DNA of 64,000 nt from Streptomyces lydicus (GTDB taxonomy: Bacteria > Actinomycetota > Actinomycetes > Streptomycetales > Streptomycetaceae), in the NCBI RefSeq assembly GCF_001729485.1, contig NZ_CP017157.1, positions 6,076,001-6,140,000 on the forward strand, written 5' to 3'. Both the position numbers and the translations under genes were made by a program. A model generated the notes under the pieces. That model was given only the letters and a program-made list of their open reading frames with translations, searched no databases and was not told the DNA's origin. Below are positions 1-64,000 of this stretch, piece by piece (position 1 is the first letter of the stretch; every line of letters begins with the position of its first letter).

Positions 1-1104
1 CGGCAGCCCGGCATGGCACACCACCAGCCCGCCGCCGTCCAGGACGTAGTGGCTGACCAGGCCCTGGATGAACGCCCCGACCTCGGCCCGGAACGCCTCG
101 TCCTGCTTGTCCAGCTGCTCGATGGTCTCGGCGAGCCCGTGGGTGGGCTGGACCTTGCGCCCCTTGAGGTAACGGCCGAGCTTGTTCTCGTGGTTCCCCG
201 GCACGCACAGTGCGTGCCCGGCCCCGACCATGCCCATCACCAGCCGCAGCACACCGGGGCTGTCCGGCCCGCGGTCGACGAGGTCACCGACGAAGACCGC
301 GGTACGGCCCTCCGGGTGCACCGCGTCCACGGACCTGCCGAGCGCGTCGCGCACCAGCCCGTAGCCCAGCCGGCCGAGCAGGGTCTCCAGCTCGGAACGG
401 CAGCCGTGGATGTCGCCGATGATGTCGAACGGGCCGGTCAGGTGACGCAGGTCGTTGAACCGCCGCTCCGTGACGACCCGCGCCGCCGCCACCTCTTCCT
501 GGCCGCGCAGCAGATGCACCTTGCGGAACCCCTCGCGCTCCAAGTGTCGCAGCGAGCGCCGCAGTTCACGCTGGTGGCGCTGGATGACCCGGCGCGGCAG
601 CCCGGCCCGGTCGGCCCGCGCCGCGTTGCGCTCCGCGCAGACCTGCTCGGGCACGTCCAGCACGATCGCCACCGGGAGCACGTCGTGCTCCCGGGCGAGC
701 CGCACCAGCTGGGCGCGCGCCTCGGACTGCACGTTGGTGGCGTCGACGACCGTCAGCCGGCCGGCCGCCAGTCGCTTGCCCGCGATGAAGTGCAGCACGT
801 CGAAGGCGTCGCCGCTCGCGCTCTGGTCGTTCTCGTCATCGCTGACCAGCCCCCGGCAGAAGTCGGAGGAGAGCACCTCGGTCGGCTTGAAATGCCGTGC
901 GGCGAAGGTGGACTTGCCGGAGCCGGTGGCCCCGACCAGCACCACGAGCGAGAGGTCCGGCACGGGCAGCGTACGCGGCGCCGCCTCCCGCGCGCTCCCG
1001 CGCTGCTGCCGGGCCCCGTCCCCCTGCTCGGTTCCGCTCTCCTGCTGGGGCCCCTGCACCCGCGGGGTCCCGTCCGCCTGCTCACTGCGGTCGACGTCCG
1101 TCAT
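1..1104 (-). CDS. pnkp: Polynucleotide kinase-phosphatase Pnkp, truncated by the window edge
   Basis: This is the end-healing half of the bacterial Pnkp/Hen1 RNA repair system. The N-terminal kinase domain shows a P-loop (GATGSGKST, near residue 50). The middle is a binuclear metallophosphatase with GDIHG, GDLVDRG and GNHEN motifs. The 368 visible codons stop at base 1, so the C-terminal ligase-like adenylyltransferase domain of the family is outside the window. The ATG at 1104-1102 overlaps the hen1 stop codon (ATGA), which indicates translational coupling. In the family the kinase phosphorylates 5'-OH RNA ends, the phosphatase removes 2',3'-phosphates, and Hen1 methylates the healed 3' end before sealing. 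Confidence 0.93.
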   Translation of the reverse strand, partial: MTDVDRSEQADGTPRVQGPQQESGTEQGDGARQQRGSAREAAPRTLPVPDLSLVVLVGATGSGKSTFAARHFKPTEVLSSDFCRGLVSDDENDQSASGDAFDVLHFIAGKRLAAGRLTVVDATNVQSEARAQLVRLAREHDVLPVAIVLDVPEQVCAERNAARADRAGLPRRVIQRHQRELRRSLRHLEREGFRKVHLLRGQEEVAAARVVTERRFNDLRHLTGPFDIIGDIHGCRSELETLLGRLGYGLVRDALGRSVDAVHPEGRTAVFVGDLVDRGPDSPGVLRLVMGMVGAGHALCVPGNHENKLGRYLKGRKVQPTHGLAETIEQLDKQDEAFRAEVGAFIQGLVSHYVLDGGGLVVCHAGLP

Positions 1105-2636
1105 GCCGCGACCTCCTTCCCCGTTACCGGACCACCACGGCCCGCGTTCACGCGGTCCGCGCCCTGGTTGTTCTCACCCTGCACAGCGCCGCTGTCCTCA
1201 CCCCGCACCCGGAAGTGCGCGAGCTGGGTGGGCGGACCGACTTCCGGGTCGTCCGGCCCCACCGGGCCGAAGGTCACCCCGTAGCCGTGCCGCTCCGCCA
1301 CCTTGCGCGCCCACTGCCGGAACTCCGCACGCGTCCACTCGAAGCGATGGTCGGCATGCCGCACATGACCGGCCGGCAGCGACTCCCAGCGCACGTTGTA
1401 CTCGACGTTCGGGGTGGTCACCACGACCGTCCGCGGCCTGGCCGCGCCGAACACCGCGTACTCCAGCGCCGGCAGCCGCGCCGGGTCGACATGCTCGACG
1501 ACCTCGCTCAGCACCGCCGCGTCGTACCCCTGCAGCCGGCTGTCGGTGTACGCCAGCGACCCCTGCACCAGCCGTACGCGCTCCGACTGCCGCTCGGACA
1601 TCCGGTCCAGCCGCAGCCGGCGCCGCGCCTCGTGCAGCGCCCGCATCGACACGTCCACCCCGACGATCTCGGTGAACTGCCCTTCCTTGAGCAGCGCCCC
1701 GACCAACTGGCCCTGGCCGCAGCCCAGGTCGAGCACCCGCGCCGCCCGCTCGGCGCGCAGCACCGCGAGGATCGCCTCCCGGCGCTGCACGGCGAGCGGC
1801 ACCGGCTTGTCCTCGGTGTCCGCCTCCTCGTCCACCGCGTTGTCGAGTTCCTCCGCCGCGACATCGTCCGACTCGGCCAGCCGCTCCAGCTCCAGCCGCT
1901 CCATGGCCCGACGCGTCAGCGCCCACCTCCGCGCGAGGTAGCGTCCGACGATCAGCCGCTGCTCGGGGTGGTTCTCCAGCCACCCCTCACCGGCCCGCAG
2001 CAGCTTGTCCACCTCGTCGGGCGCCACCCAGTAGTGCTTGGCGTCGTCCAGCACGGGCAGCAGCACGTACAGGTGCCGCAGTGCCTCGGCGAGCGTGCGC
2101 TCCCCCTCCAGGACGAGCCGTACGTAGCGGGAGTCACCCCACTCCGGAAATGTCTCGTCCAGCGGCACCGGCTCGGCCAGCACGGCCCACCCCAGTGGCT
2201 CGAACAGCGCACGCACCAGCTCCGCGCCGCCCCGGGCGGGCAGCACCGGCACCTCGATACGCAGCGGGATCGCCCGCCCCACCAGCTCGGGCCGCGCCGC
2301 GCACTGCCCCTTCATCGCGCTCGCCAGGACGCTCCGCAGCGCCACGGCGAGCAGCGAGGAGGCCGCATAGGGCCGGTCGTTCACATACTGGCCGAGCGCC
2401 GAATCCGGAGCGCCACCGCGGCCCTTGCCCCGGCCCCGGCGAACCAGGGCGATGGGGTCGACCTCCAACAGCAGCGCCGCCGTGCAGCGTTCCGCGTCCG
2501 CCTCCGGGTAGAAGACGTGCGCGGTGCCGTGCGCCGTCGAGAACTGCTGCGACTTGTCAGGATGCTTGTGCAGCAGAAATCCGAGGTCGGTCGCCGGACG
2601 GTCGGTGCTGCCGGTGGTGGTTATCGTCAGGAACAC
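1101..2636 (-). CDS. hen1: 3' terminal RNA ribose 2'-O-methyltransferase Hen1
   Basis: Bacterial Hen1, 511 aa, the usual length for the family. The N-terminal half (about residues 1-240) is the Hen1-specific region that works with Pnkp. The C-terminal half is a SAM-dependent methyltransferase with the glycine-rich loop VLDLGCGQGQ near residue 300. The metal-site signature of Hen1 is present: EVVEH, followed by HADHRFEW about 50 residues later. It 2'-O-methylates the 3' end of broken RNA before sealing, protecting the junction from repeat cleavage. Its stop overlaps the pnkp start, so the two are co-translated. This pairing is diagnostic for the RNA repair complex. Confidence 0.93.
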   Translation of the reverse strand: MFLTITTTGSTDRPATDLGFLLHKHPDKSQQFSTAHGTAHVFYPEADAERCTAALLLEVDPIALVRRGRGKGRGGAPDSALGQYVNDRPYAASSLLAVALRSVLASAMKGQCAARPELVGRAIPLRIEVPVLPARGGAELVRALFEPLGWAVLAEPVPLDETFPEWGDSRYVRLVLEGERTLAEALRHLYVLLPVLDDAKHYWVAPDEVDKLLRAGEGWLENHPEQRLIVGRYLARRWALTRRAMERLELERLAESDDVAAEELDNAVDEEADTEDKPVPLAVQRREAILAVLRAERAARVLDLGCGQGQLVGALLKEGQFTEIVGVDVSMRALHEARRRLRLDRMSERQSERVRLVQGSLAYTDSRLQGYDAAVLSEVVEHVDPARLPALEYAVFGAARPRTVVVTTPNVEYNVRWESLPAGHVRHADHRFEWTRAEFRQWARKVAERHGYGVTFGPVGPDDPEVGPPTQLAHFRVRGEDSGAVQGENNQGADRVNAGRGGPVTGKEVAA

Positions 2637-2787
2637 CCGCCCGAGTATTGCCGCACCGCGCCCGGGTCCCCACCGATTTTTCCGCAGACCCGACCACCCG
2701 AGACGTCCCCTCGACCGGTACGCCTACCGCCCGACCACCGCCCTCAGCCGCCTCAGGCCCGCTCAGGTCCCCTCGTACCGACTCGGC

Positions 2788-3711
2788 TCAGTTCAGCTGC
2801 GACTGCACCTGCGTCGAGATCAGATCGAGGTGGTCCAGATCGTCGAGGTCCAGCATCTGCAGATAGACCCGAGAGGCGCCGATGGCCGCGTACCGCCCGA
2901 TCTTGTCGACGACCTCAGCGGGCGAGCCCGCCAGGCCGTTGGCCTTCAGTTCGTCCACCTCCCGTCCGATGGCCGCGGCCCGCCGCGCCACCTCCGCATC
3001 GTTCTTGCCCACGCAGGCCACGAGGGCGTTGGAGTACACCAGGTCGTCGCCCTTCCGCCCGACGGCTTCGGCGGCCGCCCGCACCCGCCCGAACTGGCGC
3101 TCGCTGTCCTCCAGCGAGGCGAAGGGGATGTTGAACTCATCGGCGTACTGCGCGGCCAGCCGCGGCGTACGGGTCGCACCGTGTCCGCCGACCAGCACCG
3201 GCACCTTGCCCTGGGCGGGCTTGGGCAGCGCGGGCGACCTCTCCAGCTGGTAGTAGGTCCCGTCGTAGCTGAACTCCTTTCCTGTCTTGGTGGCCCACAG
3301 GCCGGTGATGATCGCCAGCTGCTCCTCCAGCCGCGCGAACTTCTCCTTGGGGAACGGAATGCCGTACGCCCTGTGCTCGTCCTCGAACCACCCGGCGCCG
3401 AGGCCGAGTTCGACCCGTCCGCCGGACATCTGGTCGACCTGGGCCACCTGAATGGCCAGCACTCCCGGCAGCCGGAAGGTCCCTGCCGTCATGAGCGTGC
3501 CGAGCCGGATGCGCTCGGTCTCCCGGGCCAGGCCGGCCAGCGTGATCCAGGCGTCCGTCGGGCCCGGCAACCCGTCGACATTGCCCATGCTCAAGTAGTG
3601 GTCGGACCGGAAGAACGCGTCAAAGCCGAGGTCCTCGGTGGCCTTGGCGACCTTGAGAAGCGTGTCGTAGGAAGCCCCCTGCTGGGGCTCGGTGAAGATG
3701 CGGAGTTTCAT
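2788..3711 (-). CDS. LLM-class F420-dependent oxidoreductase
   Basis: A luciferase-like monooxygenase fold protein of 307 aa, beginning MKLRIFTEPQQG. It has the usual pattern of this class: an N-terminal strand, GFDAFFRSDHY near residue 35, an RIRLGTLM strand, and LGLGAGWFEDEHRAYGIPF near residue 100. The ATG at 3711 is chosen because GGAGGT sits just upstream at the right spacing. A longer frame to 3810 lacks this support. Such proteins usually use coenzyme F420 to oxidise or reduce small substrates, and nothing here identifies the substrate. It stands alone between hen1 and a repeat-rich spacer. Confidence 0.85.
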   Translation of the reverse strand: MKLRIFTEPQQGASYDTLLKVAKATEDLGFDAFFRSDHYLSMGNVDGLPGPTDAWITLAGLARETERIRLGTLMTAGTFRLPGVLAIQVAQVDQMSGGRVELGLGAGWFEDEHRAYGIPFPKEKFARLEEQLAIITGLWATKTGKEFSYDGTYYQLERSPALPKPAQGKVPVLVGGHGATRTPRLAAQYADEFNIPFASLEDSERQFGRVRAAAEAVGRKGDDLVYSNALVACVGKNDAEVARRAAAIGREVDELKANGLAGSPAEVVDKIGRYAAIGASRVYLQMLDLDDLDHLDLISTQVQSQLN

Positions 3712-3820
3712 ACCTCCATCCTGCACACCGCACGGCGGACCAACCGCCACGGCGTGTCGTTGCACCAGGTCGGACCCACACCCGGCCAGCCCCGCCGACC
3801 CCGGAGGCATCCCTACGGGC

Positions 3821-3894
3821 GTGCGATCGGAGGTGAGTGTGTGATCGGAGGTGAGTGGGTGATCGGGGGTGAGTGGGTGATCAGAGTTGGGCGC
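3821..3894. repeat. 18-bp tandem repeat, about four copies
   Basis: The unit GTGATCGGAGGTGAGTGG is seen at 3841-3858, with a one-base variant at 3859-3876 and diverged copies on either side (3821-3838 and 3877-3894). The repeat lies 110 bp upstream of the F420-type oxidoreductase start. No function is evident. Confidence 0.8.
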
Positions 3895-4014
3895 GTGGTC
3901 AGAAGGCGAATGAGGTATGCGGTGGCTCGCGGGGCGGCCTCAGCGGCATCACCCGGGCGGGGGGGCAGGCACCGGACGGTAACCGTGGCGGTGGCCGTGA
4001 CGGCGTTCCCGTTG

Positions 4015-4105
4015 ACCCTGCGGTGGCAGTGGCAGTGGCGGTGGCAGTGATCGTGACGGTGACGGTGACGGTGACGGCAGCGGTGATCGTGACGGTGCCG
4101 TGGCG
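4015..4105. repeat. Hexanucleotide-type low-complexity repeat
   Basis: Runs of GTGGCA/GGTGGC pass into GGTGAC repeated four times, then a partly diverged continuation. The run is not in a supported gene. It is typical of slippage-prone sequence. Confidence 0.75.
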
Positions 4106-4342
4106 GGCGAATGCGGCATGGGGCCGCCGTGGGGAGGCCGGCACGACGGTGGGCCGACCGGCACGTGCTGACGGACCAGCCGTCGGCGTGTGAAGCGTGA
4201 GCACTCGTGTGGAGTGAGAGCACTCCCTGCCCGCGGGCTCGCCGTGGCAGCGCCCGGGGCGTGCGTCCCGCGCGAACGCGGGCCCTATGACTGCGGGCTG
4301 CGGGGCCGTCCGACGTTGTCGGGCCGTCGTTCCGCTCCCGCA

Positions 4343-4798
4343 TCAGGCAGGGTTCGGGTCACGCACCTCCAGCTTCTGCAATATCCCGGACACCCGGTCC
4401 CTGGCTTCATCGACCGTGTCCATCGCCTCGACACACGTCCAGTACATCCCCTCCTCGTCCGCCAGCAGCACCACTGCCACCAGCGCCTCGCACACTTCTC
4501 GCAGCAGCAGGCTCAGGTTCGTTAAAGCCGCTCTGACGTCGCGCACTTCGGTCAGCTGCGCAGCTCGCAGCCCGACGGTTGCCGACCCCGGGCACAGCAG
4601 TCCCCCGCTGAACCGCCCGCCCGCGTCGCCCAGTCCTCGGGCTCTGGACCGCACTTCGTACGGCCCGAATATCGCGAGATGGCTTCCTATCGCCTCTGCC
4701 AGAGCTTGCGCCTGCCACGCCTCGACGAGCACATCCTGAACCGTGGTCGCCTCCGTCAGACCGCGCCGGCTGACCGCGATGATCCGCACCGCGTCCAT
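4343..4798 (-). CDS. Hypothetical protein, 151 aa
   Basis: Start MDAVRIIAVSRRG, placed at 4798 because AAGGAGG precedes it by about seven bases. An alternative ATG ten codons upstream (4828) has a poorer ribosome site. The protein is mostly helical in appearance, with alternating hydrophobic and charged residues around RDVRAALTNLSLLLREVCEALVA and a C-terminal segment EAMDTVDEARDRVSGIL. There is no signal peptide or transmembrane segment. I do not recognise the family. It is a monocistronic gene flanked by repeat-rich and non-coding spacers. Confidence 0.65.
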   Translation of the reverse strand: MDAVRIIAVSRRGLTEATTVQDVLVEAWQAQALAEAIGSHLAIFGPYEVRSRARGLGDAGGRFSGGLLCPGSATVGLRAAQLTEVRDVRAALTNLSLLLREVCEALVAVVLLADEEGMYWTCVEAMDTVDEARDRVSGILQKLEVRDPNPA

Positions 4799-5186
4799 CC
4801 GTTCCCCTCCTTCCCTCTTCACTCGCATGCTCCCCGCACTCCTTTCACTACCCAGAGTGAGGGTCAACAGCCAAAAAAGCCAGGGGAATTCGCAAATCTG
4901 TGGACAAGCAAGGCGCTGTGGAAAGATCAATGACTCCATAGAGTGACAGGCGGCCGGTACGGACTCGCCCTGTTCCCCCGGTACCACAGCAGCCCCGTAC
5001 GTCACATGGTCGGCACAGGTCACGAAGAATGCCGAAAACACCCCGTCTGAGCGCGCCGGGACAGTCCGAGCGAGCCCCGCGCCCCGTCCAGGCGACCGGG
5101 CGGCCCGCACGGTTCCGGCAAGCAAGCGGGGCGGGGATCAATGCCCCGCCCCCACCCCTCCGCGCCCGCACCCCGTCCGCGCGCGC
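4799..5186. other. Intergenic spacer, nothing recognised
   Basis: 388 bp between the 151-aa gene and the end of mazG. The part near 4850-4930 is noticeably AT-richer than the surroundings, as expected for a promoter of the leftward gene, but I could not define a clear -35/-10 pair. No coding frame is supported. Confidence 0.5.
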
Positions 5187-5552
5187 CTACTCCTCCCGAC
5201 CCTCGCGATCCGACCGGTCCGGCCGCGCCCGACGTACGGCCGGAAAGCGCGTCTCGTTGCGCTCGATCTTCGCGGCGAGCGCGGTCAGGGCATCGATCCC
5301 CAGCGCCTCGCAGAACTGCAGCAGATACGCCAGCACATCGGCGACCTCGTCCTCGACCCGGCCGGCCGACCGCGGATCCGACATCACCGCCGCGGACTCC
5401 TCCGGCGTCAACCACTGGAAGATCTCGACGAGTTCCGCGGCCTCGACGCTCAGCGCCGCGGCCAGGTTCTTGGGGGTGTGGTACTGCTGCCAGTCCCGCG
5501 CGGCGGCGAACTCGACCAGCCGCCGCTGCAACGCATGAAGATCCTCGCTCAT
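5187..5552 (-). CDS. MazG-like nucleotide pyrophosphohydrolase
   Basis: 121-aa all-alpha NTP pyrophosphohydrolase of the MazG/DCTPP1 group. The metal-binding signature is visible as EAAELVEIFQW (about residues 37-47) and EDEVADVLAYLL (about 67-78), the ExxE...ExxD pattern of the superfamily. It probably hydrolyses non-canonical or deoxy-NTPs to monophosphates. The ATG at 5552 lies four bases from the CTAG target duplication of the adjacent IS element. Before that insertion the start codon overlapped the stop of the upstream ATPase gene (ATGA). It now sits 30 bp downstream of the transposase stop on the same strand, so expression may depend on read-through from the IS. Confidence 0.85.
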   Translation of the reverse strand: MSEDLHALQRRLVEFAAARDWQQYHTPKNLAAALSVEAAELVEIFQWLTPEESAAVMSDPRSAGRVEDEVADVLAYLLQFCEALGIDALTALAAKIERNETRFPAVRRARPDRSDREGREE

Positions 5553-5560
5553 GCCCCTAG

Positions 5561-5577
5561 ACGAGTAAGTCCGAAGT
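5561..5577 (+). repeat. Left terminal inverted repeat of the IS element
   Basis: ACGAGTAAGTCCGAAGT, matching the reverse complement of 6515-6531 without mismatch. It is next to the CTAG duplication. Confidence 0.9.
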
Positions 5578-5582
5578 GCTGG

Positions 5583-6476
5583 TCAGTGGTCGTAGGCGAT
5601 CAGTGATCGTGTGATCGGTGTTCCGGTGGCCCGGTTGTGCCAGATCGCGGCGGTGAGAGCGAGGATGCGTTGTCCGACGCGGGCCAGGACTCCGGCTGGG
5701 GTTCTGGCTCCGTGGCGTTCGAGGTCGAGCTGGCCTTTGAGGGTGTCGTTGACCGACTCGATCAGCTGCCGGATCGGTTTGAGGAGGTGCTCTCCTGGCC
5801 GGGGCTTTTTGTTGCGGTAGCTGGGCCGCAGCAGGGTCAGGCCGTGTTGGGCCATGAAGGCGTCGAGGTGCTTGGAGACGTAGCCCTTGTCGCCGATAAC
5901 CGTCTGCCCGGGGCGGGTGGCCAGCAGGTCGGCGTCCTGGGTGAGCATGCCTGTGAGGACTTCGCGTTCGTCCGTCTTGGGGTTGGCCAGAGCCCAGGCG
6001 ATCGGTAGTCCGCCAGGTGTGCAGATCAGGTGCAGGCGCAGGCCCCAGAAGAACCGTGAGTGCGAGGGACAGTAGGAGTAAGCGGCCCAGCCGGCCAGGT
6101 CGGAGCGTTTGACGGTGGGGCGTGAGCGGGCGCATTCCACGGGTGTGGAGTCCACGATCCATACGTCGTCGTGCCACAGATCCGTGTCGCGGGCGAGGGT
6201 GCGAATGAAGCGGCCGAGCAGGGTGTTCGCGGCCCGCAGGCGCTTGTTGTAGCCGGACTGTTCGGGCAGGTAGGGGAACTCGGCCGCCAGATGGGTGCGG
6301 GCGAACCGCAGCCAGCGGGCCTCGGAGACGAAGCCGAGTACGGCCTGCATGACCGCGAGCGTCAACAGTTCGGCATCCGTCAGCCTCGGTGGACGCCCTG
6401 TCCGCCGCGTTCCTGCCAGAGAGTCATCGATCCTCACGTACAGTGCAGTCGCGAGGGTCTCCAGGTTTGTCGTCAC
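5583..6476 (-). CDS. IS982 family transposase
   Basis: 297-aa DDE transposase with a GTG start. Family features visible are IVDSTPVECARSRPTVKRSDLAGW (first catalytic Asp near residue 108), HSRFFWGLRLH, the second Asp in VIGDKGYVSKHLDAF, and the late acidic motif in RQLIESVNDTLKGQLDLE. The sequence ends in ATGTPITRSLIAYDH, as many Streptomyces IS982-type transposases do from memory. It fills nearly the whole element, with the stop 22 bp from the left repeat. The frame is intact and all catalytic positions are present, so the element may be active. Its orientation matches the host genes on both sides. Confidence 0.9.
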   Translation of the reverse strand: MTTNLETLATALYVRIDDSLAGTRRTGRPPRLTDAELLTLAVMQAVLGFVSEARWLRFARTHLAAEFPYLPEQSGYNKRLRAANTLLGRFIRTLARDTDLWHDDVWIVDSTPVECARSRPTVKRSDLAGWAAYSYCPSHSRFFWGLRLHLICTPGGLPIAWALANPKTDEREVLTGMLTQDADLLATRPGQTVIGDKGYVSKHLDAFMAQHGLTLLRPSYRNKKPRPGEHLLKPIRQLIESVNDTLKGQLDLERHGARTPAGVLARVGQRILALTAAIWHNRATGTPITRSLIAYDH

Positions 6477-6514
6477 AAACGAACCAACGAGACCCTCGCT
6501 TCATGCGCCCGAAG

Positions 6515-6531
6515 ACTTCGGACTTACTCGT
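6515..6531 (-). repeat. Right terminal inverted repeat of the IS element
   Basis: ACTTCGGACTTACTCGT, the perfect reverse complement of 5561-5577. It supplies the stop codon (TAA, 6526-6524) now used by the upstream ATPase gene. Confidence 0.9.
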
Positions 6532-8125
6532 CTAGGTGTAGCACCTGCACACCGGGCAGCCCCTCGGCGACCGACGGGTCGCGCACCGTCCCCAGCAGCC
6601 GGACGTGCCCGCGCTCTGCCATCCGTACGGCCAGCGACACCAGCTCGCGCGCCTGTCTGCGGTCCATGCAGCGGTCCATCCCGTCCGCCATCACCGTCAT
6701 CTGCTGATGAGCCGACGGGATCTCCCCGGCCGGGTCCATGGCCAGCACTCCCGGCCCGGTGAGCAGCACCAGGGCCAGCGCGAGGAACCTCAGCTCCCCG
6801 TCGCCGAGCTGCTCGACCGGCATCTCGCCGAGCGCCCCCCGGTCGAGCACGACCTGCACACCCGCCTCACACAGCCCCGCCCCGGAGTGCGTGCCGACAG
6901 TGCCACCGCGCCCCGCCCCGGACACCGCCGCGGCGACCCCCGCACCGGTCGCGCCCGCGCCCGTCACCCCCGCAGCCGCCGCACCCGAACCCGTCGCACC
7001 CGTCGCACCCGGCGCGCGGGGATCCGTCACACCGGAATCCGTCGTGCCCGAGCCCGTCGCTCCCGCCCGCCGCGGCACGGCGCGCAGCCCGTCGACCGGT
7101 CCGACGCACGCCTCCCGCACCGCCGCCACCAGGACCGCATGCCGTCGTGCGCACTCCTGACTGGTGCGCGCCAGCACCGCGGGCAGGTTGTCGCAGGACG
7201 ACCGCAGCCGGCCCTCGTCGTGGACCTCCTCGACCTCACGGCCCCCTACGCCGCCCTCACCACCCACTCCGCTCCCCTTGCGCCCTCGCGCACCCCAGGC
7301 ACCGGCAGTTCCTCCGTCCCCGCCTGCCGCCACCGCCGCACCGGTCCCGCGCGCCTTCCCCGCTCCCCTGCCCCGGCCACCCCGGACGCCGCTCCCCCGT
7401 CCCGCACTTCCCCCGGCCCCACCGGCCACACCGGACGGACCCGCGGCACCCGTAGCAGCCGGAAGCCCCGCACCGCCCGCAGCACGCGCACCGTCCGTCC
7501 CACGCATGACCTCCGGCCGCGGATCGCACACGAACGCCGACCGCAGCGCCACCACGACTTGCTCCGCCGCGGCCAGCACCAGCCGCTGGCCGGCCGTCTT
7601 GCCCGCGACGCGGAGCGGAAGCAGCGAGGTGCCGAGCCGGTCGTCGGGGAGCGGTGCGCGGGTCACCGGGGTCGCGCCCGCGGTGTGCCAGGCCGCCTGG
7701 ACGGCGGGGCGGTCCGGATCGGTGAGCGCGGTGGTCAGCAGCGTTTCGCCGCCGCCGGTCAACCGCTCCCCGACGACGCGGAGTTCGGGCTCGGCCTGTA
7801 CGGCGAGGTCGAGGCTGACGGGCCCGACCGGGCCGCTGACCGTGCAGCCGATCCGGAAGCCGCGCCGCCCCTGTTCGTCGGGGCGGGCGCCCGCCGGCAC
7901 ACAGGCCGACGGGCCGCCCGCGACGTCCCGTACGGCCCGTGCGAGGGATTGCCCGCTCCCGAGCCGCGCGAGGATCTCGTACGCCTGCAACGCGCTGGAC
8001 TTACCGCTTCCGCTCCCGCCGCTCAACAGGGTCAGCGGACCGAGCGGAAGGACGACGCCGCGATGGGCCTTGAAGGCGGACAGCCGTAACTCGGTGACCG
8101 CCGGTCGCTCACTGTCGGAATTCAT
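6524..8125 (-). CDS. SMC/RecF-like AAA ATPase, C-terminus altered by IS insertion
   Basis: 533-aa ATP-binding protein. The N-terminus is typical of RecF/SMC-type ATPases: a strand-rich start (LRLSAFKAHRG) and a Walker A loop GGSGSGKSS near residue 35. Near the C-terminus are a signature-like LGDGELRFLALALVLL and a Walker B strand read as VLAMDPAGEIP, where the usual D-E pair is replaced by D-P-A-G-E. Two long Gly/Ala/Thr-rich low-complexity inserts lie between them (about residues 205-300 and 350-410). The last residues are changed: the IS contributes Asp-Glu-stop in place of the reconstructed Gly-Ala-TGA. That original TGA overlapped the mazG start. The specific cellular role is unknown. Confidence 0.75.
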   Translation of the reverse strand: MNSDSERPAVTELRLSAFKAHRGVVLPLGPLTLLSGGSGSGKSSALQAYEILARLGSGQSLARAVRDVAGGPSACVPAGARPDEQGRRGFRIGCTVSGPVGPVSLDLAVQAEPELRVVGERLTGGGETLLTTALTDPDRPAVQAAWHTAGATPVTRAPLPDDRLGTSLLPLRVAGKTAGQRLVLAAAEQVVVALRSAFVCDPRPEVMRGTDGARAAGGAGLPAATGAAGPSGVAGGAGGSAGRGSGVRGGRGRGAGKARGTGAAVAAGGDGGTAGAWGARGRKGSGVGGEGGVGGREVEEVHDEGRLRSSCDNLPAVLARTSQECARRHAVLVAAVREACVGPVDGLRAVPRRAGATGSGTTDSGVTDPRAPGATGATGSGAAAAGVTGAGATGAGVAAAVSGAGRGGTVGTHSGAGLCEAGVQVVLDRGALGEMPVEQLGDGELRFLALALVLLTGPGVLAMDPAGEIPSAHQQMTVMADGMDRCMDRRQARELVSLAVRMAERGHVRLLGTVRDPSVAEGLPGVQVLHLDE

Positions 8126-8180
8126 GCGGGGACGCTATGCAACCCCCGGGCCGGAGAACCGTTCCGCCCGACAGCTCTTC

Positions 8181-8570
8181 CTACGAACGGGGGACGGCTC
8201 CCGCTACCGACTCGGCGACTTCGGTGCCCACCGGGGCGAGCAGGAAGACGTTGGTGTCGACCCGGTGCATCCCGCTTCCTAGCCCGAAGACGACCCCGCT
8301 GGAGAAGTCCAGGATGCGCTTGGCGACGTCGGTGTCGGCGCTGCTGAGGTCCAGCAGGACCGGGATCTGAGCCATGAGGTACTCGGCGACCTCACGGGCG
8401 TCCGCGAAGGTCTGCACGCGGATGACGATGAACCGCCGCATCTCCTCCGCCGGTTCCTCGTCGGGGAGGGCGCGGTGGTCAGGCCAGGAGGGCCATTCGC
8501 TGCTGCTGCGGAGCGGGACGACCTCGGCGAGCCCTTCCCACTGCTCGTCGGTGGCATCGGGGCCGTTCAC
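8181..8570 (-). CDS. SepF-like cell division protein paralogue
   Basis: 129 aa, GTG start preceded by GAGG at seven bases. The C-terminal two-thirds fits the SepF/DUF552 fold: RRFIVIRVQTFADAREVAEYL, PVLLDLSSADTDVAKRILDFSSGVVFGLGSGMHRVDTNVFLLAP. In SepF this core binds FtsZ and dimerises. The N-terminal membrane-binding amphipathic helix of true SepF is not obvious. The gene is far from a division (dcw) cluster, so I read it as one of the extra SepF-like proteins common in Streptomyces. It lies 55 bp upstream of the ATPase gene on the same strand. Confidence 0.8.
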   Translation of the reverse strand: MNGPDATDEQWEGLAEVVPLRSSSEWPSWPDHRALPDEEPAEEMRRFIVIRVQTFADAREVAEYLMAQIPVLLDLSSADTDVAKRILDFSSGVVFGLGSGMHRVDTNVFLLAPVGTEVAESVAGAVPRS

Positions 8571-8790
8571 CGAATCACCTCACCCGGAGGAGCGCTGGCT
8601 GTCTGCGGTATCTGCATCGCACAATTCTAGGGATAAACATACAAAGCTCGGCGGACGCGACACACGCCGCGGACGCCCCTTTCCATCCTGCACCATGCCC
8701 CTTGACCTGTGCCGACATCCGAGGCAGATATCCTTCGTCGAGATTCTGTGTGCCTGTTCATCCCCCCTTGTGAAGGAGGTCGGTTCTGTC

Positions 8791-9948
8791 GTGAGCACTG
8801 ATCCTCCGGGCCGTCGGCCACGTAGCCTGCGCGGCCTGCGCAAACCCGCGAAGAAGCGGCCCTCCGGGCCCTCGCCCGTCACGCCGCCGGACGAGTCCGG
8901 GCCCGCGCGGCCCACGGACGGGACCAACAGCAGCGTCATCACCGCCGCGCTCTATCAGGACGGGCACCGCGTCAGCACCCACGACAGCCTGACCGATACG
9001 TTCCGCCAGCTGCGCGACACCCCCGACACCATGGCCTGGATCGGGCTGTACCACCCCTCGCCCTCCGAACTGGTCTCGCTGGCATCGGAGTTCGACCTCC
9101 ATCCACTCGCCGTCGAGGACGCGATGGAGGCCCACCAGCGCCCCAAACTGGAGCGTTACGGCGGCACCCTCTTCGTCGTCCTGCGCGCCGCGCGCTATCT
9201 GGACGACCCCGAAGAGGTCGACTTCGGCGAGCTGCACATCTTCGTCGGCCGGGACTTCGTGATCACCGTCCGGCACGGCGGCGCACCCGACCTCTCAGCC
9301 GTCCGCCGTCGCATGGAGAGCGCCCCCGAACTCCTCAAGCGCGGCCCCGAAGCCGTCCTCTACGCGATCCTCGACGCCGTCGTCGACGGCTATGCGCCGG
9401 TCGTCGCCGGGGTACAGAACGACATCGACGAGATCGAGACGGAGGTCTTCGGCGGCGACCCCCGCGTCTCCCGGCGCATCTACGAACTCTCCCGTGAGGT
9501 CGTCGAGTTCCAGCGCGCGACCCGTCCGCTCAACGGCATGCTGGAGAGCCTCACCGCGGGCTTCGAGAAGTACGCCATCGACGAGGAACTGCGCCGCTAC
9601 CTGCGGGACGTGGCCGACCACGCCCTGCACACCACGGACCGTGTGGACGGCTTCCGGCAGGCCCTGCAGGACATCCTCACCGTCAACGCGACGCTGGTGA
9701 ACCAACAGCAGAACGCCGAAATGCGCGCCCTGGCGGAGGCCGGCTTCGAGCAGAACGAGGAGATCAAGAAGATCTCCTCCTGGGCGGCCATCCTCTTCGC
9801 CCCCACCCTCGTCGGGACGATCTACGGGATGAACTTCGCCCACATGCCGGAGCTGCACTGGTCGTTCGGCTATCCCTTCGCGATCGTCCTGATGGCGGTG
9901 GTCTGCACCAGCCTGTACCTCATCTTCAAGCGGCGGGACTGGCTCTGA
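8791..9948 (+). CDS. CorA-family magnesium/cobalt channel
   Basis: 385-aa CorA-type channel. The GTG start at 8791 is preceded by AAGGAGGT. A basic, proline-rich N-terminal tail (about 50 residues) leads into the cytoplasmic funnel, including LHPLAVEDAMEAHQRPKLERYGG and the long helix region YAPVVAGVQNDIDEIETEVF. The C-terminus has two transmembrane helices with the selectivity motif YGMNF after the first (near residue 350) and a basic end KRRDWL. It imports Mg2+ (or Co2+/Ni2+) down the membrane potential as a pentamer. It is transcribed alone and is convergent with the next gene cluster. Confidence 0.92.
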   Translation: MSTDPPGRRPRSLRGLRKPAKKRPSGPSPVTPPDESGPARPTDGTNSSVITAALYQDGHRVSTHDSLTDTFRQLRDTPDTMAWIGLYHPSPSELVSLASEFDLHPLAVEDAMEAHQRPKLERYGGTLFVVLRAARYLDDPEEVDFGELHIFVGRDFVITVRHGGAPDLSAVRRRMESAPELLKRGPEAVLYAILDAVVDGYAPVVAGVQNDIDEIETEVFGGDPRVSRRIYELSREVVEFQRATRPLNGMLESLTAGFEKYAIDEELRRYLRDVADHALHTTDRVDGFRQALQDILTVNATLVNQQQNAEMRALAEAGFEQNEEIKKISSWAAILFAPTLVGTIYGMNFAHMPELHWSFGYPFAIVLMAVVCTSLYLIFKRRDWL

Positions 9949-10089
9949 GCAACCGGCGTCAGAGCCAGCGCACCACTAGGCGAGAGCCTGCGGGCGTGGC
10001 CCTCGCCAACACTCCTCGGACCGCTGGGGAGAATCCGCTCAGCCAGCGGCGCCTCGATCGGTGATCGTCGGGCTGGAGTGGCTCATCCG

Positions 10090-11994
10090 TCACGGGGCGC
10101 AGTCGTAGAGGGTGAAGCTTCCGTCCGAGGTGCGGCCGTAGGCGCGCGACGGGACGCGGGTGCAGTTCCGCTTCACCCAGACCGTGGCCGGTGTGGACGG
10201 GCGGCGTGAGGTCAGCAGGGCGTAGCGGAGTCGGTGGGCGGAGACCAGGGTGGTCAGCTGCTGCGCGGTCGGGAACGGGGTCAGGCCGGTGAAGCCGCCC
10301 ATGACCAGCACGGGTCGGGAGGTGGCGCGCAGCAGCGGCTCGGCGCCGTAGGCGGCTTGAGTGGCCAGGAGGTACTTCTCCCGGGAACGGTGCGCGGTGA
10401 GGTAGCCCAGGAGTGCGGCGTCCCGCGTGGACGGGGTGTTCAAGGCGTTGGCCCGCGTCCTGGTCCGGTGGTGGCGCATGTCGAGGTAGCCGGGCCCGAC
10501 CGGGCCGGCCAGCGGCGACATCGGTGAGCCGGCGTACCTCGGATCCAGACAGGAGGTGGCCCAGACGGCCGGGGCGAGCAGTGCGGACGCCAGGCCCGCC
10601 GCGAGGGCGCTGTGCACCGCCCGCCGCGTGCTGCGCGTGCCGCAGGTCCACAGGCCGACGGTCCCGCACAGGCCGAGCATCAGCACCACCGGCAGCAGCC
10701 AGGGCGCGAACCTGCTGTGCGGCCCGTCGATCACCACGGTCCACAGCGCGGTCAGCCCGACCGCGGCGGGCAGCGCCGCACGGCGCCGGCCGCCGGCGCG
10801 GTATTCGGCCCGGAAGAGGGCCGCTCCGCCACCGGCCAGCGCGGCCAGGGCCGGGGCGAGTACGGCGGTGTAGTAACCGTGGTTGCCGTTGGAGGTGCTG
10901 AAGACCACGACGTGCACGCCCAGCCAGCCGCCCCAGAGCAGGAACCCCGCGCGCGGCCCGTCGGTCCGCGGCCGGCCCGTACGCCACAGGAGGCCCAGCA
11001 CCAGGGCCAGTACGGTGAGCGGCAGAAGCCAGGAGATCTGCGGGCCCACGCTGTGGTTGACCAGCATGGTCCAACCGGTGTTGCCGGTGGTACGGCTGGC
11101 GGCGGTGCCGGCGACCGCGCCCAGCGCGTGCGGGTCATGGCCGAAGCGGCTCAGTCCGTTGTATCCGAAGACGAGGGTGAAGGGGTTGTTGTTGCTGGTT
11201 CCGTCGGCGTAGGGGCGGTCTGCGGCAGGCGTCGCCCACACCAGCAACAGCCAGGAGCAGGAGACGACGAGTGCGGTGATCCCGGCGAGCAGCAGCCGCC
11301 AGGCCCGGTCCAACCGGGAGCCGGGCGCCGCCAGTTGGTAAACCGCGGCGAAGACAGGAAGGACCAGCCATGCCTGGAGCATCTTGGCATGGAAGGCCAG
11401 CCCCACCCATGTTCCGCAGACGAGCAGCGGCAGCAGCTTCCCGGTGCTGACCGCCTTCTGCAGCGATCCCGCCGCGAGGACCAGCAGCAGGACGAGCAGG
11501 GTGTCCGGGATGGTGTGCCGGTTCAGCGCGACGGTGATCGGGGTGAGAGTGAGTACCAGCGCGGCGAGCAGCCCGGCCACTGCGCCGGCCCAGGCACGCA
11601 CGATCCGGTGCAGCGCCCAGACGGTCAGTACGCCCTCTATTGCCTGCGGCAGTGCCGCCGCCCAGTCGTAGGGTCCGAAGAGTTTCACGGAAAGGGCCTG
11701 CGGCCACAGCGCACCGGGGATCTTGTCCAGGGTGATCGAGCCGCTCGGGTCCAGCCCGCCGAAGACGAAGGCATGCCAGTTCGACGCCATCGACCGCACG
11801 GCCGCGCTGTAGTAAGGGTGCACCCCGGCATGGTCGATGCCCCAGACGTAGAGCACCGAGGCCATGGCGAGGATCAGGAGCAGAGTCCACACCTCCCACC
11901 GCTCGGCCGCAGGTTGATGCCGAACGGTCCGCCTGTCCCCTCCGGTGAGGTGGGAGCGGTCGGGGGAGTCCCGGGTGACAGGGGCGGTGGCCAT
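10090..11994 (-). CDS. GT39-like membrane glycosyltransferase (ArnT/PMT type)
   Basis: 634-aa polytopic membrane protein with roughly eleven hydrophobic segments. The first periplasmic loop carries the family's acidic/aromatic pattern (YYSAAVRSMASNWHAFVFGGLDPSGSITLDKIPG, residues about 60-95), where ArnT-like enzymes bind lipid-linked sugar. The C-terminal soluble tail ends in a cysteine-containing strand. It is last in a minus-strand gene set with pgsB/pgsC and an NlpC/P60-like hydrolase (63 bp gap), which suggests glycosylation or modification of an exported envelope polymer. The acceptor is unknown. Confidence 0.8.
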   Translation of the reverse strand: MATAPVTRDSPDRSHLTGGDRRTVRHQPAAERWEVWTLLLILAMASVLYVWGIDHAGVHPYYSAAVRSMASNWHAFVFGGLDPSGSITLDKIPGALWPQALSVKLFGPYDWAAALPQAIEGVLTVWALHRIVRAWAGAVAGLLAALVLTLTPITVALNRHTIPDTLLVLLLVLAAGSLQKAVSTGKLLPLLVCGTWVGLAFHAKMLQAWLVLPVFAAVYQLAAPGSRLDRAWRLLLAGITALVVSCSWLLLVWATPAADRPYADGTSNNNPFTLVFGYNGLSRFGHDPHALGAVAGTAASRTTGNTGWTMLVNHSVGPQISWLLPLTVLALVLGLLWRTGRPRTDGPRAGFLLWGGWLGVHVVVFSTSNGNHGYYTAVLAPALAALAGGGAALFRAEYRAGGRRRAALPAAVGLTALWTVVIDGPHSRFAPWLLPVVLMLGLCGTVGLWTCGTRSTRRAVHSALAAGLASALLAPAVWATSCLDPRYAGSPMSPLAGPVGPGYLDMRHHRTRTRANALNTPSTRDAALLGYLTAHRSREKYLLATQAAYGAEPLLRATSRPVLVMGGFTGLTPFPTAQQLTTLVSAHRLRYALLTSRRPSTPATVWVKRNCTRVPSRAYGRTSDGSFTLYDCAP

Positions 11995-12057
11995 GGCGGG
12001 GCCTCTCAGGGGACGGCGGGCTGGGGAGAAAAGGCGAACGGGTTCACAGGAGCTGCT

Positions 12058-13107
12058 TCACAGGCGGCGGGCCATGCGCAACCCCTGGGCGTAGAAGCCG
12101 TCGCCGTCGAGCGTCGCGCGGCCGGCGAGGTCGCCCATGGTGGGGCCGTTGGCCTTCGAACGGCTGGAGTAGAAGCGCGGGTGCCCGTTGTCGTCCGGCC
12201 CCAGATAGATGCCGCAGTGGTCGATACCGTGCGGCCTGCCGATGTCGATGGCAAAGAACACCAGGTCCCCGGGTTGCAGCAGGCTGATGTCAGCGGGCCG
12301 CCGGCCGGTGTTCGGGATCAACAGCACGCCGGGGGCCCGGCTGGCGATGGCGTAGGCCCGGCGGGGCAGGCCGGGCCCCGGGGTGTTGGTGGCGTGCAGC
12401 GGGTACCCCATGCGGTACCCCCAGACCAGACGCATGAAGCCGGAGCAGTCCACGTCGCCGTAGCGTGCCTTCTCCGGCTCCTTGCGGGTGCCGTCCTGGA
12501 AGGTCCAGGGGACGCCGAGGTAGTCGTAGAAGTCCGACTTCTCGTCGAGGTAGTGGAACGACCACGACGACTGCCCCGGGACGCGCGGTCCGAAGTGGGC
12601 CTTGCCCGCGTAGCGCAGGCCGGATGCGGCGCGGCGATCGGGTGCCCCGTCGCCGTACTGGAAGGCCGTGCCGATGACGTCCGGGCTCCGGTCGGCGAGG
12701 ACCTTGGGGAACCACTCCCGAAACCCTCGCGTGCGCTCGTGGCCCGGCCGCCATTCCTCGGGCATCAGCCGTACCCAGGCGTTGCTGTGCACCACCGCGC
12801 GGGTGGTCCGTGGCTCGCTCCAGGTACGGGTCGGGCCGGCCAGCACCGCGGTCCGCGCACCGTCGGTGAAGGTGGCCAGCACGCGCCCGTCGGCGGCACG
12901 GACCACCGTACGGGCGGGCGTCCGGTGGCGCTCGAAGTGGTAGCCGTCGGTCGGCACCCGGAAGTCACCGTGCGGGTCCCCCGTCCCGTCCGGTGAGAAG
13001 TAGTGCCGTGCGTATCCCGTGACCGCGCCGGCGGCGGCCAACACGGCGCCGGCGCCCAGGACCTGACGGCGGCTGGGACCCCTGCGCGGGGTGGAATCGG
13101 TGCCCAT
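12058..13107 (-). CDS. NlpC/P60-like cell wall or poly-gamma-glutamate hydrolase
   Basis: 349 aa. The N-terminus resembles a twin-arginine/signal segment (RRGPSRRQVLGAGAVLAAAGAVTG), so the protein is exported. The C-terminal third has the NlpC/P60 cysteine peptidase pattern: VDCSGFMRLVW (catalytic Cys), LQPGDLVFF, then HGIDHCGIYLG (catalytic His) and a following His near HPRFYSS. The ATG at 13107 has GGAGGT five bases upstream, and a longer frame was rejected. In Bacillus the gamma-glutamyl hydrolase PgdS is also an NlpC/P60 enzyme, so its place directly after pgsC suggests it trims the polymer made by PgsBC. Peptidoglycan is the alternative substrate. Confidence 0.8.
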   Translation of the reverse strand: MGTDSTPRRGPSRRQVLGAGAVLAAAGAVTGYARHYFSPDGTGDPHGDFRVPTDGYHFERHRTPARTVVRAADGRVLATFTDGARTAVLAGPTRTWSEPRTTRAVVHSNAWVRLMPEEWRPGHERTRGFREWFPKVLADRSPDVIGTAFQYGDGAPDRRAASGLRYAGKAHFGPRVPGQSSWSFHYLDEKSDFYDYLGVPWTFQDGTRKEPEKARYGDVDCSGFMRLVWGYRMGYPLHATNTPGPGLPRRAYAIASRAPGVLLIPNTGRRPADISLLQPGDLVFFAIDIGRPHGIDHCGIYLGPDDNGHPRFYSSRSKANGPTMGDLAGRATLDGDGFYAQGLRMARRL

Positions 13108-13162
13108 GGTGACCTCCTCGACGTGCGGATGGACGGCGGCAGACGCGGACAATCCGGTGCGG

Positions 13163-13645
13163 TCAGCCGGTGGGCAGTGCCCCCAGCAGGAGTCCGGCGA
13201 CGAGCACCACATACGTGCCGAGGGTCACCGCGGTGGTGGAGATCGCGGTGGCCGCCAGTGGCTGGCGGATCAGCTGATAGGCGATCAGGCCGGGCACGAT
13301 GAAGCCCAGGGTCTGTGTGGTGTACAGGAGCGGGAACTCGTGCTGGAGCGCGAGCATCACCGTGGCCTGCAGCACCACCGCACACAGCACCACCGCGGCG
13401 AACAGCCGCTTCCCGTACAGGATCACCTGGCGCTGCAGGACCTTGGTCGCGAAGAAGGTGAGCGCCGTGACGCCGATCATCAGTGCGGCCCGGCCCGCGT
13501 CGGTGACGAGGGTCAGCGCCAGCCAGCCGGGGGTGATCATGCCGCCGGGGGAGAGATTGGTGGTCAGGTAGCACACCAGCGAGAAAACCAGTCCGAGGGC
13601 GATCCCCAGCGCGGCTGTCTCCGGGGTGACGGTGACGGGGATCAT
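13163..13645 (-). CDS. pgsC: Poly-gamma-glutamate synthesis membrane protein PgsC/CapC
   Basis: 160-aa membrane protein with about five hydrophobic segments. It matches the PgsC pattern: an N-terminal SLVCYLTTNLSPGGMITPGWLAL, a central QVILYGKRLFAAVVL, and TQTLGFIVPGLIAYQLIRQPL towards the end. PgsC partners the ligase PgsB in the membrane. Its ATG overlaps the pgsB stop (ATGA), so the two subunits are co-translated. Length and order match Bacillus pgsBC. No pgsA-like gene follows; a NlpC/P60-like gene does. Confidence 0.9.
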   Translation of the reverse strand: MIPVTVTPETAALGIALGLVFSLVCYLTTNLSPGGMITPGWLALTLVTDAGRAALMIGVTALTFFATKVLQRQVILYGKRLFAAVVLCAVVLQATVMLALQHEFPLLYTTQTLGFIVPGLIAYQLIRQPLAATAISTTAVTLGTYVVLVAGLLLGALPTG

Positions 13646-14979
13646 AGCGGCTTCCTTGTGGGGTCGTTCGGTGCGTGGTGGCCGGTGGCGGCAGGGTCGG
13701 GGTGACGCGGGTCGGGCTCCGGGCCGGACAGTGACGCCACCCAGCTGTACGGTTCCGGCTCGGGCGGGTGCGCGACCCCGAGTGGTTCGCCGGTCTCGTC
13801 CGCGACCAGCTCGCCGAGGCGCTCCAGGAACAGTTCACCCTGGCCATGGATGTTGCCGATGGCCACCAGCGAGGAGTCCGGCCCCAGTTCGCTGAGGAGG
13901 GCGTGGGTCAGCTCGGCCGGGTCGCGCCGTTCGCCACCCAGGTCCACCAAGCGCCCCGATGACCGGCCCGGCGGGATGCCGTCGCGGGCGCTCTTGGTGG
14001 GATGCCCGATCAGGAAGACGGTCTCCGGGTTCAGATCGGGGACGATCGCCCCCATCTGCCCGTTGCGTTCCACCCGGTCCGGGCGGCAGTTGATGACCAC
14101 GTTGAGCGGGCGACGGATCGCGCCCAGCTCCTCCAGCTGACGGATGTTCATCAAGGTCGACTCGGGGTCATTGGCTGCGAAGACATTGGCGAAGCGCAGC
14201 CGCTTGCCGTCCGGTGTGCGGTACCGCTCGACGGAGAGCACACCGGGGTCCGGTGGCGCGTCCCACATACCGCGCAGCGCGGTGTGCCGGTCCACGCCGA
14301 GGAGTTGCGCCACCGCCAGCGCGATGGCGACGTTCTCCTTGAAGGTGAACCAACTGAACCCGCGCAGCTCTTCGTCGGTGACCGACTCCGGATCGACCGC
14401 GATCAGTCGGCAATCCCTCTTTTCCGCCTCCTCCTTGAGGATGTGCAGACGCGCCTGTTCGGCGGTGACACAGACCCCGCCGACCGGCATCGACCGGCAG
14501 AGCGATCGGGCCACGTCATCGAGCGTGGGCCCCATCTCCTCAAGGTGGTCCTCGCGGACATTGCACAGCACACCGATGGTGGAGTGGATCAGCTTCTCCT
14601 GGTTGACCTCCTGAAGTGCGGGCATCACCGCCATGCACTCGATCACCAGCGCGTGCGGCCGGTACGCCGCCGCGCGCCGCACGATGCCGATCTGTTCCAC
14701 GACATTGGCGATGCCGAACTTGCGGTACACCGGCTCCTCGGTGGCGTCCGGGTGGATGAACCGGGCCGCGGTGCCGGTGGTCTTGGCAACCGTGACCAGG
14801 CCACCGCCGCGCAGCGCCCCCGCGCACAGCCGAGTGATGGAGCTCTTGCCTCGAATGCCGTTGACGAGCACCCGGGTGGGGATCTGCGCCAGCGCGGCGT
14901 AGTGACGCCGCTGTTCCAATACGCCGGCGACCCACAGCACCGCACAGCTCAGCAGCAGCACAACATAGAGGAAAAACAC
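13642..14979 (-). CDS. pgsB: Poly-gamma-glutamate synthase PgsB/CapB
   Basis: ATP-dependent amide ligase of the Mur ligase superfamily, 445 aa. An N-terminal membrane segment (VFFLYVVLLLSCAVLWVAG) is followed by the P-loop VNGIRGKSSITRL and by TTGTAARFIHPD, IECMAVMPALQEVNQEKLI, VLCNVREDHLEEMGPTLDD, APPDPGVLSVERY, FAANDPESTLMNI, NCRPDRVERNGQM and AIGNIHGQGE, all close to Bacillus PgsB. The GTG start at 14979 is chosen because AGGA lies upstream and the membrane segment then begins the protein. A longer frame to 15063 overlaps the upstream gene. It forms gamma-linked glutamate polymer or a related polyamide. Confidence 0.92.
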   Translation of the reverse strand: MFFLYVVLLLSCAVLWVAGVLEQRRHYAALAQIPTRVLVNGIRGKSSITRLCAGALRGGGLVTVAKTTGTAARFIHPDATEEPVYRKFGIANVVEQIGIVRRAAAYRPHALVIECMAVMPALQEVNQEKLIHSTIGVLCNVREDHLEEMGPTLDDVARSLCRSMPVGGVCVTAEQARLHILKEEAEKRDCRLIAVDPESVTDEELRGFSWFTFKENVAIALAVAQLLGVDRHTALRGMWDAPPDPGVLSVERYRTPDGKRLRFANVFAANDPESTLMNIRQLEELGAIRRPLNVVINCRPDRVERNGQMGAIVPDLNPETVFLIGHPTKSARDGIPPGRSSGRLVDLGGERRDPAELTHALLSELGPDSSLVAIGNIHGQGELFLERLGELVADETGEPLGVAHPPEPEPYSWVASLSGPEPDPRHPDPAATGHHAPNDPTRKPL

Positions 14980-14980
14980 G

Positions 14981-17323
14981 TCAGTTGATCCTTTGCGGCC
15001 CCGGTGCACCGGTGCACCGGGACGACGGGGCAGGGGCAGAGGACGGGCCGGCTCGATCGACACGGCCCTGGCCCGCGAGCGCCTGCCGGAGCAGTTCCAG
15101 GCTGCGGGTCACCGAGCCGCACTCGTCGTGGTGGACCGGGTACAGCACCGTGCGGCGGTCGCCGCCGGCCAGTCGCTCCGCGCAGCCGGCGAGGGCGCGC
15201 AGCGGTCGGACCACCACGATGTGCAGCCAGCCCAAGCAGGCGATGCCCGCGGTCAGGGCGAGCAGCCCGGCCAGCATGGTGCGCGCCTGCGCCTGATATG
15301 CCGTCAGTTTGAGTGCCGCGGCGGGCTCTGCCGAGACCACCCGCCAGCCGAGTCCGGCAGCGGGCCCCGTCCGTGCCAGTGGCGCGGCGGCCGCGACCGA
15401 CGGCCCGGCACCCGGCGTGGTCTCCGCATGCAGTACGGCCGACACCGGGCTTCCCGCACTCCCGGGTGCTGCCGCCGTCTTGGCCGTCAGGCGGGTGAAG
15501 CCCTGACTGGGCAGCGGCTGGAATGCCTGGAAGCCGACGCTGGCCGCGAGGACCCGGTGACGCTCGTCGGTGAGCCAGACACTGCCGAGCCCCGGCCGGG
15601 AGAGCAGGCTGTTCAGCGCGTTCACATCGATCTCGGCGAAGAGTACGGCCGGGGCGGCATCCTTTGCGGTCCTTGCCGCCGGGATCTGGGCGTAGGCGGC
15701 AATCGCGGGAATCCTGCCGGACGTGTTGACCCGGGTGATCCCGCTACCGGTCGGCGCGTGGACGAGGGAGCGAAGCGGCTCCTTGCCCACCCGCGTCAGG
15801 ATGGCGCCGGAGCGGTCCAGCACATACAGGGAGCGGTACTTGGGGTGGTCGGCGAGCGCGCGTTGCAGTACGTCTGCCGCCCGCTCACGCGACTGCCCGG
15901 AGGCGGCCGACGCCACCGCCGCGAGGTCGGTGTAACTCCGGCCCAGGGTCTGCCGCACCCGGTCGGCGACGGCTTCGGTACGTGCCTGCTGGTCGGCCAC
16001 GGTGGCGGCCGGTACGGCCTTGCCGGCCTCCACCCGGTTGACCAGGAACAGCAGCGGTGCCCCCCACGCGGCGATCAGCAGTACGCAGGCGACCGCCAAG
16101 GACCGGATACCGGGGCGTCTTCGCGCCGGCCGTACGGGTTCCGGTCCCGCCTCTCCGACCAGTTGGCGGCGTATGGACTCCAGCGCCCGGCCCGCCCGGC
16201 CCAGCTCGCCGAAGCCGGCGACCGGCACCGGCCGCGCCAACTCCCCACGTGCCCCCGGTCCCTTCGATGCCCCCTCGGCCAACCGCGCGGCGGACAGGTG
16301 GAGCCATAGCAGCGGGCGTTGCACGATGCGCCACAGCACCACGGTGACCAACGCGGCGATCAGCACCAGCGCACCCGCGGCCACCAGGGCGAACCGCATG
16401 TGGTCGGGGCCGCCCTTCAACGGCGGCACGTCCCTGTACGTGAGGATCGTCAGCCCCAGTCCGGAGGTCTCGTCCTTGCCGTCCGCCGCGGCGACCGGTG
16501 CCCAGCCGGCGACCCTGCGCAAGCCGCGGTGGCGGTCACCGAGCAGGCTTCCGGAGGCGCCGGCGGTGCGGGGACCGGCGTCCGCGGCACTCTCCGCCGC
16601 GGCGAGCAGGGCGCGGTCGCCGTTGCCGGGCGGCCGGGCCGGGCCGCCTGCGGTGCTGGCGAGCACTTTGCCGTCCTGGTCGACGAGTTGGCCGGTGCGC
16701 CCGCCCCCGTACACCTGGGGGGCGAGGAGCTTCTCGGAGACGACCAGCAGAAAGGCGCGCTCGTCGCCCGCCTGGTTCTCGTCCAGGTCCCGTGCCTGGT
16801 CGGCGTTCTCGTCCTTGACGTGCCCCGGAGCGGGCGCGGCCACCCGGGCGAAGAACAGCAGCCGGGGCTCGCCGCTCGCCGAGGTGGCCAGCCGGGGCTT
16901 GATGTCGTCGGCGTCGGACCGCGCCAGGGCGGTCACATCCATTCCGGTCAGCAGCACCGGTTCGCCTCCGGCCGCCCGCAGCTTGCCCGTGCGCGGGGCG
17001 AGCAGCACAGCACCCTGTACGGAACGTTCGGCTTCGCCGGAACGCCGGGCGGGCGGCAGGGACTTCAGGATCCGTGCCGGAGAACTGCCGACGGCGGGCG
17101 CGACCGAGGCTGCGGTGCGGCGCAGTTCCGCGGCTCGGGCATTGACGGAGGTGGCGACCGAGAGGGCGGTGTCGGCGGCGATCTGGCGTTCCGCGTCGGC
17201 CAGTGCCTGGGGCACGTCCTGTTCGTGAACGGTACCGAGACCGGCTGCGACGAACGCGGCGACCACCAGCAGCGCACAGAGCAGTACGGCGATCGGTGGG
17301 CGGACGCCTCCGAGCAAAGGCAT
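14981..17323 (-). CDS. Double sensor-domain membrane protein with HAMP segments
   Basis: 780 aa, built as two similar halves. Each has a transmembrane helix, an extracellular sensor-like (Cache-type) region of about 250 residues, a second transmembrane helix and a HAMP-like cytoplasmic stretch. The helices are near residues 10-30, 310-335, 410-430 and 680-705. The HAMP-like parts include IVQRPLLWLHLSAARLAEGA and VVRPLRALAGCAERLAGGD. No kinase, cyclase or methyl-accepting domain follows. Its stop is separated by one base from the pgsB GTG start, which ties it to the polymer operon. The ATG has no clear ribosome site. It may sense the envelope or help assemble or export the polymer. The function is inferred. 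Confidence 0.7.
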   Translation of the reverse strand: MPLLGGVRPPIAVLLCALLVVAAFVAAGLGTVHEQDVPQALADAERQIAADTALSVATSVNARAAELRRTAASVAPAVGSSPARILKSLPPARRSGEAERSVQGAVLLAPRTGKLRAAGGEPVLLTGMDVTALARSDADDIKPRLATSASGEPRLLFFARVAAPAPGHVKDENADQARDLDENQAGDERAFLLVVSEKLLAPQVYGGGRTGQLVDQDGKVLASTAGGPARPPGNGDRALLAAAESAADAGPRTAGASGSLLGDRHRGLRRVAGWAPVAAADGKDETSGLGLTILTYRDVPPLKGGPDHMRFALVAAGALVLIAALVTVVLWRIVQRPLLWLHLSAARLAEGASKGPGARGELARPVPVAGFGELGRAGRALESIRRQLVGEAGPEPVRPARRRPGIRSLAVACVLLIAAWGAPLLFLVNRVEAGKAVPAATVADQQARTEAVADRVRQTLGRSYTDLAAVASAASGQSRERAADVLQRALADHPKYRSLYVLDRSGAILTRVGKEPLRSLVHAPTGSGITRVNTSGRIPAIAAYAQIPAARTAKDAAPAVLFAEIDVNALNSLLSRPGLGSVWLTDERHRVLAASVGFQAFQPLPSQGFTRLTAKTAAAPGSAGSPVSAVLHAETTPGAGPSVAAAAPLARTGPAAGLGWRVVSAEPAAALKLTAYQAQARTMLAGLLALTAGIACLGWLHIVVVRPLRALAGCAERLAGGDRRTVLYPVHHDECGSVTRSLELLRQALAGQGRVDRAGPSSAPAPSSRCTGAPGPQRIN

Positions 17324-18314
17324 GTCGGCGCGGCGTCGGGTGCGGTGCGAACGGGGCGCGCGGGCAACGGCGTGCAGGGCAGCGTCCTCTCGGCATGTGG
17401 GGGAGATGGCCGTGCGGCAACTCGATCAGCATGAATGCCGTGATCACAGGATAATCACAAGCCAGTTCGCGCTGCGCCCTGTATACCGGTCCATACGGAA
17501 CCGATGTCAACTCCCCCTCGCGAGACGGCGCTTATGCGCCTTCGGTTTCATCCCGGCATTGTTGAATTCTCAACACGTCGACCGGCAAGGCTGATTGATG
17601 GCCCCGCATCCCGTCTGCATTCAATGCGTCACGCACAGTCGCGGCTGCGTAGAACGTTGCCCATAACTGCCCTTCCCCGGAGGAATCCGCAAACCCGCAA
17701 GGGGTTGCCGGCAACGTTCAGCAGTCACGAACTGCCGCGTAACAAAAGCGCTCAGTGAAAACGGTGAGCAACGCCGCGAACTCTGGATCCACCGGCCACC
17801 ATCCGGCGGTGGCGATAATCAGCCATCTTCCTCAGATGCCTTCTGACCAGGGCAGGTGCTCCGTCATCCTTCGCGTCGAGGCGACGGAACGACCGCTCGC
17901 GTCCGCCCTCCGCCACGCTTGGGATTTGCTGCTGCGACTGGCTTTTCGGGGCTGCCGAGCAGCCGGACGCCGACCACCGCCACCGTCCCGCACCAGGGCT
18001 TTTCTCCTGCGCGTAACCGCATCGCCACTCGACGTTGCACAACCCGGTGACACACTCCACGAGCGCCGACAGACCGTTCCCGGCGCATATGGGACCGAGG
18101 AAAAGCCGGTCGCCGGAGCCCGGCAACGGACGAGGTACGAAGCCCGACATCGCGCATTTCTGGAGCCGTCGGCAGCGCTCCCCTCGCCTACCACTGTGCG
18201 GATAACTCCCCGCACAATCAGATGGGTTGGCACGGCCTTTGCAAAACCGCCTATACGATGACCGCCGGCCGATCGCTGATCACGCGGCCATCACCACCAT
18301 GGAGGGGGCTGCCC
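17324..18314. other. Long divergent intergenic region, no supported gene
   Basis: About 990 bp between the leftward polymer operon and the rightward secreted esterase. It is less GC-biased than the genes and must hold both promoters. Small inverted repeats are visible, such as GTAT...ATAC around 17480-17497 and GTTGA-ATTC-TCAAC around 17565. Several open frames cross it, but none has a good ribosome site or recognisable product. Confidence 0.5.
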
Positions 18315-19652
18315 ATGAAGCACGCACGAAGGCGCCACAGCCGGTTGCGCACCCGGGTCGCAGGCACCACAGGACTACTGACCCTCGCCCTGGGCGCCGG
18401 CATCGCGCCGGCCACCGCCGCGGAGAAGGCCAGTGCGCCCATGACCACGGCAGCGTCCGTGGACGACGCGGGGCAGGCCGCGGGCCAGATGGTGGCGCTG
18501 GACGACGCGGCGCAAGCCCCGGGCCAGGCGGTGGGCTTGGGCGACGCGGCGCAACACCCGCGCCGGGATGCGTCCTTGAAGGTGGCGCCGGCCCCGGGCC
18601 AGCTGACTCTCCCCGCCCCGACCGGGCGCCATCGCGTCGGAACGGTCGATCTGCACCTGCGCGACGCGAAACGCATGGATCCGTGGGTGCCCGGACAGCA
18701 GCGCGAGTTGATGGTCTCGCTCTGGTACCCGGCCACCCACACCTCCCGCTATCCCGCCGCACTCCTCCCCAACAGCCAGCAGGTGCTGCCGGGCGGGGTC
18801 ACCCTGCCCACCACTGCCGGGCACACCGGCGCCCCGGTTGACCACAAAGCCGGCAAGCTGCCGGTGCTGCTGTACTCGCCCGGCGGGCGCGGGAACCGTG
18901 CGACGGGCACGGCACTGGTTCAGGACCTGGCCAGCCGCGGCTACTTGGTCGTCACCATCGACCACACCCACGACACCGGCGATGTGGTGTTCCCCGGCGG
19001 GCGACATGAGGTGAGCATGCTGCCGCCAGGCACCAAATCGCGCGACTTGATCGACGTCCGGGCGGCGGACGCCCACTTCGTCATCGACCAGCTGGCCGAG
19101 ATCGCCCGCGGCCACAACCCGGATGTGGAACACAAGCCGCTCCCCCACGGGCTGACCCAGGCCGTGAGCACGAAACACATCGGGATGTTCGGCGCTTCCC
19201 TCGGCGGAGGATCGGTGGCCGCTGCCATGCACGCGGACTCCAGGATCGACGCCGGCGCGAACCTGGACGGCCAGCTCTTCGGCTCGTCGGAACACCAGCG
19301 GCTCGACCGCCCCTACATGCTGTTCAGTTCCGGGCACCACAACCGCAACACCGACCCGAGCTGGGCACGGCTCTGGGAAAACCTGCACGGCGAGCGGCTC
19401 GACCTGAAGCTGCGCGGCTCCGGGCACAACTCCTTCGTCGACAACCAGGTCCTGTTCCCTCAGGCGCCGGGCGCCTTCGGGGTAACCCCGGAAGTGATGC
19501 AGCAGGCACTCGGCACGATCGACCCCAACCGCTCCATCGAGGTCCAACGCACCTACGTCGCCGCCTTCTTCGACAAGCACCTGCGCAACCAGCACAGCGA
19601 CCTGCTCGACGGGCCCTCGCGCCATTTCCCGGAAATCGCCTTCGTGCGCTGA
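18315..19652 (+). CDS. Secreted PAF-acetylhydrolase-like alpha/beta hydrolase
   Basis: 445 aa. The ATG at 18315 follows GGAGGGG. A signal peptide with basic start and hydrophobic core (TTGLLTLALGAGIAPATA) ends near residue 38. Next is an unusual acidic/alanine-glutamine linker with three imperfect tandem units (DDAGQAAGQ, DDAAQAPGQ, GDAAQHPRR). The catalytic domain has the oxyanion/nucleophile elbow GASLGGGS, and a late GHNSFVD supplies the probable histidine. The overall pattern (SLWYPA, LYSPGGRG, VVTIDHTHDT) fits the platelet-activating-factor acetylhydrolase/lipase group. It acts outside the cell on an ester or lipid substrate that cannot be named from sequence. Confidence 0.85.
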   Translation: MKHARRRHSRLRTRVAGTTGLLTLALGAGIAPATAAEKASAPMTTAASVDDAGQAAGQMVALDDAAQAPGQAVGLGDAAQHPRRDASLKVAPAPGQLTLPAPTGRHRVGTVDLHLRDAKRMDPWVPGQQRELMVSLWYPATHTSRYPAALLPNSQQVLPGGVTLPTTAGHTGAPVDHKAGKLPVLLYSPGGRGNRATGTALVQDLASRGYLVVTIDHTHDTGDVVFPGGRHEVSMLPPGTKSRDLIDVRAADAHFVIDQLAEIARGHNPDVEHKPLPHGLTQAVSTKHIGMFGASLGGGSVAAAMHADSRIDAGANLDGQLFGSSEHQRLDRPYMLFSSGHHNRNTDPSWARLWENLHGERLDLKLRGSGHNSFVDNQVLFPQAPGAFGVTPEVMQQALGTIDPNRSIEVQRTYVAAFFDKHLRNQHSDLLDGPSRHFPEIAFVR

Positions 19653-19913
19653 ACCGGTTCACCACGATGCCGAGCGCATCCGCCCGTCAGGGCCGCCCTG
19701 CGAGCCGGCAGCCGGCTACGCGTTGTTCTCCAGCGCGCCGGCGGGAGGCCCACACCAGGGAGTCCGTGCTCGGCTACGCGTTCCCGTGGCACCTCTCGGA
19801 CCTGGCCGGGAACTGGCCGGTCCGCGCCTGAGGTGGCCGCCTCTCGCCTCGGGGATGCCCGGCGAGGCGGTTCCGGAAGGGCCTGCGGGGCCGGACCACA
19901 CTAAAATGGCCGT

Positions 19914-21659
19914 GTGGTCCGGCCCAACGAGGAGGTCGAGGCGCTGCTCCGTGAGTATGCGGACCTCGTCCTGATCACCGGTGGAGACGCGTTCAAGGCC
20001 CGCGCCTACGAGAAGGCCGCACGTGCCATCGGCGGCCACCACGCCGACGTGTCGAAGCTCGATGCCGCAGGGCTGCGGGAGATCCCGAACGTCGGAAGGT
20101 CCATCGCCGACAAGGTGATCCAGTATCTGCAGACCGGCAGGATGCCCGCCGTGGAGGATGTCAGGTCGAAGGTCCCCGCAGGCGTGCGCCAGCTGATGGC
20201 CATCCCCACCCTCGGTCCCAGAAAGGCCATGGCACTCTACGAGGACCTGCACATCTCCTCGGTGCCGGAACTCCTCGACGCCCTCCACGAGGAGCGGCTG
20301 CGCGACCTCAAGGGCTTCGGCCCGAAGACCGAGGAGAACATCCTGCACGGCATCGGCCTGATGCAGGCCGCGGGCGACCGGGTGCCGGTCAATGTCGCCA
20401 TGGACGTCGCCGAGGAGATCGTGGCCGAGCTGTCCGTCCTGTCCGGCTGCGAGAGCTGCACGTACGCCGGATCGCTGCGCCGGATGCGGGAGACCATCGG
20501 TGACGTGGACGTCCTCGTGGCCGCGGGCCGCTCCGCCCCCTTCATGGACGCCTTCACACGACTGCCGGGCACGGCTGAGGTCATCGCCCACGGCATGAAG
20601 AAGACCTCCATCCGCACCACGAAGGGCCTGCAGATCGATCTGCGGGTCGTGCCGCCCGACTCCTGGGGCGCGGGGCTGCAGTACTTCACCGGCTCCAAGG
20701 CACACAACATCCGCACCCGTGAGATGGCCGTGCACCGCAAGCTGAAGCTCTCCGAATACGGCCTGTTCCACGCCGAGAGCGGAAAGAAGATCGTCTCGCA
20801 GTCCGAGGAGGAGATCTACGCGCGACTCGGTCTGCCCTGGATCCCGCCGACGCTGCGAGAGGACCGCGGCGAGATCGCCGCGGGGCTGCGCGGCGAGTTG
20901 CCGGCCCTGGTCACGGAGGCGGACATCAGGGGCGACCTGCACACCCACACCGACCTGACGGACGGCCTCGCCCCGCTGGACGAGATGGTGGAAGCCGCCG
21001 CCCGGCGGGGTTTGCGCTACTACGCGATCACCGACCATGCCCCGAACCTCTCCATGCAGCGGATGACCGACGAAAAGGTGCTGGCCCAGCGTGAGCGGGT
21101 ACGCGAACTCGACGGCAGGCACCGGAAGATGCGCCTCCTGCACGGCACCGAGCTCAATATCGACCCGGACGGGAACGTGGACTGGCCGCAAGAGTTCCTG
21201 CGGGACTTCGACCTCTGCGTGGCCTCCGTGCACTCGCACTTCCACCAGGGGCGGGACGCCCTGACCCGCCGGCTCGTCACAGCCTGCGAGAACCCGGAGG
21301 TCAACATCATCGGGCACCCGACCACCCGGCTCCTCGGCAAGCGGCCGGGCCTCGACATGGACCTCGACGTGGTGTTCGCCGCTTGCGCCCGCACCGGGAC
21401 GGCGCTGGAGATCAACGCCCATCCCGACCGGCTCGACCTGTCCGACGAGCTCATCCTGCGGGCCAAACGGTACGGCGTGAAGTTCGCAGTCAACACCGAC
21501 GCCCATGCGCCGCTCCACCTGGCGTACCTGCGCTACGGCGTGGGCACCGCCCAGCGGGGCTGGCTGACCGCCGGCGACGTGATCAACACCTGGCCCCTGG
21601 CCCGCTTGCGCCGCTTCCTCGACAAGAAGGGCTCTGCCGGCGCGCCGTCGTCGTCCTGA
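19914..21659 (+). CDS. polX: DNA polymerase/3'-5' exonuclease PolX
   Basis: 581-aa bacterial family X DNA polymerase. It has helix-hairpin-helix DNA-binding segments (IPNVGRSIADKV and LKGFGPKTEENI), the polymerase palm with AGSLRRMRETIGDVDVLV (catalytic Asp pair) and a later acidic LQIDLRVV. The C-terminal PHP exonuclease domain has metal ligands in GDLHTHTDLTDG, ITDHAPN, HGTELNI, SVHSHFHQ, GHPTTR and NTDAHAP. It fills short gaps in base-excision repair. The GTG at 19914 is the most likely start, although no strong ribosome site is seen. The gene is transcribed alone. Confidence 0.92.
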   Translation: MVRPNEEVEALLREYADLVLITGGDAFKARAYEKAARAIGGHHADVSKLDAAGLREIPNVGRSIADKVIQYLQTGRMPAVEDVRSKVPAGVRQLMAIPTLGPRKAMALYEDLHISSVPELLDALHEERLRDLKGFGPKTEENILHGIGLMQAAGDRVPVNVAMDVAEEIVAELSVLSGCESCTYAGSLRRMRETIGDVDVLVAAGRSAPFMDAFTRLPGTAEVIAHGMKKTSIRTTKGLQIDLRVVPPDSWGAGLQYFTGSKAHNIRTREMAVHRKLKLSEYGLFHAESGKKIVSQSEEEIYARLGLPWIPPTLREDRGEIAAGLRGELPALVTEADIRGDLHTHTDLTDGLAPLDEMVEAAARRGLRYYAITDHAPNLSMQRMTDEKVLAQRERVRELDGRHRKMRLLHGTELNIDPDGNVDWPQEFLRDFDLCVASVHSHFHQGRDALTRRLVTACENPEVNIIGHPTTRLLGKRPGLDMDLDVVFAACARTGTALEINAHPDRLDLSDELILRAKRYGVKFAVNTDAHAPLHLAYLRYGVGTAQRGWLTAGDVINTWPLARLRRFLDKKGSAGAPSSS

Positions 21660-21721
21660 GCCCGAGTTCCGCCCCGCCTCCGATCGGGGGCCGCACGGCG
21701 TGCCACGCGGCCGGACCGTGG

Positions 21722-22444
21722 TCAACCACCGATGAAGAACAGCTCTTCCATCTTCCGGGTGGAGGACTCGGTGTGCCGCACGCGGAAGACGGAGGTCTTG
21801 AGGCCGGCCATGGGCCACGGGTCGGCCTCTCCCAGTGCGAGGGTGGCGAAGTCGGCCCATTCGACGTCGCCGGGATCGGCGTCGAAGTCGATCTCATGCT
21901 CTTCCAGGACGTCGGCGCCGATGCCCAGCGCCGCGGCGACGGCACGGGGGTCACCGGTCAGCGCCCACGGATCCATCGTGGGCCACCCCGAGGCGTGGAA
22001 CATCGGCCCTCCCGGCAGCTGGATGATGTCCTCGGTATGGGACTCGCCGCAGTCCACCTCGACCCGGCCGACGATCCGTGCGTCGGGGAACCGCTCCCGC
22101 AGCCTGGTCACCTCGTACAGCAGCGGGGTGTCATTGCCGTCGTCGACCATCGCCGGATCCGATATCGCCAGCACGTTGCCCCAGCACCCGACCTGGATCA
22201 CGTCCAAGTCGGCGCGCGTCGCCAGATAGGGAGTCGCGTAGGCGGACACCGGGTCCAGCTCCTCAAGAACCGCATCGACGGTCGGGAACGCCTCGGCGAA
22301 CGCCCGTGCCGCGACGGGGTCGTTGGCCGGCAGGTCCTCGGCGCGGACCGCGAACGGGGGTTGCAGGACGGTGATGTTGTAGCGGCCACCGCAGCCCCGG
22401 ACCATCCGGTCGGACGGCCGGGTCCAGAAGTTGATGTCGGTCAT
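21722..22444 (-). CDS. DUF6333-like hypothetical protein
   Basis: 240 aa, starting MTDINFWTRPSDRMVRGCGGRYN. A longer frame to 22474 adds ten unlikely residues. It is a soluble acidic protein with no signal peptide or membrane segment. Notable segments are ARIVGRVEVDCGESHTEDIIQLPGG and WADFATLALGEADPWPMAGLKTSVFRVRHTE. I associate this pattern with the Streptomyces DUF6333 family, from memory. No biochemical role is known to me. It is convergent with polX, with 62 bp between them. Confidence 0.7.
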   Translation of the reverse strand: MTDINFWTRPSDRMVRGCGGRYNITVLQPPFAVRAEDLPANDPVAARAFAEAFPTVDAVLEELDPVSAYATPYLATRADLDVIQVGCWGNVLAISDPAMVDDGNDTPLLYEVTRLRERFPDARIVGRVEVDCGESHTEDIIQLPGGPMFHASGWPTMDPWALTGDPRAVAAALGIGADVLEEHEIDFDADPGDVEWADFATLALGEADPWPMAGLKTSVFRVRHTESSTRKMEELFFIGG

Positions 22445-22550
22445 GCGCGCCACCGTAGTGCGGGGCACTGACAACGCACTCCCGAACGGCGCCCGCCCTC
22501 CCTCACCGGCCGATGCGGTGTCAGCCGCGCCGGTGCTGACCCGGATCCGG

Positions 22551-23417
22551 CTACTTCAGCAGCCGCGACAACCGGCGGTCGGCCAGCGGCTTGCCGCCGG
22601 TCTGGCAGGTGGGGCAGTACTGCAATGCCGAATCGCTGAAGGACACCTCGCGGATCGTGTCCCCGCAGACCGGGCAGGGCTCGCCGGTCCGCCCGTGCAC
22701 CCGCAGCCCGCTCCTCTTCCCCTCCTTGAGGTCCGCCGGCGCCAGCCCGCGGGCCCGTTCGACCGCTTCACCCAGCGTCGCGCGGACCGCCGTGTACAGC
22801 AGGGTCACCTCGTCCTCGGACAGCGTGGCGGCCAGCTTGAACGGCGACATCCGCGCCGCGTGCAGGATCTCGTCGGAGTAGGCGTTGCCGATCCCCGCCA
22901 GTACGCCCTGGTCCCGCAGGACTCCCTTGATCTGCCGCCGCTCCCCCGCCAGCATCCCGGCGAAGGCCGCCCGGGTGAAGTCCTCGGCCAGCGGATCGGG
23001 CCCCAGCCGCGCGATCCCCGGTACGTCCCGCGGATCGGTCACGACATACACCGCGAGGTGTTTCTGGGTGCCCGCCTCGGTCACGTCGAAGCCCGCCCCG
23101 TCCGGTGCGGCGAGCCGCACCCGCAGCGCCAGCGGCCCCTTGCCCGGGCGTGGCGGCGCCGTCGGCAGTCGTTCGCTCCACCGCACCCAACCCGCCCTGG
23201 CCAGGTGCATCACCAGGTACAGCCCGTCGGCGCGCAGCGCCAGAAACTTCCCGTGGCGCGCCACCCCGTCGAACGCCCGCCCCTCCAGCGCGGTCAGCGG
23301 CGGCTCAAAGGTCTTCAACGCGGCCACCGACACGGGATACACCCGCGCGACCGCCCGGCCGGCCAGCCGCTCCTCCAGGAACCGGCCCAGCGCCTCCACC
23401 TCGGGCATCTCGGGCAT
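22551..23417 (-). CDS. Fpg/Nei-family DNA glycosylase
   Basis: 288 aa. The start MPEMPEVEALGRFLEERL gives the catalytic N-terminal proline (residue 2 before Met removal) and Glu3. A lysine in RHGKFLAL matches the conserved beta-turn Lys. The helix-two-turn-helix is at IKGVLRDQGVLAGIGNAYSDEILHAA. The C-terminal zinc finger is CPVCGD ... YCPTCQ. It removes oxidised bases and cleaves the abasic site. Members of this subgroup in actinobacteria may prefer abasic sites or oxidised pyrimidines rather than 8-oxoG. The extended frame upstream is not supported. Confidence 0.9.
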   Translation of the reverse strand: MPEMPEVEALGRFLEERLAGRAVARVYPVSVAALKTFEPPLTALEGRAFDGVARHGKFLALRADGLYLVMHLARAGWVRWSERLPTAPPRPGKGPLALRVRLAAPDGAGFDVTEAGTQKHLAVYVVTDPRDVPGIARLGPDPLAEDFTRAAFAGMLAGERRQIKGVLRDQGVLAGIGNAYSDEILHAARMSPFKLAATLSEDEVTLLYTAVRATLGEAVERARGLAPADLKEGKRSGLRVHGRTGEPCPVCGDTIREVSFSDSALQYCPTCQTGGKPLADRRLSRLLK

Positions 23418-24110
23418 AACCCCAGTCTGACCCGGCCCGCAGACGCCCGCACGAAAGACCGTCGACCGCACCCCGCGAACGAGGGCGACGGCCGACGGCC
23501 CGTTCGGCCGAGCCGGGTGCGGTCTCCGCAGGTCAGACGGATACGGCGGCCTACCGGCAGGTCGGAGCCGTGCGGTGGACGGCTCCGGGCGGTTCTGCGC
23601 TACCGGATGGGGCCCTGCAGTCCACCGCCGCCGGTGGGCGAGGACGGCCGGTAGTGGTCGATCAGGCCCGCGTGCTGGTTGGGGCGGGCGGGCCGGTGGG
23701 AATCGGGGTGGTCGAGGCGCGGCCGGCGGCCGTGCAGCACAAACCCCGCAATGCGGGAGGTTAACCGGCTCAGGCTGGCTTTCATCAGTCCTCCGCTCGA
23801 AGCGTTCAGGTAAGGCAACTCTACGCGCGAAGGGAGGGGAATTCCCGTCAAGTCAGCCGTGATCCGTGGGAGTTGGAGGCCCGGCAGAGTGCCGGTGACG
23901 GGTGGACGGGCGCAGGCCGCCGTGCCGGCCTGAAAACGCACTGACCAGGGCGTTCAAGGAACGTCCAAGGTTGCCACAAGGTGGCGCCCGCACTCTTGTC
24001 GAGGAGAAGAGGAAGAAGAGGAGACGGAGCGTCGCGGGTCTTGGCCCTTCGGAAGGGGCCGTTCCGGCGTCCGGTCCGTCTGCCGTTCGACTGGCGACCA
24101 GAGGAGTCAC
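23418..24110. other. Intergenic region, nothing recognised
   Basis: 693 bp between the divergent glycosylase and small secreted-protein genes. The frames across it lack ribosome sites and family resemblance. It presumably holds both promoters. Confidence 0.5.
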
Positions 24111-24449
24111 ATGCGTAAGAACATCGCAGCACTGGCCCTTGCCTGCGGTGCCTTCACGGCGCTCGCCGCACCCGTGGGCACCGCCCAGGCGCTGCCCGCC
24201 CCGGGCCAGGCAGCTGCCGGGTCGTGTGCCCGTCCTTGGCACGACGGCAACACGTACGGATACGGCTGCAAGGGGTATCCCGCGGGCTACAAGGTCCAGG
24301 CTTCGGCGCAATGCAACAACGGCGGTTGGGCGTACGGCAGCAAGGTCTCGATCTCGGGCAGCAGTTACGGGTGGTCGTACGCCTACTGCGCCGGCAAGGG
24401 CGGCTACAAGCTCGGGACGGGCGGTTACGTCATCCTCGGCCCTGCGTAA
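24111..24449 (+). CDS. Small secreted Gly/Tyr-rich protein
   Basis: 112 aa with a clear Sec signal peptide (MRKNIAALALACGAFTALAAPVG..AQA, cleavage near residue 27) and ribosome site GAGGAG just upstream. The mature part is about 80 residues, rich in Gly, Tyr and Ser, with four cysteines (SCARPW, GYGCKGY, AQCNNGG, YAYCAGK) that can form two disulfides. It looks like the small extracellular structural or inhibitor-like proteins of Streptomyces. I do not recognise a specific family and no operon partner is present. Confidence 0.75.
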   Translation: MRKNIAALALACGAFTALAAPVGTAQALPAPGQAAAGSCARPWHDGNTYGYGCKGYPAGYKVQASAQCNNGGWAYGSKVSISGSSYGWSYAYCAGKGGYKLGTGGYVILGPA

Positions 24450-24515
24450 CTCCGTACCGGTGTGGCCTCGGCTCGGCGCGCGGTGGGGAGAGGGGCTTCG
24501 GTTGATACGGGTGGG

Positions 24516-25379
24516 TCAGCGGGCCAGGCGGCCCAGGAGGGAGGAGGCGGCAGCGATGCCGAGGGCGGCGGAGCCGACGAGGACGCCGTAGTCCAGGGCC
24601 AGATGGGCGTGGGTGCCCAGCAGCAGGCCGCGTAGCGCGTCGACCTGGTAGCTGAGGGGGTTGACGCGGCTGACGGTCTGGAGCCAGCCGGGCATGATCG
24701 CCACCGGGTAGAGGGCGTTGGAGGCGAAGAACAGCGGCATGGTGATGGCCTGGCCGATGCCCATCAGGCGGTCGCGGGTCAGCACGATGCCCGCGATGGT
24801 CATCGACAGGCAGGAGAAGAAGGCCGAGCCGAGGACCACCGCGACGGCCACACCGAGCAGGCGCAGCGGGTTCCAGGTCATCGCCACGCCCAGCAGTGCG
24901 GCGATGACGATCACGACGACGGCCTGGATCAGCGCCTTCACCCCGGCCGCGAATCCCTTGCCGGCGATCAGGGCGGAGCGCGGCGTCGGCGTCACGAGCA
25001 GCTTGGTGAGGATGCCGGCGTCCCGCTCCCAGATGATCATGATGCCGTAGAAGATCGCGATGAACATGGCGGACTGGGCGATGATGCCGGGCGCCAGATA
25101 GTCGATGTACGGGATGCCGCCGGTCGGGATGGCCTTGATGCGGGTGAAGGTCTCGCCGAAGACCAGGAGCCAGAGGGCCGGCTGGACCGCCCGGGTGTAC
25201 AGCTCGGTCCGGTCGTGGCGCAGCTTCTGCAGTTCGACCACGCACATCGCCACGACCCGGGCGGGCAGCACCCGCCAGCCGGTGCGGGAGCGCGGCGGGA
25301 CGAGCAGCAGGTCCAGCCGGCCGGGGGTGGCGGGGCCGTCAGCCGACGCGGTGTGCGGTGCGGCGGGTGCTTCGGACAT
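24516..25379 (-). CDS. ABC-2 type transporter permease (drug exporter)
   Basis: 287 aa with six hydrophobic segments, typical of the DrrB/ABC-2 permease family: QPALWLLVFGETFTRI, YLAPGIIAQSAMF, a reentrant FFASNALYPVAIMPGWLQTVSRVNPLSYQVDALRGLL (the ABC-2 signature) and a final helix. The start MSEAPAAPH at 25379 has AGGAG nine bases upstream. It overlaps the 3' end of the ATPase gene by 41 bp. With the ATPase and MarR regulator it forms a three-gene efflux operon. Confidence 0.9.
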   Translation of the reverse strand: MSEAPAAPHTASADGPATPGRLDLLLVPPRSRTGWRVLPARVVAMCVVELQKLRHDRTELYTRAVQPALWLLVFGETFTRIKAIPTGGIPYIDYLAPGIIAQSAMFIAIFYGIMIIWERDAGILTKLLVTPTPRSALIAGKGFAAGVKALIQAVVVIVIAALLGVAMTWNPLRLLGVAVAVVLGSAFFSCLSMTIAGIVLTRDRLMGIGQAITMPLFFASNALYPVAIMPGWLQTVSRVNPLSYQVDALRGLLLGTHAHLALDYGVLVGSAALGIAAASSLLGRLAR

Positions 25380-26268
25380 CGCGGAAGTCTCCTGACCGCT
25401 CGTCGAGACCGCTGCCGGCGACGTCCCGGAAGACGTCCTCAAGCGTCGGTGCGGCGTCGGCTGAGCGCGATGCGAGTGAGGCGAGTGACGCGGTGGGTTC
25501 GATCGGTGGGGTGGGGGTGTGCGCGGCGCGGCGGCGGGTGCGCAGGGCCTCCTTGAGGTCGTCCGGGGTCCCGAGGGCCCTGATGCGGCCGAGGTGCATC
25601 AGGGCCACGCGGTCGCAGTACTGGTCGGCCTCGTCCATGTAGTGGGTGGTGACCAGGACGGTCATGCCGGTGGCGGCGCGTACGGCGTTGATGTGTTCCC
25701 AGACGGAGGTGCGGGCGATCGGGTCCAGGCCGATGGTGGGCTCGTCGAGCATCAGCAGACGGGGTGCGCTGACCAGCGCCTGGGCGAGTTCGAGGCGGCG
25801 GATCATGCCGCCGGAGTAGGTCTTGGCGAGCCGGCCGGCCGCTTCGGTGAGGCCGACGGCGGCCAGTGCCTGGGCGACGCGCTCGGCGCGCTCGCGGCGC
25901 GGGACGTCGAAGACCCGGGCGAACAGCGCGACGTTCTCCCGGCCGGTCAGCCCGGCGTCGGCGGAGAGCTGCTGCGGGACGTAGCCCAGCAGCCGGCGGA
26001 CCGCCATCCGCTCCTTCGCCGCGTCGTGGCCGTACACCCGTACCGTGCCGGCCGGTACGGGCAGCAGGGTGGTGATGCAGCGGATCAGGGTGGTCTTGCC
26101 CGCGCCGTTCGGGCCGAGCAGGCCGAAGACCTCGCCGGGGCGTACGGAGAGGTCCACGCCGTCCACGGCCACGGTCTCGCCGAAGGAGTAGCGCAGCGCC
26201 CGGCAGGTCACGGCGTCGGGCCGGGGGCCGCCGTCCGGGGTCGGCCGGTGCGCGCCGTCAGAGGTCAT
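25339..26268 (-). CDS. Daunorubicin-type ABC transporter ATP-binding protein
   Basis: 309 aa. Walker A GPNGAGKTT, Q-loop YVPQQL, signature YSGGM, Walker B LLMLDEPTIGLDP and the switch His in VTTHYMDEADQ are all present. The C-terminal extension ending in APTLEDVFRDVAG is characteristic of DrrA-like ATPases. The start MTSDGAHRP lies inside the 3' end of the MarR gene (11-bp overlap), and the 3' end overlaps the permease. It powers export of a hydrophobic compound. The longer frame to 26616 is an extension through the MarR gene and was rejected. Confidence 0.93.
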   Translation of the reverse strand: MTSDGAHRPTPDGGPRPDAVTCRALRYSFGETVAVDGVDLSVRPGEVFGLLGPNGAGKTTLIRCITTLLPVPAGTVRVYGHDAAKERMAVRRLLGYVPQQLSADAGLTGRENVALFARVFDVPRRERAERVAQALAAVGLTEAAGRLAKTYSGGMIRRLELAQALVSAPRLLMLDEPTIGLDPIARTSVWEHINAVRAATGMTVLVTTHYMDEADQYCDRVALMHLGRIRALGTPDDLKEALRTRRRAAHTPTPPIEPTASLASLASRSADAAPTLEDVFRDVAGSGLDERSGDFRDVRSTRRTAHRVG

Positions 26269-26722
26269 GGGCCTCCTCCGTCTCCTCGTGCAGGTTGTGG
26301 GCGAGCCTGCGCAGCGCCGGGAGGGCCGCGGCCAGCGCCACCTGATCGGCCTCGGACAGCCGCGCGACCTGCTCGCGTACCAGGGCGCTGCGGCGGACCT
26401 CCCAGTCGTGCAGCCGGGACCGCGCGGCCGGGGTGGGGAACAGCAGGGCCGAGCGGCGGTCACCGGGGGCGGTCTCGCGGCGCAGGCAGCCGGCCCGGCT
26501 GAGCTGGTTGACGAGGGTGGAGACCGAATTGCCCGCGAGGTAGAGCTCCTTCGCGGCGTCCGAGACCCGTATGCCGGGGCGGGCGGCGACCAGGCGCAGG
26601 AGTTCCACCTGCGCACCGCGCAGACGGGGAACGGTCAGGCCGGCCCGCAGCCGGCGCCGGATGAGGCGCTGGACACCGGCCAGCACGTCGGCGAGCGAGT
26701 CGGGGAACTCCCCTGCAGCCAT
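26258..26722 (-). CDS. MarR-family transcriptional regulator
   Basis: 154 aa winged-helix regulator. The HTH/wing segment is visible as IRVSDAAKELYLAGNSVSTLVNQLSRAGCLRRETAPGDRRSALLFPT, the MarR pattern, with dimerising helices at both ends. It is first in an operon with the ABC exporter and overlaps it, so it probably represses the operon until a ligand binds. Confidence 0.9.
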   Translation of the reverse strand: MAAGEFPDSLADVLAGVQRLIRRRLRAGLTVPRLRGAQVELLRLVAARPGIRVSDAAKELYLAGNSVSTLVNQLSRAGCLRRETAPGDRRSALLFPTPAARSRLHDWEVRRSALVREQVARLSEADQVALAAALPALRRLAHNLHEETEEAHDL

Positions 26723-26749
26723 ACCGCCGAGTTTAGGTCTCAGTGAGAG

Positions 26750-27247
26750 CTACGGCCCGTCCGATGGGGCAGCGCGCCTGCCGGCCCGAAGGGCGGCGAG
26801 GCCGAAGGCCAGTCCTCCGGCGATGAACCAGGGGTTCCAGAGGGCCAGCGTCCAGGCCCGCTGCCCCGCGCTCACCGAGGTGTCCGGATACGTCGTGCCG
26901 GTCAACAGCAGCACCTCGATGCCGAGGCCCCGGACCAGTAGGAGAGCGCTGACGCCCCACCCCAGCCACCTCGCCGACAGGGCGGGAACGCCGCGGAGCC
27001 CGGAGCGGGCGAGCAACCATGCCAGCAGGGCACCGAGGAGGCAGAGCGCCCCCACACCCCACAGACCGGCCACGACGAACCACAGCGGGCGCTCGGTTGC
27101 CAGCGGACCTGCGGAGACGCTCAGCCCCACCGCACCGCCGAGGGCCCAGTAGAAGTGCAGCCCGGCGAACGCGGCCGCCCACCCGCACGCGACACGCGCC
27201 CACAGCGTGGACGGCCCCGCGCCGGTTCGCTCCGGTCGGCGTCTCAC
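26750..27247 (-). CDS. DUF3995 membrane protein
   Basis: 165 aa with four hydrophobic helices: VACGWAAAFAGLHFYWALGG, WFVVAGLWGVGALCLLGALLAWL, RWLGWGVSALLLVRGLGIEVLLL and WNPWFIAGGLAFGLAAL. The HFYWALGG and WNPWF patterns fit DUF3995. The GTG start overlaps the stop of the upstream DUF6191 gene (GTGA), so they are coupled. The function is unknown. Confidence 0.8.
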   Translation of the reverse strand: MRRRPERTGAGPSTLWARVACGWAAAFAGLHFYWALGGAVGLSVSAGPLATERPLWFVVAGLWGVGALCLLGALLAWLLARSGLRGVPALSARWLGWGVSALLLVRGLGIEVLLLTGTTYPDTSVSAGQRAWTLALWNPWFIAGGLAFGLAALRAGRRAAPSDGP

Positions 27248-27597
27248 CGCCGGCCCTCACCGGCGCGCCCGTCAGCGCACCGGCCGTCCGCTTCGCCGGC
27301 CACCACGATGAGCGCCGTGCCCTTGGCGAGGTCGATGCCGGCACGGGGCGGCGCACCGTCGCTCTCGTCGTCCCGCCGCAGCAGTTCCACCCTCCGCTGC
27401 TCCAGCTCCACCGTCTTGTTTCCGTTCACGACCGCCGTGAACTCATCGAAGGCGACGGTCGACCACGACGGCCCCGTGCGCCTGCGGAGCCACGGGACCA
27501 GGCCGAGTCCCGTGACCCGCCGCCACGCGCTCTCCACCAGGGCGAACAAGGCCAGCAGAGCAGCGAACGCCGGGAACGACATGAGCAGAACCGTCAC
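27244..27597 (-). CDS. DUF6191-like membrane-anchored protein
   Basis: 117 aa, GTG start preceded by GAGGAG at seven bases. One N-terminal hydrophobic helix (SFPAFAALLALFALVESAW) anchors a soluble tail containing FDEFTAVVNGNKTVELEQRRVELLRRDDESDGAPP, the recognisable part of the DUF6191 family. The last 15 residues are Gly/Arg-rich and probably disordered. It is coupled to the DUF3995 gene. The role is unknown. Confidence 0.75.
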   Translation of the reverse strand: MTVLLMSFPAFAALLALFALVESAWRRVTGLGLVPWLRRRTGPSWSTVAFDEFTAVVNGNKTVELEQRRVELLRRDDESDGAPPRAGIDLAKGTALIVVAGEADGRCADGRAGEGRR

Positions 27598-27991
27598 GGT
27601 GGGACTCCTCTCGCTGATTGCCCCGGGCTCACTGTTCCGGGTCCGCAGCGGGCGGGAATCAGACCGGCGCATGATCCGCCTCCCCCGTGCGGCGGAGGCG
27701 CTGCCGTGCTCAGCCCTCCTCGGGGGGCGGCGGCGGGGTGGGCGCCCCCCGGGGGCGGGGCGATCCTCGGGTACGTCCGGGTGGTGGCCGTGGCCGTGGT
27801 GGCGCCGGCGGCGGGCCGCGCGCCGGGGGCGTCGTCCCGCAGGAGGGCGTCTCCGGAGCGGTCGGTGAGGGCGGCCGCGACGGTCGTCCACAGGCCCGGG
27901 AGACGGCCTTGACAGTGCTTCGCGGGCGGAGAAGCCTGGTCCTTTCGGCAGTTGCCGGAAGTCGGGGGAAACCGGGGGAATCGGGGGACTC
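27598..27991. other. Divergent intergenic region, nothing recognised
   Basis: 394 bp between the DUF6191 gene and the lipoprotein gene, holding both promoters. It includes a G-run-rich part around 27720-27770. No gene is supported. Confidence 0.5.
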
Positions 27992-29017
27992 ATGACGAGG
28001 TACACGACTGTGCGCGCGTCGGGTGGGACGCGAGGAATGCACGAAAGACGAACGGTGTTCCGCGGGCGCCGGGCCGCCGGTTTCGGCGCCGCGGCCCTCG
28101 CGCTGGCCCTTGCGCTGACGGCCTGTTCGTCGGACGGGGGGAGCGAGGCGTCGGCGGGCGGCAGCGGGGGCTCGGCGGCCGCCCCGTCGGCGGCGACCGA
28201 CCCGACGCCGCCCCCGACGCCGACGGTCGACCCGGCCACCTACCGCCACGCCCTGAGCGGGGCGCTCGGCCCGCTCGACAGCGCGCTGCGCGCGGTGGAC
28301 CGGGCGGGTGAGGGCGGCGCGCTGAACAGGGCGCTGGACACCGCGGCCGCCCGGGCCGACGCGGCCGCCGACGCCCTCCAGACCACCAGGGCACCCGACG
28401 ACGCCACCGCCGGCAACAGTCAACTCGCCTCTGCGCTACGGGCGTTGGGGCAGGACCTGAAGAGCGCGCGGGGTGACGGCGGACGGTGCGCCACCTCGCC
28501 GCGGGTCGAACTGGGCACGGCCCAGAGCCCGAAGAGCGTCCAGGAGGCCGGGCGGTCGCTGACCGCGCTCGGCTACGACGCCGCGCTGCGCCTGCCGCGC
28601 ACGGAGCAGGCCAAGCACCGCCGGCTCGCCAACGGCACGCTCATCCGCGACGGCAGCCGGGGCGGGCTGGGGCGACTGACGATCAGGAACGGCACCGGCA
28701 CGGACGCGGTGGTGACGCTGACCCGCGGCACCCGGACGGCCTTCTCGGTGTATGTCCGCCAGGGCTCCGACACGACGATACGCAGCGTCAACAGCGGTTC
28801 GTACACGGTGTACTTCACCACCGGCGAGGACTGGAACAGCGCCAGGAGCTCCTTCACCCGCGGGTGCAGCTTCGAGAAGTTCGACGACAAGGCGAACTTC
28901 CGTACCGTCCGGGTCACCGGCGGCACGCAGTACACGGTGCTGACGTTCACCCTGAACAAGGTGATCGGCGGCAACGCGACGACGAGCCGGGTACCGCCGG
29001 GCGAGTTCCCTTCGTGA
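27992..29017 (+). CDS. Secreted lipoprotein, unknown function
   Basis: 341 aa. A signal peptide with twin arginines and a long alanine/leucine core ends in the lipobox LTAC-SS, so the mature protein is lipid-anchored outside the membrane. A low-complexity Ser/Gly/Ala/Pro linker (about 45 residues) follows, then a helical region rich in Ala (about 80-170). The C-terminal beta-rich domain contains LTIRNGTGTDAVVTLTRGTRTAFSVYV, SGSYTVYFTTGEDWN and FTRGCSFEKFDD. The start at 27992 has GGGGG upstream. The ATG at 28037 would give a shorter, more usual signal peptide and is an alternative. The family is not recognised. Confidence 0.8.
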   Translation: MTRYTTVRASGGTRGMHERRTVFRGRRAAGFGAAALALALALTACSSDGGSEASAGGSGGSAAAPSAATDPTPPPTPTVDPATYRHALSGALGPLDSALRAVDRAGEGGALNRALDTAAARADAAADALQTTRAPDDATAGNSQLASALRALGQDLKSARGDGGRCATSPRVELGTAQSPKSVQEAGRSLTALGYDAALRLPRTEQAKHRRLANGTLIRDGSRGGLGRLTIRNGTGTDAVVTLTRGTRTAFSVYVRQGSDTTIRSVNSGSYTVYFTTGEDWNSARSSFTRGCSFEKFDDKANFRTVRVTGGTQYTVLTFTLNKVIGGNATTSRVPPGEFPS

Positions 29018-29074
29018 CGGGCCGGTCCGGGCCGCTGCCGGCGCGGCGGCCCGGGCTCGGTATCGTGACGCCGC

Positions 29075-29608
29075 GTGGGTGACAGCACATGGTGGACCTT
29101 GGCGATCGCGGCGGTGACCGGCGGCACGGCCGTGCTGGCCAGTTGGGTGTCCAGCCGCGGCGCCACCCGGGCCGCGCGGATCCAGGCCGAGAGCACGGCC
29201 CGCGCGCAGCGCGCCGAGCGGCTGCGCGAGAGTCGGCGCACCGCCTACCTGGACCTGATCGAACAGGCCCACCGCATGGGCGAGTTGTTCTGGGAGATCT
29301 CCGCGGTGCTGCGGCTGCCGCGCTCGCAGGCCCGTACCGCCACGCTCGGTGAGCTGCGCGACCGGGAGGTCGCCGAGTACCTCAGGATCCGGCGCTGCGC
29401 CCGGGTCGTCGAACTGGAGGGCCCCGCCCCGGCCGCCGCCGCGGCGCTCGCCCTCCAGAAGGCGACCGGTCCCTTCCACGCGGCCGTCACGGCGGAAATC
29501 GCCGGTGACGCCGACGGCTCGGACGCCTTCGACGCGGGCTACCGCCCGTTCTGGGCGGCGCTGGAGACGTTCGTGGACGCGGCGCGGGAGGCGCACCAGT
29601 ACGGGTGA
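29075..29608 (+). CDS. Membrane-anchored coiled-coil hypothetical protein
   Basis: 177 aa, GTG start. An N-terminal transmembrane segment (WWTLAIAAVTGGTAVLASWV) is followed by a strongly helical, charged region (ARAQRAERLRESRRTAYLDLIEQAHRM) that looks like a coiled coil. The rest is Ala-rich helix. Such small anchored proteins are common in Streptomyces and have no assigned function. It lies 57 bp after the lipoprotein gene, same strand, and is convergent with the PP2C phosphatase gene. Confidence 0.7.
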   Translation: MGDSTWWTLAIAAVTGGTAVLASWVSSRGATRAARIQAESTARAQRAERLRESRRTAYLDLIEQAHRMGELFWEISAVLRLPRSQARTATLGELRDREVAEYLRIRRCARVVELEGPAPAAAAALALQKATGPFHAAVTAEIAGDADGSDAFDAGYRPFWAALETFVDAAREAHQYG

Positions 29609-29636
29609 ACGGTGCGGCGGCGGCAGCGCCCTCGCT

Positions 29637-30857
29637 TCACGGGGACGGCGGCCCGTCGGTCCCGTGCGGCGCGATCGCCAGGATGGCCACGTCGTCGTGG
29701 AAGACCCGGGTGTGACGGGGCAGGTCGGTGTTGAGGAAGTCGATGACCTCGTCGGGGCCGGGGGCGGCGCCGTCGCCGAAGCGGTGCCGGAGGCGGTCGA
29801 GGAGCGGGTAGAAGACGCCGTTGTGGTCGCGGGCCTCGATCAGGCCGTCGGTGCACAGCAGGAGGACGTCGCCGGGGGTGAAGGGGTGGGTGTAGGCGAC
29901 GGGCTCCTCGTCGGCGAGGGTGCCGAGGCCCAGCGGAAGGGCCGGCGGACCGGTGAGGGCGGTGACCCGGCCGCCGGAGATCAGGACCGGCTCGATGTGG
30001 CCGTGGTTGACGATCGTCACCCGGCCGGATCGGGCTGCGTACTCGACCAGGGCGGCGGTGACGAACAGTTCGTTGTCGCGCAGCTCGTCGGCCTCGCGTG
30101 CCATCCGCCGCTCCATACGGGCCGCGACGGCCAGCAGGTCGCCGCCGTCGTCAACGGCCTCGCGGAAGCTGCCGAGGAGGGCGGCGACGGTGCGGACGGC
30201 CTTCAGTCCCTTGCCGCGGACGTCACCGATGATCGCGCGCTCGCCGGCCTCGGTGGCGCGGATGTCGTACAGGTCCCCGCCGACCATGGTGCCGACCTCA
30301 CCGGAGCGGTAGAGACCCGCCGCGAGGACGCGCCCGACCTCGTGCGGCACCGGGCGCAGCAGGGTGCGCATCAGCGCCTCGGCCACCGAGTGGGCGCGCA
30401 CCAGGTGCCGTTCCTGGCGCTGCCGGTGGGCGGCCAGCGCCACACCGAGCAGGCCGACCAGGCCGGTGTCGAGGTACGCGGCCACGTGGTGGGTCTCCCA
30501 CAGCTGGTGGAGGTTGTGGCCGGTGCAGCACGGGGTGCCGGCCACCACGCCCTCCAGGACGAGCGCGCAGAGCGTGACGGCGGCGACGCCGAGCGGGCCG
30601 AGGGCGTAGGCGGCGACCATGGGCAGCGCGATCAGCAGGAAGCTCACCGCCCAGTCCGTGGGCGTCACGGCCTCCAGCACCATGACGAACACGAGGTAGG
30701 CGAGCGGCAGCCAGCGCATCCACGCGGGGCGCCGGGGCGCCTCGAAGCCGCTGTTCTCCACGGTCCCCGCGCGCGTCCCGGCCGGGCCGCCGCGGTCCGG
30801 CCGGCGCTCGCGAGGCATCCGTTCGAGCGCCGGCTCACCCGGTCCCGATCTGTACAC
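29637..30857 (-). CDS. Membrane PP2C/SpoIIE-type serine phosphatase
   Basis: 406 aa. After a basic, disordered N-terminus come about four transmembrane helices (residues 45-150). The cytoplasmic PPM phosphatase domain has metal-binding motifs VGGDLYDI, IIGDVRGKGL, LLCTDGLIEAR and a final FHDDVAILAI. The GTG start at 30857 is chosen for AGGAG five bases upstream. The TTG at 30884 is less likely. These phosphatases usually act on anti-sigma factor antagonists. The gene lies 112 bp downstream of mtnP on the same strand but is probably a separate unit. Confidence 0.88.
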   Translation of the reverse strand: MYRSGPGEPALERMPRERRPDRGGPAGTRAGTVENSGFEAPRRPAWMRWLPLAYLVFVMVLEAVTPTDWAVSFLLIALPMVAAYALGPLGVAAVTLCALVLEGVVAGTPCCTGHNLHQLWETHHVAAYLDTGLVGLLGVALAAHRQRQERHLVRAHSVAEALMRTLLRPVPHEVGRVLAAGLYRSGEVGTMVGGDLYDIRATEAGERAIIGDVRGKGLKAVRTVAALLGSFREAVDDGGDLLAVAARMERRMAREADELRDNELFVTAALVEYAARSGRVTIVNHGHIEPVLISGGRVTALTGPPALPLGLGTLADEEPVAYTHPFTPGDVLLLCTDGLIEARDHNGVFYPLLDRLRHRFGDGAAPGPDEVIDFLNTDLPRHTRVFHDDVAILAIAPHGTDGPPSP

Positions 30858-30969
30858 GCGGGCTCCTGATACGACCGTGATCAAGAGCCTCAGCCTCGCG
30901 TGCCCGGAGGGCCGGGCCCCGCCATTACGCCGTCGGCGGGCATGTCCCGGGACCCGGCCGGTGCGGTGG

Positions 30970-31791
30970 TCAGGGCAGCGGGAAGGGCAGGTCGATGCCC
31001 GCGAGGGTGTCGGGGCAGGCGCAGGTGCGCTCCTTGGGGAGGCGGTCGAGGGTTTCCAGGACCAGGGCGCGCAGCCGCTCGGTGTTCTGGGCGAAGACCT
31101 TGAAGACCTCTTCCTGCGAGACGCTCTGGTGCGCGTCGATGCCCGCGTCGAGGTCGGTGACCAGGGCCACCGCGGTGTAGCAGAGGGCGAGTTCGCGGGC
31201 GAGCACCGCCTCGGGGTGTCCGGTCATGTTGACCAGCGACCAGCCCGCGGCGGCGTACCACTGCGATTCGGCGCGGGTGGAGAACCGCGGCCCCTGGATG
31301 ACGACCATGGTGCCGCCGTCCGTGGCCCCGGCCCCGGTCGCGGCGGCCGCCTCCAGCACCGCCTCCCTGCCGTGCGCGCAGTAGGGGTCGGAGAACGAGA
31401 CGTGCACCGCGCCCTCCTCGTAGAAGGTCTGCGTCCGGCCGCTCGTGCGGTCCACCAGCTGGTCGGGGACGACGACGGAGCCGGGGCCCAGCTCGGGGCG
31501 GAGCGAGCCGACCGCGCACGGGGCGAGGATCTGTCGGACGCCCAGCGAGCGCAGCGCCCAGAGGTTCGCCCGGTAGTTGATCCGGTGCGGCGGCAGGGCG
31601 TGGCCGCTTCCGTGGCGCGGCAGGAAGGCGACCCGCCGGCCGCCGATCTCGCTGAGGGTGATCGCGTCGGACGGCTCGCCGTAGGGGGTGTCGACGGTGT
31701 GGCGCTCGGCGTCCGCGAGGAGTTCGTAGAAGCCGCTGCCGCCGATCACGGCGAGCTCGGCGGTGGGGGCGGTGGTTCCGGTGCTGGTCAT
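30970..31791 (-). CDS. mtnP: S-methyl-5'-thioadenosine phosphorylase
   Basis: 273-aa trimeric-type purine nucleoside phosphorylase of the MTAP branch. It has the phosphate loop IGGSGFYE, FLPRHGSGH, HRINYRANLWALRSLG, CAVGSL, QGPRFSTRAESQWY, NMTGHPEAVLARE and TDLDAG. The Asp in TDLDAG is the residue expected for a 6-aminopurine, favouring adenine over hypoxanthine nucleosides. It splits methylthioadenosine (and potentially 5'-deoxyadenosine) into adenine and methylthioribose-1-phosphate. It is the last gene of the NRPS-mtn transcription unit, 14 bp after mtnC. The longer frame covering mtnC/mtnD is an extension only. Confidence 0.9.
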   Translation of the reverse strand: MTSTGTTAPTAELAVIGGSGFYELLADAERHTVDTPYGEPSDAITLSEIGGRRVAFLPRHGSGHALPPHRINYRANLWALRSLGVRQILAPCAVGSLRPELGPGSVVVPDQLVDRTSGRTQTFYEEGAVHVSFSDPYCAHGREAVLEAAAATGAGATDGGTMVVIQGPRFSTRAESQWYAAAGWSLVNMTGHPEAVLARELALCYTAVALVTDLDAGIDAHQSVSQEEVFKVFAQNTERLRALVLETLDRLPKERTCACPDTLAGIDLPFPLP

Positions 31792-31805
31792 GTGTCCTGT
31801 CCGGG

Positions 31806-32543
31806 TCAGGGCGCCGCGGGGGCGGGATCGTGGTCGGGGTCGGTGGGCAGGTGCAGTGCGGTCAGGTCGCCGAGGACGGGGTGGCCGTCGACGGCGGTGC
31901 CGCGGGGGTCGTCCGGGCGGCGTACGGCGAGGGTCTGCCAGCCGGCTCCGGCGGCGGCGTCCAGTTCGGCCGCCACGTCGCTGAGGAAGAGCGTGTGGCC
32001 GGGTGGCACCGCCAGGGCGCGGCTGATCGTGCGGTAGGAGTCCGGCTCGCGCTTGGGGCCGGCGGTCGTCAGGTCGAAGTAGCCGTCCAGCAGGCCGGTC
32101 AGATCGCCGTGGTTGCTGTGGGCGAACCAGTTGCGCTGGGCGGCCGCCGAACCGGAGGAGTAGATGTGGCGCTCGATGCCGGCGGCCTGCCAGCGGGCCA
32201 GCGCCTCCGGTACGTCGTCGTAGACGTGTCCGTGCAGGGAGCCGTCGGCGTAGCCCGCCGCCCAGATCTCGCCCTGAAGTGCCTTGAGCGGGGCCGCTTT
32301 GACGTCGGCGTCGGTCCAGGCGTGCAGCGCGGCGACCGCGCCGGCCTCGTCGAGGCCCGGTGCCCCGGTCGTGGTGCGGATGTCCTCCAGGGTGCGCGTC
32401 CACCGGGGTTCGCCGCGATGGGCGGCGAACCAGGCGGCGAAGCGCTCGCGCGCGTACGGGAAGAGCACCGTGTGGACGTGGTCGGCGGAGCCGGTGGTGC
32501 CCTCGATGTCCAGGACGACGGCGCGTACGGGGGCGCGGCTCAC
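31806..32543 (-). CDS. mtnC: Enolase-phosphatase E1 (acireductone synthase)
   Basis: 245-aa HAD-superfamily enzyme. Motif I VLDIEGTTG, motif II YSSGSA, motif III lysine in GPKREPDSY and motif IV LFLSDVAAELDAA are all present, with the long cap between I and II characteristic of MtnC. It converts diketo-methylthiopentyl phosphate to acireductone by enolisation and dephosphorylation. The GTG start overlaps the mtnD stop (GTGA), giving tight coupling. Confidence 0.92.
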   Translation of the reverse strand: MSRAPVRAVVLDIEGTTGSADHVHTVLFPYARERFAAWFAAHRGEPRWTRTLEDIRTTTGAPGLDEAGAVAALHAWTDADVKAAPLKALQGEIWAAGYADGSLHGHVYDDVPEALARWQAAGIERHIYSSGSAAAQRNWFAHSNHGDLTGLLDGYFDLTTAGPKREPDSYRTISRALAVPPGHTLFLSDVAAELDAAAGAGWQTLAVRRPDDPRGTAVDGHPVLGDLTALHLPTDPDHDPAPAAP

Positions 32544-33133
32544 CGGGCCGCCGGCCGCTGCGCGGGGGCGACGAGCTCGTCGAGGGAGGGGAAGGAGCGG
32601 GCGAGGGGATCGGCGGTGAAGTCCCCGACCCAGCCGTCCTCCTCCTCGAAGAAGCGGATGGCCGCGAAGTCGGGGCGGGTGCCCATGTCGAACCAGTGCC
32701 GGGTGCCGGCCGGCACCGAGAGCAGGTCGCCCGCCTCGCAGACCGTGGCGAAGACCCGGTCGCCGAGGTGGAGGTAGAAGCAGCCGCGGCCGTGGGCGAA
32801 GAACCGCACCTCGTTCTCGGCGTGCCGGTGCTCCTCCAGGAAGGTGGTGCGGGCCTTGGCGGCCCGCGCGGCGCTCTCCGGGTCGTCGGACGGGTGCAGC
32901 CGGGCCACGTCCACGACGCGGAAGCCGTGCCGGTCGCACAGCTCACCGACCTCCGCGCGATAGCGGTCCAGCAGCTCGTCGCTGTCGTCCTCCGGGGCGA
33001 CCGGGCCGCGGACCGGCCAGTGGTTCAGCTCGACGCCGTGGCCGGCGAGTTCGCCGGCGATGGTGGCGGCGTCGGTGGTGCGCAGCAGCACGGTGCCCGG
33101 TGCGTCGTCCGGCATCAGCTGAAGGAGCGTCAT
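32540..33133 (-). CDS. mtnD: Acireductone dioxygenase
   Basis: 197-aa cupin. The metal ligands are visible as EEHRHAENEVRFF (His-x-His-x3-Glu) and a later His in GTRHWFDMG. The C-terminus carries FEEEDGWVGDF. The Fe form yields ketomethylthiobutyrate and formate, the methionine-salvage outcome. A Ni-bound form would divert to methylthiopropionate and CO. The ATG at 33133 overlaps the mtnAB stop (ATGA). A longer frame to 33250 was rejected because it would run through the end of mtnAB. Confidence 0.92.
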   Translation of the reverse strand: MTLLQLMPDDAPGTVLLRTTDAATIAGELAGHGVELNHWPVRGPVAPEDDSDELLDRYRAEVGELCDRHGFRVVDVARLHPSDDPESAARAAKARTTFLEEHRHAENEVRFFAHGRGCFYLHLGDRVFATVCEAGDLLSVPAGTRHWFDMGTRPDFAAIRFFEEEDGWVGDFTADPLARSFPSLDELVAPAQRPAAR

Positions 33134-34854
33134 GCGGTCTGTCCCTCCCAGGGCGTGGTCTCGGGCACGGTCTCGGGCGAGACCGCGGCGGCCCGGGCCG
33201 GCCGGTTGCCGGCGTCGAGCAGCACGAGTTGGCAGATCGCCTCCAGGCACTCCAACCGGTTGCGCGCCTGCGCCAGATCGCGGCCCCAGACCGTGACCCC
33301 GTGCTCGGCGATGAGCAGCGCGGGCGGAGCGTCCGGCCGGTCCCGCAGGTGGGCCGCCACCTCGGTGGCTATCCTCCCGACATCCGCGTGGTTGGGGAAG
33401 ACGGGAATTTCGGTGCCGGACGGATCGGCGAGGCCCAGGCCCTTGAGGAGTTCGAAGTCGCGCAGCGGCAGCCCGGTCCGGCCGGCCCCGGCCGTCTCCC
33501 GGGACCGGCGGCCGGCCACCGCCGTCGTGTAGGGGGCGTGCACGTGGATGACGGCCCGGGCGTCGGTGGTGCGGTACACCGCGGCGTGGATGGCGGTCTC
33601 CGCGGAGGCGCGGGGGCCGTCGGGGTCGACCGGCTGCGCGGTACCGGCGTCCACGGCGACCATGTCACGGCCGGTCAGTTCGCCCTTGTCCCGCCCGCTG
33701 GCGGTGATCAGCGCGGTCGGTTCCGCGGGGTCCGGGCGGACGGATATGTTGCCCGAGGTGCCGGGCATCCAGCCGCGCTCGTAGAGGGTGCGGGCCATGG
33801 CGGCCACCGCGTCGCCGAGCCGGGGCGCGTCGGGGACCGCCGCGGGCTCCTCGCGCGGCCGGACGACCCGGCTCTCGGAGACGATCGCGGTGATCAGCTC
33901 GGCCGGCGTGACGTCGAAGGCGGGGTTGAAGACGGCGGTTCCGGCCGGGGCCACCGGGGCGCCGGCGCACTCGGTGACCTCCGCCGCACCGCGCTCCTCG
34001 ATCTTGATCCCGGCACCGGTCGCCAGGTCGGGGTCCCGGGTGGACTCGGGCGCGATCACCAGGAACGGGACCGCGTGGCGGGCCGCGGCCACCGCGATGC
34101 CGTACGTACCGATCTTGTTCGCCACGTCCCCGTTGGCGGCTATGCGGTCGGCGCCGACCAGGACGCAGTCCACCATGCCGGTGGCGAGCGCGGCGGCGGC
34201 CGCCGAGTCGACGCACAGCCGGTGCGGTACGCCCGCCTCGCGCAGTTCCCAGGCGGTGAGGCGGGCGCCCTGCAGCAGCGGGCGGGTCTCGTCGACGAGG
34301 ACCTCGGCCACCCGCCCCCGGGCGGCGAGTTCGAGTATCACGCCGAGGGCGGTGCCGATCGCGGTGGTGGCCAGCCGGCCGGTGTTGCAGTGGGTGAGCA
34401 GCCGCAGCGGCCGGTCGGGCAGCAGGCCGACGAGCAGGTCCGCCGCGCGCCGCACCATCGCCCCGTTCACCTCCGCGTCCTCGCGCAGCATGGCCAGCCC
34501 CTCGTCGAGGACGGCCCGGTGGCCCTCGTCGAGGCGGGTGAGCACCCGGCGGACGGCCCACTCCAGGTTGACCGCGGTCGGGCGGGCCGCCACCAGCCGG
34601 CGGGCGTCCTCACGCACCGCCGCCCGGTCGACGCCGCCGCCGGGCAGTCGGTGGCGCAGCGCGGACAGTGCCACGCCGAGGGCGCCCGCCAGGCCGATGG
34701 CCGGTGCGCCGCGGACGGCGAGGGTGGAGACGGCCTCGATGACCTCGTCCACCGTGCGCAGCCGGAGCTGCCGGGTGGCGTGCGGCAGGACGCGCTGATC
34801 GATGGTGACGATCGCGCCGTCCTCCCAGGAGAGCGAGGGCTGCTGGGCGTTCAC
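33130..34854 (-). CDS. mtnAB: Fused MtnA-MtnB: methylthioribose-1-phosphate isomerase and methylthioribulose-1-phosphate dehydratase
   Basis: 574 aa with two complete enzymes in one chain. Residues about 1-340 are MtnA, with RGAPAIG, the catalytic Cys in [10 protein letters not shown] and the catalytic Asp in [20 protein letters not shown]. Residues about 355-574 are MtnB, a class II aldolase-like dehydratase, with GTSGNISVR, the zinc ligands [10 protein letters not shown] and a later HGVTVWG. Both active sites look intact. The GTG start overlaps the stop of the upstream NRPS (GTGA), so this housekeeping-type pathway is translationally coupled to peptide synthesis. The two activities are usually separate genes. 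Confidence 0.9.
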
Positions 34855-37800
34855 GGGGACTCCAGGGGTTCGGTGGCCTTCAGCGCGGCCTCGATGACCG
34901 GCCCGGCCTCCGCCAAGGCGTCCGCCGTGACGATGCCGGTGTGGTCGCAGGCGACGGCGTAGCTGTCCACCCGGCCACCGAGGAGCGGGTGCCAGACCTC
35001 GGACGCGGGACCCGCGGGGTGTTTCGGGGCCGCCGCGTCGAGGAAGAGCACCTGCCCCGGGTATCTGCCCGGGCGGTGCTCCGCCAACGCGCGCACATTG
35101 TGCTGCGCGATCCGGAGCAGGGTGCCGACGGCCCGGTCGTCGAGGGAGCCGAGGGCGCTGCCGGCCGCGCGCAGGGCGGCCGCGAGAGCCGCGGCTCCGG
35201 GCAGGCCGCCCTCATAGGGCGGTTCCGGCGCGGTGATGCCGTCCAGGGCGAGCGGGACCAGGGCGTCCGCGTCGAGCGAGGTGCCCCAGCCGAGCACGTC
35301 GCCGGGGTAGGCGTCGAGCAGCACCAGCAGGGCCGGCGGCTCACCCCGCCCCGCCAGGTCGACCGCCATCTGCTGGGCGACGGTGCCGCCGAACGACCAA
35401 CCGGCCAGGATGTACGGGCCGTTCGGCCGGATCGCGCGCAGCCGCTCCAGATAGCCGGCGGCGAGCTCGCGGACCGTACGGGGGGCGGCCCGGTCCGCGG
35501 TGAGCCGGGGGTCCTGGAGCGCGTGGACCGGGTGACCGGCCGGGATGTGCCGCAGCAGGGCCGCGTAGCACCAGCTCAGGCCGTTCGCCGCGGGGATCAG
35601 GAACACCGGGGTGCGCTCGCCCTCGGCGCGGAAGGTGAGGACCTCGCCGAGGCCCTCCCCGTCGGTGCCCTCGTCCAGCAGGGCGCTCAGTCCGGCGACC
35701 GTCGGCGCCCGGAACACGTCCGGTACGCCGAGGTCCACGCCGAGGGCGGCGCGGATCCGGTGTGCCAGGCGGGTGGCCAGCAGGGAGTGCCCGCCGAGTT
35801 CGAAGAAGCCGTCGTCGATGCCGACCTGGGGTATCCCGAGGACCTCGGCGAACAGCCGGCACAGGACGGATTCGCGGGGGCCGCGCGGGGCCCGGCCGCC
35901 GTCGGCCGCCGCGAACCGCGGGGCGGGCAGCGCCCGGCGGTCGAGCTTCCCGTTGGCGGTCAGCGGGAGGGCGTCGAGCGTCAGCAGCGCCGCGGGCACC
36001 ATGTAGTCGGGCAGCCGGTCGGCGAGCCGGGCGCGGAGTGCGGTGGTGTCGACCGGTGGCCCGGCCGGGTCCGGCACCAGGTAGCCGACCAGCAGTTTGT
36101 CGCCGGTCCGGTCCTCGCGGACGGCGACCGTGGCCTGGCCGACGCCGGGCAGCGCGCTCAACGCGGCCTCGACCTCGGCGGGTTCGACCCGGAAGCCGCG
36201 GATCTTGACCTGGTCGTCGGCCCGTCCGAGGAAGACGAGCCGGCCGTGCGGGTCCCACCGGACCAGGTCGCCGGTGCGGTACATCCGCTCGCCGGGCCCG
36301 CCGAACGGGCAGGCCACGAAGCGCTCGGCGGTCAGCGCGGCGCGCCCGGTGTAGCCGCGGGCGAGCCCGGCGCCGGCCAGGTACAGCTCGCCGGGCACCC
36401 CGGCGGGCACCGGCCGCAGTGCCTCGTCCAGCACGTAGGCGCGGGTGTTGTCCATCGGGCGGCCCAACGGGACGCTCCCGCCGGCCCGTTCGCCGGGCAG
36501 CCAGGACGTCTGGGTGACGCACAGCGTGGTCTCCGTCGGCCCGTACAGCGCCCGTACGACGGTGTCCGGGCAGGCCGCCCGCACCCGGTCGACGGCCTGT
36601 CCGGAGACCGCGTCGCCGCCGGTCAGCACCTCGCGCACGGAGGCGAAGCAGCCGGCGTGGTCCTCCGCTACGGTGCGGAACAGGCCGGCGGTCAGATGGA
36701 CCCGGGTGATGCGGTAGCGGTCGATCAGTCCGGCGAGGGCGTCGCCGTCGGTGGCGCCCGGCGGTGCGACCACCACGCAGCCGCCGGACAGCAGCGTCAC
36801 CCAGATCTCGTAGGTGGCGGCGTCGAAGGCGTGCGGGGCGTGGAAGAGCACCCGGTCGTCCGGGCCGAGGCCCCAGCAGGAGTCCCGGGCCAGGTCCAGT
36901 ACGCCCTGGTGCGTGGTGCCGATGCCCTTCGGCTCGCCGGTCGACCCCGAGGTGTACATGACGTAGGCGAGCTGGTCGGGGTGGACGTCCGGCAGCCCGG
37001 CCGGGGGCGCGGCGGCGTCGGCGGCCGGTGCGCCGACGGTCAGGACGGTGTGCGGTCCGGCGGTGACCGGATGGCCGCGGAACGCCTCGTCCACCAGCAG
37101 TACCGGGCTGCCGGCCTCCTCGACGGCCGCCCGCATCCGCGGTACGGGGTGGGCGGCGTGCAGCGGCAGGTAGGCGGCGCCGGCCTTCAGGACGGCGAGC
37201 TGCGCCACCAGGAGGTCCGCCGACCGCTCCATGAGCAGCGGAACGGGCGCGTCGGCGGACACCCCGGCCGCGATCAGCCGGCGCGCCAACCGCTCGGCGC
37301 GGTCGCTGAGTTGAGCGTAGGTGAGGGTGCGGCCGGCGTCGAGCACGGCGGTGGCGTCGGGTGCGGTGGCCGCCCGGGCGTCGAAGGCCGCGACGAGCGA
37401 GCCCGGCGCGGACGGCCGGACGGCGCCCTGCCACTGCCGGGTCACCTGCGTCAGCTCCGCGTCGGTGAGCAGGTCCAGCTCGCCGACCGGCCGGTCGGGG
37501 TCGGCCGCGGCCCGGTCCAGCAGCCGGAGCAGCCGCTCGCCGAGCGCCCGCGCGGTGGGCTCGTCGAACAGGGCGCTGCTGTACGTCAGGGAGAGCTCCA
37601 GCAGGTCCTCGTCGGGCCGCTCGTCGAACGCGAACTCCAGGTCGAACTTGGCGCCCTGGGCCTGCGCCCGGTCCGTGACGCACGTCGTCCCGGCGAGGTC
37701 CAGGCCGAGGTCGCCGCCGTACGCCCAGGAGAGCATCACCTGGAAGAGCGGGTGGCGGGCGAGCGAGCGGGGCGGCTGGAGCTCCTCGACGAGCCGGTCG

Positions 37801-39077
37801 AAGGGCAGGTCCTGGTGGCGGAAGGCGGCCAGGTCGGCCTCCCGGACCCGCGCGAGCAGCTCACCGAAGGCGGGGTTGCCCGAGGTGTCGGTGCGCAGCA
37901 CGAGCGTGTTGACGAAAAAGCCGGCCACGTCGTCGAGGAGTTCGTCGCCGCGCCCGGACACGACCGTGCCCAGCGGGATGTCGGTGCCCGCGCCCATCCG
38001 GGTCAGCAGGGTCGCCAACGCCGCCTGCACGACCATGAGTTCCGTGGCGTGGCCGTCGCGGGCCAGCCGCTTCACGGCCGCCCGGGTGGAGGCGCCGACC
38101 GGCAGCCGCAGGGTGCCGTGCGCCGAGCCGGCCCGGGGCGGCCGGGGGCGGTCGGCGGGCAGCGGCAGCTCCTCGGGCAGTTCGCGGAGCGCGGTGCGCC
38201 AGTGGGCGAGCGCGCGGGCGGCCGCGCTGCCGGGTACGGACTCCTCGTCGAGCCAGGCCCGCTGCCACAGCGCGAAGTCCGCGTACTGGACCGGCAGCGG
38301 CTGCCACTGCGGGGCCCGGCCGTGGCGGCGCGCGGCGTAGGCGACGGACAGGTCCCGGCCCAGGCGGCTCACCGACCAGCCGTCGCAGGCGATGTGGTGG
38401 GCGACCAGGACCAGCACGGAGCGGTCCGGCGCGGTGGTGAACAGCTCGGCGTACAGCGGGAGTTCGGCGGTGAGGTCGAAGACGTGCGCCGCGGCGGCGG
38501 CGACCGCCGCGGGCAGCCCGTCCGGTGTGCAGGTGGTCACCGGCAGGCCCGTGCGGGCCTCGTCCGGGGGCAGTACGCGCGAGGTCGGCTCGCCGTCGCG
38601 CGCACCGAACAGCGTCCGCAGCGCCTCGTGCCGGGCGACGAGATCGCCGAGCGCGGCGGCCAGCGCCGCCTCGTCCACCACGCCCTCGATCCGGGTGACC
38701 AGCGGCACGTTGTAGGTCGCGCTCGGCCCCTCCAGGCGGTCCAGGAACCACAGACCGCGCTGGCCGGAGGAGAGCGGTACCGACGGCGGGCGCGGTGCGA
38801 CACGCGCCACGGGGCGCCGCGCGGGCTCCTCGCCGTGCAAGTGCCGGGCCAGCGTCGCCGCCGTCTGGCTGCGGAACAGTGCCCGCACGCCGATCTTGAC
38901 GCCCAGCACCGCCCGGATCCGGTTGACCATCCGGACGGCCAGCATCGACGTCCCGCCCAGGGCGAAGAAGTTGTCGTCGGGGCCGACGTCGGGGACGTCG
39001 AGGACCTCGGCGAAGAGACCGCGCAGGATCTCCTCCTGCGGACCGCGGGGCGCGGCACCGGTACCGTCCAGTGTCAT
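34851..39077 (-). CDS. Nonribosomal peptide synthetase T-C-A-T-TE, predicted 4-hydroxyphenylglycine module
   Basis: 1408 aa. Domains in order: an N-terminal carrier ([12 protein letters not shown], Ser44); a condensation domain about 97-545 with HHIACDG at 227-233; an adenylation domain about 565-1045; a second carrier ([10 protein letters not shown], Ser near 1096); and a thioesterase about 1130-1400 (GWSFGG, Ser near 1224; late His in CDHTG). The A-domain pocket residues read by eye are D-A-Y-H-L-G-L-L-C-(K), the pattern of 4-hydroxyphenylglycine activators. The ATG at 39077 has GAGGT upstream. The first carrier has no adenylation domain in this protein and must be charged in trans. The gene is divergent from the A-T-C synthetase and coupled to mtnAB. 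Confidence 0.93.
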
Positions 39078-39293
39078 AGGGGAAGACCTCATCCGCTGGG
39101 GATCCGACGGGGATCCGGTGGGGACGGCCGGGGCGTTCCTCGTGTACGCGTCCCTTCGGTGCGCTCCCGATGCCCCCGAATGCGCTCACCGGAAATGCGA
39201 AGCGAGACGAAGGGATGCGTGCGGATTTCGAGGAAAGGCGCTTTCGGCGCCCATTGAACCCGCCCCGGCAAAGCCGCACAAGCGCCGGAGGGT

Positions 39294-39309
39294 GTCCCGC
39301 CGGCGGGAC
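39294..39309. promoter_or_regulatory. Palindromic candidate operator (LmbU-type)
   Basis: GTCCCGCCGGCGGGAC, a perfect 16-bp palindrome 12 bp upstream of the -35 hexamer of the NRPS promoter. It contains the core CGCCGGCG which, as I recall, is the reported LmbU recognition core. The same sequence with three more matching bases on the left recurs inside the LmbU-family regulator gene of this cluster (48123-48144). Confidence 0.5.
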
Positions 39310-39321
39310 GGCGGACGTTCC

Positions 39322-39351
39322 TTGACACTCATTCGGCCGCCCCCCTACGTT
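39322..39351 (+). promoter_or_regulatory. Predicted sigma-70-type promoter for the rightward NRPS operon
   Basis: TTGACA at 39322-39327 and TACGTT at 39346-39351 with an 18-bp spacer. The predicted transcription start is about 40-80 bp upstream of the NRPS start candidates. Confidence 0.55.
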
Positions 39352-39441
39352 GCCGTTCGCCGCCACCCGAGGGTGGCGAAAGACCGCAGCGAAAGCCGAA
39401 TGCAGAACAGGGCGATCCATCGCGCGGAAAGGGGATTCGGC

Positions 39442-42400
39442 TTGCCGGAAGCGCCGGGCACCATCACCTCGGTATTTGCCGCGCGAGTGGGCGAGAACAA
39501 GGATTCCACCGCGGTCGGTCAAGGCGGTACCGCTCTCTCCTACCGGGAACTCGACGAAAAGAGCGACGTTCTCGCGCGAGCGCTGACCGCTCTCGGGGTG
39601 GCGCCCGAGGACCGCGTCGGCATCCTGATGGAACGCGGCGTGGACGTCGTGGTCGCGCTGCTGGGCACACTGAAGGCCGGCTGCGCGTACGCGCCGTTGG
39701 ACATCCGCTCGCCCGCGGCCCGGCTGCGCACGGTCGTCGAGGAGTGCGGCACCCGGCTCGTCCTCGTCGACCGCCCGGAGCGTGCCGCCGCGCTCCGCGA
39801 CGGCAGCGGCGGCGGCCCCGGCGGCGTGCACGTCCGGGTGGTCGGTGAGCTGACGGCCCGCGCCCTGCCACCGGTCGCCGGGCCCCCGCCGGTGCACCCG
39901 CAGCAACTCGCCTACGTCATCCACACCTCGGGCTCGACCGGCCGCCCCAAGGGCGTGGCGATCAGCCACCGGGACGTGGTGGCCTTCGCCGCGGACGGGT
40001 GCTGGGAAGGCATCGACCGGCGGGTGCTGCTCCAGTCGCCGCTGGAGTTCGACGCCTCGGTGTACCAGATCCTGGTCCCGCTGCTGCGCGGCGGGACCGT
40101 GGTCGTCGCGCCACCGGGCCGGCTGGACGCGGCGCAGCTGGCACGGACCCTCGCCGAGGAGCGGATCACCTCCACCTTCATCACGCCCTCGATGTTCAAC
40201 GTGCTGACGGAGGAGTCCCCGGACGCCTTCGCGCACGGCTGCCAGGTGTGGATGGGCGGCGAGGTCGCCTCCCCCGGCGCGGTCGCCCGGACGCTCGCGG
40301 CCTCCGGCCCGCGCTCCGTCGTCAATGTCTACGGCCCGACCGAGGTGACCGTCTTCGCCACCCGGCACCTCGTCACGGAGGTCGGTGACGGCCCCGTCCC
40401 GATCGGCTCCGCGCTGGCCGGGGTGCGCACCCACGTCCTGGACGAGGAGTTGCGCCCGGTCGGTGCGGGCGAGGTGGGCGAGCTGTATCTCGCCGGGCGG
40501 GGAGTGGCCCGGGGCTACTGGGGGCGGCCGGCACTGACCGCGGGCCGCTTCGTCGCGGACCCGTTCGCGGGCGACGGCAGCCGGATGTACCGCACCGGCG
40601 ACCTGGTGCGGCGCCGCGCGGACGGGCTGCTGGAGTACTTCGGACGGCAGGACAACCAGGTCAAGCTGCGCGGGTTCCGGATCGAACTCGGCGAGATCGA
40701 GCACCAGTTGACCCGCCGCGCCGACGTGGCCCGGGCCGCGGTGGTCACGCTCCCGGACCGCCACGGCGGCCACCACCTCGTGGCGTACGTCGTGCCCGCC
40801 ACGCCGGCCGACGGCGCCCGGGGCGACTGGCCGGCCCGGCTCCTCGACGCGCTGCGGGCGCACCTGCCGGGACACATGGTGCCCGCCGCCTGTGTGGTGG
40901 TCGAGCGGCTGCCGCTGACCAACAACGGGAAGCTTGATGTGCGGGCGCTGCCCGCACCGGTCTTCGAGGGCGCCGGACGGGCGCCGCGCAACCGGGCCGA
41001 GCGGCTGCTGTGCGAGGTGTTCGCGGACGTCCTCGGGGTGGCCGGGGTCGGCATCGACGACAGCTTCTTCGCGCTGGGCGGGCACTCGCTGACCGCGACC
41101 CGGGCGGCGGCGGCCATCGCGTCGGCGCTCGGCGTGCGGCCGGGTCTGGAGGACCTGTTCGCGGCCCCGACGCCCGCCGGGCTCGCCGCCCGGCTGGCGG
41201 ACCGGCCGGACACCGGTGCCGGGCCCGTGCCGCCGGCCGCCGCGCCCGCGGACGGCCCGGTCGCGCTCTCGCACGCCCAGCGGCGGCTGTGGCTGCTCTA
41301 CCAACTGATGGCGGACGCCGACCCCGGCTATCACATCCCGCTGCTCTTCCGGCTGTCCGTGCCGGTGGACACCGCGGCGTTCGACGCCGCCCTGGCAGAT
41401 GTGACGGCCCGCCACGAAACCCTGCGCACGGTCTTCCCGGCCGACGGGGAGACCGCCCACCAGCGGATCCTCGACCCCGCCGACGCCGCGGTCCGGCTCA
41501 CCGTCACCGACTGCCGGCTCGCCGCACTCGACGCGCTGCTGACGGCCGCGGTCCGGGCACCCTTCGACCTGGAGACCGAGCCGCCGCTGCGGGTGACGCT
41601 GTTCCGCACCGGGGAGGAGCAGGTCCTGCTGGTGGTGCTGCACCACATCGCCGCCGACGGCTGGTCCTTCACCCCGCTGTTCCGCGACCTGTCCCGGGCG
41701 TACGCGGCCAGGAGGGCGGGCGCGGCACCCGCCTTCCGGCCGCTGCCCGTCCAATACCGGGACCACGCCGCCTGGCAGCGCACGGTGCTGGGCGACCGCG
41801 ACGACCCCGGCAGCCTCCTGGCGCGGCAGCTCGCGCACTGGCGTACCGCGCTGGCCGGCATCCCCCTGTGCACGCCGCTGCCCGGTGACCGCCCCCGCCC
41901 GGAGTACGCCGGCGGCGCGGGCGCGGTGGTCGGGTTCACGGTCCCCGCGGAGCTGCGCCGGGAGCTGGACGAGCTGGCCCGGGCCGCCGGCTGCACCCTC
42001 TTCGTGGTGCTCCAGGCCGCGCTGGCGGGCCTGCTGACCCGGCTCGGCGGGGGCGAGGACATCGTCGTCGGCACCCCGACGGCGGGGCGCGCCGACCCGG
42101 CACTGGACGATCTGGTCGGCTTCTTCGTCAACACCGTTGTGCTGCGCACCGACACCTCCGGCGACCCCACCTTCGGTGAGCTGCTGCGCCGGGTGCGCGA
42201 GGCGTGGATCCCCGCGTACGCCCACCAGGACGTCCCCTTCGACCTGCTGGTGGAGGCCGTCAACCCGCCGCGGAGCCTGGCCCACCACCCGGTGTTCCAG
42301 ATCGCGTTCGGCCTGCTCAACACCGAGGACTCGGCGCTCGAACTGGACGGCACCCGCCACCACTGGCGGCTGGCGGGGACCGGCGCGGCGCGTTTCGACC

Positions 42401-42609
42401 TCGCCTTCGACGCGGTCAGCCGCACCGACGCCGACGGCGCGCCCGGTGACCTGGACATCAGCCTGGAATACGCCACCGAGCTGTTCGACCGGGCGACTGT
42501 GGAACGGCTGGCGGACCGGTACGTCCGGCTGCTGCGCGCCGCGGCCGCCGCACCGGACCAGCCGCTGCACACCTTCGCCCTCGACCCCCGGGAGAGCCCC
42601 GCGCCATGA
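39442..42609 (+). CDS. Nonribosomal peptide synthetase A-T-C
   Basis: 1055 aa from the TTG at 39442, chosen because AAGGGG lies about seven bases upstream. An in-frame ATG at 39400 is the alternative. The adenylation domain is about residues 10-500 ([21 protein letters not shown]; final NNGKLD Lys). The carrier has GGHSLTATR (Ser near 548). The condensation domain is about 605-1040 with HHIAADG near 734. The pocket residues by eye are D-A-Y-F-W-G-V-V-F-(K), suggesting an aliphatic or other hydrophobic residue; I do not assign one. Lacking an upstream C domain, it is a starter module whose own C domain passes the residue to a carrier on another protein. Its stop overlaps the MbtH start. Confidence 0.92.
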
Positions 42610-42827
42610 ACCCCTTCGACGACGAGAACGGCACCTTCAAGGTCCTGGTGAACCCCGAGGGCCAGTACTCGCTGTGGCCCGCCTTCGCACCGGTCCCGCC
42701 GGGCTGGGAGGTACGGCTGGACGACCGCCCCCGTGCGGAGTGCACCGGGTACGTCGAGGAGCACTGGACCGATCTGCGGCCGGCCTCCCTCGTCGCAGCG
42801 ACGGCCGCGCCGGACTCCCGGAGCTGA
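42606..42827 (+). CDS. mbtH: MbtH-family NRPS accessory protein
   Basis: 73 aa, ATG overlapping the NRPS stop (ATGA). Family hallmarks are present: [33 protein letters not shown] and [12 protein letters not shown], including the invariant Ser-Leu-Trp and second Trp. MbtH proteins bind adenylation domains and are often needed for their solubility or activity. The location between an NRPS and Hpg biosynthesis genes fits a helper for one or more of the three A domains here. Confidence 0.95.
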
Positions 42828-42831
42828 CCCG

Positions 42832-44139
42832 GTGGACCTGGAACTCCCCGGTCTGCACGGGTCGCTGGGCTCGCCGGTCATCGAGTCGATGAACTTCCTC
42901 AACGAGGTGGCCCAGCAGTACCCGGACGCCCTGTCGTTCGCGGCCGGGCGACCGTACGAGGGCTTCTTCGACATCGGGGCGGTGCACCGCTATCTGGACC
43001 GGTTCGTGGCGCACGTCCGCGCCGGGGCCGGCGGCGACGAGGCGCGGGTGCGCCGCACGCTGCTCCAGTACGGCCGCACCAAGGGGATCATTCACGACCT
43101 GGTGGCGAAGAACCTCCGGATCGACGAGGGCATCGAGGCCGACCCGGAATCGATCGTGGTGACGGTCGGCTGCCAGGAGGCGCTGTTCCTGACCCTGCGG
43201 GCGCTGCGCCGGACCGAGCGGGACGCCGTACTGGCCGTCATCCCCTGCTACGTCGGCCTGTCGGGGGCCGCCGAACTCGCCGACCTGCCGGTCCTGCCGG
43301 TCGCGAACTCGGCGGACGGCATCGACCTGGACGACCTGGTGCGGACCGTGGAGCGGGCGAAGGCGGACGGTCTGCGGCCGCGGGCCCTGTACGTGGTCCC
43401 CGACTTCGCCAACCCCTCGGGCATCAGCATGCCCCGGGACACCCGTGAACGGCTGCTGGCGCTGGCCGAGGAGCACGGCTTCCTGCTGCTGGAGGACAAC
43501 CCCTACGGGCTGTTCCACGGGACGGCCGGGCGGCCCCCGGCGCTGAAGGCGCTGGACTCCGCGCGGCAGGTCGTCTACCTGGGGTCGTACGCCAAGACGG
43601 GCCTCCCCGGGGCACGCATCGGCTTCGTCGTCGCGGACCAGCCGGTGACGGGGGCGGGCCCGGAGTCCGGCGGGCGGCAGTCGCTCGCCGACCAGCTCGC
43701 CAAGATCAAGAGCATGCTGACGGTGAACACCCCGCCGCTCGCCCAGGCCGTCCTCGGCGGCAAGCTGCTCACCCACGACTGCGACCTGCGGGCCGCCAAC
43801 ACCCGCGAGGCACAGGTCTACCGGGACAACCTCCGGCACGTGCTGGACGGGCTGGCCGAGCACTTCCCGCCCGGCAGCTCACCCGAGGTCACCTGGAACG
43901 CGCCCACCGGCGGCTTCTTCGTCGTCCTGACCCTTCCGTTCGCCGCCGATGACGCGCTGCTCGCCCTGTCGGCCCGCAAGCACAAGGTGCTCTGGACCCC
44001 GCTCCACCACTTCTACGGCGACGGTGCGGCCCGCCGGCAGATCCGGCTGTCCTTCAGCCAGCTGACCCCGGACGAGATCCGCGAGGGCCTGCACCGGCTG
44101 GCCGCCTTCATCGGTGAGCTGAGCGCCCACCACCCTTAA
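42832..44139 (+). CDS. hpgT: 4-hydroxyphenylglycine aminotransferase
   Basis: 435-aa PLP-dependent fold-type I aminotransferase with a GTG start and GGAG upstream. HpgT-type features: an N-terminal LHGSLGSPVIESMNFLNEV, QYGRTKGIIHDLVAKNLR, VGCQEALFLTLRAL, VPDFANPSG, the PLP lysine in GSYAKTGLPGARIGFV (near residue 254), and LAKIKSMLTVNTPPLAQAV. It transaminates 4-hydroxybenzoylformate to L-4-hydroxyphenylglycine, typically using tyrosine as donor, which regenerates 4-hydroxyphenylpyruvate for HmaS. The ACC-synthase alternative was considered and rejected. It lies four bases after mbtH. Confidence 0.9.
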   Translation: MDLELPGLHGSLGSPVIESMNFLNEVAQQYPDALSFAAGRPYEGFFDIGAVHRYLDRFVAHVRAGAGGDEARVRRTLLQYGRTKGIIHDLVAKNLRIDEGIEADPESIVVTVGCQEALFLTLRALRRTERDAVLAVIPCYVGLSGAAELADLPVLPVANSADGIDLDDLVRTVERAKADGLRPRALYVVPDFANPSGISMPRDTRERLLALAEEHGFLLLEDNPYGLFHGTAGRPPALKALDSARQVVYLGSYAKTGLPGARIGFVVADQPVTGAGPESGGRQSLADQLAKIKSMLTVNTPPLAQAVLGGKLLTHDCDLRAANTREAQVYRDNLRHVLDGLAEHFPPGSSPEVTWNAPTGGFFVVLTLPFAADDALLALSARKHKVLWTPLHHFYGDGAARRQIRLSFSQLTPDEIREGLHRLAAFIGELSAHHP

Positions 44140-44151
44140 GGAGACTCCCGG

Positions 44152-45222
44152 ATGACCCACGCCGACGGCCCCCTCCAGGGGCTCGCCATCGATCACCTCG
44201 GCTTCGCGGTCCGCGACCTCGCCGAGGCCGCCGAGCCGTTCACCGCACGCTACGGATTCGGCGTCCTGGCCGGGCCGGACGCCGTCGGCACGCCCGGCGG
44301 CGGCGCCCGTTCGCTGGCCGTGGGCGCCGACCGCATCCGGCTCGTGCTGACCGCCGCCGAGGACCCCGACCACCCCGCGGCCCGCTACGTCGAGCGGCAC
44401 GGCGACGGGATCTGCGACATCGCGCTGAGCACGGCGGACGCCGCCGGCGCGTTCGCCGAGGCGGTGCGGCGGGGCGCCGAGCCGCTGGCCGGGCCGGCCG
44501 AGCGGGGCGGTGTCCTGACCGCCTCGGTCGCCGGGTTCGGCGATGTGGCGCACACCTTCGTGCAGCGCACCGCCGCGGCCGGTCCGGTGCCGGCGGCCGG
44601 CCGGCCCGCCCCCCTGGAGAGGGGGCTGCACGCGGTCGACCACATCGCGGTGTGCCTGGAGCCGGGGCGGCTGGGGCCCACCGTCGAGTACTACGAGCGC
44701 GCCCTGGGCTTCGCCGCGGTGTTCACCGAGCGCATCATCGTCGGCGCCCAGGCGATGGACTCGATCGTGGTGCAGAACGACGCCGGCACGGTCACCCTCA
44801 CCCTGATCGAACCGGACACCACCCGGTCCCCGGGCCAGATCGACCGGTTCCTCACGGCGCACGGCGGGGCGGGGGTCCAGCACGTCGCCTTCACCTCGGA
44901 CGACATCGTCGGTTCCGTGGGGCGGCTGGCGTCCCGCGGCATCGGCTTCCTGGACACCCCGAGCACCTACTACGACCTGATACCCGGCCGGCTGACGCTG
45001 TCCCGGCACTCCGTCGACGAACTGCGCGACCTGAACATCCTGGTCGACGCGGACCAGGACGGCCAGCTGCTGCAGATCTTCACCCGCTCCGAACACCCCC
45101 GCGGCACGCTGTTCTTCGAGGTCATCGAGCGGCTCGGGGCCCGCACGTTCGGCAGTGGCAACATCAAGGCGCTGTACGAGGCCGTCGAGCTGCAGGAGAA
45201 CAGGTCGGGTGCCACGCGGTGA
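44152..45222 (+). CDS. hmaS: 4-hydroxymandelate synthase
   Basis: 356-aa two-domain vicinal-oxygen-chelate dioxygenase. The iron ligands are seen as DHIAV, VQHVAFTS and FFEVIER in the C-terminal half. The chain is close in length to HmaS. Placement between hpgT and hmO decides for hydroxymandelate synthase rather than the related catabolic 4-hydroxyphenylpyruvate dioxygenase, since the fold alone does not. It converts 4-hydroxyphenylpyruvate and O2 to 4-hydroxymandelate. AAGGAG lies upstream of the ATG. Its stop overlaps the hmO GTG start. Confidence 0.9.
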   Translation: MTHADGPLQGLAIDHLGFAVRDLAEAAEPFTARYGFGVLAGPDAVGTPGGGARSLAVGADRIRLVLTAAEDPDHPAARYVERHGDGICDIALSTADAAGAFAEAVRRGAEPLAGPAERGGVLTASVAGFGDVAHTFVQRTAAAGPVPAAGRPAPLERGLHAVDHIAVCLEPGRLGPTVEYYERALGFAAVFTERIIVGAQAMDSIVVQNDAGTVTLTLIEPDTTRSPGQIDRFLTAHGGAGVQHVAFTSDDIVGSVGRLASRGIGFLDTPSTYYDLIPGRLTLSRHSVDELRDLNILVDADQDGQLLQIFTRSEHPRGTLFFEVIERLGARTFGSGNIKALYEAVELQENRSGATR

Positions 45223-46316
45223 GCGCGCCGGCCGCGGCGGAGCCGCTGTGCCTTGCCGACGTCGAGCGCGCGGCGGCGGCCGTACTCCCGGCTGCCGTAC
45301 GGGACTTCGTGGCCGGCGGCAGCGGTGACGAGTCCGCCCAGGCCGCCAACCGCACCGCCCTGGACCGGGTCCGGCTGGTGCCGCGGGTGCTGACCGCGGT
45401 GGCGGAGCCGGACTGCGCGGTGGACCTGGTGGGCACGGCCGCCGCGCTGCCGGTCGCCGTCGCGCCGATGGCCTACCACCGGCTGCTGCACCCCGACGGC
45501 GAGCTCGCCACCGCCCGGGCGGCCCGTGCGGCGGGCGTGCCCTTCGTGGTCAGCACGCTCAGCAGCTGCCCGGTCGAGGAGATCGCGGCCGAGGGCGCGG
45601 ACCTCTGGTTCCAGCTGTACTGGCTGCGGGACCGCGGCCGGGTGCGCGCGCTGGTGCGCCGGGCCGAGGCGGCCGGCTGCCGGGCGCTCGTGGTGACCGT
45701 GGACGTGCCGGTGATGGGCCGGCGGCTGCGCGACATCCGCAATGCGTTCGGCCTGCCGGAGTCGGTCACCGCGGCCCATCTCACCGGCGGCGCGGCCTCG
45801 TTGGCGCACGAGCGGCGGGCCGGGCGCTCGGCGGTCGCCACGCACACCGGGTCGGCCTTCGAACCGGCGCTGGGCTGGGCGGACGTGGCCTGGCTGCGGG
45901 AGCACACCCGGCTGCCGCTGGTGCTGAAGGGCGTGCTCGATCCCCGGGACGCCGTACAGGCGGCCGGGGCGGGCGTGGACGCGGTGGTGGTGTCCAACCA
46001 CGGCGGGCGCCAACTGGCGGGCGCGGTACCGAGCGTGACGGCGCTGGCGCCGGTGGTGGACGCGGTGGCCGGGCGCTGCCGGGTGCTGCTGGACAGCGGG
46101 ATCCGCGGCGGCACCGACGTCCTGCGGGCGCTGGCGCTGGGTGCCGAGGGGGTGCTGCTGGGCCGCCCGCTGCTGTGGGGGCTGGCGCTGGACGGAGCGG
46201 CCGGGGCCGAGCTGGTGCTGCGCCTGCTGCACACCGAATTCCGGGAGGCGCTGCTGCTGTCGGGCTGCCGGGACGCCGCTGCCGCCCGCGGGCTGGGCAC
46301 CGTGACCCTGGCCTGA
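45219..46316 (+). CDS. hmO: 4-hydroxymandelate oxidase (FMN-dependent)
   Basis: 365-aa alpha-hydroxy-acid oxidase of the glycolate oxidase fold. It has VAPMAYHRLLHPDGE, FVVSTLSSCPVEEIA, FQLYWLRDR, VTVDVPVMGRR, LVLKGVL, VVSNHGGRQL (catalytic His near residue 261), LLDSGIRGGTDVLRALALGA and GRPLLWGL. It oxidises 4-hydroxymandelate to 4-hydroxybenzoylformate, the HpgT substrate. The GTG start overlaps the hmaS stop (GTGA). It is the last gene of the rightward operon, with 18 bp to the convergent regulator. Confidence 0.92.
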   Translation: MSAPAAAEPLCLADVERAAAAVLPAAVRDFVAGGSGDESAQAANRTALDRVRLVPRVLTAVAEPDCAVDLVGTAAALPVAVAPMAYHRLLHPDGELATARAARAAGVPFVVSTLSSCPVEEIAAEGADLWFQLYWLRDRGRVRALVRRAEAAGCRALVVTVDVPVMGRRLRDIRNAFGLPESVTAAHLTGGAASLAHERRAGRSAVATHTGSAFEPALGWADVAWLREHTRLPLVLKGVLDPRDAVQAAGAGVDAVVVSNHGGRQLAGAVPSVTALAPVVDAVAGRCRVLLDSGIRGGTDVLRALALGAEGVLLGRPLLWGLALDGAAGAELVLRLLHTEFREALLLSGCRDAAAARGLGTVTLA

Positions 46317-46334
46317 CCGAGGCGCCGGGCCGGT

Positions 46335-47363
46335 TCAGAAGCGGCGTCCCGGCGGGGCGAGCCGGGCCGGTTCGCCGCGCCGGAGCAGCCCGGAGGTCGC
46401 CAGCAGGTAGCCGAGCTGGGCCCGGCTGCCGCTGCCCAGTTGCCGGGAGACCCGGCTGATGTGGTTGGCCACGCTGCGGCGGCTCATCCCCATCCGGCGG
46501 GCGATGGAGTCGTCGGTCTCCCCGGACACCACGGCCTGCAGTATCGCCCGCTGGACGTCGGAGATGATCAGCGGGGACCGGGCCGGTACGCCGCCCGTCC
46601 CGACCGGCACCGAACGGGCCCAGGCGTTGTCGAAGAGCACGGCCAGGAAGCGCAGCAGCGCGGGGTGCCGGATCTGCAGCGCGCCGTCGCTGCGCTCCTC
46701 GGAGGTGGGGATGAACGCCACCTCCCGGTCACAGATGATCATCCGCTCGAACACCTCGACCAGGGTGTGCACCTCGGCACCGGCCGCGGTGACCTTCTCG
46801 ATGTAGGCGAGCGTCGGGGCGTGGGAGCGCACGGTGTGCTGGTAGAGCGTCCGCTGCCGGACGCCGCGCGCGAGCATCCGCACATCGCGCTCCAGCGCCT
46901 CGCCCAGCAGGTGCGCGGGCCGCCCGCCGCCGGGCTGGGCGGTCAGGAGTTCCTCACGGCAGCCGTCCACGGCGGCTTCCAGGGCGTTGCTGATGACCTG
47001 GGCGCCGGTGAGGACGGTGAGGGTGGGCTGCTCGTGCATCCTGGCGTCGTCGTAGGTTCTGGTGAAGACGGTCAGCATGGCTTGAACGGAGCGGTAGGTC
47101 CGCTGCTGGTCGGCGATCGCCTCCTCGATCGGGCGCAGCGCCGCGATCGCCGCGGCCTCGGGCGGCACGGCGGTGGTGGCGCCCGGCGCCCCGGGGTCGT
47201 CGGCGACGAGTCCGAGCGCGCGCAGGCACGGTGGCGCGGCGTCCTGGCAGGCCGTCCCCTCGCGCAGAACGCGCCGGTAGAAGCTCAGCGCGTCACCACA
47301 AACACGGCCCGGGAGTAATTCACCCCCATTGCACCGGCATCGACCCAGTTCTCCATCGTTCAC
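46335..47363 (-). CDS. LuxR-type (HTH) pathway regulator
   Basis: About 342 aa. The C-terminal LuxR HTH is clear: SDVQRAILQAVVSGETDDSIARRMGMSRRSVANHISRVSRQLGSGSRAQLGYLL. The preceding region is helical, with a TrmB/phospholipase D-like portion (RTLYQHTVRSHAPTLAYIEKV, VHTLVEVFERMIICDREVAFIP) found in other cluster regulators. The start is uncertain: the first supported in-frame GTG is at 47363, with no ribosome site. From that start, codon 16 is TTA (47316-47318), the rare codon read by bldA tRNA in Streptomyces. The first ~20 codons are atypically AT-rich in third position. It probably controls the NRPS cluster. Confidence 0.82.
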   Translation of the reverse strand: MNDGELGRCRCNGGELLPGRVCGDALSFYRRVLREGTACQDAAPPCLRALGLVADDPGAPGATTAVPPEAAAIAALRPIEEAIADQQRTYRSVQAMLTVFTRTYDDARMHEQPTLTVLTGAQVISNALEAAVDGCREELLTAQPGGGRPAHLLGEALERDVRMLARGVRQRTLYQHTVRSHAPTLAYIEKVTAAGAEVHTLVEVFERMIICDREVAFIPTSEERSDGALQIRHPALLRFLAVLFDNAWARSVPVGTGGVPARSPLIISDVQRAILQAVVSGETDDSIARRMGMSRRSVANHISRVSRQLGSGSRAQLGYLLATSGLLRRGEPARLAPPGRRF

Positions 47364-47383
47364 AAGTGTGCAGGTTACATTCG

Positions 47384-47398
47384 TGCACCCCTTGTGCA
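47384..47398. promoter_or_regulatory. Inverted repeat upstream of the LuxR-type regulator
   Basis: TGCAC-CCCTT-GTGCA with perfect 5-bp arms. A second short repeat, CACA-AG-TGTG, is at 47361-47370. They lie between the divergent regulator and small-peptide genes and could be autoregulatory sites. The assignment is tentative. Confidence 0.35.
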
Positions 47399-47476
47399 GA
47401 CCATCGATCCGGCCAGGCCGAAGAGGATTGTCCGAGGCGCCAGCCACATCCTTGGCCGCACAATGGGGGACCACAA

Positions 47477-47659
47477 ATGCGTCGCATCATGCGCGTTCTT
47501 TCCGTCGCCGCTGCCCTGGCCACCGCCGTCGGATACGGAATTGATCAGTCCGGTCCCACCGCCGAGAGCGCCGACTCCCTCAACCCCGCGGCTTCCGGAG
47601 CCTTTTACGGCGATTCGGCCTGGGGCCGGACCATGACGCCGTACACCGGGCCGTTCTGA
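47477..47659 (+). CDS. 60-aa small exported or membrane peptide in the NRPS cluster
   Basis: Start ATG at 47477 with GGGGGA six bases upstream. The N-terminus is a short basic stretch plus a hydrophobic segment (MRRIMRVLSVAAALATAVGYGI), like a signal peptide or membrane anchor. The remaining ~38 residues are polar with aromatic and glycine residues and a C-terminus of GRTMTPYTGPF. No family is recognised. It lies between the divergent LuxR-type regulator and the LmbU-like regulator gene, in the same direction as the latter. Confidence 0.6.
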   Translation: MRRIMRVLSVAAALATAVGYGIDQSGPTAESADSLNPAASGAFYGDSAWGRTMTPYTGPF

Positions 47660-47796
47660 GGCCCCGTTCGAGCAATTCCTGGACTTGCGTTCACCTCAGT
47701 CGTGTGCTGGGTCCACGGGCCGACCGTCCCGTGACCCGCCGCGGATGCGCCGGTGCCGGTCGGCCCGGTCGGAAGCAACTGCACCGAGGAGAAGCT

Positions 47797-48444
47797 TTGA
47801 GCACATCGTCCGCAGCCCTGGGCACCCCACCGCGTTCCGGGCCGGCCGGGGAACGTCGCTCGGCACCGCACCGGCAGAACGCCCGCAACGGTGTCCTCGT
47901 GACCCGCGTCGGCCTCCAGATACCGTCCGCGCTCAGCTACGACACCTGGGAGAGCGCGGGCCGCCGGATCTCGGCCGTCGCCAACTCGTCCGCCTGGTGC
48001 CTGGGCGACTGGCTGGTCTACGGCCAGTGGCGCTACACCGACCGCTACCGCAGGGCCGTCGACGCGGTCGGCCTCGACTACCAGACGTTGCGCAACTACG
48101 CGTGGGTGGCGCGGCGGTTCGAGGTGTCCCGCCGGCGGGACACCCTCAGCTTCAACCACCATGCGGAGGTGGCGTCCCTGCTGCCCCATGAGCAAGACTA
48201 CTGGCTCGACAGGGCCCAGGAACTCGGCTGGTCACGCAATCAGTTGCGGGCGAACGTGCGGGGTGCCAGGGAGGAAGAGCCGGACGCCGCCCGTAAGACG
48301 GCCTCCGTCGGGATACAGCTCACGCCGGAGCGCATCGCCCGCTACCGCGCCGCCGCCGAGCGGAGCGACAGCAGCCTCGAATCCTGGATGGTCGACCGCC
48401 TGGACCTCGCGGCCAACACCGCGCTCGGCGGTCACGGCGGCTGA
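47797..48444 (+). CDS. LmbU-family transcriptional regulator
   Basis: 215 aa. The TTG start at 47797 is preceded by GAGGAG at five bases. The LmbU/HrmB/NovE-type core is clear: LSYDTWESAGRRISAVANSSAWCLGDWLVYGQWRY, AVDAVGLDYQTLRNYAWVARRF, RRRDTLSFNHHAEVASLL and AQELGWSRNQLR. This family activates antibiotic clusters (lincomycin, novobiocin and others). The N-terminal 35 residues are disordered; the C-terminus has a helical tail (LTPERIARYRAAAERSDSSLESWMVDRL). A 22-bp perfect palindrome lies inside the coding sequence at 48123-48144. Confidence 0.9.
   Translation: MSTSSAALGTPPRSGPAGERRSAPHRQNARNGVLVTRVGLQIPSALSYDTWESAGRRISAVANSSAWCLGDWLVYGQWRYTDRYRRAVDAVGLDYQTLRNYAWVARRFEVSRRRDTLSFNHHAEVASLLPHEQDYWLDRAQELGWSRNQLRANVRGAREEEPDAARKTASVGIQLTPERIARYRAAAERSDSSLESWMVDRLDLAANTALGGHGG
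48123..48144. repeat. 22-bp perfect palindrome inside the LmbU-family gene
   Basis: The arm GGTGTCCCGCC is followed directly by its reverse complement. Nineteen consecutive bases are identical to 39291-39309 in the NRPS promoter region. It encodes part of the conserved RRRD region, so coding constraint may explain some of it. An intragenic operator is the alternative. Confidence 0.6.
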
Positions 48445-48538
48445 CCCCCGGGGCGGGCCGTACCGCCTTCCCGTCCCCGTCGCGTGGTCGTCCTCGCTGA
48501 GTGGTCCGTCCTCACGGAGTGAAAGGTGCTGATCGATC

Positions 48539-49564
48539 GTGAAACGTGCCGACGCGCCGGATGTCCCGTCGCTCACCTGGGAAGTCCTCCCCGGCAGACC
48601 CGCCCGGACCCGCGTCCCGGAGTTCACCGACGCGGCCGCCGCCCGCGGCTGGCTGGCCGCGGCCCGCCCCGCCCTCACCCGGGCCCTGCACACCCACGGC
48701 GCGGTCCTGCTTCGCGGGCTCCCGCTGGCGGGGACCGGCGATGTCGCCGAGGTGCGCGACGTGCTCATCCCCGAGCCCACCCCGTACCGCGAGAAGGCCA
48801 CCCCGCGCAGCGACTTCGGCCGGGGCGTGTACTCCTCCACGGACCTGCCGGCCGCCCAGCGGATCCATCTGCACAACGAGAACAGCTACACCCTGACCTT
48901 TCCCGGCCTGCTGCTCTTCGCCTGCCTGGTGGCCCCCGACGAGGGCGGCGCCACACCGGTCGCCGACTGCCGCGCGGTGCTCGGGGCGCTGCCGCCGCAC
49001 CTGGTGGCGAAGATGCGCGCCACCGGCTGGCTGCTGCGCCGCAGCTACTCCGACCTGGTCTCCACCGACTGGCGGAGCGCCTTCGGCTCCGACGACCCCG
49101 GCGAGGTGGCGCGCTACTGCACGGACAACCTGATCGCGCACGACTGGCGGGAGGAGGGGCAGCTGCGGACCGGCCAGGTGCGGCCCGGCATCATCAGCCA
49201 CCCGGCGACCGGGGAGGAGGTCTGGTTCAACCACCTCGTCTTCTGGAACGAGTGGTCGCTGGACGAGGAACTCCGGGAGACCCTGGTCGACGAGTTCGGG
49301 CCGGACGGCCTGCCCTTCAACACCGCCTTCGGCGACGGCACCGCGCTGACCAGGGAGGACCTGGCGGCCATCCAGGCCGCCTACGACGCGGCGACGGTCC
49401 GCGAGCCCTGGCGGCCCGGCGATCTGCTGCTCGTCGACAACATCCTGACCGCGCACGGCCGGGACCCGTTCCGCGGGGACCGCACCATCGCGGTGGCCAT
49501 GGGAGCGCCCGTCGAGCTGTCCGACTGCCGTCCCACCGTCCCGCCCGCCGCCGCGTTCGCCTGA
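48539..49564 (+). CDS. SyrP/VioC-like Fe(II)/2-oxoglutarate dioxygenase
   Basis: 341 aa, TauD/clavaminate-synthase fold, GTG start with AAAGGTG upstream. The facial triad is His112-x-Glu114 (HNENSY) and a distal His near residue 306 (LTAHGRDPF), followed by Arg in RGDR for 2-oxoglutarate. His-x-Glu is the form used by amino-acid beta-hydroxylases of NRPS pathways such as VioC. It is 56 bp upstream of the stand-alone A-T synthetase, so it probably hydroxylates the amino acid bound to that carrier (predicted glutamine-like) or the free amino acid. Confidence 0.88.
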
Positions 49565-49620
49565 CGGCACCGGCCGACCGCCGCACCCACCCCACCTCCG
49601 CCGGCACAAGGAGCTTGTCC

Positions 49621-51420
49621 ATGGAGTCCGTTCAGGCTGACCCCGGTCGGGAGCCCCTCGACGCGCTGGTGCGCTTCCGGCGGGCGGTCCGCGCGCACCC
49701 GGACCGGATCGCGGTACGCGCCGGCGAGGAGACGCTGACCTTCACCGAACTCGACCGCCGTACCGGCGCGCTGGCCGGCGAGCTGACGTCGCTCGGTGTG
49801 GCACGCGGCGACCGGATCGGTGTCGCGCTCGGCCGCGGCGCCGGGCTCGTGGTCGCGCTGCTGGCGGTCTGGCGGGCGGGCGCCGCGTACGTCCCGCTGG
49901 ACCCGCAATACCCGCCCGAACGGCTGGAGTTCATGTCCCGGGACGCCGGGATACGGGCACTGATCGCGACGGCGGGCGCCGTGCCGCACGCGTCCGGTGT
50001 GCCGCGGCTCGGTGAGCCGCGGCCCGCGGCGCCGGCCGACGACGGCCCCGGCGCGCCGGCCGCTCCCGCGCCGGACCCCCGCGACCCCGCGTACGTGCTC
50101 TACACCTCTGGCTCGACCGGCCGGCCCAAGGGCGTCGAGGTGTCCCGCGGCGGGGTCGCGGCGCTGCTGGCCGCGCTGGAGGAGGCCGGGGTGTACGGTC
50201 CCCGGCCGCGGGTGGTCGCCTGGAACGCCAGCGTCTCCTTCGACGCGTCCGTCCAGCAGTGGGCGCGGGTGTGCCGGGGCGACACCGTGGTGGTGCTGTC
50301 CGACGAGGACCGCAAGGACCCGGCCCGGCTCGCCGCCCTGCTCGACGCGCACGGGGTGGACGACCTCGATCTGACGCCCTCCCACTGGGAGTTGCTGCGC
50401 ACCGCCCTCGGCGCGCCCCGGGCCGGTGGCCGTACGCTGCGGCTGTTCATGGGCGGTGAGGCGGTGCCCGCGCGGACCTGGCGCGAGATCGCCGGGTCGG
50501 CCGGCCTGGAGGGCTGGAACCTCTACGGCCCGACCGAATGCACGGTCGACGCCACCGCCGCCCGGATCACCGGCGACACCCCGCACCTCGGCGACGCCCT
50601 GCCCGGGGGCCGGCTGTACGTGCTCGACGACGGACTGCGGCCGGTGCCTGACGGCGGCGAGGGGGAGCTGTACCTCGCGGGACCGCGGCTGGCCCACGGC
50701 TACGCCGGCCGGCCGGGCCTGACCGCGGAGCGCTTCGTCGCCGACCCGTTCGGCCCGGCCGGTACGCGGATGTACCGGACCGGTGACCGGGTACGGCGCC
50801 GGGCCGACGGCACCCTGGCGTACCTGGGACGGGCCGACCGGCAGGTCAAGTTCCGGGGCTTCCGGATGGAGCCCGGCGAGATCGAGGCCGTGCTGTGCGC
50901 GCACCGGGACGTCTCCGCCGCCGCCGTCGTGGTCCGGGACCAAGGCCCGGCGGGCGAACGGCTGGTGGCGTACTGCGTACCGGCCGGCGGCGCGGTGCTC
51001 TCCGCCGCGCGGCTGCGGGAGCACGCCGCGGCGGCGCTGCCCGACTTCATGGTGCCCTCGGACTGGGTACCGCTCGACGCGCTGCCGCTGACGCCCAACG
51101 GCAAGCTCGACACCGCCGCGCTGCCGCAGCCCCCGGACGGCGACGGGCCGGCGGAACGTGCGGCGGCCGAACCGGACGGCCCGTTCGAGGAGCTGATCGC
51201 CGAGGTGTGGTCGGAGGTGCTGGGGCGGCGCCGGATCAGCGCCGAGGACGACTTCTTCGCCCTGGGCGGGCACTCGCTGATGGCGCTGCGGGTGGTGGGG
51301 CGCCTCAAGCGGAACCTGGGGGTGGTGATCTCGGTCAAGGAGGTCTACCGGCACCCGCGGCTGCGGGACCTGGCCCGTCACGTGGCGAGCCACAACGCAC
51401 CGAACGCGCCGCCCCGTTGA
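49621..51420 (+). CDS. Stand-alone NRPS adenylation-carrier didomain (A-T)
   Basis: 599 aa, ATG with AAGGAG upstream. The adenylation domain is about residues 20-500 ([26 protein letters not shown]). The carrier at the C-terminus has [10 protein letters not shown] (Ser near 550). There is no condensation domain. The pocket residues by eye are D-A-Q-D-F-G-L-V-D-(K), closest to codes for glutamine/glutamate-like substrates. With the adjacent dioxygenase it looks like a unit that loads, and perhaps hydroxylates, an amino acid and then supplies it to the carrier lacking an A domain in the T-C-A-T-TE synthetase. Confidence 0.92.
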
Positions 51421-51481
51421 CGATGTTTGCCGCCGCCCCTCCCGTCCCCCTCCCCCGCTGCCGAGAAGAGAGACGCCGCCC

Positions 51482-52228
51482 ATGCAGGACACCGTCGTGG
51501 TCCGCCCCCAGCAGGTCCCCGCGGCCACCAGGCGGCTGATCTGCCTGGGCTTCTGCGGCGGCGGGGCCGGCTCGTACCTCGCCTGGACGGAGGTGATGCC
51601 GCCCGGCACGGAGCTGGCGGCCGTCTGCTACCCGGGCCGGGAGGGCCGCTTCGCGGAGGAATTCGCCGACGACTGGGACGCGTTGGCCGCCGACGCGGTG
51701 GCCGCGGTGCGGTCCGCGGCGGATCTTCCGTACGTCCTCTTCGGCCACAGCATGGGCGGCTGGATGGCCTTCGACGTCGCCGCCCGGATCGAGGAGCAGG
51801 GGGGCCCGCTCCCGGAGGCCGTGGTGGTCTCCTCGGCCAACGCCCCCAGCCGGGGCCTCACCCCGCAGGACATGTTCCCCGCGCAGTCGCAGTCCGACGA
51901 CGAACTCATGGACTGGATGACGACGTACGGGCTGATGCCGGAGCATGTGCTCGGCGACCCGGATCTGAGCGAGATCGCCGTGGAGCTGATGCGGGCCGAC
52001 CTGCGCGTCCGCGACTCCTTCCACCACCGGCAGGGCGCGACGGTCGGCGTCCCGGTGCAGGTCCTCACCGGCGCCGACGACGAGGTGATCGACCCGCGGA
52101 CCACGCAGCAGTGGCGGACGCTGGCGCGGGGCGCCTTCCGCCACGACGAACTGCCGGGCGGGCACTTCTACACCCCCGACGTCTGGCAGCACCTGCCGTC
52201 CCGGATCGCCGCCCTGGCGCCGCGTTGA
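51482..52228 (+). CDS. Type II thioesterase
   Basis: 248-aa alpha/beta hydrolase of the GrsT/SrfD type. Visible: FCGGGAGSYLAWTEVMPPGTELAAVCYPGRE, the nucleophile elbow FGHSMGGWMAFD, the Asp region LTGADDEVIDP and the catalytic His in PGGHFY. It removes mis-primed or stalled acyl groups from carrier domains of the cluster. It follows the A-T gene by 61 bp and is convergent with the MFS gene, six bases away. Confidence 0.92.
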   Translation: MQDTVVVRPQQVPAATRRLICLGFCGGGAGSYLAWTEVMPPGTELAAVCYPGREGRFAEEFADDWDALAADAVAAVRSAADLPYVLFGHSMGGWMAFDVAARIEEQGGPLPEAVVVSSANAPSRGLTPQDMFPAQSQSDDELMDWMTTYGLMPEHVLGDPDLSEIAVELMRADLRVRDSFHHRQGATVGVPVQVLTGADDEVIDPRTTQQWRTLARGAFRHDELPGGHFYTPDVWQHLPSRIAALAPR

Positions 52229-52234
52229 GGACCG

Positions 52235-53491
52235 CTAGGAAGGGGTCCGCTGCTCGGCCGGGGCGGGGCCCTTCCGTACGGCAGCGGTGCGGCCCGGCGG
52301 CCGGGCCGGGGTACGGCTGCGGGAACGGGCCAGGCGCAGCTCGCCGACCGCGCTGGCCGCGGTGAGCAGGAGGGTCAGCAGCACCCCGGCGAGGATCGCC
52401 GCGGCGGGCGTCGCGACGCCCAGCACCGCTCCGGACAGCGAGGCGCTGGCGGCGTAGCCGGCGCCGACGACGGAGTACATCATCGAGTAGCCCGCGGCCA
52501 GGGCACTCTGCGGCAGCACCGCGCGCAGCCCCAGCGCCCGGGTCACCTGCACCCCCGCCTGCAGCAGCCCGGCGACGGCGAGCGCCGCCGCGATGGCGCC
52601 GAGCGACGGCAGCAGCGCGGCCGCGGCCACGCAGCCCGTGACGCCCAGCAGCAGCACCAGGCTCTGGGTGCCGATCCGGCCCGGCCAGCTGCGCAGTCCG
52701 TAGAGCAGCGCACCGGCCGCCGCCGCGAGCGAGTAGCCGGCCAGCAGCGGCCCGGCCCAGCCGACCGCGAGGGCGCGCTGCTCCAGGAGCGCGGGCAGCA
52801 CCAGCTCCGCGAGCGCGAGCAGCGACATGGCTGCCGCGCCGGACACGTACACCGGCCAGGCGGCGACGAGGGTACGCAGCATCGAGACGCCGCCGCGGTC
52901 GGACACGTCCGCCGCCCAGCCGCCCGGCAGGGCCCACAGCCCGGCGACCGCCAGCGCCATCAGCGCCGCCGCCAGCAGCAGCGGGGCGTACGGGGCCAGG
53001 CCGAACGCCAGGGCGCTCGCCGCGGCCGGTGCGGCGGCCCACACCGCGTAGTTCAAGGTGGCCTCCGCGCTCAGCGCCTTGGCGACGAGTCCGGGCTCGA
53101 CGTGCTCGGTCAGCAGGGCGCGCAGCCCGCCCGGGGACGCGGCCGGCGCCGCGCCGGCCAGCAGCGCGAACACCCCGAGCAGTACGTCGGGGGCCCCGGG
53201 CAGCAGGCCGAGTCCCGCGAAGGCCGCCGCCCCCGCGCCCAGCCCGCCGGCCAGGTGCCGCCGGGCGCGGTCCGGCCGCAGCCTCGCCCCCAGCAGCGCC
53301 GCGCCGATAACCTCACCCACCACGTACACCGCCGCGAGTTCGGCGCCGAGGACATATCCGCCGGGCCGTTCCCGGACGAGGAAGACGAGCGCCAGCGGCG
53401 CCATCGCCACCGGCAGGCGCGCCGCGACGGCGACCGCGGCCCAGCTCAGCACCGGCCGGGTGAGGAGTGCGCGATAGGTGTTCCCTGCCAT
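52235..53491 (-). CDS. MFS transporter, probable product exporter
   Basis: 418 aa with about twelve hydrophobic helices and an Arg/Pro-rich cytoplasmic tail. A typical actinobacterial MFS_1 arrangement is present, with the cytoplasmic loop LLGARLRPDRARRHLAGG between helices 2 and 3. The gene sits at the end of the NRPS functional block, suggesting export of or resistance to the peptide. The ATG at 53491 is chosen because the upstream extension to 53743 is not membrane-like. It shares a 250-bp divergent promoter region with the radical SAM gene. Confidence 0.87.
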   Translation of the reverse strand: MAGNTYRALLTRPVLSWAAVAVAARLPVAMAPLALVFLVRERPGGYVLGAELAAVYVVGEVIGAALLGARLRPDRARRHLAGGLGAGAAAFAGLGLLPGAPDVLLGVFALLAGAAPAASPGGLRALLTEHVEPGLVAKALSAEATLNYAVWAAAPAAASALAFGLAPYAPLLLAAALMALAVAGLWALPGGWAADVSDRGGVSMLRTLVAAWPVYVSGAAAMSLLALAELVLPALLEQRALAVGWAGPLLAGYSLAAAAGALLYGLRSWPGRIGTQSLVLLLGVTGCVAAAALLPSLGAIAAALAVAGLLQAGVQVTRALGLRAVLPQSALAAGYSMMYSVVGAGYAASASLSGAVLGVATPAAAILAGVLLTLLLTAASAVGELRLARSRSRTPARPPGRTAAVRKGPAPAEQRTPS

Positions 53492-53741
53492 CCAGGGACT
53501 GTAAGTCCGCCGGGAAAAGCCGGACAAGCGGATTGTGCCGCGCCCCGCGACGAGGAAACCGGGCGGCCGCGGCGGGGCCGCGGAAAGGTTGCCGTGGCTC
53601 ACGGGGCGGTGGATTACTTTCCTGCATCGCGCCGCGTCGGCAAGCCGGCCGTCCGGCCCGCCGCCACCCGTGCGCCGACGGGGACGGACGCGCAGGCCCG
53701 CATGGCTCATCTCGGAGTTGACCACCCCTCGGGAGTTACGC

Positions 53742-55712
53742 ATGCTCGCAAGCCAGACGGTCGTTCATGATTTCTTCCGCACCGCCGCGGCCATGACTGC
53801 GGACGCCGCCCGGGAATTGATGCAGCTGCGCGAGAACCGGATCGCCGGACTGGTCGCACGGACGGGCTGCGCCACACCGGACGACGTGCCCTGGCACGCC
53901 CGCAGTTTCCCGCTGCTCGCGGCGCTCGCCCCGGTCATGACCTCACCCGAGGGGGAAATCACCTACCCCGGTGACCCCATGTGTCTCTACGCCGCGCTCA
54001 GCGTCCCCGTCGACAGCGCGCTGCGTTCCGCCCGGCGCGGGCCGGGAACGGAGGCGCCGTTCAGCGATCTGTGTCCCGACTGGGGCACGCCGCCGCAGAA
54101 GAGCCACCGGCTGAGCGCGGAACACGGCCTGCCCTCGCAGCGGGTGAGCGCCGGCACCTCGGACTCCACGGTGTTCGACCCCCGGGTGTGGGACGCCGAG
54201 GCCCGGGCGGAACTGCGGGCCGAGGTGCGCCGACGCCGGCCGCGGGTCTTCCTCGTCAGCACGGTGTCCCCCGGCCACCGCTACGCGCTGGAGATGGCGC
54301 GCATCGTCAAGGACGAAATGCCCGACTGCCTGGTGGTGTTCGGCGGCCGGCACATGGACGAGACGATGACGTATTCCGCCGCGCGGCGCGCCGTCGTCCT
54401 GGAGTACAGCAGCACGCTGCGGGCCGTCGCCGACCGGCGCACCGACGCGGTCGTCGACTTCTGCGTCAGCGGTGAGGGCCACTTCGCGCTGGACCTGCTG
54501 ATGAAGGCGATCGCGCTGGCCATGGACCTGGACCGCACCCGGGCCACCGTGCCGGAGGTGGTCCGCGTGCTGCGGCTGCTCGGCGCCGCGGGCGTGCGGG
54601 TGCCGGGCAACTCCCTGCTGTGTGCCGTGGACGGGTCGACGGTGCACGCCTTTCCCGTCGCGGGTGAGAAGTTCGACCTGGCCGAACTGCCCTCGTCCTA
54701 CCAGGGGTTCGCGATCCGCTCGCGCTTCCCGGTCTTTCCGCTGCCGGACGGCACCCCGGCCCGCACGGCCCACATGACGGTGTCCAACGCCTGCCCGTAC
54801 CACTGCGACTTCTGCTCCGAGTCCGCGCTGGTCGTCGGCGGGCTGAAGCGCTTCCGGGGCTCCCCGGCGGAGACCGCCCTGGAGCGGCTCTGCGAATACG
54901 TCAGTTACGGGGCGCAGGCCGTCTTCTTCGACGACTCGATCTTCTGGACCGGGTCCTTCCCGCTGATGCGGGAGTTCTGCGCACTGCTGCACGCGGCCCG
55001 TACCGTCGAGGGACCGGAGAAGCTCCCCGAGGGCTGCCGCCGGTGGATCACCGACGAGGGGGACTGGGAGCGGCTGCGCAACCTCCAGTTCGGCTGCCAG
55101 GTGACCGCGGACCTGCTGACCACGCTCCACAAGGAGCAGGAGGTGCGGGACATGCTGGCGGCGTTGCGGGACGCCGGGTGCAGCTATCTCTACATGGGCA
55201 TCGAGAGCATGTCGACGGAGGTCATGCAACATGTGCACAAGAACATCCGGCGGCTGACCGACTTCCCCTGGAAGGCGAAGGTGCGTACGGCCCTGGAGCG
55301 CGTCCGGGACGCCGGCATCCCGGTCGGCAGCTCGGTGCTCTTCGGCCTGGAGGGCGAGACCCGGGCGACCATCGAGGAGACCGTGCACGAGGTCGGAGCG
55401 CTGGTCGACGACGGGCTCATCGTGCTCGCCAGTCCCAACATCCTCACCTATCACCCGGCCACGAAGATCACCCGCGCCCACGGCATGCACGACAAGCTCG
55501 ACTACCACTCCCCCGACATCGCCAACCGGGCGCCGTACATCTTCTTCGAGGAGGCGTTCCCCGGAGTCGTCTCCCGGCGCCTGTCCGAGGACGACATCTG
55601 GTTCATCCACGAGGAGACCGCCAGGCGCTGGGGCGCCATCCGCAACTCGGCGGAGCCCGACGCCAGGAGGAGCGAGCAGCTGGACCGGAGGGAGCGGGCC
55701 GGCACGGTGTGA
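53742..55712 (+). CDS. Large radical SAM protein with B12-binding-like N-terminal domain
   Basis: 656 aa. The ATG at 53742 has GGGAG upstream. Residues about 150-260 form a Rossmann-type domain (RVFLVSTVSPGHRYALEMARIV, CLVVFGGRHMDETM, DFCVSGEGHFAL) like the B12-binding domain of many radical SAM proteins, but the canonical DxHxxG cobalamin motif is not seen. The radical SAM core follows with the cluster motif CPYHCDFC (near residue 350), then SYLYMGIESMSTEVMQHVHKN and GIPVGSSVLFGLEGET. The substrate is unknown. It could tailor the NRPS product or serve the neighbouring pigment genes. The nearest related families are multi-domain radical SAM methyltransferases and ring-forming enzymes. Confidence 0.85.
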   Translation: MLASQTVVHDFFRTAAAMTADAARELMQLRENRIAGLVARTGCATPDDVPWHARSFPLLAALAPVMTSPEGEITYPGDPMCLYAALSVPVDSALRSARRGPGTEAPFSDLCPDWGTPPQKSHRLSAEHGLPSQRVSAGTSDSTVFDPRVWDAEARAELRAEVRRRRPRVFLVSTVSPGHRYALEMARIVKDEMPDCLVVFGGRHMDETMTYSAARRAVVLEYSSTLRAVADRRTDAVVDFCVSGEGHFALDLLMKAIALAMDLDRTRATVPEVVRVLRLLGAAGVRVPGNSLLCAVDGSTVHAFPVAGEKFDLAELPSSYQGFAIRSRFPVFPLPDGTPARTAHMTVSNACPYHCDFCSESALVVGGLKRFRGSPAETALERLCEYVSYGAQAVFFDDSIFWTGSFPLMREFCALLHAARTVEGPEKLPEGCRRWITDEGDWERLRNLQFGCQVTADLLTTLHKEQEVRDMLAALRDAGCSYLYMGIESMSTEVMQHVHKNIRRLTDFPWKAKVRTALERVRDAGIPVGSSVLFGLEGETRATIEETVHEVGALVDDGLIVLASPNILTYHPATKITRAHGMHDKLDYHSPDIANRAPYIFFEEAFPGVVSRRLSEDDIWFIHEETARRWGAIRNSAEPDARRSEQLDRRERAGTV

Positions 55713-55898
55713 CAGCGAGTGACCCCGCCACCCGATTGGCGCAACCCGCTGACCGGCCACGCGGGCCGACGGACGCCCTGATGGGCGGTGGGAGCGGCAC
55801 TTCCGGCACCCCCGGCCGGATCACGATGGAGATGCCGTTATATGACCTTTGAACCAGGATTTCACCTGAAAAGGTGCGGTCTCACTTCGGAGGTCACC

Positions 55899-57104
55899 AT
55901 GGAACGCGGTCCCACCGTCCACCACTGCCCGTTCGACTACGCAGAGGGGATCGAGTTCGACCCCACGCTCCGGCACCTGCTGACCGAGGAGCCCGTCGCC
56001 CGCATCAAACTGCCGTACGGCGAGGGCGAGGCGTGGCTGGTCACCCGCTACGACGACGTCCGCACGGTCACCACCGACCGGCGCTTCAGCCGGCACGCCG
56101 TCGTCGGCCGGGACTTCCCCCGGATGACGCCCGAACCGATCGTCCAGGACGAGGCGATCAACGTGATGGACCCGCCCGCCAGCAGCCGCCTGCGGAGCCT
56201 GGTCTCCAAGGCGTTCGCCCCGCGCCACGTGGAGCGCATGCGGGTCCGCACCCGGCACGTCGTGGACGAGCTGCTGGACCGGATGGCCGAGCACGGCTCG
56301 CCGGCCGACCTGATGGAGAGCCTGGCCTCCCCGCTTCCGCTGACCACGATCTGCGAGGTCCTCGACATTCCCGAGGAGGACCGCAACCGGCTGCGCGGGC
56401 ACGCCCGGACGATGATGAACACCGGCCTCGACAACCGGGACAACGCGGTGCGCGCCAAGGCCGACATGCGTGCCTACTTCCAGGAGCTGACCGCGCAGCG
56501 GCGCCGCGCCCCGGGGGACGACCTGATCAGCGCCCTGGCCACGGCGCGGGACGGCGACGAGATCCTCAACGACAAGGAACTCACCGTCATGGCCATGGTG
56601 CTGCTGATCACCGGCCAGGACACCACCACGTACGAAATCGCCAACCTCAGCTACCTGCTGCTCACCCGGCCGGCAGAGCTGGCCGCGGTGCGCGAGCGGC
56701 CCGAGACGCTGCCGCAGGCGATCCAGGAAATGCTGCGTTTCATTCCCTTCCGAAAGGGCGTCGGTATTCCCCGGGTCGCCCTGGAGGATGTGGAATTGAG
56801 CGGCGTACAGATCCGGAAGGGAGACATCGTGCATGTTTCCTATCTGACGGCGAATCGCGACCCGGAGAAGTTCGAACGGGCCGACGAGCTCGATCTGGAA
56901 CGCCAGGGCCCGAATCACATGACCTTCGGCTGGGGCGGACACCACTGCCTGGGCGCGCCGCTGGCCATCACCGAACTCGAAGTCGCCCTGGGCGCTCTCC
57001 TGGAGCGTTTCCCGGACCTGAGGCTGGCCAAGCCGGCCGACGAAGTGCCCTGGAACAGGACGGCGATCTGGCGTTATCCGGTTGAGCTGCCGGTCGCGTG
57101 GTGA
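55899..57104 (+). CDS. Cytochrome P450, CYP158-like
   Basis: 401 aa, ATG with GGAGGT upstream. It has an I-helix LLITGQDTTTYEI, an ExxR-containing helix (the EMLRFIPFRKGVGIPR region), DPPASSRLRSLVSKAF, SYLTANRDPEKF and the heme loop FGWGGHHCLGAPLA (Cys ligand). The heme loop has two His before Cys. The segment IPFRKGVGIPRVALEDVELSGVQIRKGDIVHVSYLTANRDP is close to CYP158/P-450mel enzymes that couple flaviolin. It lies 187 bp upstream of rppA on the same strand, which supports a role in tetrahydroxynaphthalene-derived pigment formation. Confidence 0.88.
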   Translation: MERGPTVHHCPFDYAEGIEFDPTLRHLLTEEPVARIKLPYGEGEAWLVTRYDDVRTVTTDRRFSRHAVVGRDFPRMTPEPIVQDEAINVMDPPASSRLRSLVSKAFAPRHVERMRVRTRHVVDELLDRMAEHGSPADLMESLASPLPLTTICEVLDIPEEDRNRLRGHARTMMNTGLDNRDNAVRAKADMRAYFQELTAQRRRAPGDDLISALATARDGDEILNDKELTVMAMVLLITGQDTTTYEIANLSYLLLTRPAELAAVRERPETLPQAIQEMLRFIPFRKGVGIPRVALEDVELSGVQIRKGDIVHVSYLTANRDPEKFERADELDLERQGPNHMTFGWGGHHCLGAPLAITELEVALGALLERFPDLRLAKPADEVPWNRTAIWRYPVELPVAW

Positions 57105-57291
57105 CGCCGGGAGACAGTCGGCGGCATGCGGACGACCACCGCCTGACTTACCGTTGTTCGGACAGTTCGAGCGGTTCGGACAAGAAATCCACCGGTTCGG
57201 GGAGAGCTCGTTCTTCGAAGGCGGGTCCGCCGATTCCCATGCGGCGCAGTTCGTGCGCCGGGCGGACCACAGTCGGCAAGGAGTGAATCCC

Positions 57292-58344
57292 ATGGCGGTT
57301 CTGTGCAAACCGGCGATAGCCGTTCCTGAATACATCATCACCCAGGACGACACCCTCGAACTCGCACGGCGGCTGCACAAGGATCATTCGCAGCTGAGGC
57401 TGGTCCTCCGGCTGATCGAGCACACCGGCGTGCTCAAACGGCATCTGATCCAGCCGATCGACAAGGTCCTCAAACACCCGGGCCTGGACGCCCGCAGCGC
57501 GGTCTACGAGCAGGAGTCCAAGGCCCGCGTGCCCGCCGTGGTGCGCCAGGCGCTGGACCAGGCCGAGTTGGAGGCCCGGCAGATCGACCTGATCGTCTAC
57601 GTCTCCTGCACCGGGTTCATGATGCCGTCGCTGACCGCGTGGCTCATCAACACCCTGGGCTTCCGGTCGGAGACCCGGCAGATACCGATAGCGCAGCTCG
57701 GCTGTGCCGCCGGCGGCGCCGCGATCAACCGGGCGCACGACTTCTGCAGGGCGTACCCGGACGCCAACGTGCTGATCGTCGCCTGCGAGTTCTGCTCGCT
57801 GTGCTACCAGCCCACCGACCTGGGAGTGGGCTCCCTGCTGTCGAACGGGCTGTTCGGCGACGCGATCGCCGCCGCCGTGGTCCGGGGCCGGGGCGGCACC
57901 GGCGTCCGCCTGGAACGCAACGGTTCGTACCTCATCCCGCACACCGAGGACTGGATCTCCTACGCGGTGCGCTCCACCGGATTCCACTTCCTGCTGGACA
58001 AGCGGGTCCCCGGCACCATGGAGCCGCTCGCCCCGGCGCTGCGCGCGGTCGCCGACCAGCAGCGGTGGAACGCGGGCGAACTGGACTTCTACCTCGTCCA
58101 CGCGGGCGGACCGCGCATCCTGGACGACCTCAGCCGCTTCCTGGAGGTCCCTCCCGAGGCGTTCCGCTTCAGCCGCGCGACGCTGACCGAGTACGGCAAC
58201 ATCGCCAGTGCGGTGGTGCTCGACGCCCTGGGCCGCATGTTCGAGGAGGAGTCGCCGCGCGAAGGTCACCGCGGCCTGCTGGCCGGCTTCGGTCCGGGCA
58301 TCACCGCGGAGATGGCACTGGGCACCTGGACGGCGGCCGCGTGA
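57292..58344 (+). CDS. rppA: Type III polyketide synthase RppA (1,3,6,8-tetrahydroxynaphthalene synthase)
   Basis: 350-aa chalcone-synthase-like homodimeric enzyme. The catalytic Cys is in QLGCAAGGAAIN (near residue 138), His in LVHAGGPR and Asn in TEYGNIASA. The sequence MAVLCKPAIAVPEYIIT and the central CTGFMMPSLTAWLINTLGFR match Streptomyces RppA. It condenses five malonyl-CoA to tetrahydroxynaphthalene, which oxidises to flaviolin. AAGGAG lies eight bases upstream of the ATG. Confidence 0.93.
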   Translation: MAVLCKPAIAVPEYIITQDDTLELARRLHKDHSQLRLVLRLIEHTGVLKRHLIQPIDKVLKHPGLDARSAVYEQESKARVPAVVRQALDQAELEARQIDLIVYVSCTGFMMPSLTAWLINTLGFRSETRQIPIAQLGCAAGGAAINRAHDFCRAYPDANVLIVACEFCSLCYQPTDLGVGSLLSNGLFGDAIAAAVVRGRGGTGVRLERNGSYLIPHTEDWISYAVRSTGFHFLLDKRVPGTMEPLAPALRAVADQQRWNAGELDFYLVHAGGPRILDDLSRFLEVPPEAFRFSRATLTEYGNIASAVVLDALGRMFEEESPREGHRGLLAGFGPGITAEMALGTWTAAA

Positions 58345-58395
58345 CCGCGTGACCCTCGGCCAGGCAACCACCCAGATGCGACAAAACATGCCATC

Positions 58396-58424
58396 TTGAC
58401 AGTCGACCCGGCGCGATCTATTCA
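58396..58424 (+). promoter_or_regulatory. Predicted sigma-70-type promoter of dnaK-grpE
   Basis: TTGACA at 58396-58401 and TATTCA at 58419-58424, spacer 17 bp, about 110 bp upstream of the dnaK start. No HAIR operator (CTTGAGT-N7-ACTCAAG) is visible nearby, unlike the hspR-controlled dnaK operon of Streptomyces. Confidence 0.6.
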
Positions 58425-58536
58425 GGTGGTGGAGGCGGCTCACGTCCGTATCCGCAGGTGAGAGGGGCCCGGCCGCGGCCCGGGCCCGCGGGCCCGCTCC
58501 CGGCGGCGGAGCGGGCCGCGAGGTGAGGAGCGGACC

Positions 58537-60428
<1,892 letters not shown>

Positions 60429-60432
<4 letters not shown>

Positions 60433-60998
60433 ACCGCCCGCCCCATGTCCACGGCTTCCCCCGTCCGCCGCTCGCCCTCGTCGGCCACGAACACCCCGTG
60501 GGCGGCAGCGGCACCTCGCCCGCCCACCCCGGCACCGCGCCCCCCGGGTCCGCCCCCGGCGAGGCCGCGGACGCCGCGCTCCGCGCCGAGCTGCGCGAGC
60601 GCACCGCCGACCTGCAGCGCCTGAAGGCCGAGTACGACAACTACCGCAAGCGCGTGCGGCGCGACCGGCAGGCCGTCGCCGAGATCGCCGTCTCCAACGT
60701 CCTGTCCCGGCTCCTGCCCGTCCTGGACGCGCTCGCCGAGGCGACGGCCCAGGGCGAGGTGACGGACGGCTTCGCGCGGGTGGCCCGGGCCCTGGAGACG
60801 GAGCTGGGGTCCCTGGGCCTGCAGAGCGTCGCCGCCCCCGGCACCCCCTTCGACCCCACCCTCCACGAGGCCGTCACCTGCACCCACACCGACCGCGTCA
60901 CCTGCCCCACGTGCGCGGCGGTGCTGCGCCAGGGCTACCGGGTGGGCGGGCAGCTGCTGCGTCCCGCGGAGGTCGTGGTCGCGGCCCCGGACCGCTGA
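60429..60998 (+). CDS. grpE: GrpE-like nucleotide exchange factor, divergent
   Basis: 189 aa. The first 45 residues are Pro/Gly-rich and disordered. A long helix ([39 protein letters not shown]) is the GrpE dimer helix. The C-terminal beta domain shows [44 protein letters not shown], the GrpE pattern. Three cysteines here (TC...TCPTC), including a CxxC, are unusual for GrpE. It is coupled to dnaK by ATGA overlap. Confidence 0.88.
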
Positions 60999-61178
60999 CG
61001 GCGGGAGGATTTGCACCGGGCCCGGGGCGGTGTGCCAGAGTGGACAGTCCGGTCGGTCCACCGCCTGTGGTGCGCTGCCGCCGGGCCCCTCCCCCCACAT
61101 CGACGACGCCGGCCCGGCTGTGTCCGGACCGGCCGCCGTCGGCTCCGTACACCCCTCCTCCGTCTTCCCCTGAGAGCG

Positions 61179-61940
61179 ATGCAGGCAACGACTCTTGTCC
61201 CCCGGACCTCGGATCTGTTCAGCCAGGGCCTGGAGCGCCGGACCGGTGCCGCCCTGCTGCGTTTCGGCGCCGCACGACCCCGCCCGGCCGGCCGCATCAG
61301 CTGGTCCGGCGACGGCGCGGCGGCCTGGCTCGACGACTCCCGCGGGCACGTGTGGAGCGTCGGCGAGCCCGTCGCGGCGGCCGGCCTCATCCTGCGCGCC
61401 GCCCAGGGATTTCCCGAACGCGTACGGGAGTTCACCGGGCCCCGCGGCACCGACGCGCTGGTCGGCCGCCATCTGACGGTGACCGGCCGGGTCGAGTGGA
61501 TCTTCCGCTGGACCGTGGAGGAGCCCGCCGTCCACCCGGCGGAGCACCGCGTGGTCGTCCTCGGCGACGAGCACCACGACGAGCTGCTCGCCTTCCTCAA
61601 CCGGCACAGCCCGGCCCATTCGACCGGCCCCGGTTCCGCCGACGTGAGCCTGTGGGCCGCGATCCGCGGCGCGGACGGGGAGCTGGTGGCCTGCGGCGCC
61701 CTGAGCAGCCTGCGCGACAGTGGTGCCCCCCTGATGGCGTCCGTCGCCACCGACGCCCGCCGGCGCGGCCAGGGCCTCGGCGCGGGGCTCACCTCCTGGC
61801 TGACCCGCCACGCGGTACGCCGCCACGGCTTCTGCACCCTGTGGCAGCTCGCCGACAACGCCCCGGCCGAACGGCTCTACAGCCGCCTCGGCTACCGCAA
61901 CGAGGACCCGTGCGTGTCCGCCCGGATCGGCTCGTCCTGA
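61179..61940 (+). CDS. GNAT-family N-acetyltransferase
   Basis: 253 aa. The C-terminal GNAT core shows LWAAIRGADGELVACGALSSL, the acetyl-CoA loop ATDARRRGQGLGAGLTSWL and LWQLADNAPAERLYSRLGYR. The N-terminal half (residues 1-130) looks like an accessory or degenerate GNAT fold. The start at 61179 has only a weak ribosome site. The acceptor is unknown. It is followed by a strong terminator. Confidence 0.85.
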   Translation: MQATTLVPRTSDLFSQGLERRTGAALLRFGAARPRPAGRISWSGDGAAAWLDDSRGHVWSVGEPVAAAGLILRAAQGFPERVREFTGPRGTDALVGRHLTVTGRVEWIFRWTVEEPAVHPAEHRVVVLGDEHHDELLAFLNRHSPAHSTGPGSADVSLWAAIRGADGELVACGALSSLRDSGAPLMASVATDARRRGQGLGAGLTSWLTRHAVRRHGFCTLWQLADNAPAERLYSRLGYRNEDPCVSARIGSS

Positions 61941-61966
61941 CGGCCGGCGCGCCCCCGGAACAGCAC

Positions 61967-62004
61967 GGTGCCCTCCGCTTCCGTGACCGGAAGGGGAGGG
62001 CACC
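61967..62004. terminator. Bidirectional intrinsic-type terminator hairpin
   Basis: GGTGCCCTCC-G-CTTCC, loop GTGACC, GGAAG-G-GGAGGGCACC: a 15-pair stem with one G/G mismatch. It lies between the convergent acetyltransferase and protease genes, 26 bp after the former and 14 bp after the latter. It lacks a long U-tract, as is common in Streptomyces. Confidence 0.82.
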
Positions 62005-62018
62005 GCGAGCCGCGTCGG

Positions 62019-63884
62019 TCAGCTGAGCTGCGGCAGCACGAGCACGCGCTCACGCCCCAGCGACGTCATCGTGCTGTCCCCGTTCAGGGCGACCTTGCCG
62101 GCGGGCCAGCGGGCGACCACGTCGTCCTGGCGGGTGCCGCCGCCGAACGCGCCGACGGCGACCAGGCCGCTGTTGCGCCAGGCGGACTCGGCGGGCCGCA
62201 GCCGGTGCTCGGCCTTGAGGCCCTTGGCGGCGAGGTTCTCGTACACGGTGACCTCCCCGTCCGACCACCGCACGAGCAGGTCCTGGTCGCCGGCCGCGGT
62301 CCCGAAGTTCCCGGCGGCGAGATCACGGGCGTGCGTCCAGGTGGTGTTCTTCGCGGCGAGCTGCTTCGCGGCGTGCAGGCCCTTGCCGTCGACGTTGGTG
62401 TAGAGGGTCATCCCGCCGTCGGCCCACCGCACCACCAGGTCGTCGCGCCGCGTGTTGCCGCCGCCGAACCGTCCGGCGGCGAGGCCGGCTGCCTGCGTCC
62501 AGGTCCCGTTGGGCCCCTTGAGCTGCACCTCGTTGCTGAGCTTGGTGGTCTCGTTGACGTCCTTGAAGAGACTCAGCCGGCCGTTGGCCCACCGCACGAG
62601 GAGGTCGTCGCTGCCGTTGCCGGTGAAGTCGCCGGCGGTGACCGCCTTCGCCTGCTTCCACGCCTCGTTCTTCTTGATCAGCTGGATGTCCTTGCGGAAG
62701 CCGTACGCGCCGTTGCCGGGGTAGAGCGAGACCTCGCCGTCGGACCAGCGCACGACCAGGTCACCGGTGTTGTTCCGCACCGAGTCCGAGTGGAACCGGC
62801 CGGCGGTCACGCCCATGGCGTGCAGCCAGGTGGAGGCGTCGCCGAGCGGGCTGACGGTGTCCGGCGGTGCGTCGCCGACCGCCTGGTCGTAGAGCCGCCG
62901 GACATCGCCGTCGAACTGCGAGGAGTAGGAGACGTCGTCGCGCGTCCCGCCGGTCTTGTAGCCGCCGATGGCGCCGACCAGGTCCCCGCGGCTGCCGTCG
63001 AAGTTCTCCAGGAACGGGCCGCCACTGACGCCCGAGCGGAAGCCGGCACAGGTGATCTCCATGAACCGGTTCTGGAAGGCGACGGTGTCGTTCCGGCACT
63101 GCACCGCGGTCTTCTGGCCGCCGGGGTATCCGGTCAGCGTCACCTCGCGGCGCGCCAGCTTGGCGGCCGGCACGGACGTCAGGCTGTTGCCCCGTCCGAC
63201 GGCGTCCTCCAGCAGCTGCCCCTGGGAGTTGGGACCGACCCGCAGGAAGGCGAAGTCCACGTCGTCACTGGGCGACGGGCCGAGGTACCGTCCGTCGATC
63301 CAGACCTTCCCCGCCTGCAGCGGGAAGATCCCGTACGGCGTCTCCCCCGCCTGCCCGTCCTGCGAGGCGCCGGTGCGGTAGCCCGGCACGAACGCGACGT
63401 TGCGGTAGGGCTTGTCGCCCTTCAGGCAGTGCGCCGCGGTCAGGATCAGGCTCTTGGTCGGCGAGGTCACCGCACTGGCACTGCAGAACTGGTTCGGCGT
63501 CGGCGAGCCGTCGTCGCTGCGGATCAGGAACACCCCGACCGTGGCGACCCCCGAGTCGGCCGGGTGGCTCGGCACCGCCGCCGACCTGCGGCCGGTGACA
63601 CCGGACCGCTGCGGCGCGCCCTGGCCCTTCGCCTCCTGCACCACGTCCAACGGGACGGCACTGCGGATGCGCTCGGGAGTCCAGTAGCGCTCCGTCTCCT
63701 CGGCCTTGGTGATCTCTTCCCGGGTCACGCCCTTGGAGGGATCCACCGGGCCGGCCGAGGGGCCGGCGAGTGCGTCCGGGGAGCCGGCCGGCTCCCCGTC
63801 GCGAGCGGCGAGAGCCGGAACGGCGAGCACGATCGAGGCGCATGCGCCGAGGGCGGCGGCGCGCGCCCAGGGTATTCGTTTCAT
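62019..63884 (-). CDS. Secreted trypsin-like serine protease with C-terminal propeller-like repeats
   Basis: 621 aa with a Sec signal peptide (RAAALGACASIVLAVPALAA). A propeptide-like acidic stretch precedes the S1-type catalytic domain: LTAAHCLKG (His), DDVDFAFLRV (Asp) and SGVSGGPFL (Ser). Residues about 350-620 contain five repeats of about 50 residues with the core GxF...DDLLVRWxDGxxxLY, resembling FG-GAP/VCBS-type propeller blades (VTAGDFTGNGSDDLLVRW, LAAGRFGGGNTRRDDLVVRW and so on). These are likely binding repeats. The ATG at 63884 is the only good start. It acts outside the cell on an unknown protein substrate. Confidence 0.88.
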   Translation of the reverse strand: MKRIPWARAAALGACASIVLAVPALAARDGEPAGSPDALAGPSAGPVDPSKGVTREEITKAEETERYWTPERIRSAVPLDVVQEAKGQGAPQRSGVTGRRSAAVPSHPADSGVATVGVFLIRSDDGSPTPNQFCSASAVTSPTKSLILTAAHCLKGDKPYRNVAFVPGYRTGASQDGQAGETPYGIFPLQAGKVWIDGRYLGPSPSDDVDFAFLRVGPNSQGQLLEDAVGRGNSLTSVPAAKLARREVTLTGYPGGQKTAVQCRNDTVAFQNRFMEITCAGFRSGVSGGPFLENFDGSRGDLVGAIGGYKTGGTRDDVSYSSQFDGDVRRLYDQAVGDAPPDTVSPLGDASTWLHAMGVTAGRFHSDSVRNNTGDLVVRWSDGEVSLYPGNGAYGFRKDIQLIKKNEAWKQAKAVTAGDFTGNGSDDLLVRWANGRLSLFKDVNETTKLSNEVQLKGPNGTWTQAAGLAAGRFGGGNTRRDDLVVRWADGGMTLYTNVDGKGLHAAKQLAAKNTTWTHARDLAAGNFGTAAGDQDLLVRWSDGEVTVYENLAAKGLKAEHRLRPAESAWRNSGLVAVGAFGGGTRQDDVVARWPAGKVALNGDSTMTSLGRERVLVLPQLS

Positions 63885-64000
63885 GGACCTGTCCGTCGGA
63901 GGGATGAAACCTGTCGGGGCTCCCGCGTCGTACCCCCGGCGCTGCGTCCTCCGGGCCGGAGCGCCCCCGTGATCTTACGACCGCCAGGCGCCCCCATTCG

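Follow-up and report, generated by a model that had tools for sequence, protein, structure and literature searches.

A methionine salvage operon beside a Streptomyces peptide synthetase gene may reclaim methylthioadenosine from a SAM-derived residue

Why should a peptide biosynthetic cluster carry genes for methionine salvage? The question is raised by 64,000 nucleotides of Streptomyces lydicus DNA (hereafter the window), where mtn genes directly follow a gene for a nonribosomal peptide synthetase (NRPS). Among titles and abstract openings of the open-licence literature, we found no mtn operon described as part of an NRPS cluster.

The mtn operon follows an NRPS gene

The genes concerned are listed below; coordinates refer to the window.

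34851-39092, reverse strand: NRPS1, T-C-A-T-TE, with two PP-binding, one condensation, one AMP-binding and one thioesterase domain; start probably the internal ATG at 39077
33130-34854, reverse strand: mtnA-mtnB fusion (mtnAB), methylthioribose-1-phosphate isomerase / methylthioribulose-1-phosphate dehydratase; TIGR00512, 377 bits (cut-off 279), and TIGR03328, 158 bits (cut-off 137)
32540-33133, reverse strand: mtnD, acireductone dioxygenase; Pfam ARD, 91.6 bits (cut-off 27); top PDB relative 1zrr
31806-32543, reverse strand: mtnC, acireductone synthase (enolase-phosphatase); TIGR01691, 220 bits (cut-off 128)
30970-31791, reverse strand: mtnP, S-methyl-5'-thioadenosine phosphorylase; PRK07823, 445 bits (cut-off 306); closest PDB relatives are MTA phosphorylases

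On direct reading, the NRPS1 stop and mtnAB start have GTGA in common (34851-34854), mtnAB and mtnD have ATGA (33130-33133), and mtnD and mtnC have GTGA (32540-32543). The mtnC stop (31806) and the mtnP ATG (31791) are spaced by 14 bp. Together with domain and family scans, this agrees fully with the arrangement described in a first-pass annotation of the DNA. MtnP, MtnA, MtnB and MtnC exceed the curated cut-offs of aerobic methionine salvage. MtnD reached no NCBIfam model and passed Pfam ARD instead. Its HxHxxxE...H stretch, which we take to contain the metal ligands, aligns with 1zrr, recorded as an E-2/E-2' protein.

The same five activities (MtnP, A, B, C and D) make up the aerobic salvage pathway, and MtnAB fusions are common in Nocardia and Streptomyces. 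Here, however, the genes are placed after an NRPS gene, and the last transaminase is encoded outside the operon. A Pfam scan of the operon's ORFs found no such enzyme, in line with the earlier claim that only the final transamination is missing. At four other loci (L133, L137, L138 and L052) an aminotransferase accompanies the mtn genes. Note that MtnD has a single match in this S. lydicus genome (E <= 1e-10), and that further copies of MtnA and MtnP exist there.

The association is conserved

Since all five related clusters found hold mtnAB, mtnD, mtnC and mtnP, the association with the NRPS is more than chance. In four, the mtn genes follow NRPS1 on one contig, in the comparison of homologous clusters that the first-pass annotation suggested; the S. 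inhibens cluster is split over contigs, and the contig ends inside mtnAB. Translational coupling to NRPS1, also proposed at that stage, applies to the window and S. lydicus but not to the cluster family: these are the two of five strains with a visible junction that have the overlap, and the other three have gaps of 158-164 nt. The ATGA overlap between mtnAB and mtnD is kept in all six clusters, the window included. Values of dN/dS are 0.11-0.40 over the four genes and 0.19-0.40 for mtnC and mtnD; the mtn genes are under purifying selection. The cluster MtnD copies form one well-supported clade (100/96). Note that gene presence was judged mainly by tblastn and Pfam, the ORF-scoring neighbour lists being rough, with some antisense or mis-started ORFs.

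The cluster probably encodes a hydroxyphenylglycine peptide pathway

Beyond NRPS1, the cluster contains the following genes.

38896-42609 (ORF as called), forward strand: NRPS2, A-T-C loading module; true start probably ATG 39400; A-domain code DAYFWGVVF
42733-44139, forward strand: HpgT-like aminotransferase; Pfam Aminotran_1_2; relatives adjoin those of Hmo and HmaS in NRRL S-337
44152-45222, forward strand: HmaS-like hydroxymandelate synthase; top PDB relative 2r5v (E 5.5e-103), presumably HmaS
45219-46316, forward strand: Hmo-like FMN-dependent oxidase; FMN_dh, 411 bits
46335-47474, reverse strand: LuxR-type regulator; GerE; kept in related loci L064-L068
47704-48444, forward strand: LmbU-family regulator; NF038070, 230 bits (cut-off 125)
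48539-49564, forward strand: TauD-type iron/2-oxoglutarate oxygenase; PF02668, 141 bits
49561-51420, forward strand: NRPS3, A-T; A-domain code DAQDFGLVD
51482-52228, forward strand: free-standing thioesterase; PF00975, 128 bits
52235-53743, reverse strand: MFS-like exporter; MFS_1 below cut-off; kept in related loci L064-L068
53742-55712, forward strand: cobalamin-type radical SAM protein (rSAM), a proposed SAM C-methyltransferase of the Orf29/Swb7 kind; start ATG 53742; Radical_SAM over cut-off, B12-binding below cut-off

As in Hpg NRPS clusters, genes for HmaS, Hmo and HpgT accompany an A domain of the Hpg type. The A-domain codes were taken from an alignment. That of NRPS1 is DAYHLGLLC, which we take from the code table to denote 4-hydroxyphenylglycine; that of NRPS3 is presumably glutamine-like. 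Hmo and HpgT were not found between NRPS2 and the LuxR gene in L065-L068. At a greater distance, NRRL S-337 carries another HmaS-Hmo-aminotransferase set, and S. nigrescens and S. endophytica have an Hmo. An ACC synthase role was also considered for the aminotransferase at 42733-44139. Its similarity to plant ACC synthases reaches only E about 1e-3, and its relatives accompany Hmo and HmaS; hence, we prefer the HpgT-like assignment.

A radical SAM protein is the likely source of MTA

The first-pass annotation saw no SAM-consuming source of methylthioadenosine (MTA), and considered rSAM solely as a maker of 5'-deoxyadenosine. The former view needs revising, because rSAM belongs to a family with one branch that matches Orf29 by gene order and partner (PMC7277169). 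It is the likely MTA source; Pfam and NCBIfam scans of the conserved block recognised no other SAM-dependent enzyme. The protein has the radical SAM motif CPYHCDFC, and its predicted model resembles TsrM, TokK, CysS and OxsB. PF02310, below cut-off here, is reported for many of its relatives.

Orf29 C-methylates SAM and Orf30, a PLP enzyme, cyclises the product to 2-methyl-ACC (PMC7277169). Section 3.1.1 of PMC10491745 describes expulsion of MTA when SAM or methyl-SAM is cyclised. Among the 28 rSAM-family loci analysed, a PatB/MalY-like PLP gene adjoins rSAM in 11 and a DUF364 gene in five. The PLP-type branch matches the published Orf29/Orf30 pairing in gene order and partner. For instance, S. 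coffeae (L079) has relatives of Hmo, HpgT, rSAM and the PLP enzyme, arranged as in the published MeACC cluster; judged by gene order, its A domain should load MeACC.

Like the MeACC (norcoronamic acid) pathway, with Orf29/Orf30 of Streptomyces violaceusniger and Swb7/Swb6 (PMC7277169), the window has a cobalamin-type rSAM gene in an NRPS cluster with Hpg genes. There are three differences. First, rSAM has no adjoining PLP cyclase: neither a PLP nor a DUF364 partner occurs in the window-type cluster. The protein is 51-55% identical to PLP-type rSAMs and, in the family tree, its type is nested in the DUF364 branch. A PLP relative is encoded elsewhere in five of the six genomes (65-100%), the best in S. 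endophytica being 33%; in the genome of the window it lies at C1:3811388-3812578. Second, the mtn operon in the window cluster has no counterpart in the flanks, up to 10 kb, of the 11 PLP-type loci, which are the closest to established MeACC chemistry. Third, the S. coffeae A domain expected for MeACC differs from that of NRPS2. The latter is sister (100/99) to A domains adjoining rSAM and PLP genes in Actinokineospora enzanensis and Embleya hyalina, with 67% identity to the Embleya domain. Only two of the 11 PLP-type loci have such an A domain; those read in the others, S. coffeae included, differ from it in code and tree position.

One apparent DUF364 match in the window, of 22 residues, was discarded. 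In S. ipomoeae the DUF364 ORF and the rSAM gene overlap in different frames, and the match comes from the corresponding tail of the window's rSAM gene; nothing was found once this segment had been left out of the search.

Other SAM-using radical enzymes occur with mtn operons

In S. ipomoeae 91-03 (L071), an rSAM related to that of the window (75%), in its sister clade (99/99), lies with metK, mtnA-apt, mtnB, mtnD, mtnC and mtnP, the mtn operon being on its strand. DUF364, a tRNA-binding protein, a MetK-like gene and the mtnA-phosphoribosyltransferase fusion set this locus apart from the window, and the 21 kb read contain no match to the window's NRPSs. It is the only one of the five DUF364-type loci with mtn genes in flanks of up to 10 kb (a further one of them sits on a contig of 8 kb). 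Since the S. ipomoeae MtnD falls outside the clade of the window-type clusters, the pairing of rSAM with mtn genes may have arisen twice.

Arsinothricin-type clusters are a second case. ArsL has been described as transferring the aminocarboxypropyl group of SAM (PMC8552651), and in eight Streptomyces clusters with an mtn operon close by, all eight encode an ArsL-like protein ending RCCVKC. The stretches read contain no match to the window's NRPSs, and the similarity of ArsL-like proteins to the window rSAM is confined to a short part of the radical SAM core. Kinship of the window rSAM with ArsL was rejected; the best alignment spans 61 columns at 25% identity, and the window protein has no RCCVKC end. 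An AzeJ-like azetidine synthase was sought in a further mtn cluster (G157); the candidate matched methyltransferase chains only, weakly, and was dropped.

A proposed role for the mtn genes

The reading that we favour, and put somewhat short of an even chance, is that the mtn genes serve the peptide cluster by recycling a by-product, namely the MTA set free when a SAM-derived small-ring residue is made. Put simply, the cluster would carry its own methionine-recycling enzymes because one building block is probably cut from SAM, leaving a costly by-product. We infer the rSAM substrate, the release of MTA, the cyclase and the product. Judging by its family, rSAM would C-methylate the methionine part of SAM. 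The methylated part would be converted into 2-methyl-ACC or a closely related small-ring amino acid, with MTA expelled once per peptide. NRPS2 would load this residue as the first unit; NRPS3 would supply a glutamine-type residue, which the TauD enzyme may hydroxylate; and NRPS1 would add hydroxyphenylglycine and release the peptide, an order suggested by the domains. MtnP, MtnAB, MtnC and MtnD would convert MTA to ketomethylthiobutyrate, leaving a general transaminase and MetK to close the methionine cycle. The earlier proposal that the product pathway releases MTA thus gains partial support, from the mtn genes in all five homologous clusters, from dN/dS and from the two other kinds of locus that combine a SAM-using radical enzyme with an mtn operon.

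How might the ring form without a PLP enzyme? Conceivably, though we think it doubtful, NRPS2 loads methyl-SAM and the ring is closed on the assembly line or by an unrecognised enzyme, with the DUF364 protein serving as a PLP-free SAM cyclase in the sister rSAM branch. No solved relative of the S. ipomoeae DUF364 protein was found.

Several observations count against the recycling of MTA: the PLP-type loci have no mtn genes in the flanks read, most of them have a different A domain, no cyclase partner occurs in the window-type cluster, the best PLP relative in S. endophytica is distant, and rSAM is only 51-55% identical to the PLP type. In addition, turnover of an Orf29-like enzyme should also make 5'-deoxyadenosine. 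It is possible that MtnP acts on this nucleoside. In a rival reading, rSAM would yield ordinary 5'-deoxyadenosine and methionine, with MtnP and MtnA processing the nucleoside and either MtnB working as an aldolase or the whole route leading to 2-oxobutyrate. According to PMC8102628 and PMC6302742, MtnP and MtnA can act on 5'-deoxyadenosine or its sugar, and MtnB can work as a promiscuous aldolase; it also fits that no SAM enzyme other than a radical SAM protein was recognised in the block. However, the aldolase route needs neither mtnC nor mtnD, yet six of six clusters keep both at the constrained dN/dS given above. Furthermore, MtnB exceeds the dehydratase cut-off, and ArsL-type clusters, where MTA is expected, have the same kind of operon. 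We consider this explanation rather unlikely.

Alternatively, a mobile actinomycete salvage module may have settled beside the synthetase and serve general metabolism only. MtnAB fusions are widespread, 61 of 295 Streptomyces genomes have some MtnD, most rSAM-family loci have no mtn genes nearby and some mtnAB-D-C sets (L132-L134) lie near no recognised SAM chemistry. Set against this, the position and strand of the mtn genes are identical wherever the junction is visible. Among the 295 genomes, MtnD at least 80% identical occurs only in the two that hold the cluster, and the 13 stand-alone mtn loci read belong to a different MtnD clade (100/100). We regard such hitch-hiking as unlikely.

In nocardicin, an aminocarboxypropyl ether is formed on hydroxyphenylglycine. 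Since hydroxyphenylglycine genes are present here, MTA could come from such an ether, or the cluster could contain some other aminocarboxypropyl transfer or SAM cyclisation that went unrecognised; such transfers typically release MTA (PMC10491745). Pfam and NCBIfam scans of the cluster proteins found no transferase of this type, and we regard the idea as improbable.

That a route intermediate (ketomethylthiobutyrate or acireductone) is itself a building block, an idea favoured by gene order and nothing further, found no support and is very improbable: the aspartate that typifies A domains for amino acids is present in all three, and similar operons occur in the S. ipomoeae and arsenic clusters, where the stretches read contain nothing that matches the window's NRPSs.

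Implications and neighbouring genes

Searching biosynthetic clusters for methionine salvage operons could reveal SAM carbon-chain chemistry that is not evident from gene names. In our genus sample, such operons point to clusters of the ArsL type, the NRPS cluster described here and several small clusters without an explanation. Recycling of MTA would also give an unnamed branch of radical SAM proteins a function that can be tested, and prompts one to ask which enzyme, if not a PLP cyclase, finishes the residue. If ring formation is PLP-free, cluster-borne mtn operons would mark, quite generally, peptides and amino acids made from the SAM carbon chain.

Two neighbouring sets of genes were not counted with the cluster. 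The SpoIIE-type gene at 29637-30884, first in the stretch covered by the first-pass annotation, adjoins mtnP in all four relatives read on that side, and we place it outside the system. An empty-site test based on this gene was abandoned, the nearest relative found, in G035, having no other window gene around it except for a distant ABC match. The P450 (55788-57104) and type III PKS-like (57082-58344) genes probably form a separate operon, which we take to resemble the flaviolin type.

Methionine salvage genes are conserved behind a peptide synthetase

The window (G000:C1:6076001-6140000) belongs to a single-contig genome of 8.2 Mb. Among the loci found, the nearest is from a separate Streptomyces lydicus genome (radical SAM protein 96% identical, MtnAB 97%). 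The cluster contains the following genes.

34851-39092, minus strand: NRPS1 (T-C-A-T-TE)
Minus strand, in order after NRPS1: fused mtnA-mtnB, mtnD, mtnC, mtnP
38896-42609, plus strand: NRPS2 (A-T-C)
Plus strand, in order after NRPS2: aminotransferase, HmaS, Hmo, LmbU regulator, TauD oxygenase
49561-51420, plus strand: A-T protein (NRPS3)
Plus strand, after NRPS3: thioesterase
Minus strand: LuxR-type regulator; MFS protein
53742-55712, plus strand, after the MFS protein: radical SAM gene (rSAM)

Family searches bore out the first-pass annotation for NRPS1 and the mtn genes. From NRPS1 to mtnC the junctions are GTGA, ATGA and GTGA overlaps, followed by a 14 bp gap to mtnP. Scanning a genome collection with the window's rSAM protein gave 53 loci. 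Of these, 28 (L064-L091) were analysed further; the other 25 (L092-L116) were set aside and come nearly all from metagenome assemblies, with best segments 22-29% identical. The same cluster is present in five of the 28: S. lydicus, S. endophytica, S. inhibens, NRRL S-337 (G193 in our genus sample) and S. nigrescens. All five have the mtnAB fusion (82-97% identical), with mtnD, mtnC and mtnP. In four, mtnAB follows NRPS1 on the same contig; the S. inhibens contig stops inside mtnAB. The arrangement first noticed in the window, mtn genes behind an NRPS, is therefore real and conserved. Translational coupling to the synthetase, also proposed, is less general: NRPS1 and mtnAB overlap in the window and S. 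lydicus, but are separated by 164, 164 and 158 nt in three other strains. The ATGA overlap between mtnAB and mtnD occurs in all six clusters. Comparing the window with its five relatives by a simple counting method gave dN/dS values of 0.11-0.16 for mtnP, 0.21-0.32 for mtnC, 0.19-0.40 for mtnD and 0.23-0.30 for mtnAB. Since every mtn gene is conserved in the relatives, with low dN/dS, we conclude that the entire route, including mtnC and mtnD, is under maintenance.

A P450 and a type III PKS-like gene (55788-58344) adjoin the cluster and are retained in four relatives (L064, L065, L067, L068); the pair resembles a flaviolin operon. The PKS-like gene is followed by a dnaK-grpE pair (58537-60998). 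The S. lydicus relative has dnaK, and the corresponding place in NRRL S-337 gave no match.

Cluster-type and ordinary salvage genes

MtnAB matches (E <= 1e-60) occur in 256 of 295 Streptomyces genomes, MtnD in just 61. The window's genome, G000, carries a second MtnA and a second MtnP; a search of it for a second MtnD found none. Identity to the window's MtnD reaches 64% or more in 14 of the 61 genomes. Two of these (G000, G193) carry this cluster, in eight the copy lies in an arsenic cluster, and the remaining four are G006, G288, G031 and G153. In the other 47 genomes with MtnD the best copy is at most 57% identical. Thirteen of these loci were fetched (L149-L160, L162); their MtnD sequences form one separate clade (100/100), and several share one neighbourhood. 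MtnA-MtnB fusions are widespread, chiefly in Nocardia among the 120 matches listed of 7932.

A radical SAM enzyme as candidate source of methylthioadenosine

The first-pass annotation saw no source of methylthioadenosine (MTA) in the window. That view needs amending, since rSAM is a reasonable candidate through its family link to SAM C-methylation. It is the sole SAM-dependent enzyme recognised in the conserved block. The best PDB relatives of its structure model (pLDDT 82.8, pTM 0.85) include TsrM, AprD4, TokK, CysS and OxsB (best E 4.9e-14; TM-score at most 0.44 by query). As modelled, the protein has a cobalamin radical SAM fold.

Family members occur in 12 of 392 Streptomyces genomes. Across the 28 loci, the partner gene is PLP-type in 11, DUF364 in five and neither in 12 (five of window type), flanks being short in some. 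In a 31-row tree, the PLP branch has 13 rows (100/100); in another branch of 12, six window-type rows nest among six that have DUF364 as partner. The closest sister of the window type is S. ipomoeae plus G104 (99/99). The DUF364 protein is a candidate SAM-using partner enzyme. Its gene directly follows rSAM in all five loci of that branch (L071:11742-12809; L069, L070, L072, L073). In G007 (L166:10328-12330), an rSAM relative broken over two frames sits beside an intact DUF364 gene.

The PLP branch has a described counterpart. Orf29, a cobalamin radical SAM enzyme, is reported to C-methylate SAM, and Orf30, a PLP enzyme, to convert the product to 2-methyl-ACC (MeACC) (PMC7277169). A review repeats this chemistry and describes loss of MTA during ACC formation (PMC10491745). 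In the Orf29/Orf30 cluster, orf26-orf28 are predicted to encode an FMN oxidase, HPPD-like enzyme and aminotransferase for hydroxyphenylglycine; the predicted substrates of six A domains are Thr, Phe, Asp, Trp, hydroxyphenylglycine and Val, while orf23 has one A domain, which is said to accept ACC and MeACC (PMC7277169). The S. coffeae locus (L079) has the same gene order: Hmo and HpgT relatives, rSAM, PLP gene. Its Hmo match is fragmentary, and HmaS gave no match there. By gene order and partner, the PLP branch would correspond to Orf29. The PLP protein is related to PatB-type C-S lyases and scores under the family cut-off (301-309 bits; cut-off 340).

G000 also has a second NRPS cluster (C1:3798001-3830000; L167, L168), with its own radical SAM gene of this family, a PatB-like PLP gene, a P450-like gene and an A-T protein. 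It is likely a MeACC-type peptide cluster, and S. lydicus, S. nigrescens and NRRL S-337 each carry a close copy of it.

Proposed pathway

Probably, the cluster works as follows. rSAM would methylate SAM, and the amino-acid part would become a ring residue loaded by NRPS2. Ring formation would expel MTA, to be recovered by MtnP-MtnAB-MtnC-MtnD. If rSAM acts like other cobalamin methylases, presumably about three SAM are used per ring residue and, therefore, recycling would be worthwhile. Overall, the earlier suggestion that the product pathway frees MTA for the mtn genes to reclaim is strengthened.

Neither a PLP nor a DUF364 partner was found in the window-type cluster. The PLP relative in G000 (C1:3811388-3812578) is within the second rSAM cluster; elsewhere, relatives occur in S. 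lydicus (96%), NRRL S-337 (89%), S. nigrescens (89%) and S. inhibens (65%), the best in S. endophytica being 33%. Either another enzyme closes the ring, or closure occurs on the synthetase itself, or the residue is a different one. For colibactin, a review describes SAM closing on the synthetase (PMC10491745).

Aligned to each other, the A domains have codes DAYHLGLLC (NRPS1), DAYFWGVVF (NRPS2) and DAQDFGLVD (NRPS3). From code tables, we assume hydroxyphenylglycine for NRPS1, a hydrophobic residue that is branched or small for NRPS2, and glutamine for NRPS3. The HmaS, Hmo and aminotransferase genes agree with the NRPS1 reading. The NRPS2 A domain clusters (100/99) with the Actinokineospora enzanensis and Embleya hyalina domains (DAFFWGVIF), which adjoin rSAM and PLP genes. 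Against the proposal, such a domain was seen in just two of 11 PLP-type loci. Two other codes are placed elsewhere in the tree: DMYSQALVY, of the S. coffeae A domain expected by gene order to load MeACC, and DMYNMALIY, of the A-T proteins that adjoin the PLP gene in G000's second cluster and its relatives.

Four strains (L065-L068) lack Hmo and the aminotransferase in the interval from NRPS2 to the LuxR gene. In NRRL S-337 (L140) another HmaS-Hmo-aminotransferase set lies at a greater distance, and an Hmo lies ~8 kb past the stretch read in S. nigrescens and S. endophytica.

Association of mtn genes with SAM chemistry

Several results speak against the proposed pathway. No mtn genes were found near the 11 PLP-type loci (flanks up to 10 kb). 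They are near one of five DUF364-type loci, that of S. ipomoeae; one other is an 8 kb contig. G104 and G053 (rSAM 72-73%) have MtnD copies of only 51-55% identity, and a search of G007 found no MtnD. Hence, mtn genes are an optional addition to the rSAM family. The S. ipomoeae MtnD falls outside the window cluster's clade, surrounding branch supports being modest, so we read rSAM and mtn as having possibly been paired twice independently. Note that rSAM should also produce 5'-deoxyadenosine, which reportedly can enter through MtnP and MtnA (PMC8102628, PMC6302742).

Eight arsenic clusters carry an mtn operon (G065, G085, G142, G161, G178, G248, G269, G290). All eight encode an ArsL-like protein with CHHKCTYC and a C-terminal RCCVKC. 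Neighbours are ArsM-, CobW- and GNAT-like, named from sequence, with Pfam for three of the proteins only. Burkholderia gladioli ArsL is reported to transfer the SAM aminocarboxypropyl group to arsenite (PMC8552651), and transfers of this kind are described as having MTA as their leaving group (PMC10491745). An ATP-grasp ligase gene lies immediately 5' of mtnA (L045:11026-12369 and the other seven), which suggests a peptide-like organoarsenical product.

In S. ipomoeae 91-03 (L071), the rSAM relative (75% identical) and DUF364 share one strand with genes for a transporter-like protein, a tRNA-binding protein and, as judged from its sequence, a MetK-like enzyme, followed by an MtnA-phosphoribosyltransferase fusion, MtnB, MtnD, MtnC and MtnP. 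MetK-like genes are also close to mtn genes in G006, G283 and G288, whereas no SAM enzyme was recognised near the mtn sets of L132-L134. Hence, SAM-consuming chemistry accompanies the mtn module often but not invariably.

The small G006 cluster (L036/L037) contains DUF364 (by Pfam) and, named by sequence inspection or BLAST, a MetK-like gene, mtnABDCP and methyltransferase-, cysteine-synthase-, dioxygenase- and MFS-like genes. In Streptomyces sp. MUM 2J (L136), inspection and BLAST place an mtnA-type gene next to a large NRPS and to genes for a P450-like protein, a tRNA-binding protein and two ClpP-like proteins. MtnA is fused to, or beside, an adenine-phosphoribosyltransferase-like domain in L071:15789-17372, L038, L052 and L138; this domain would salvage adenine too.
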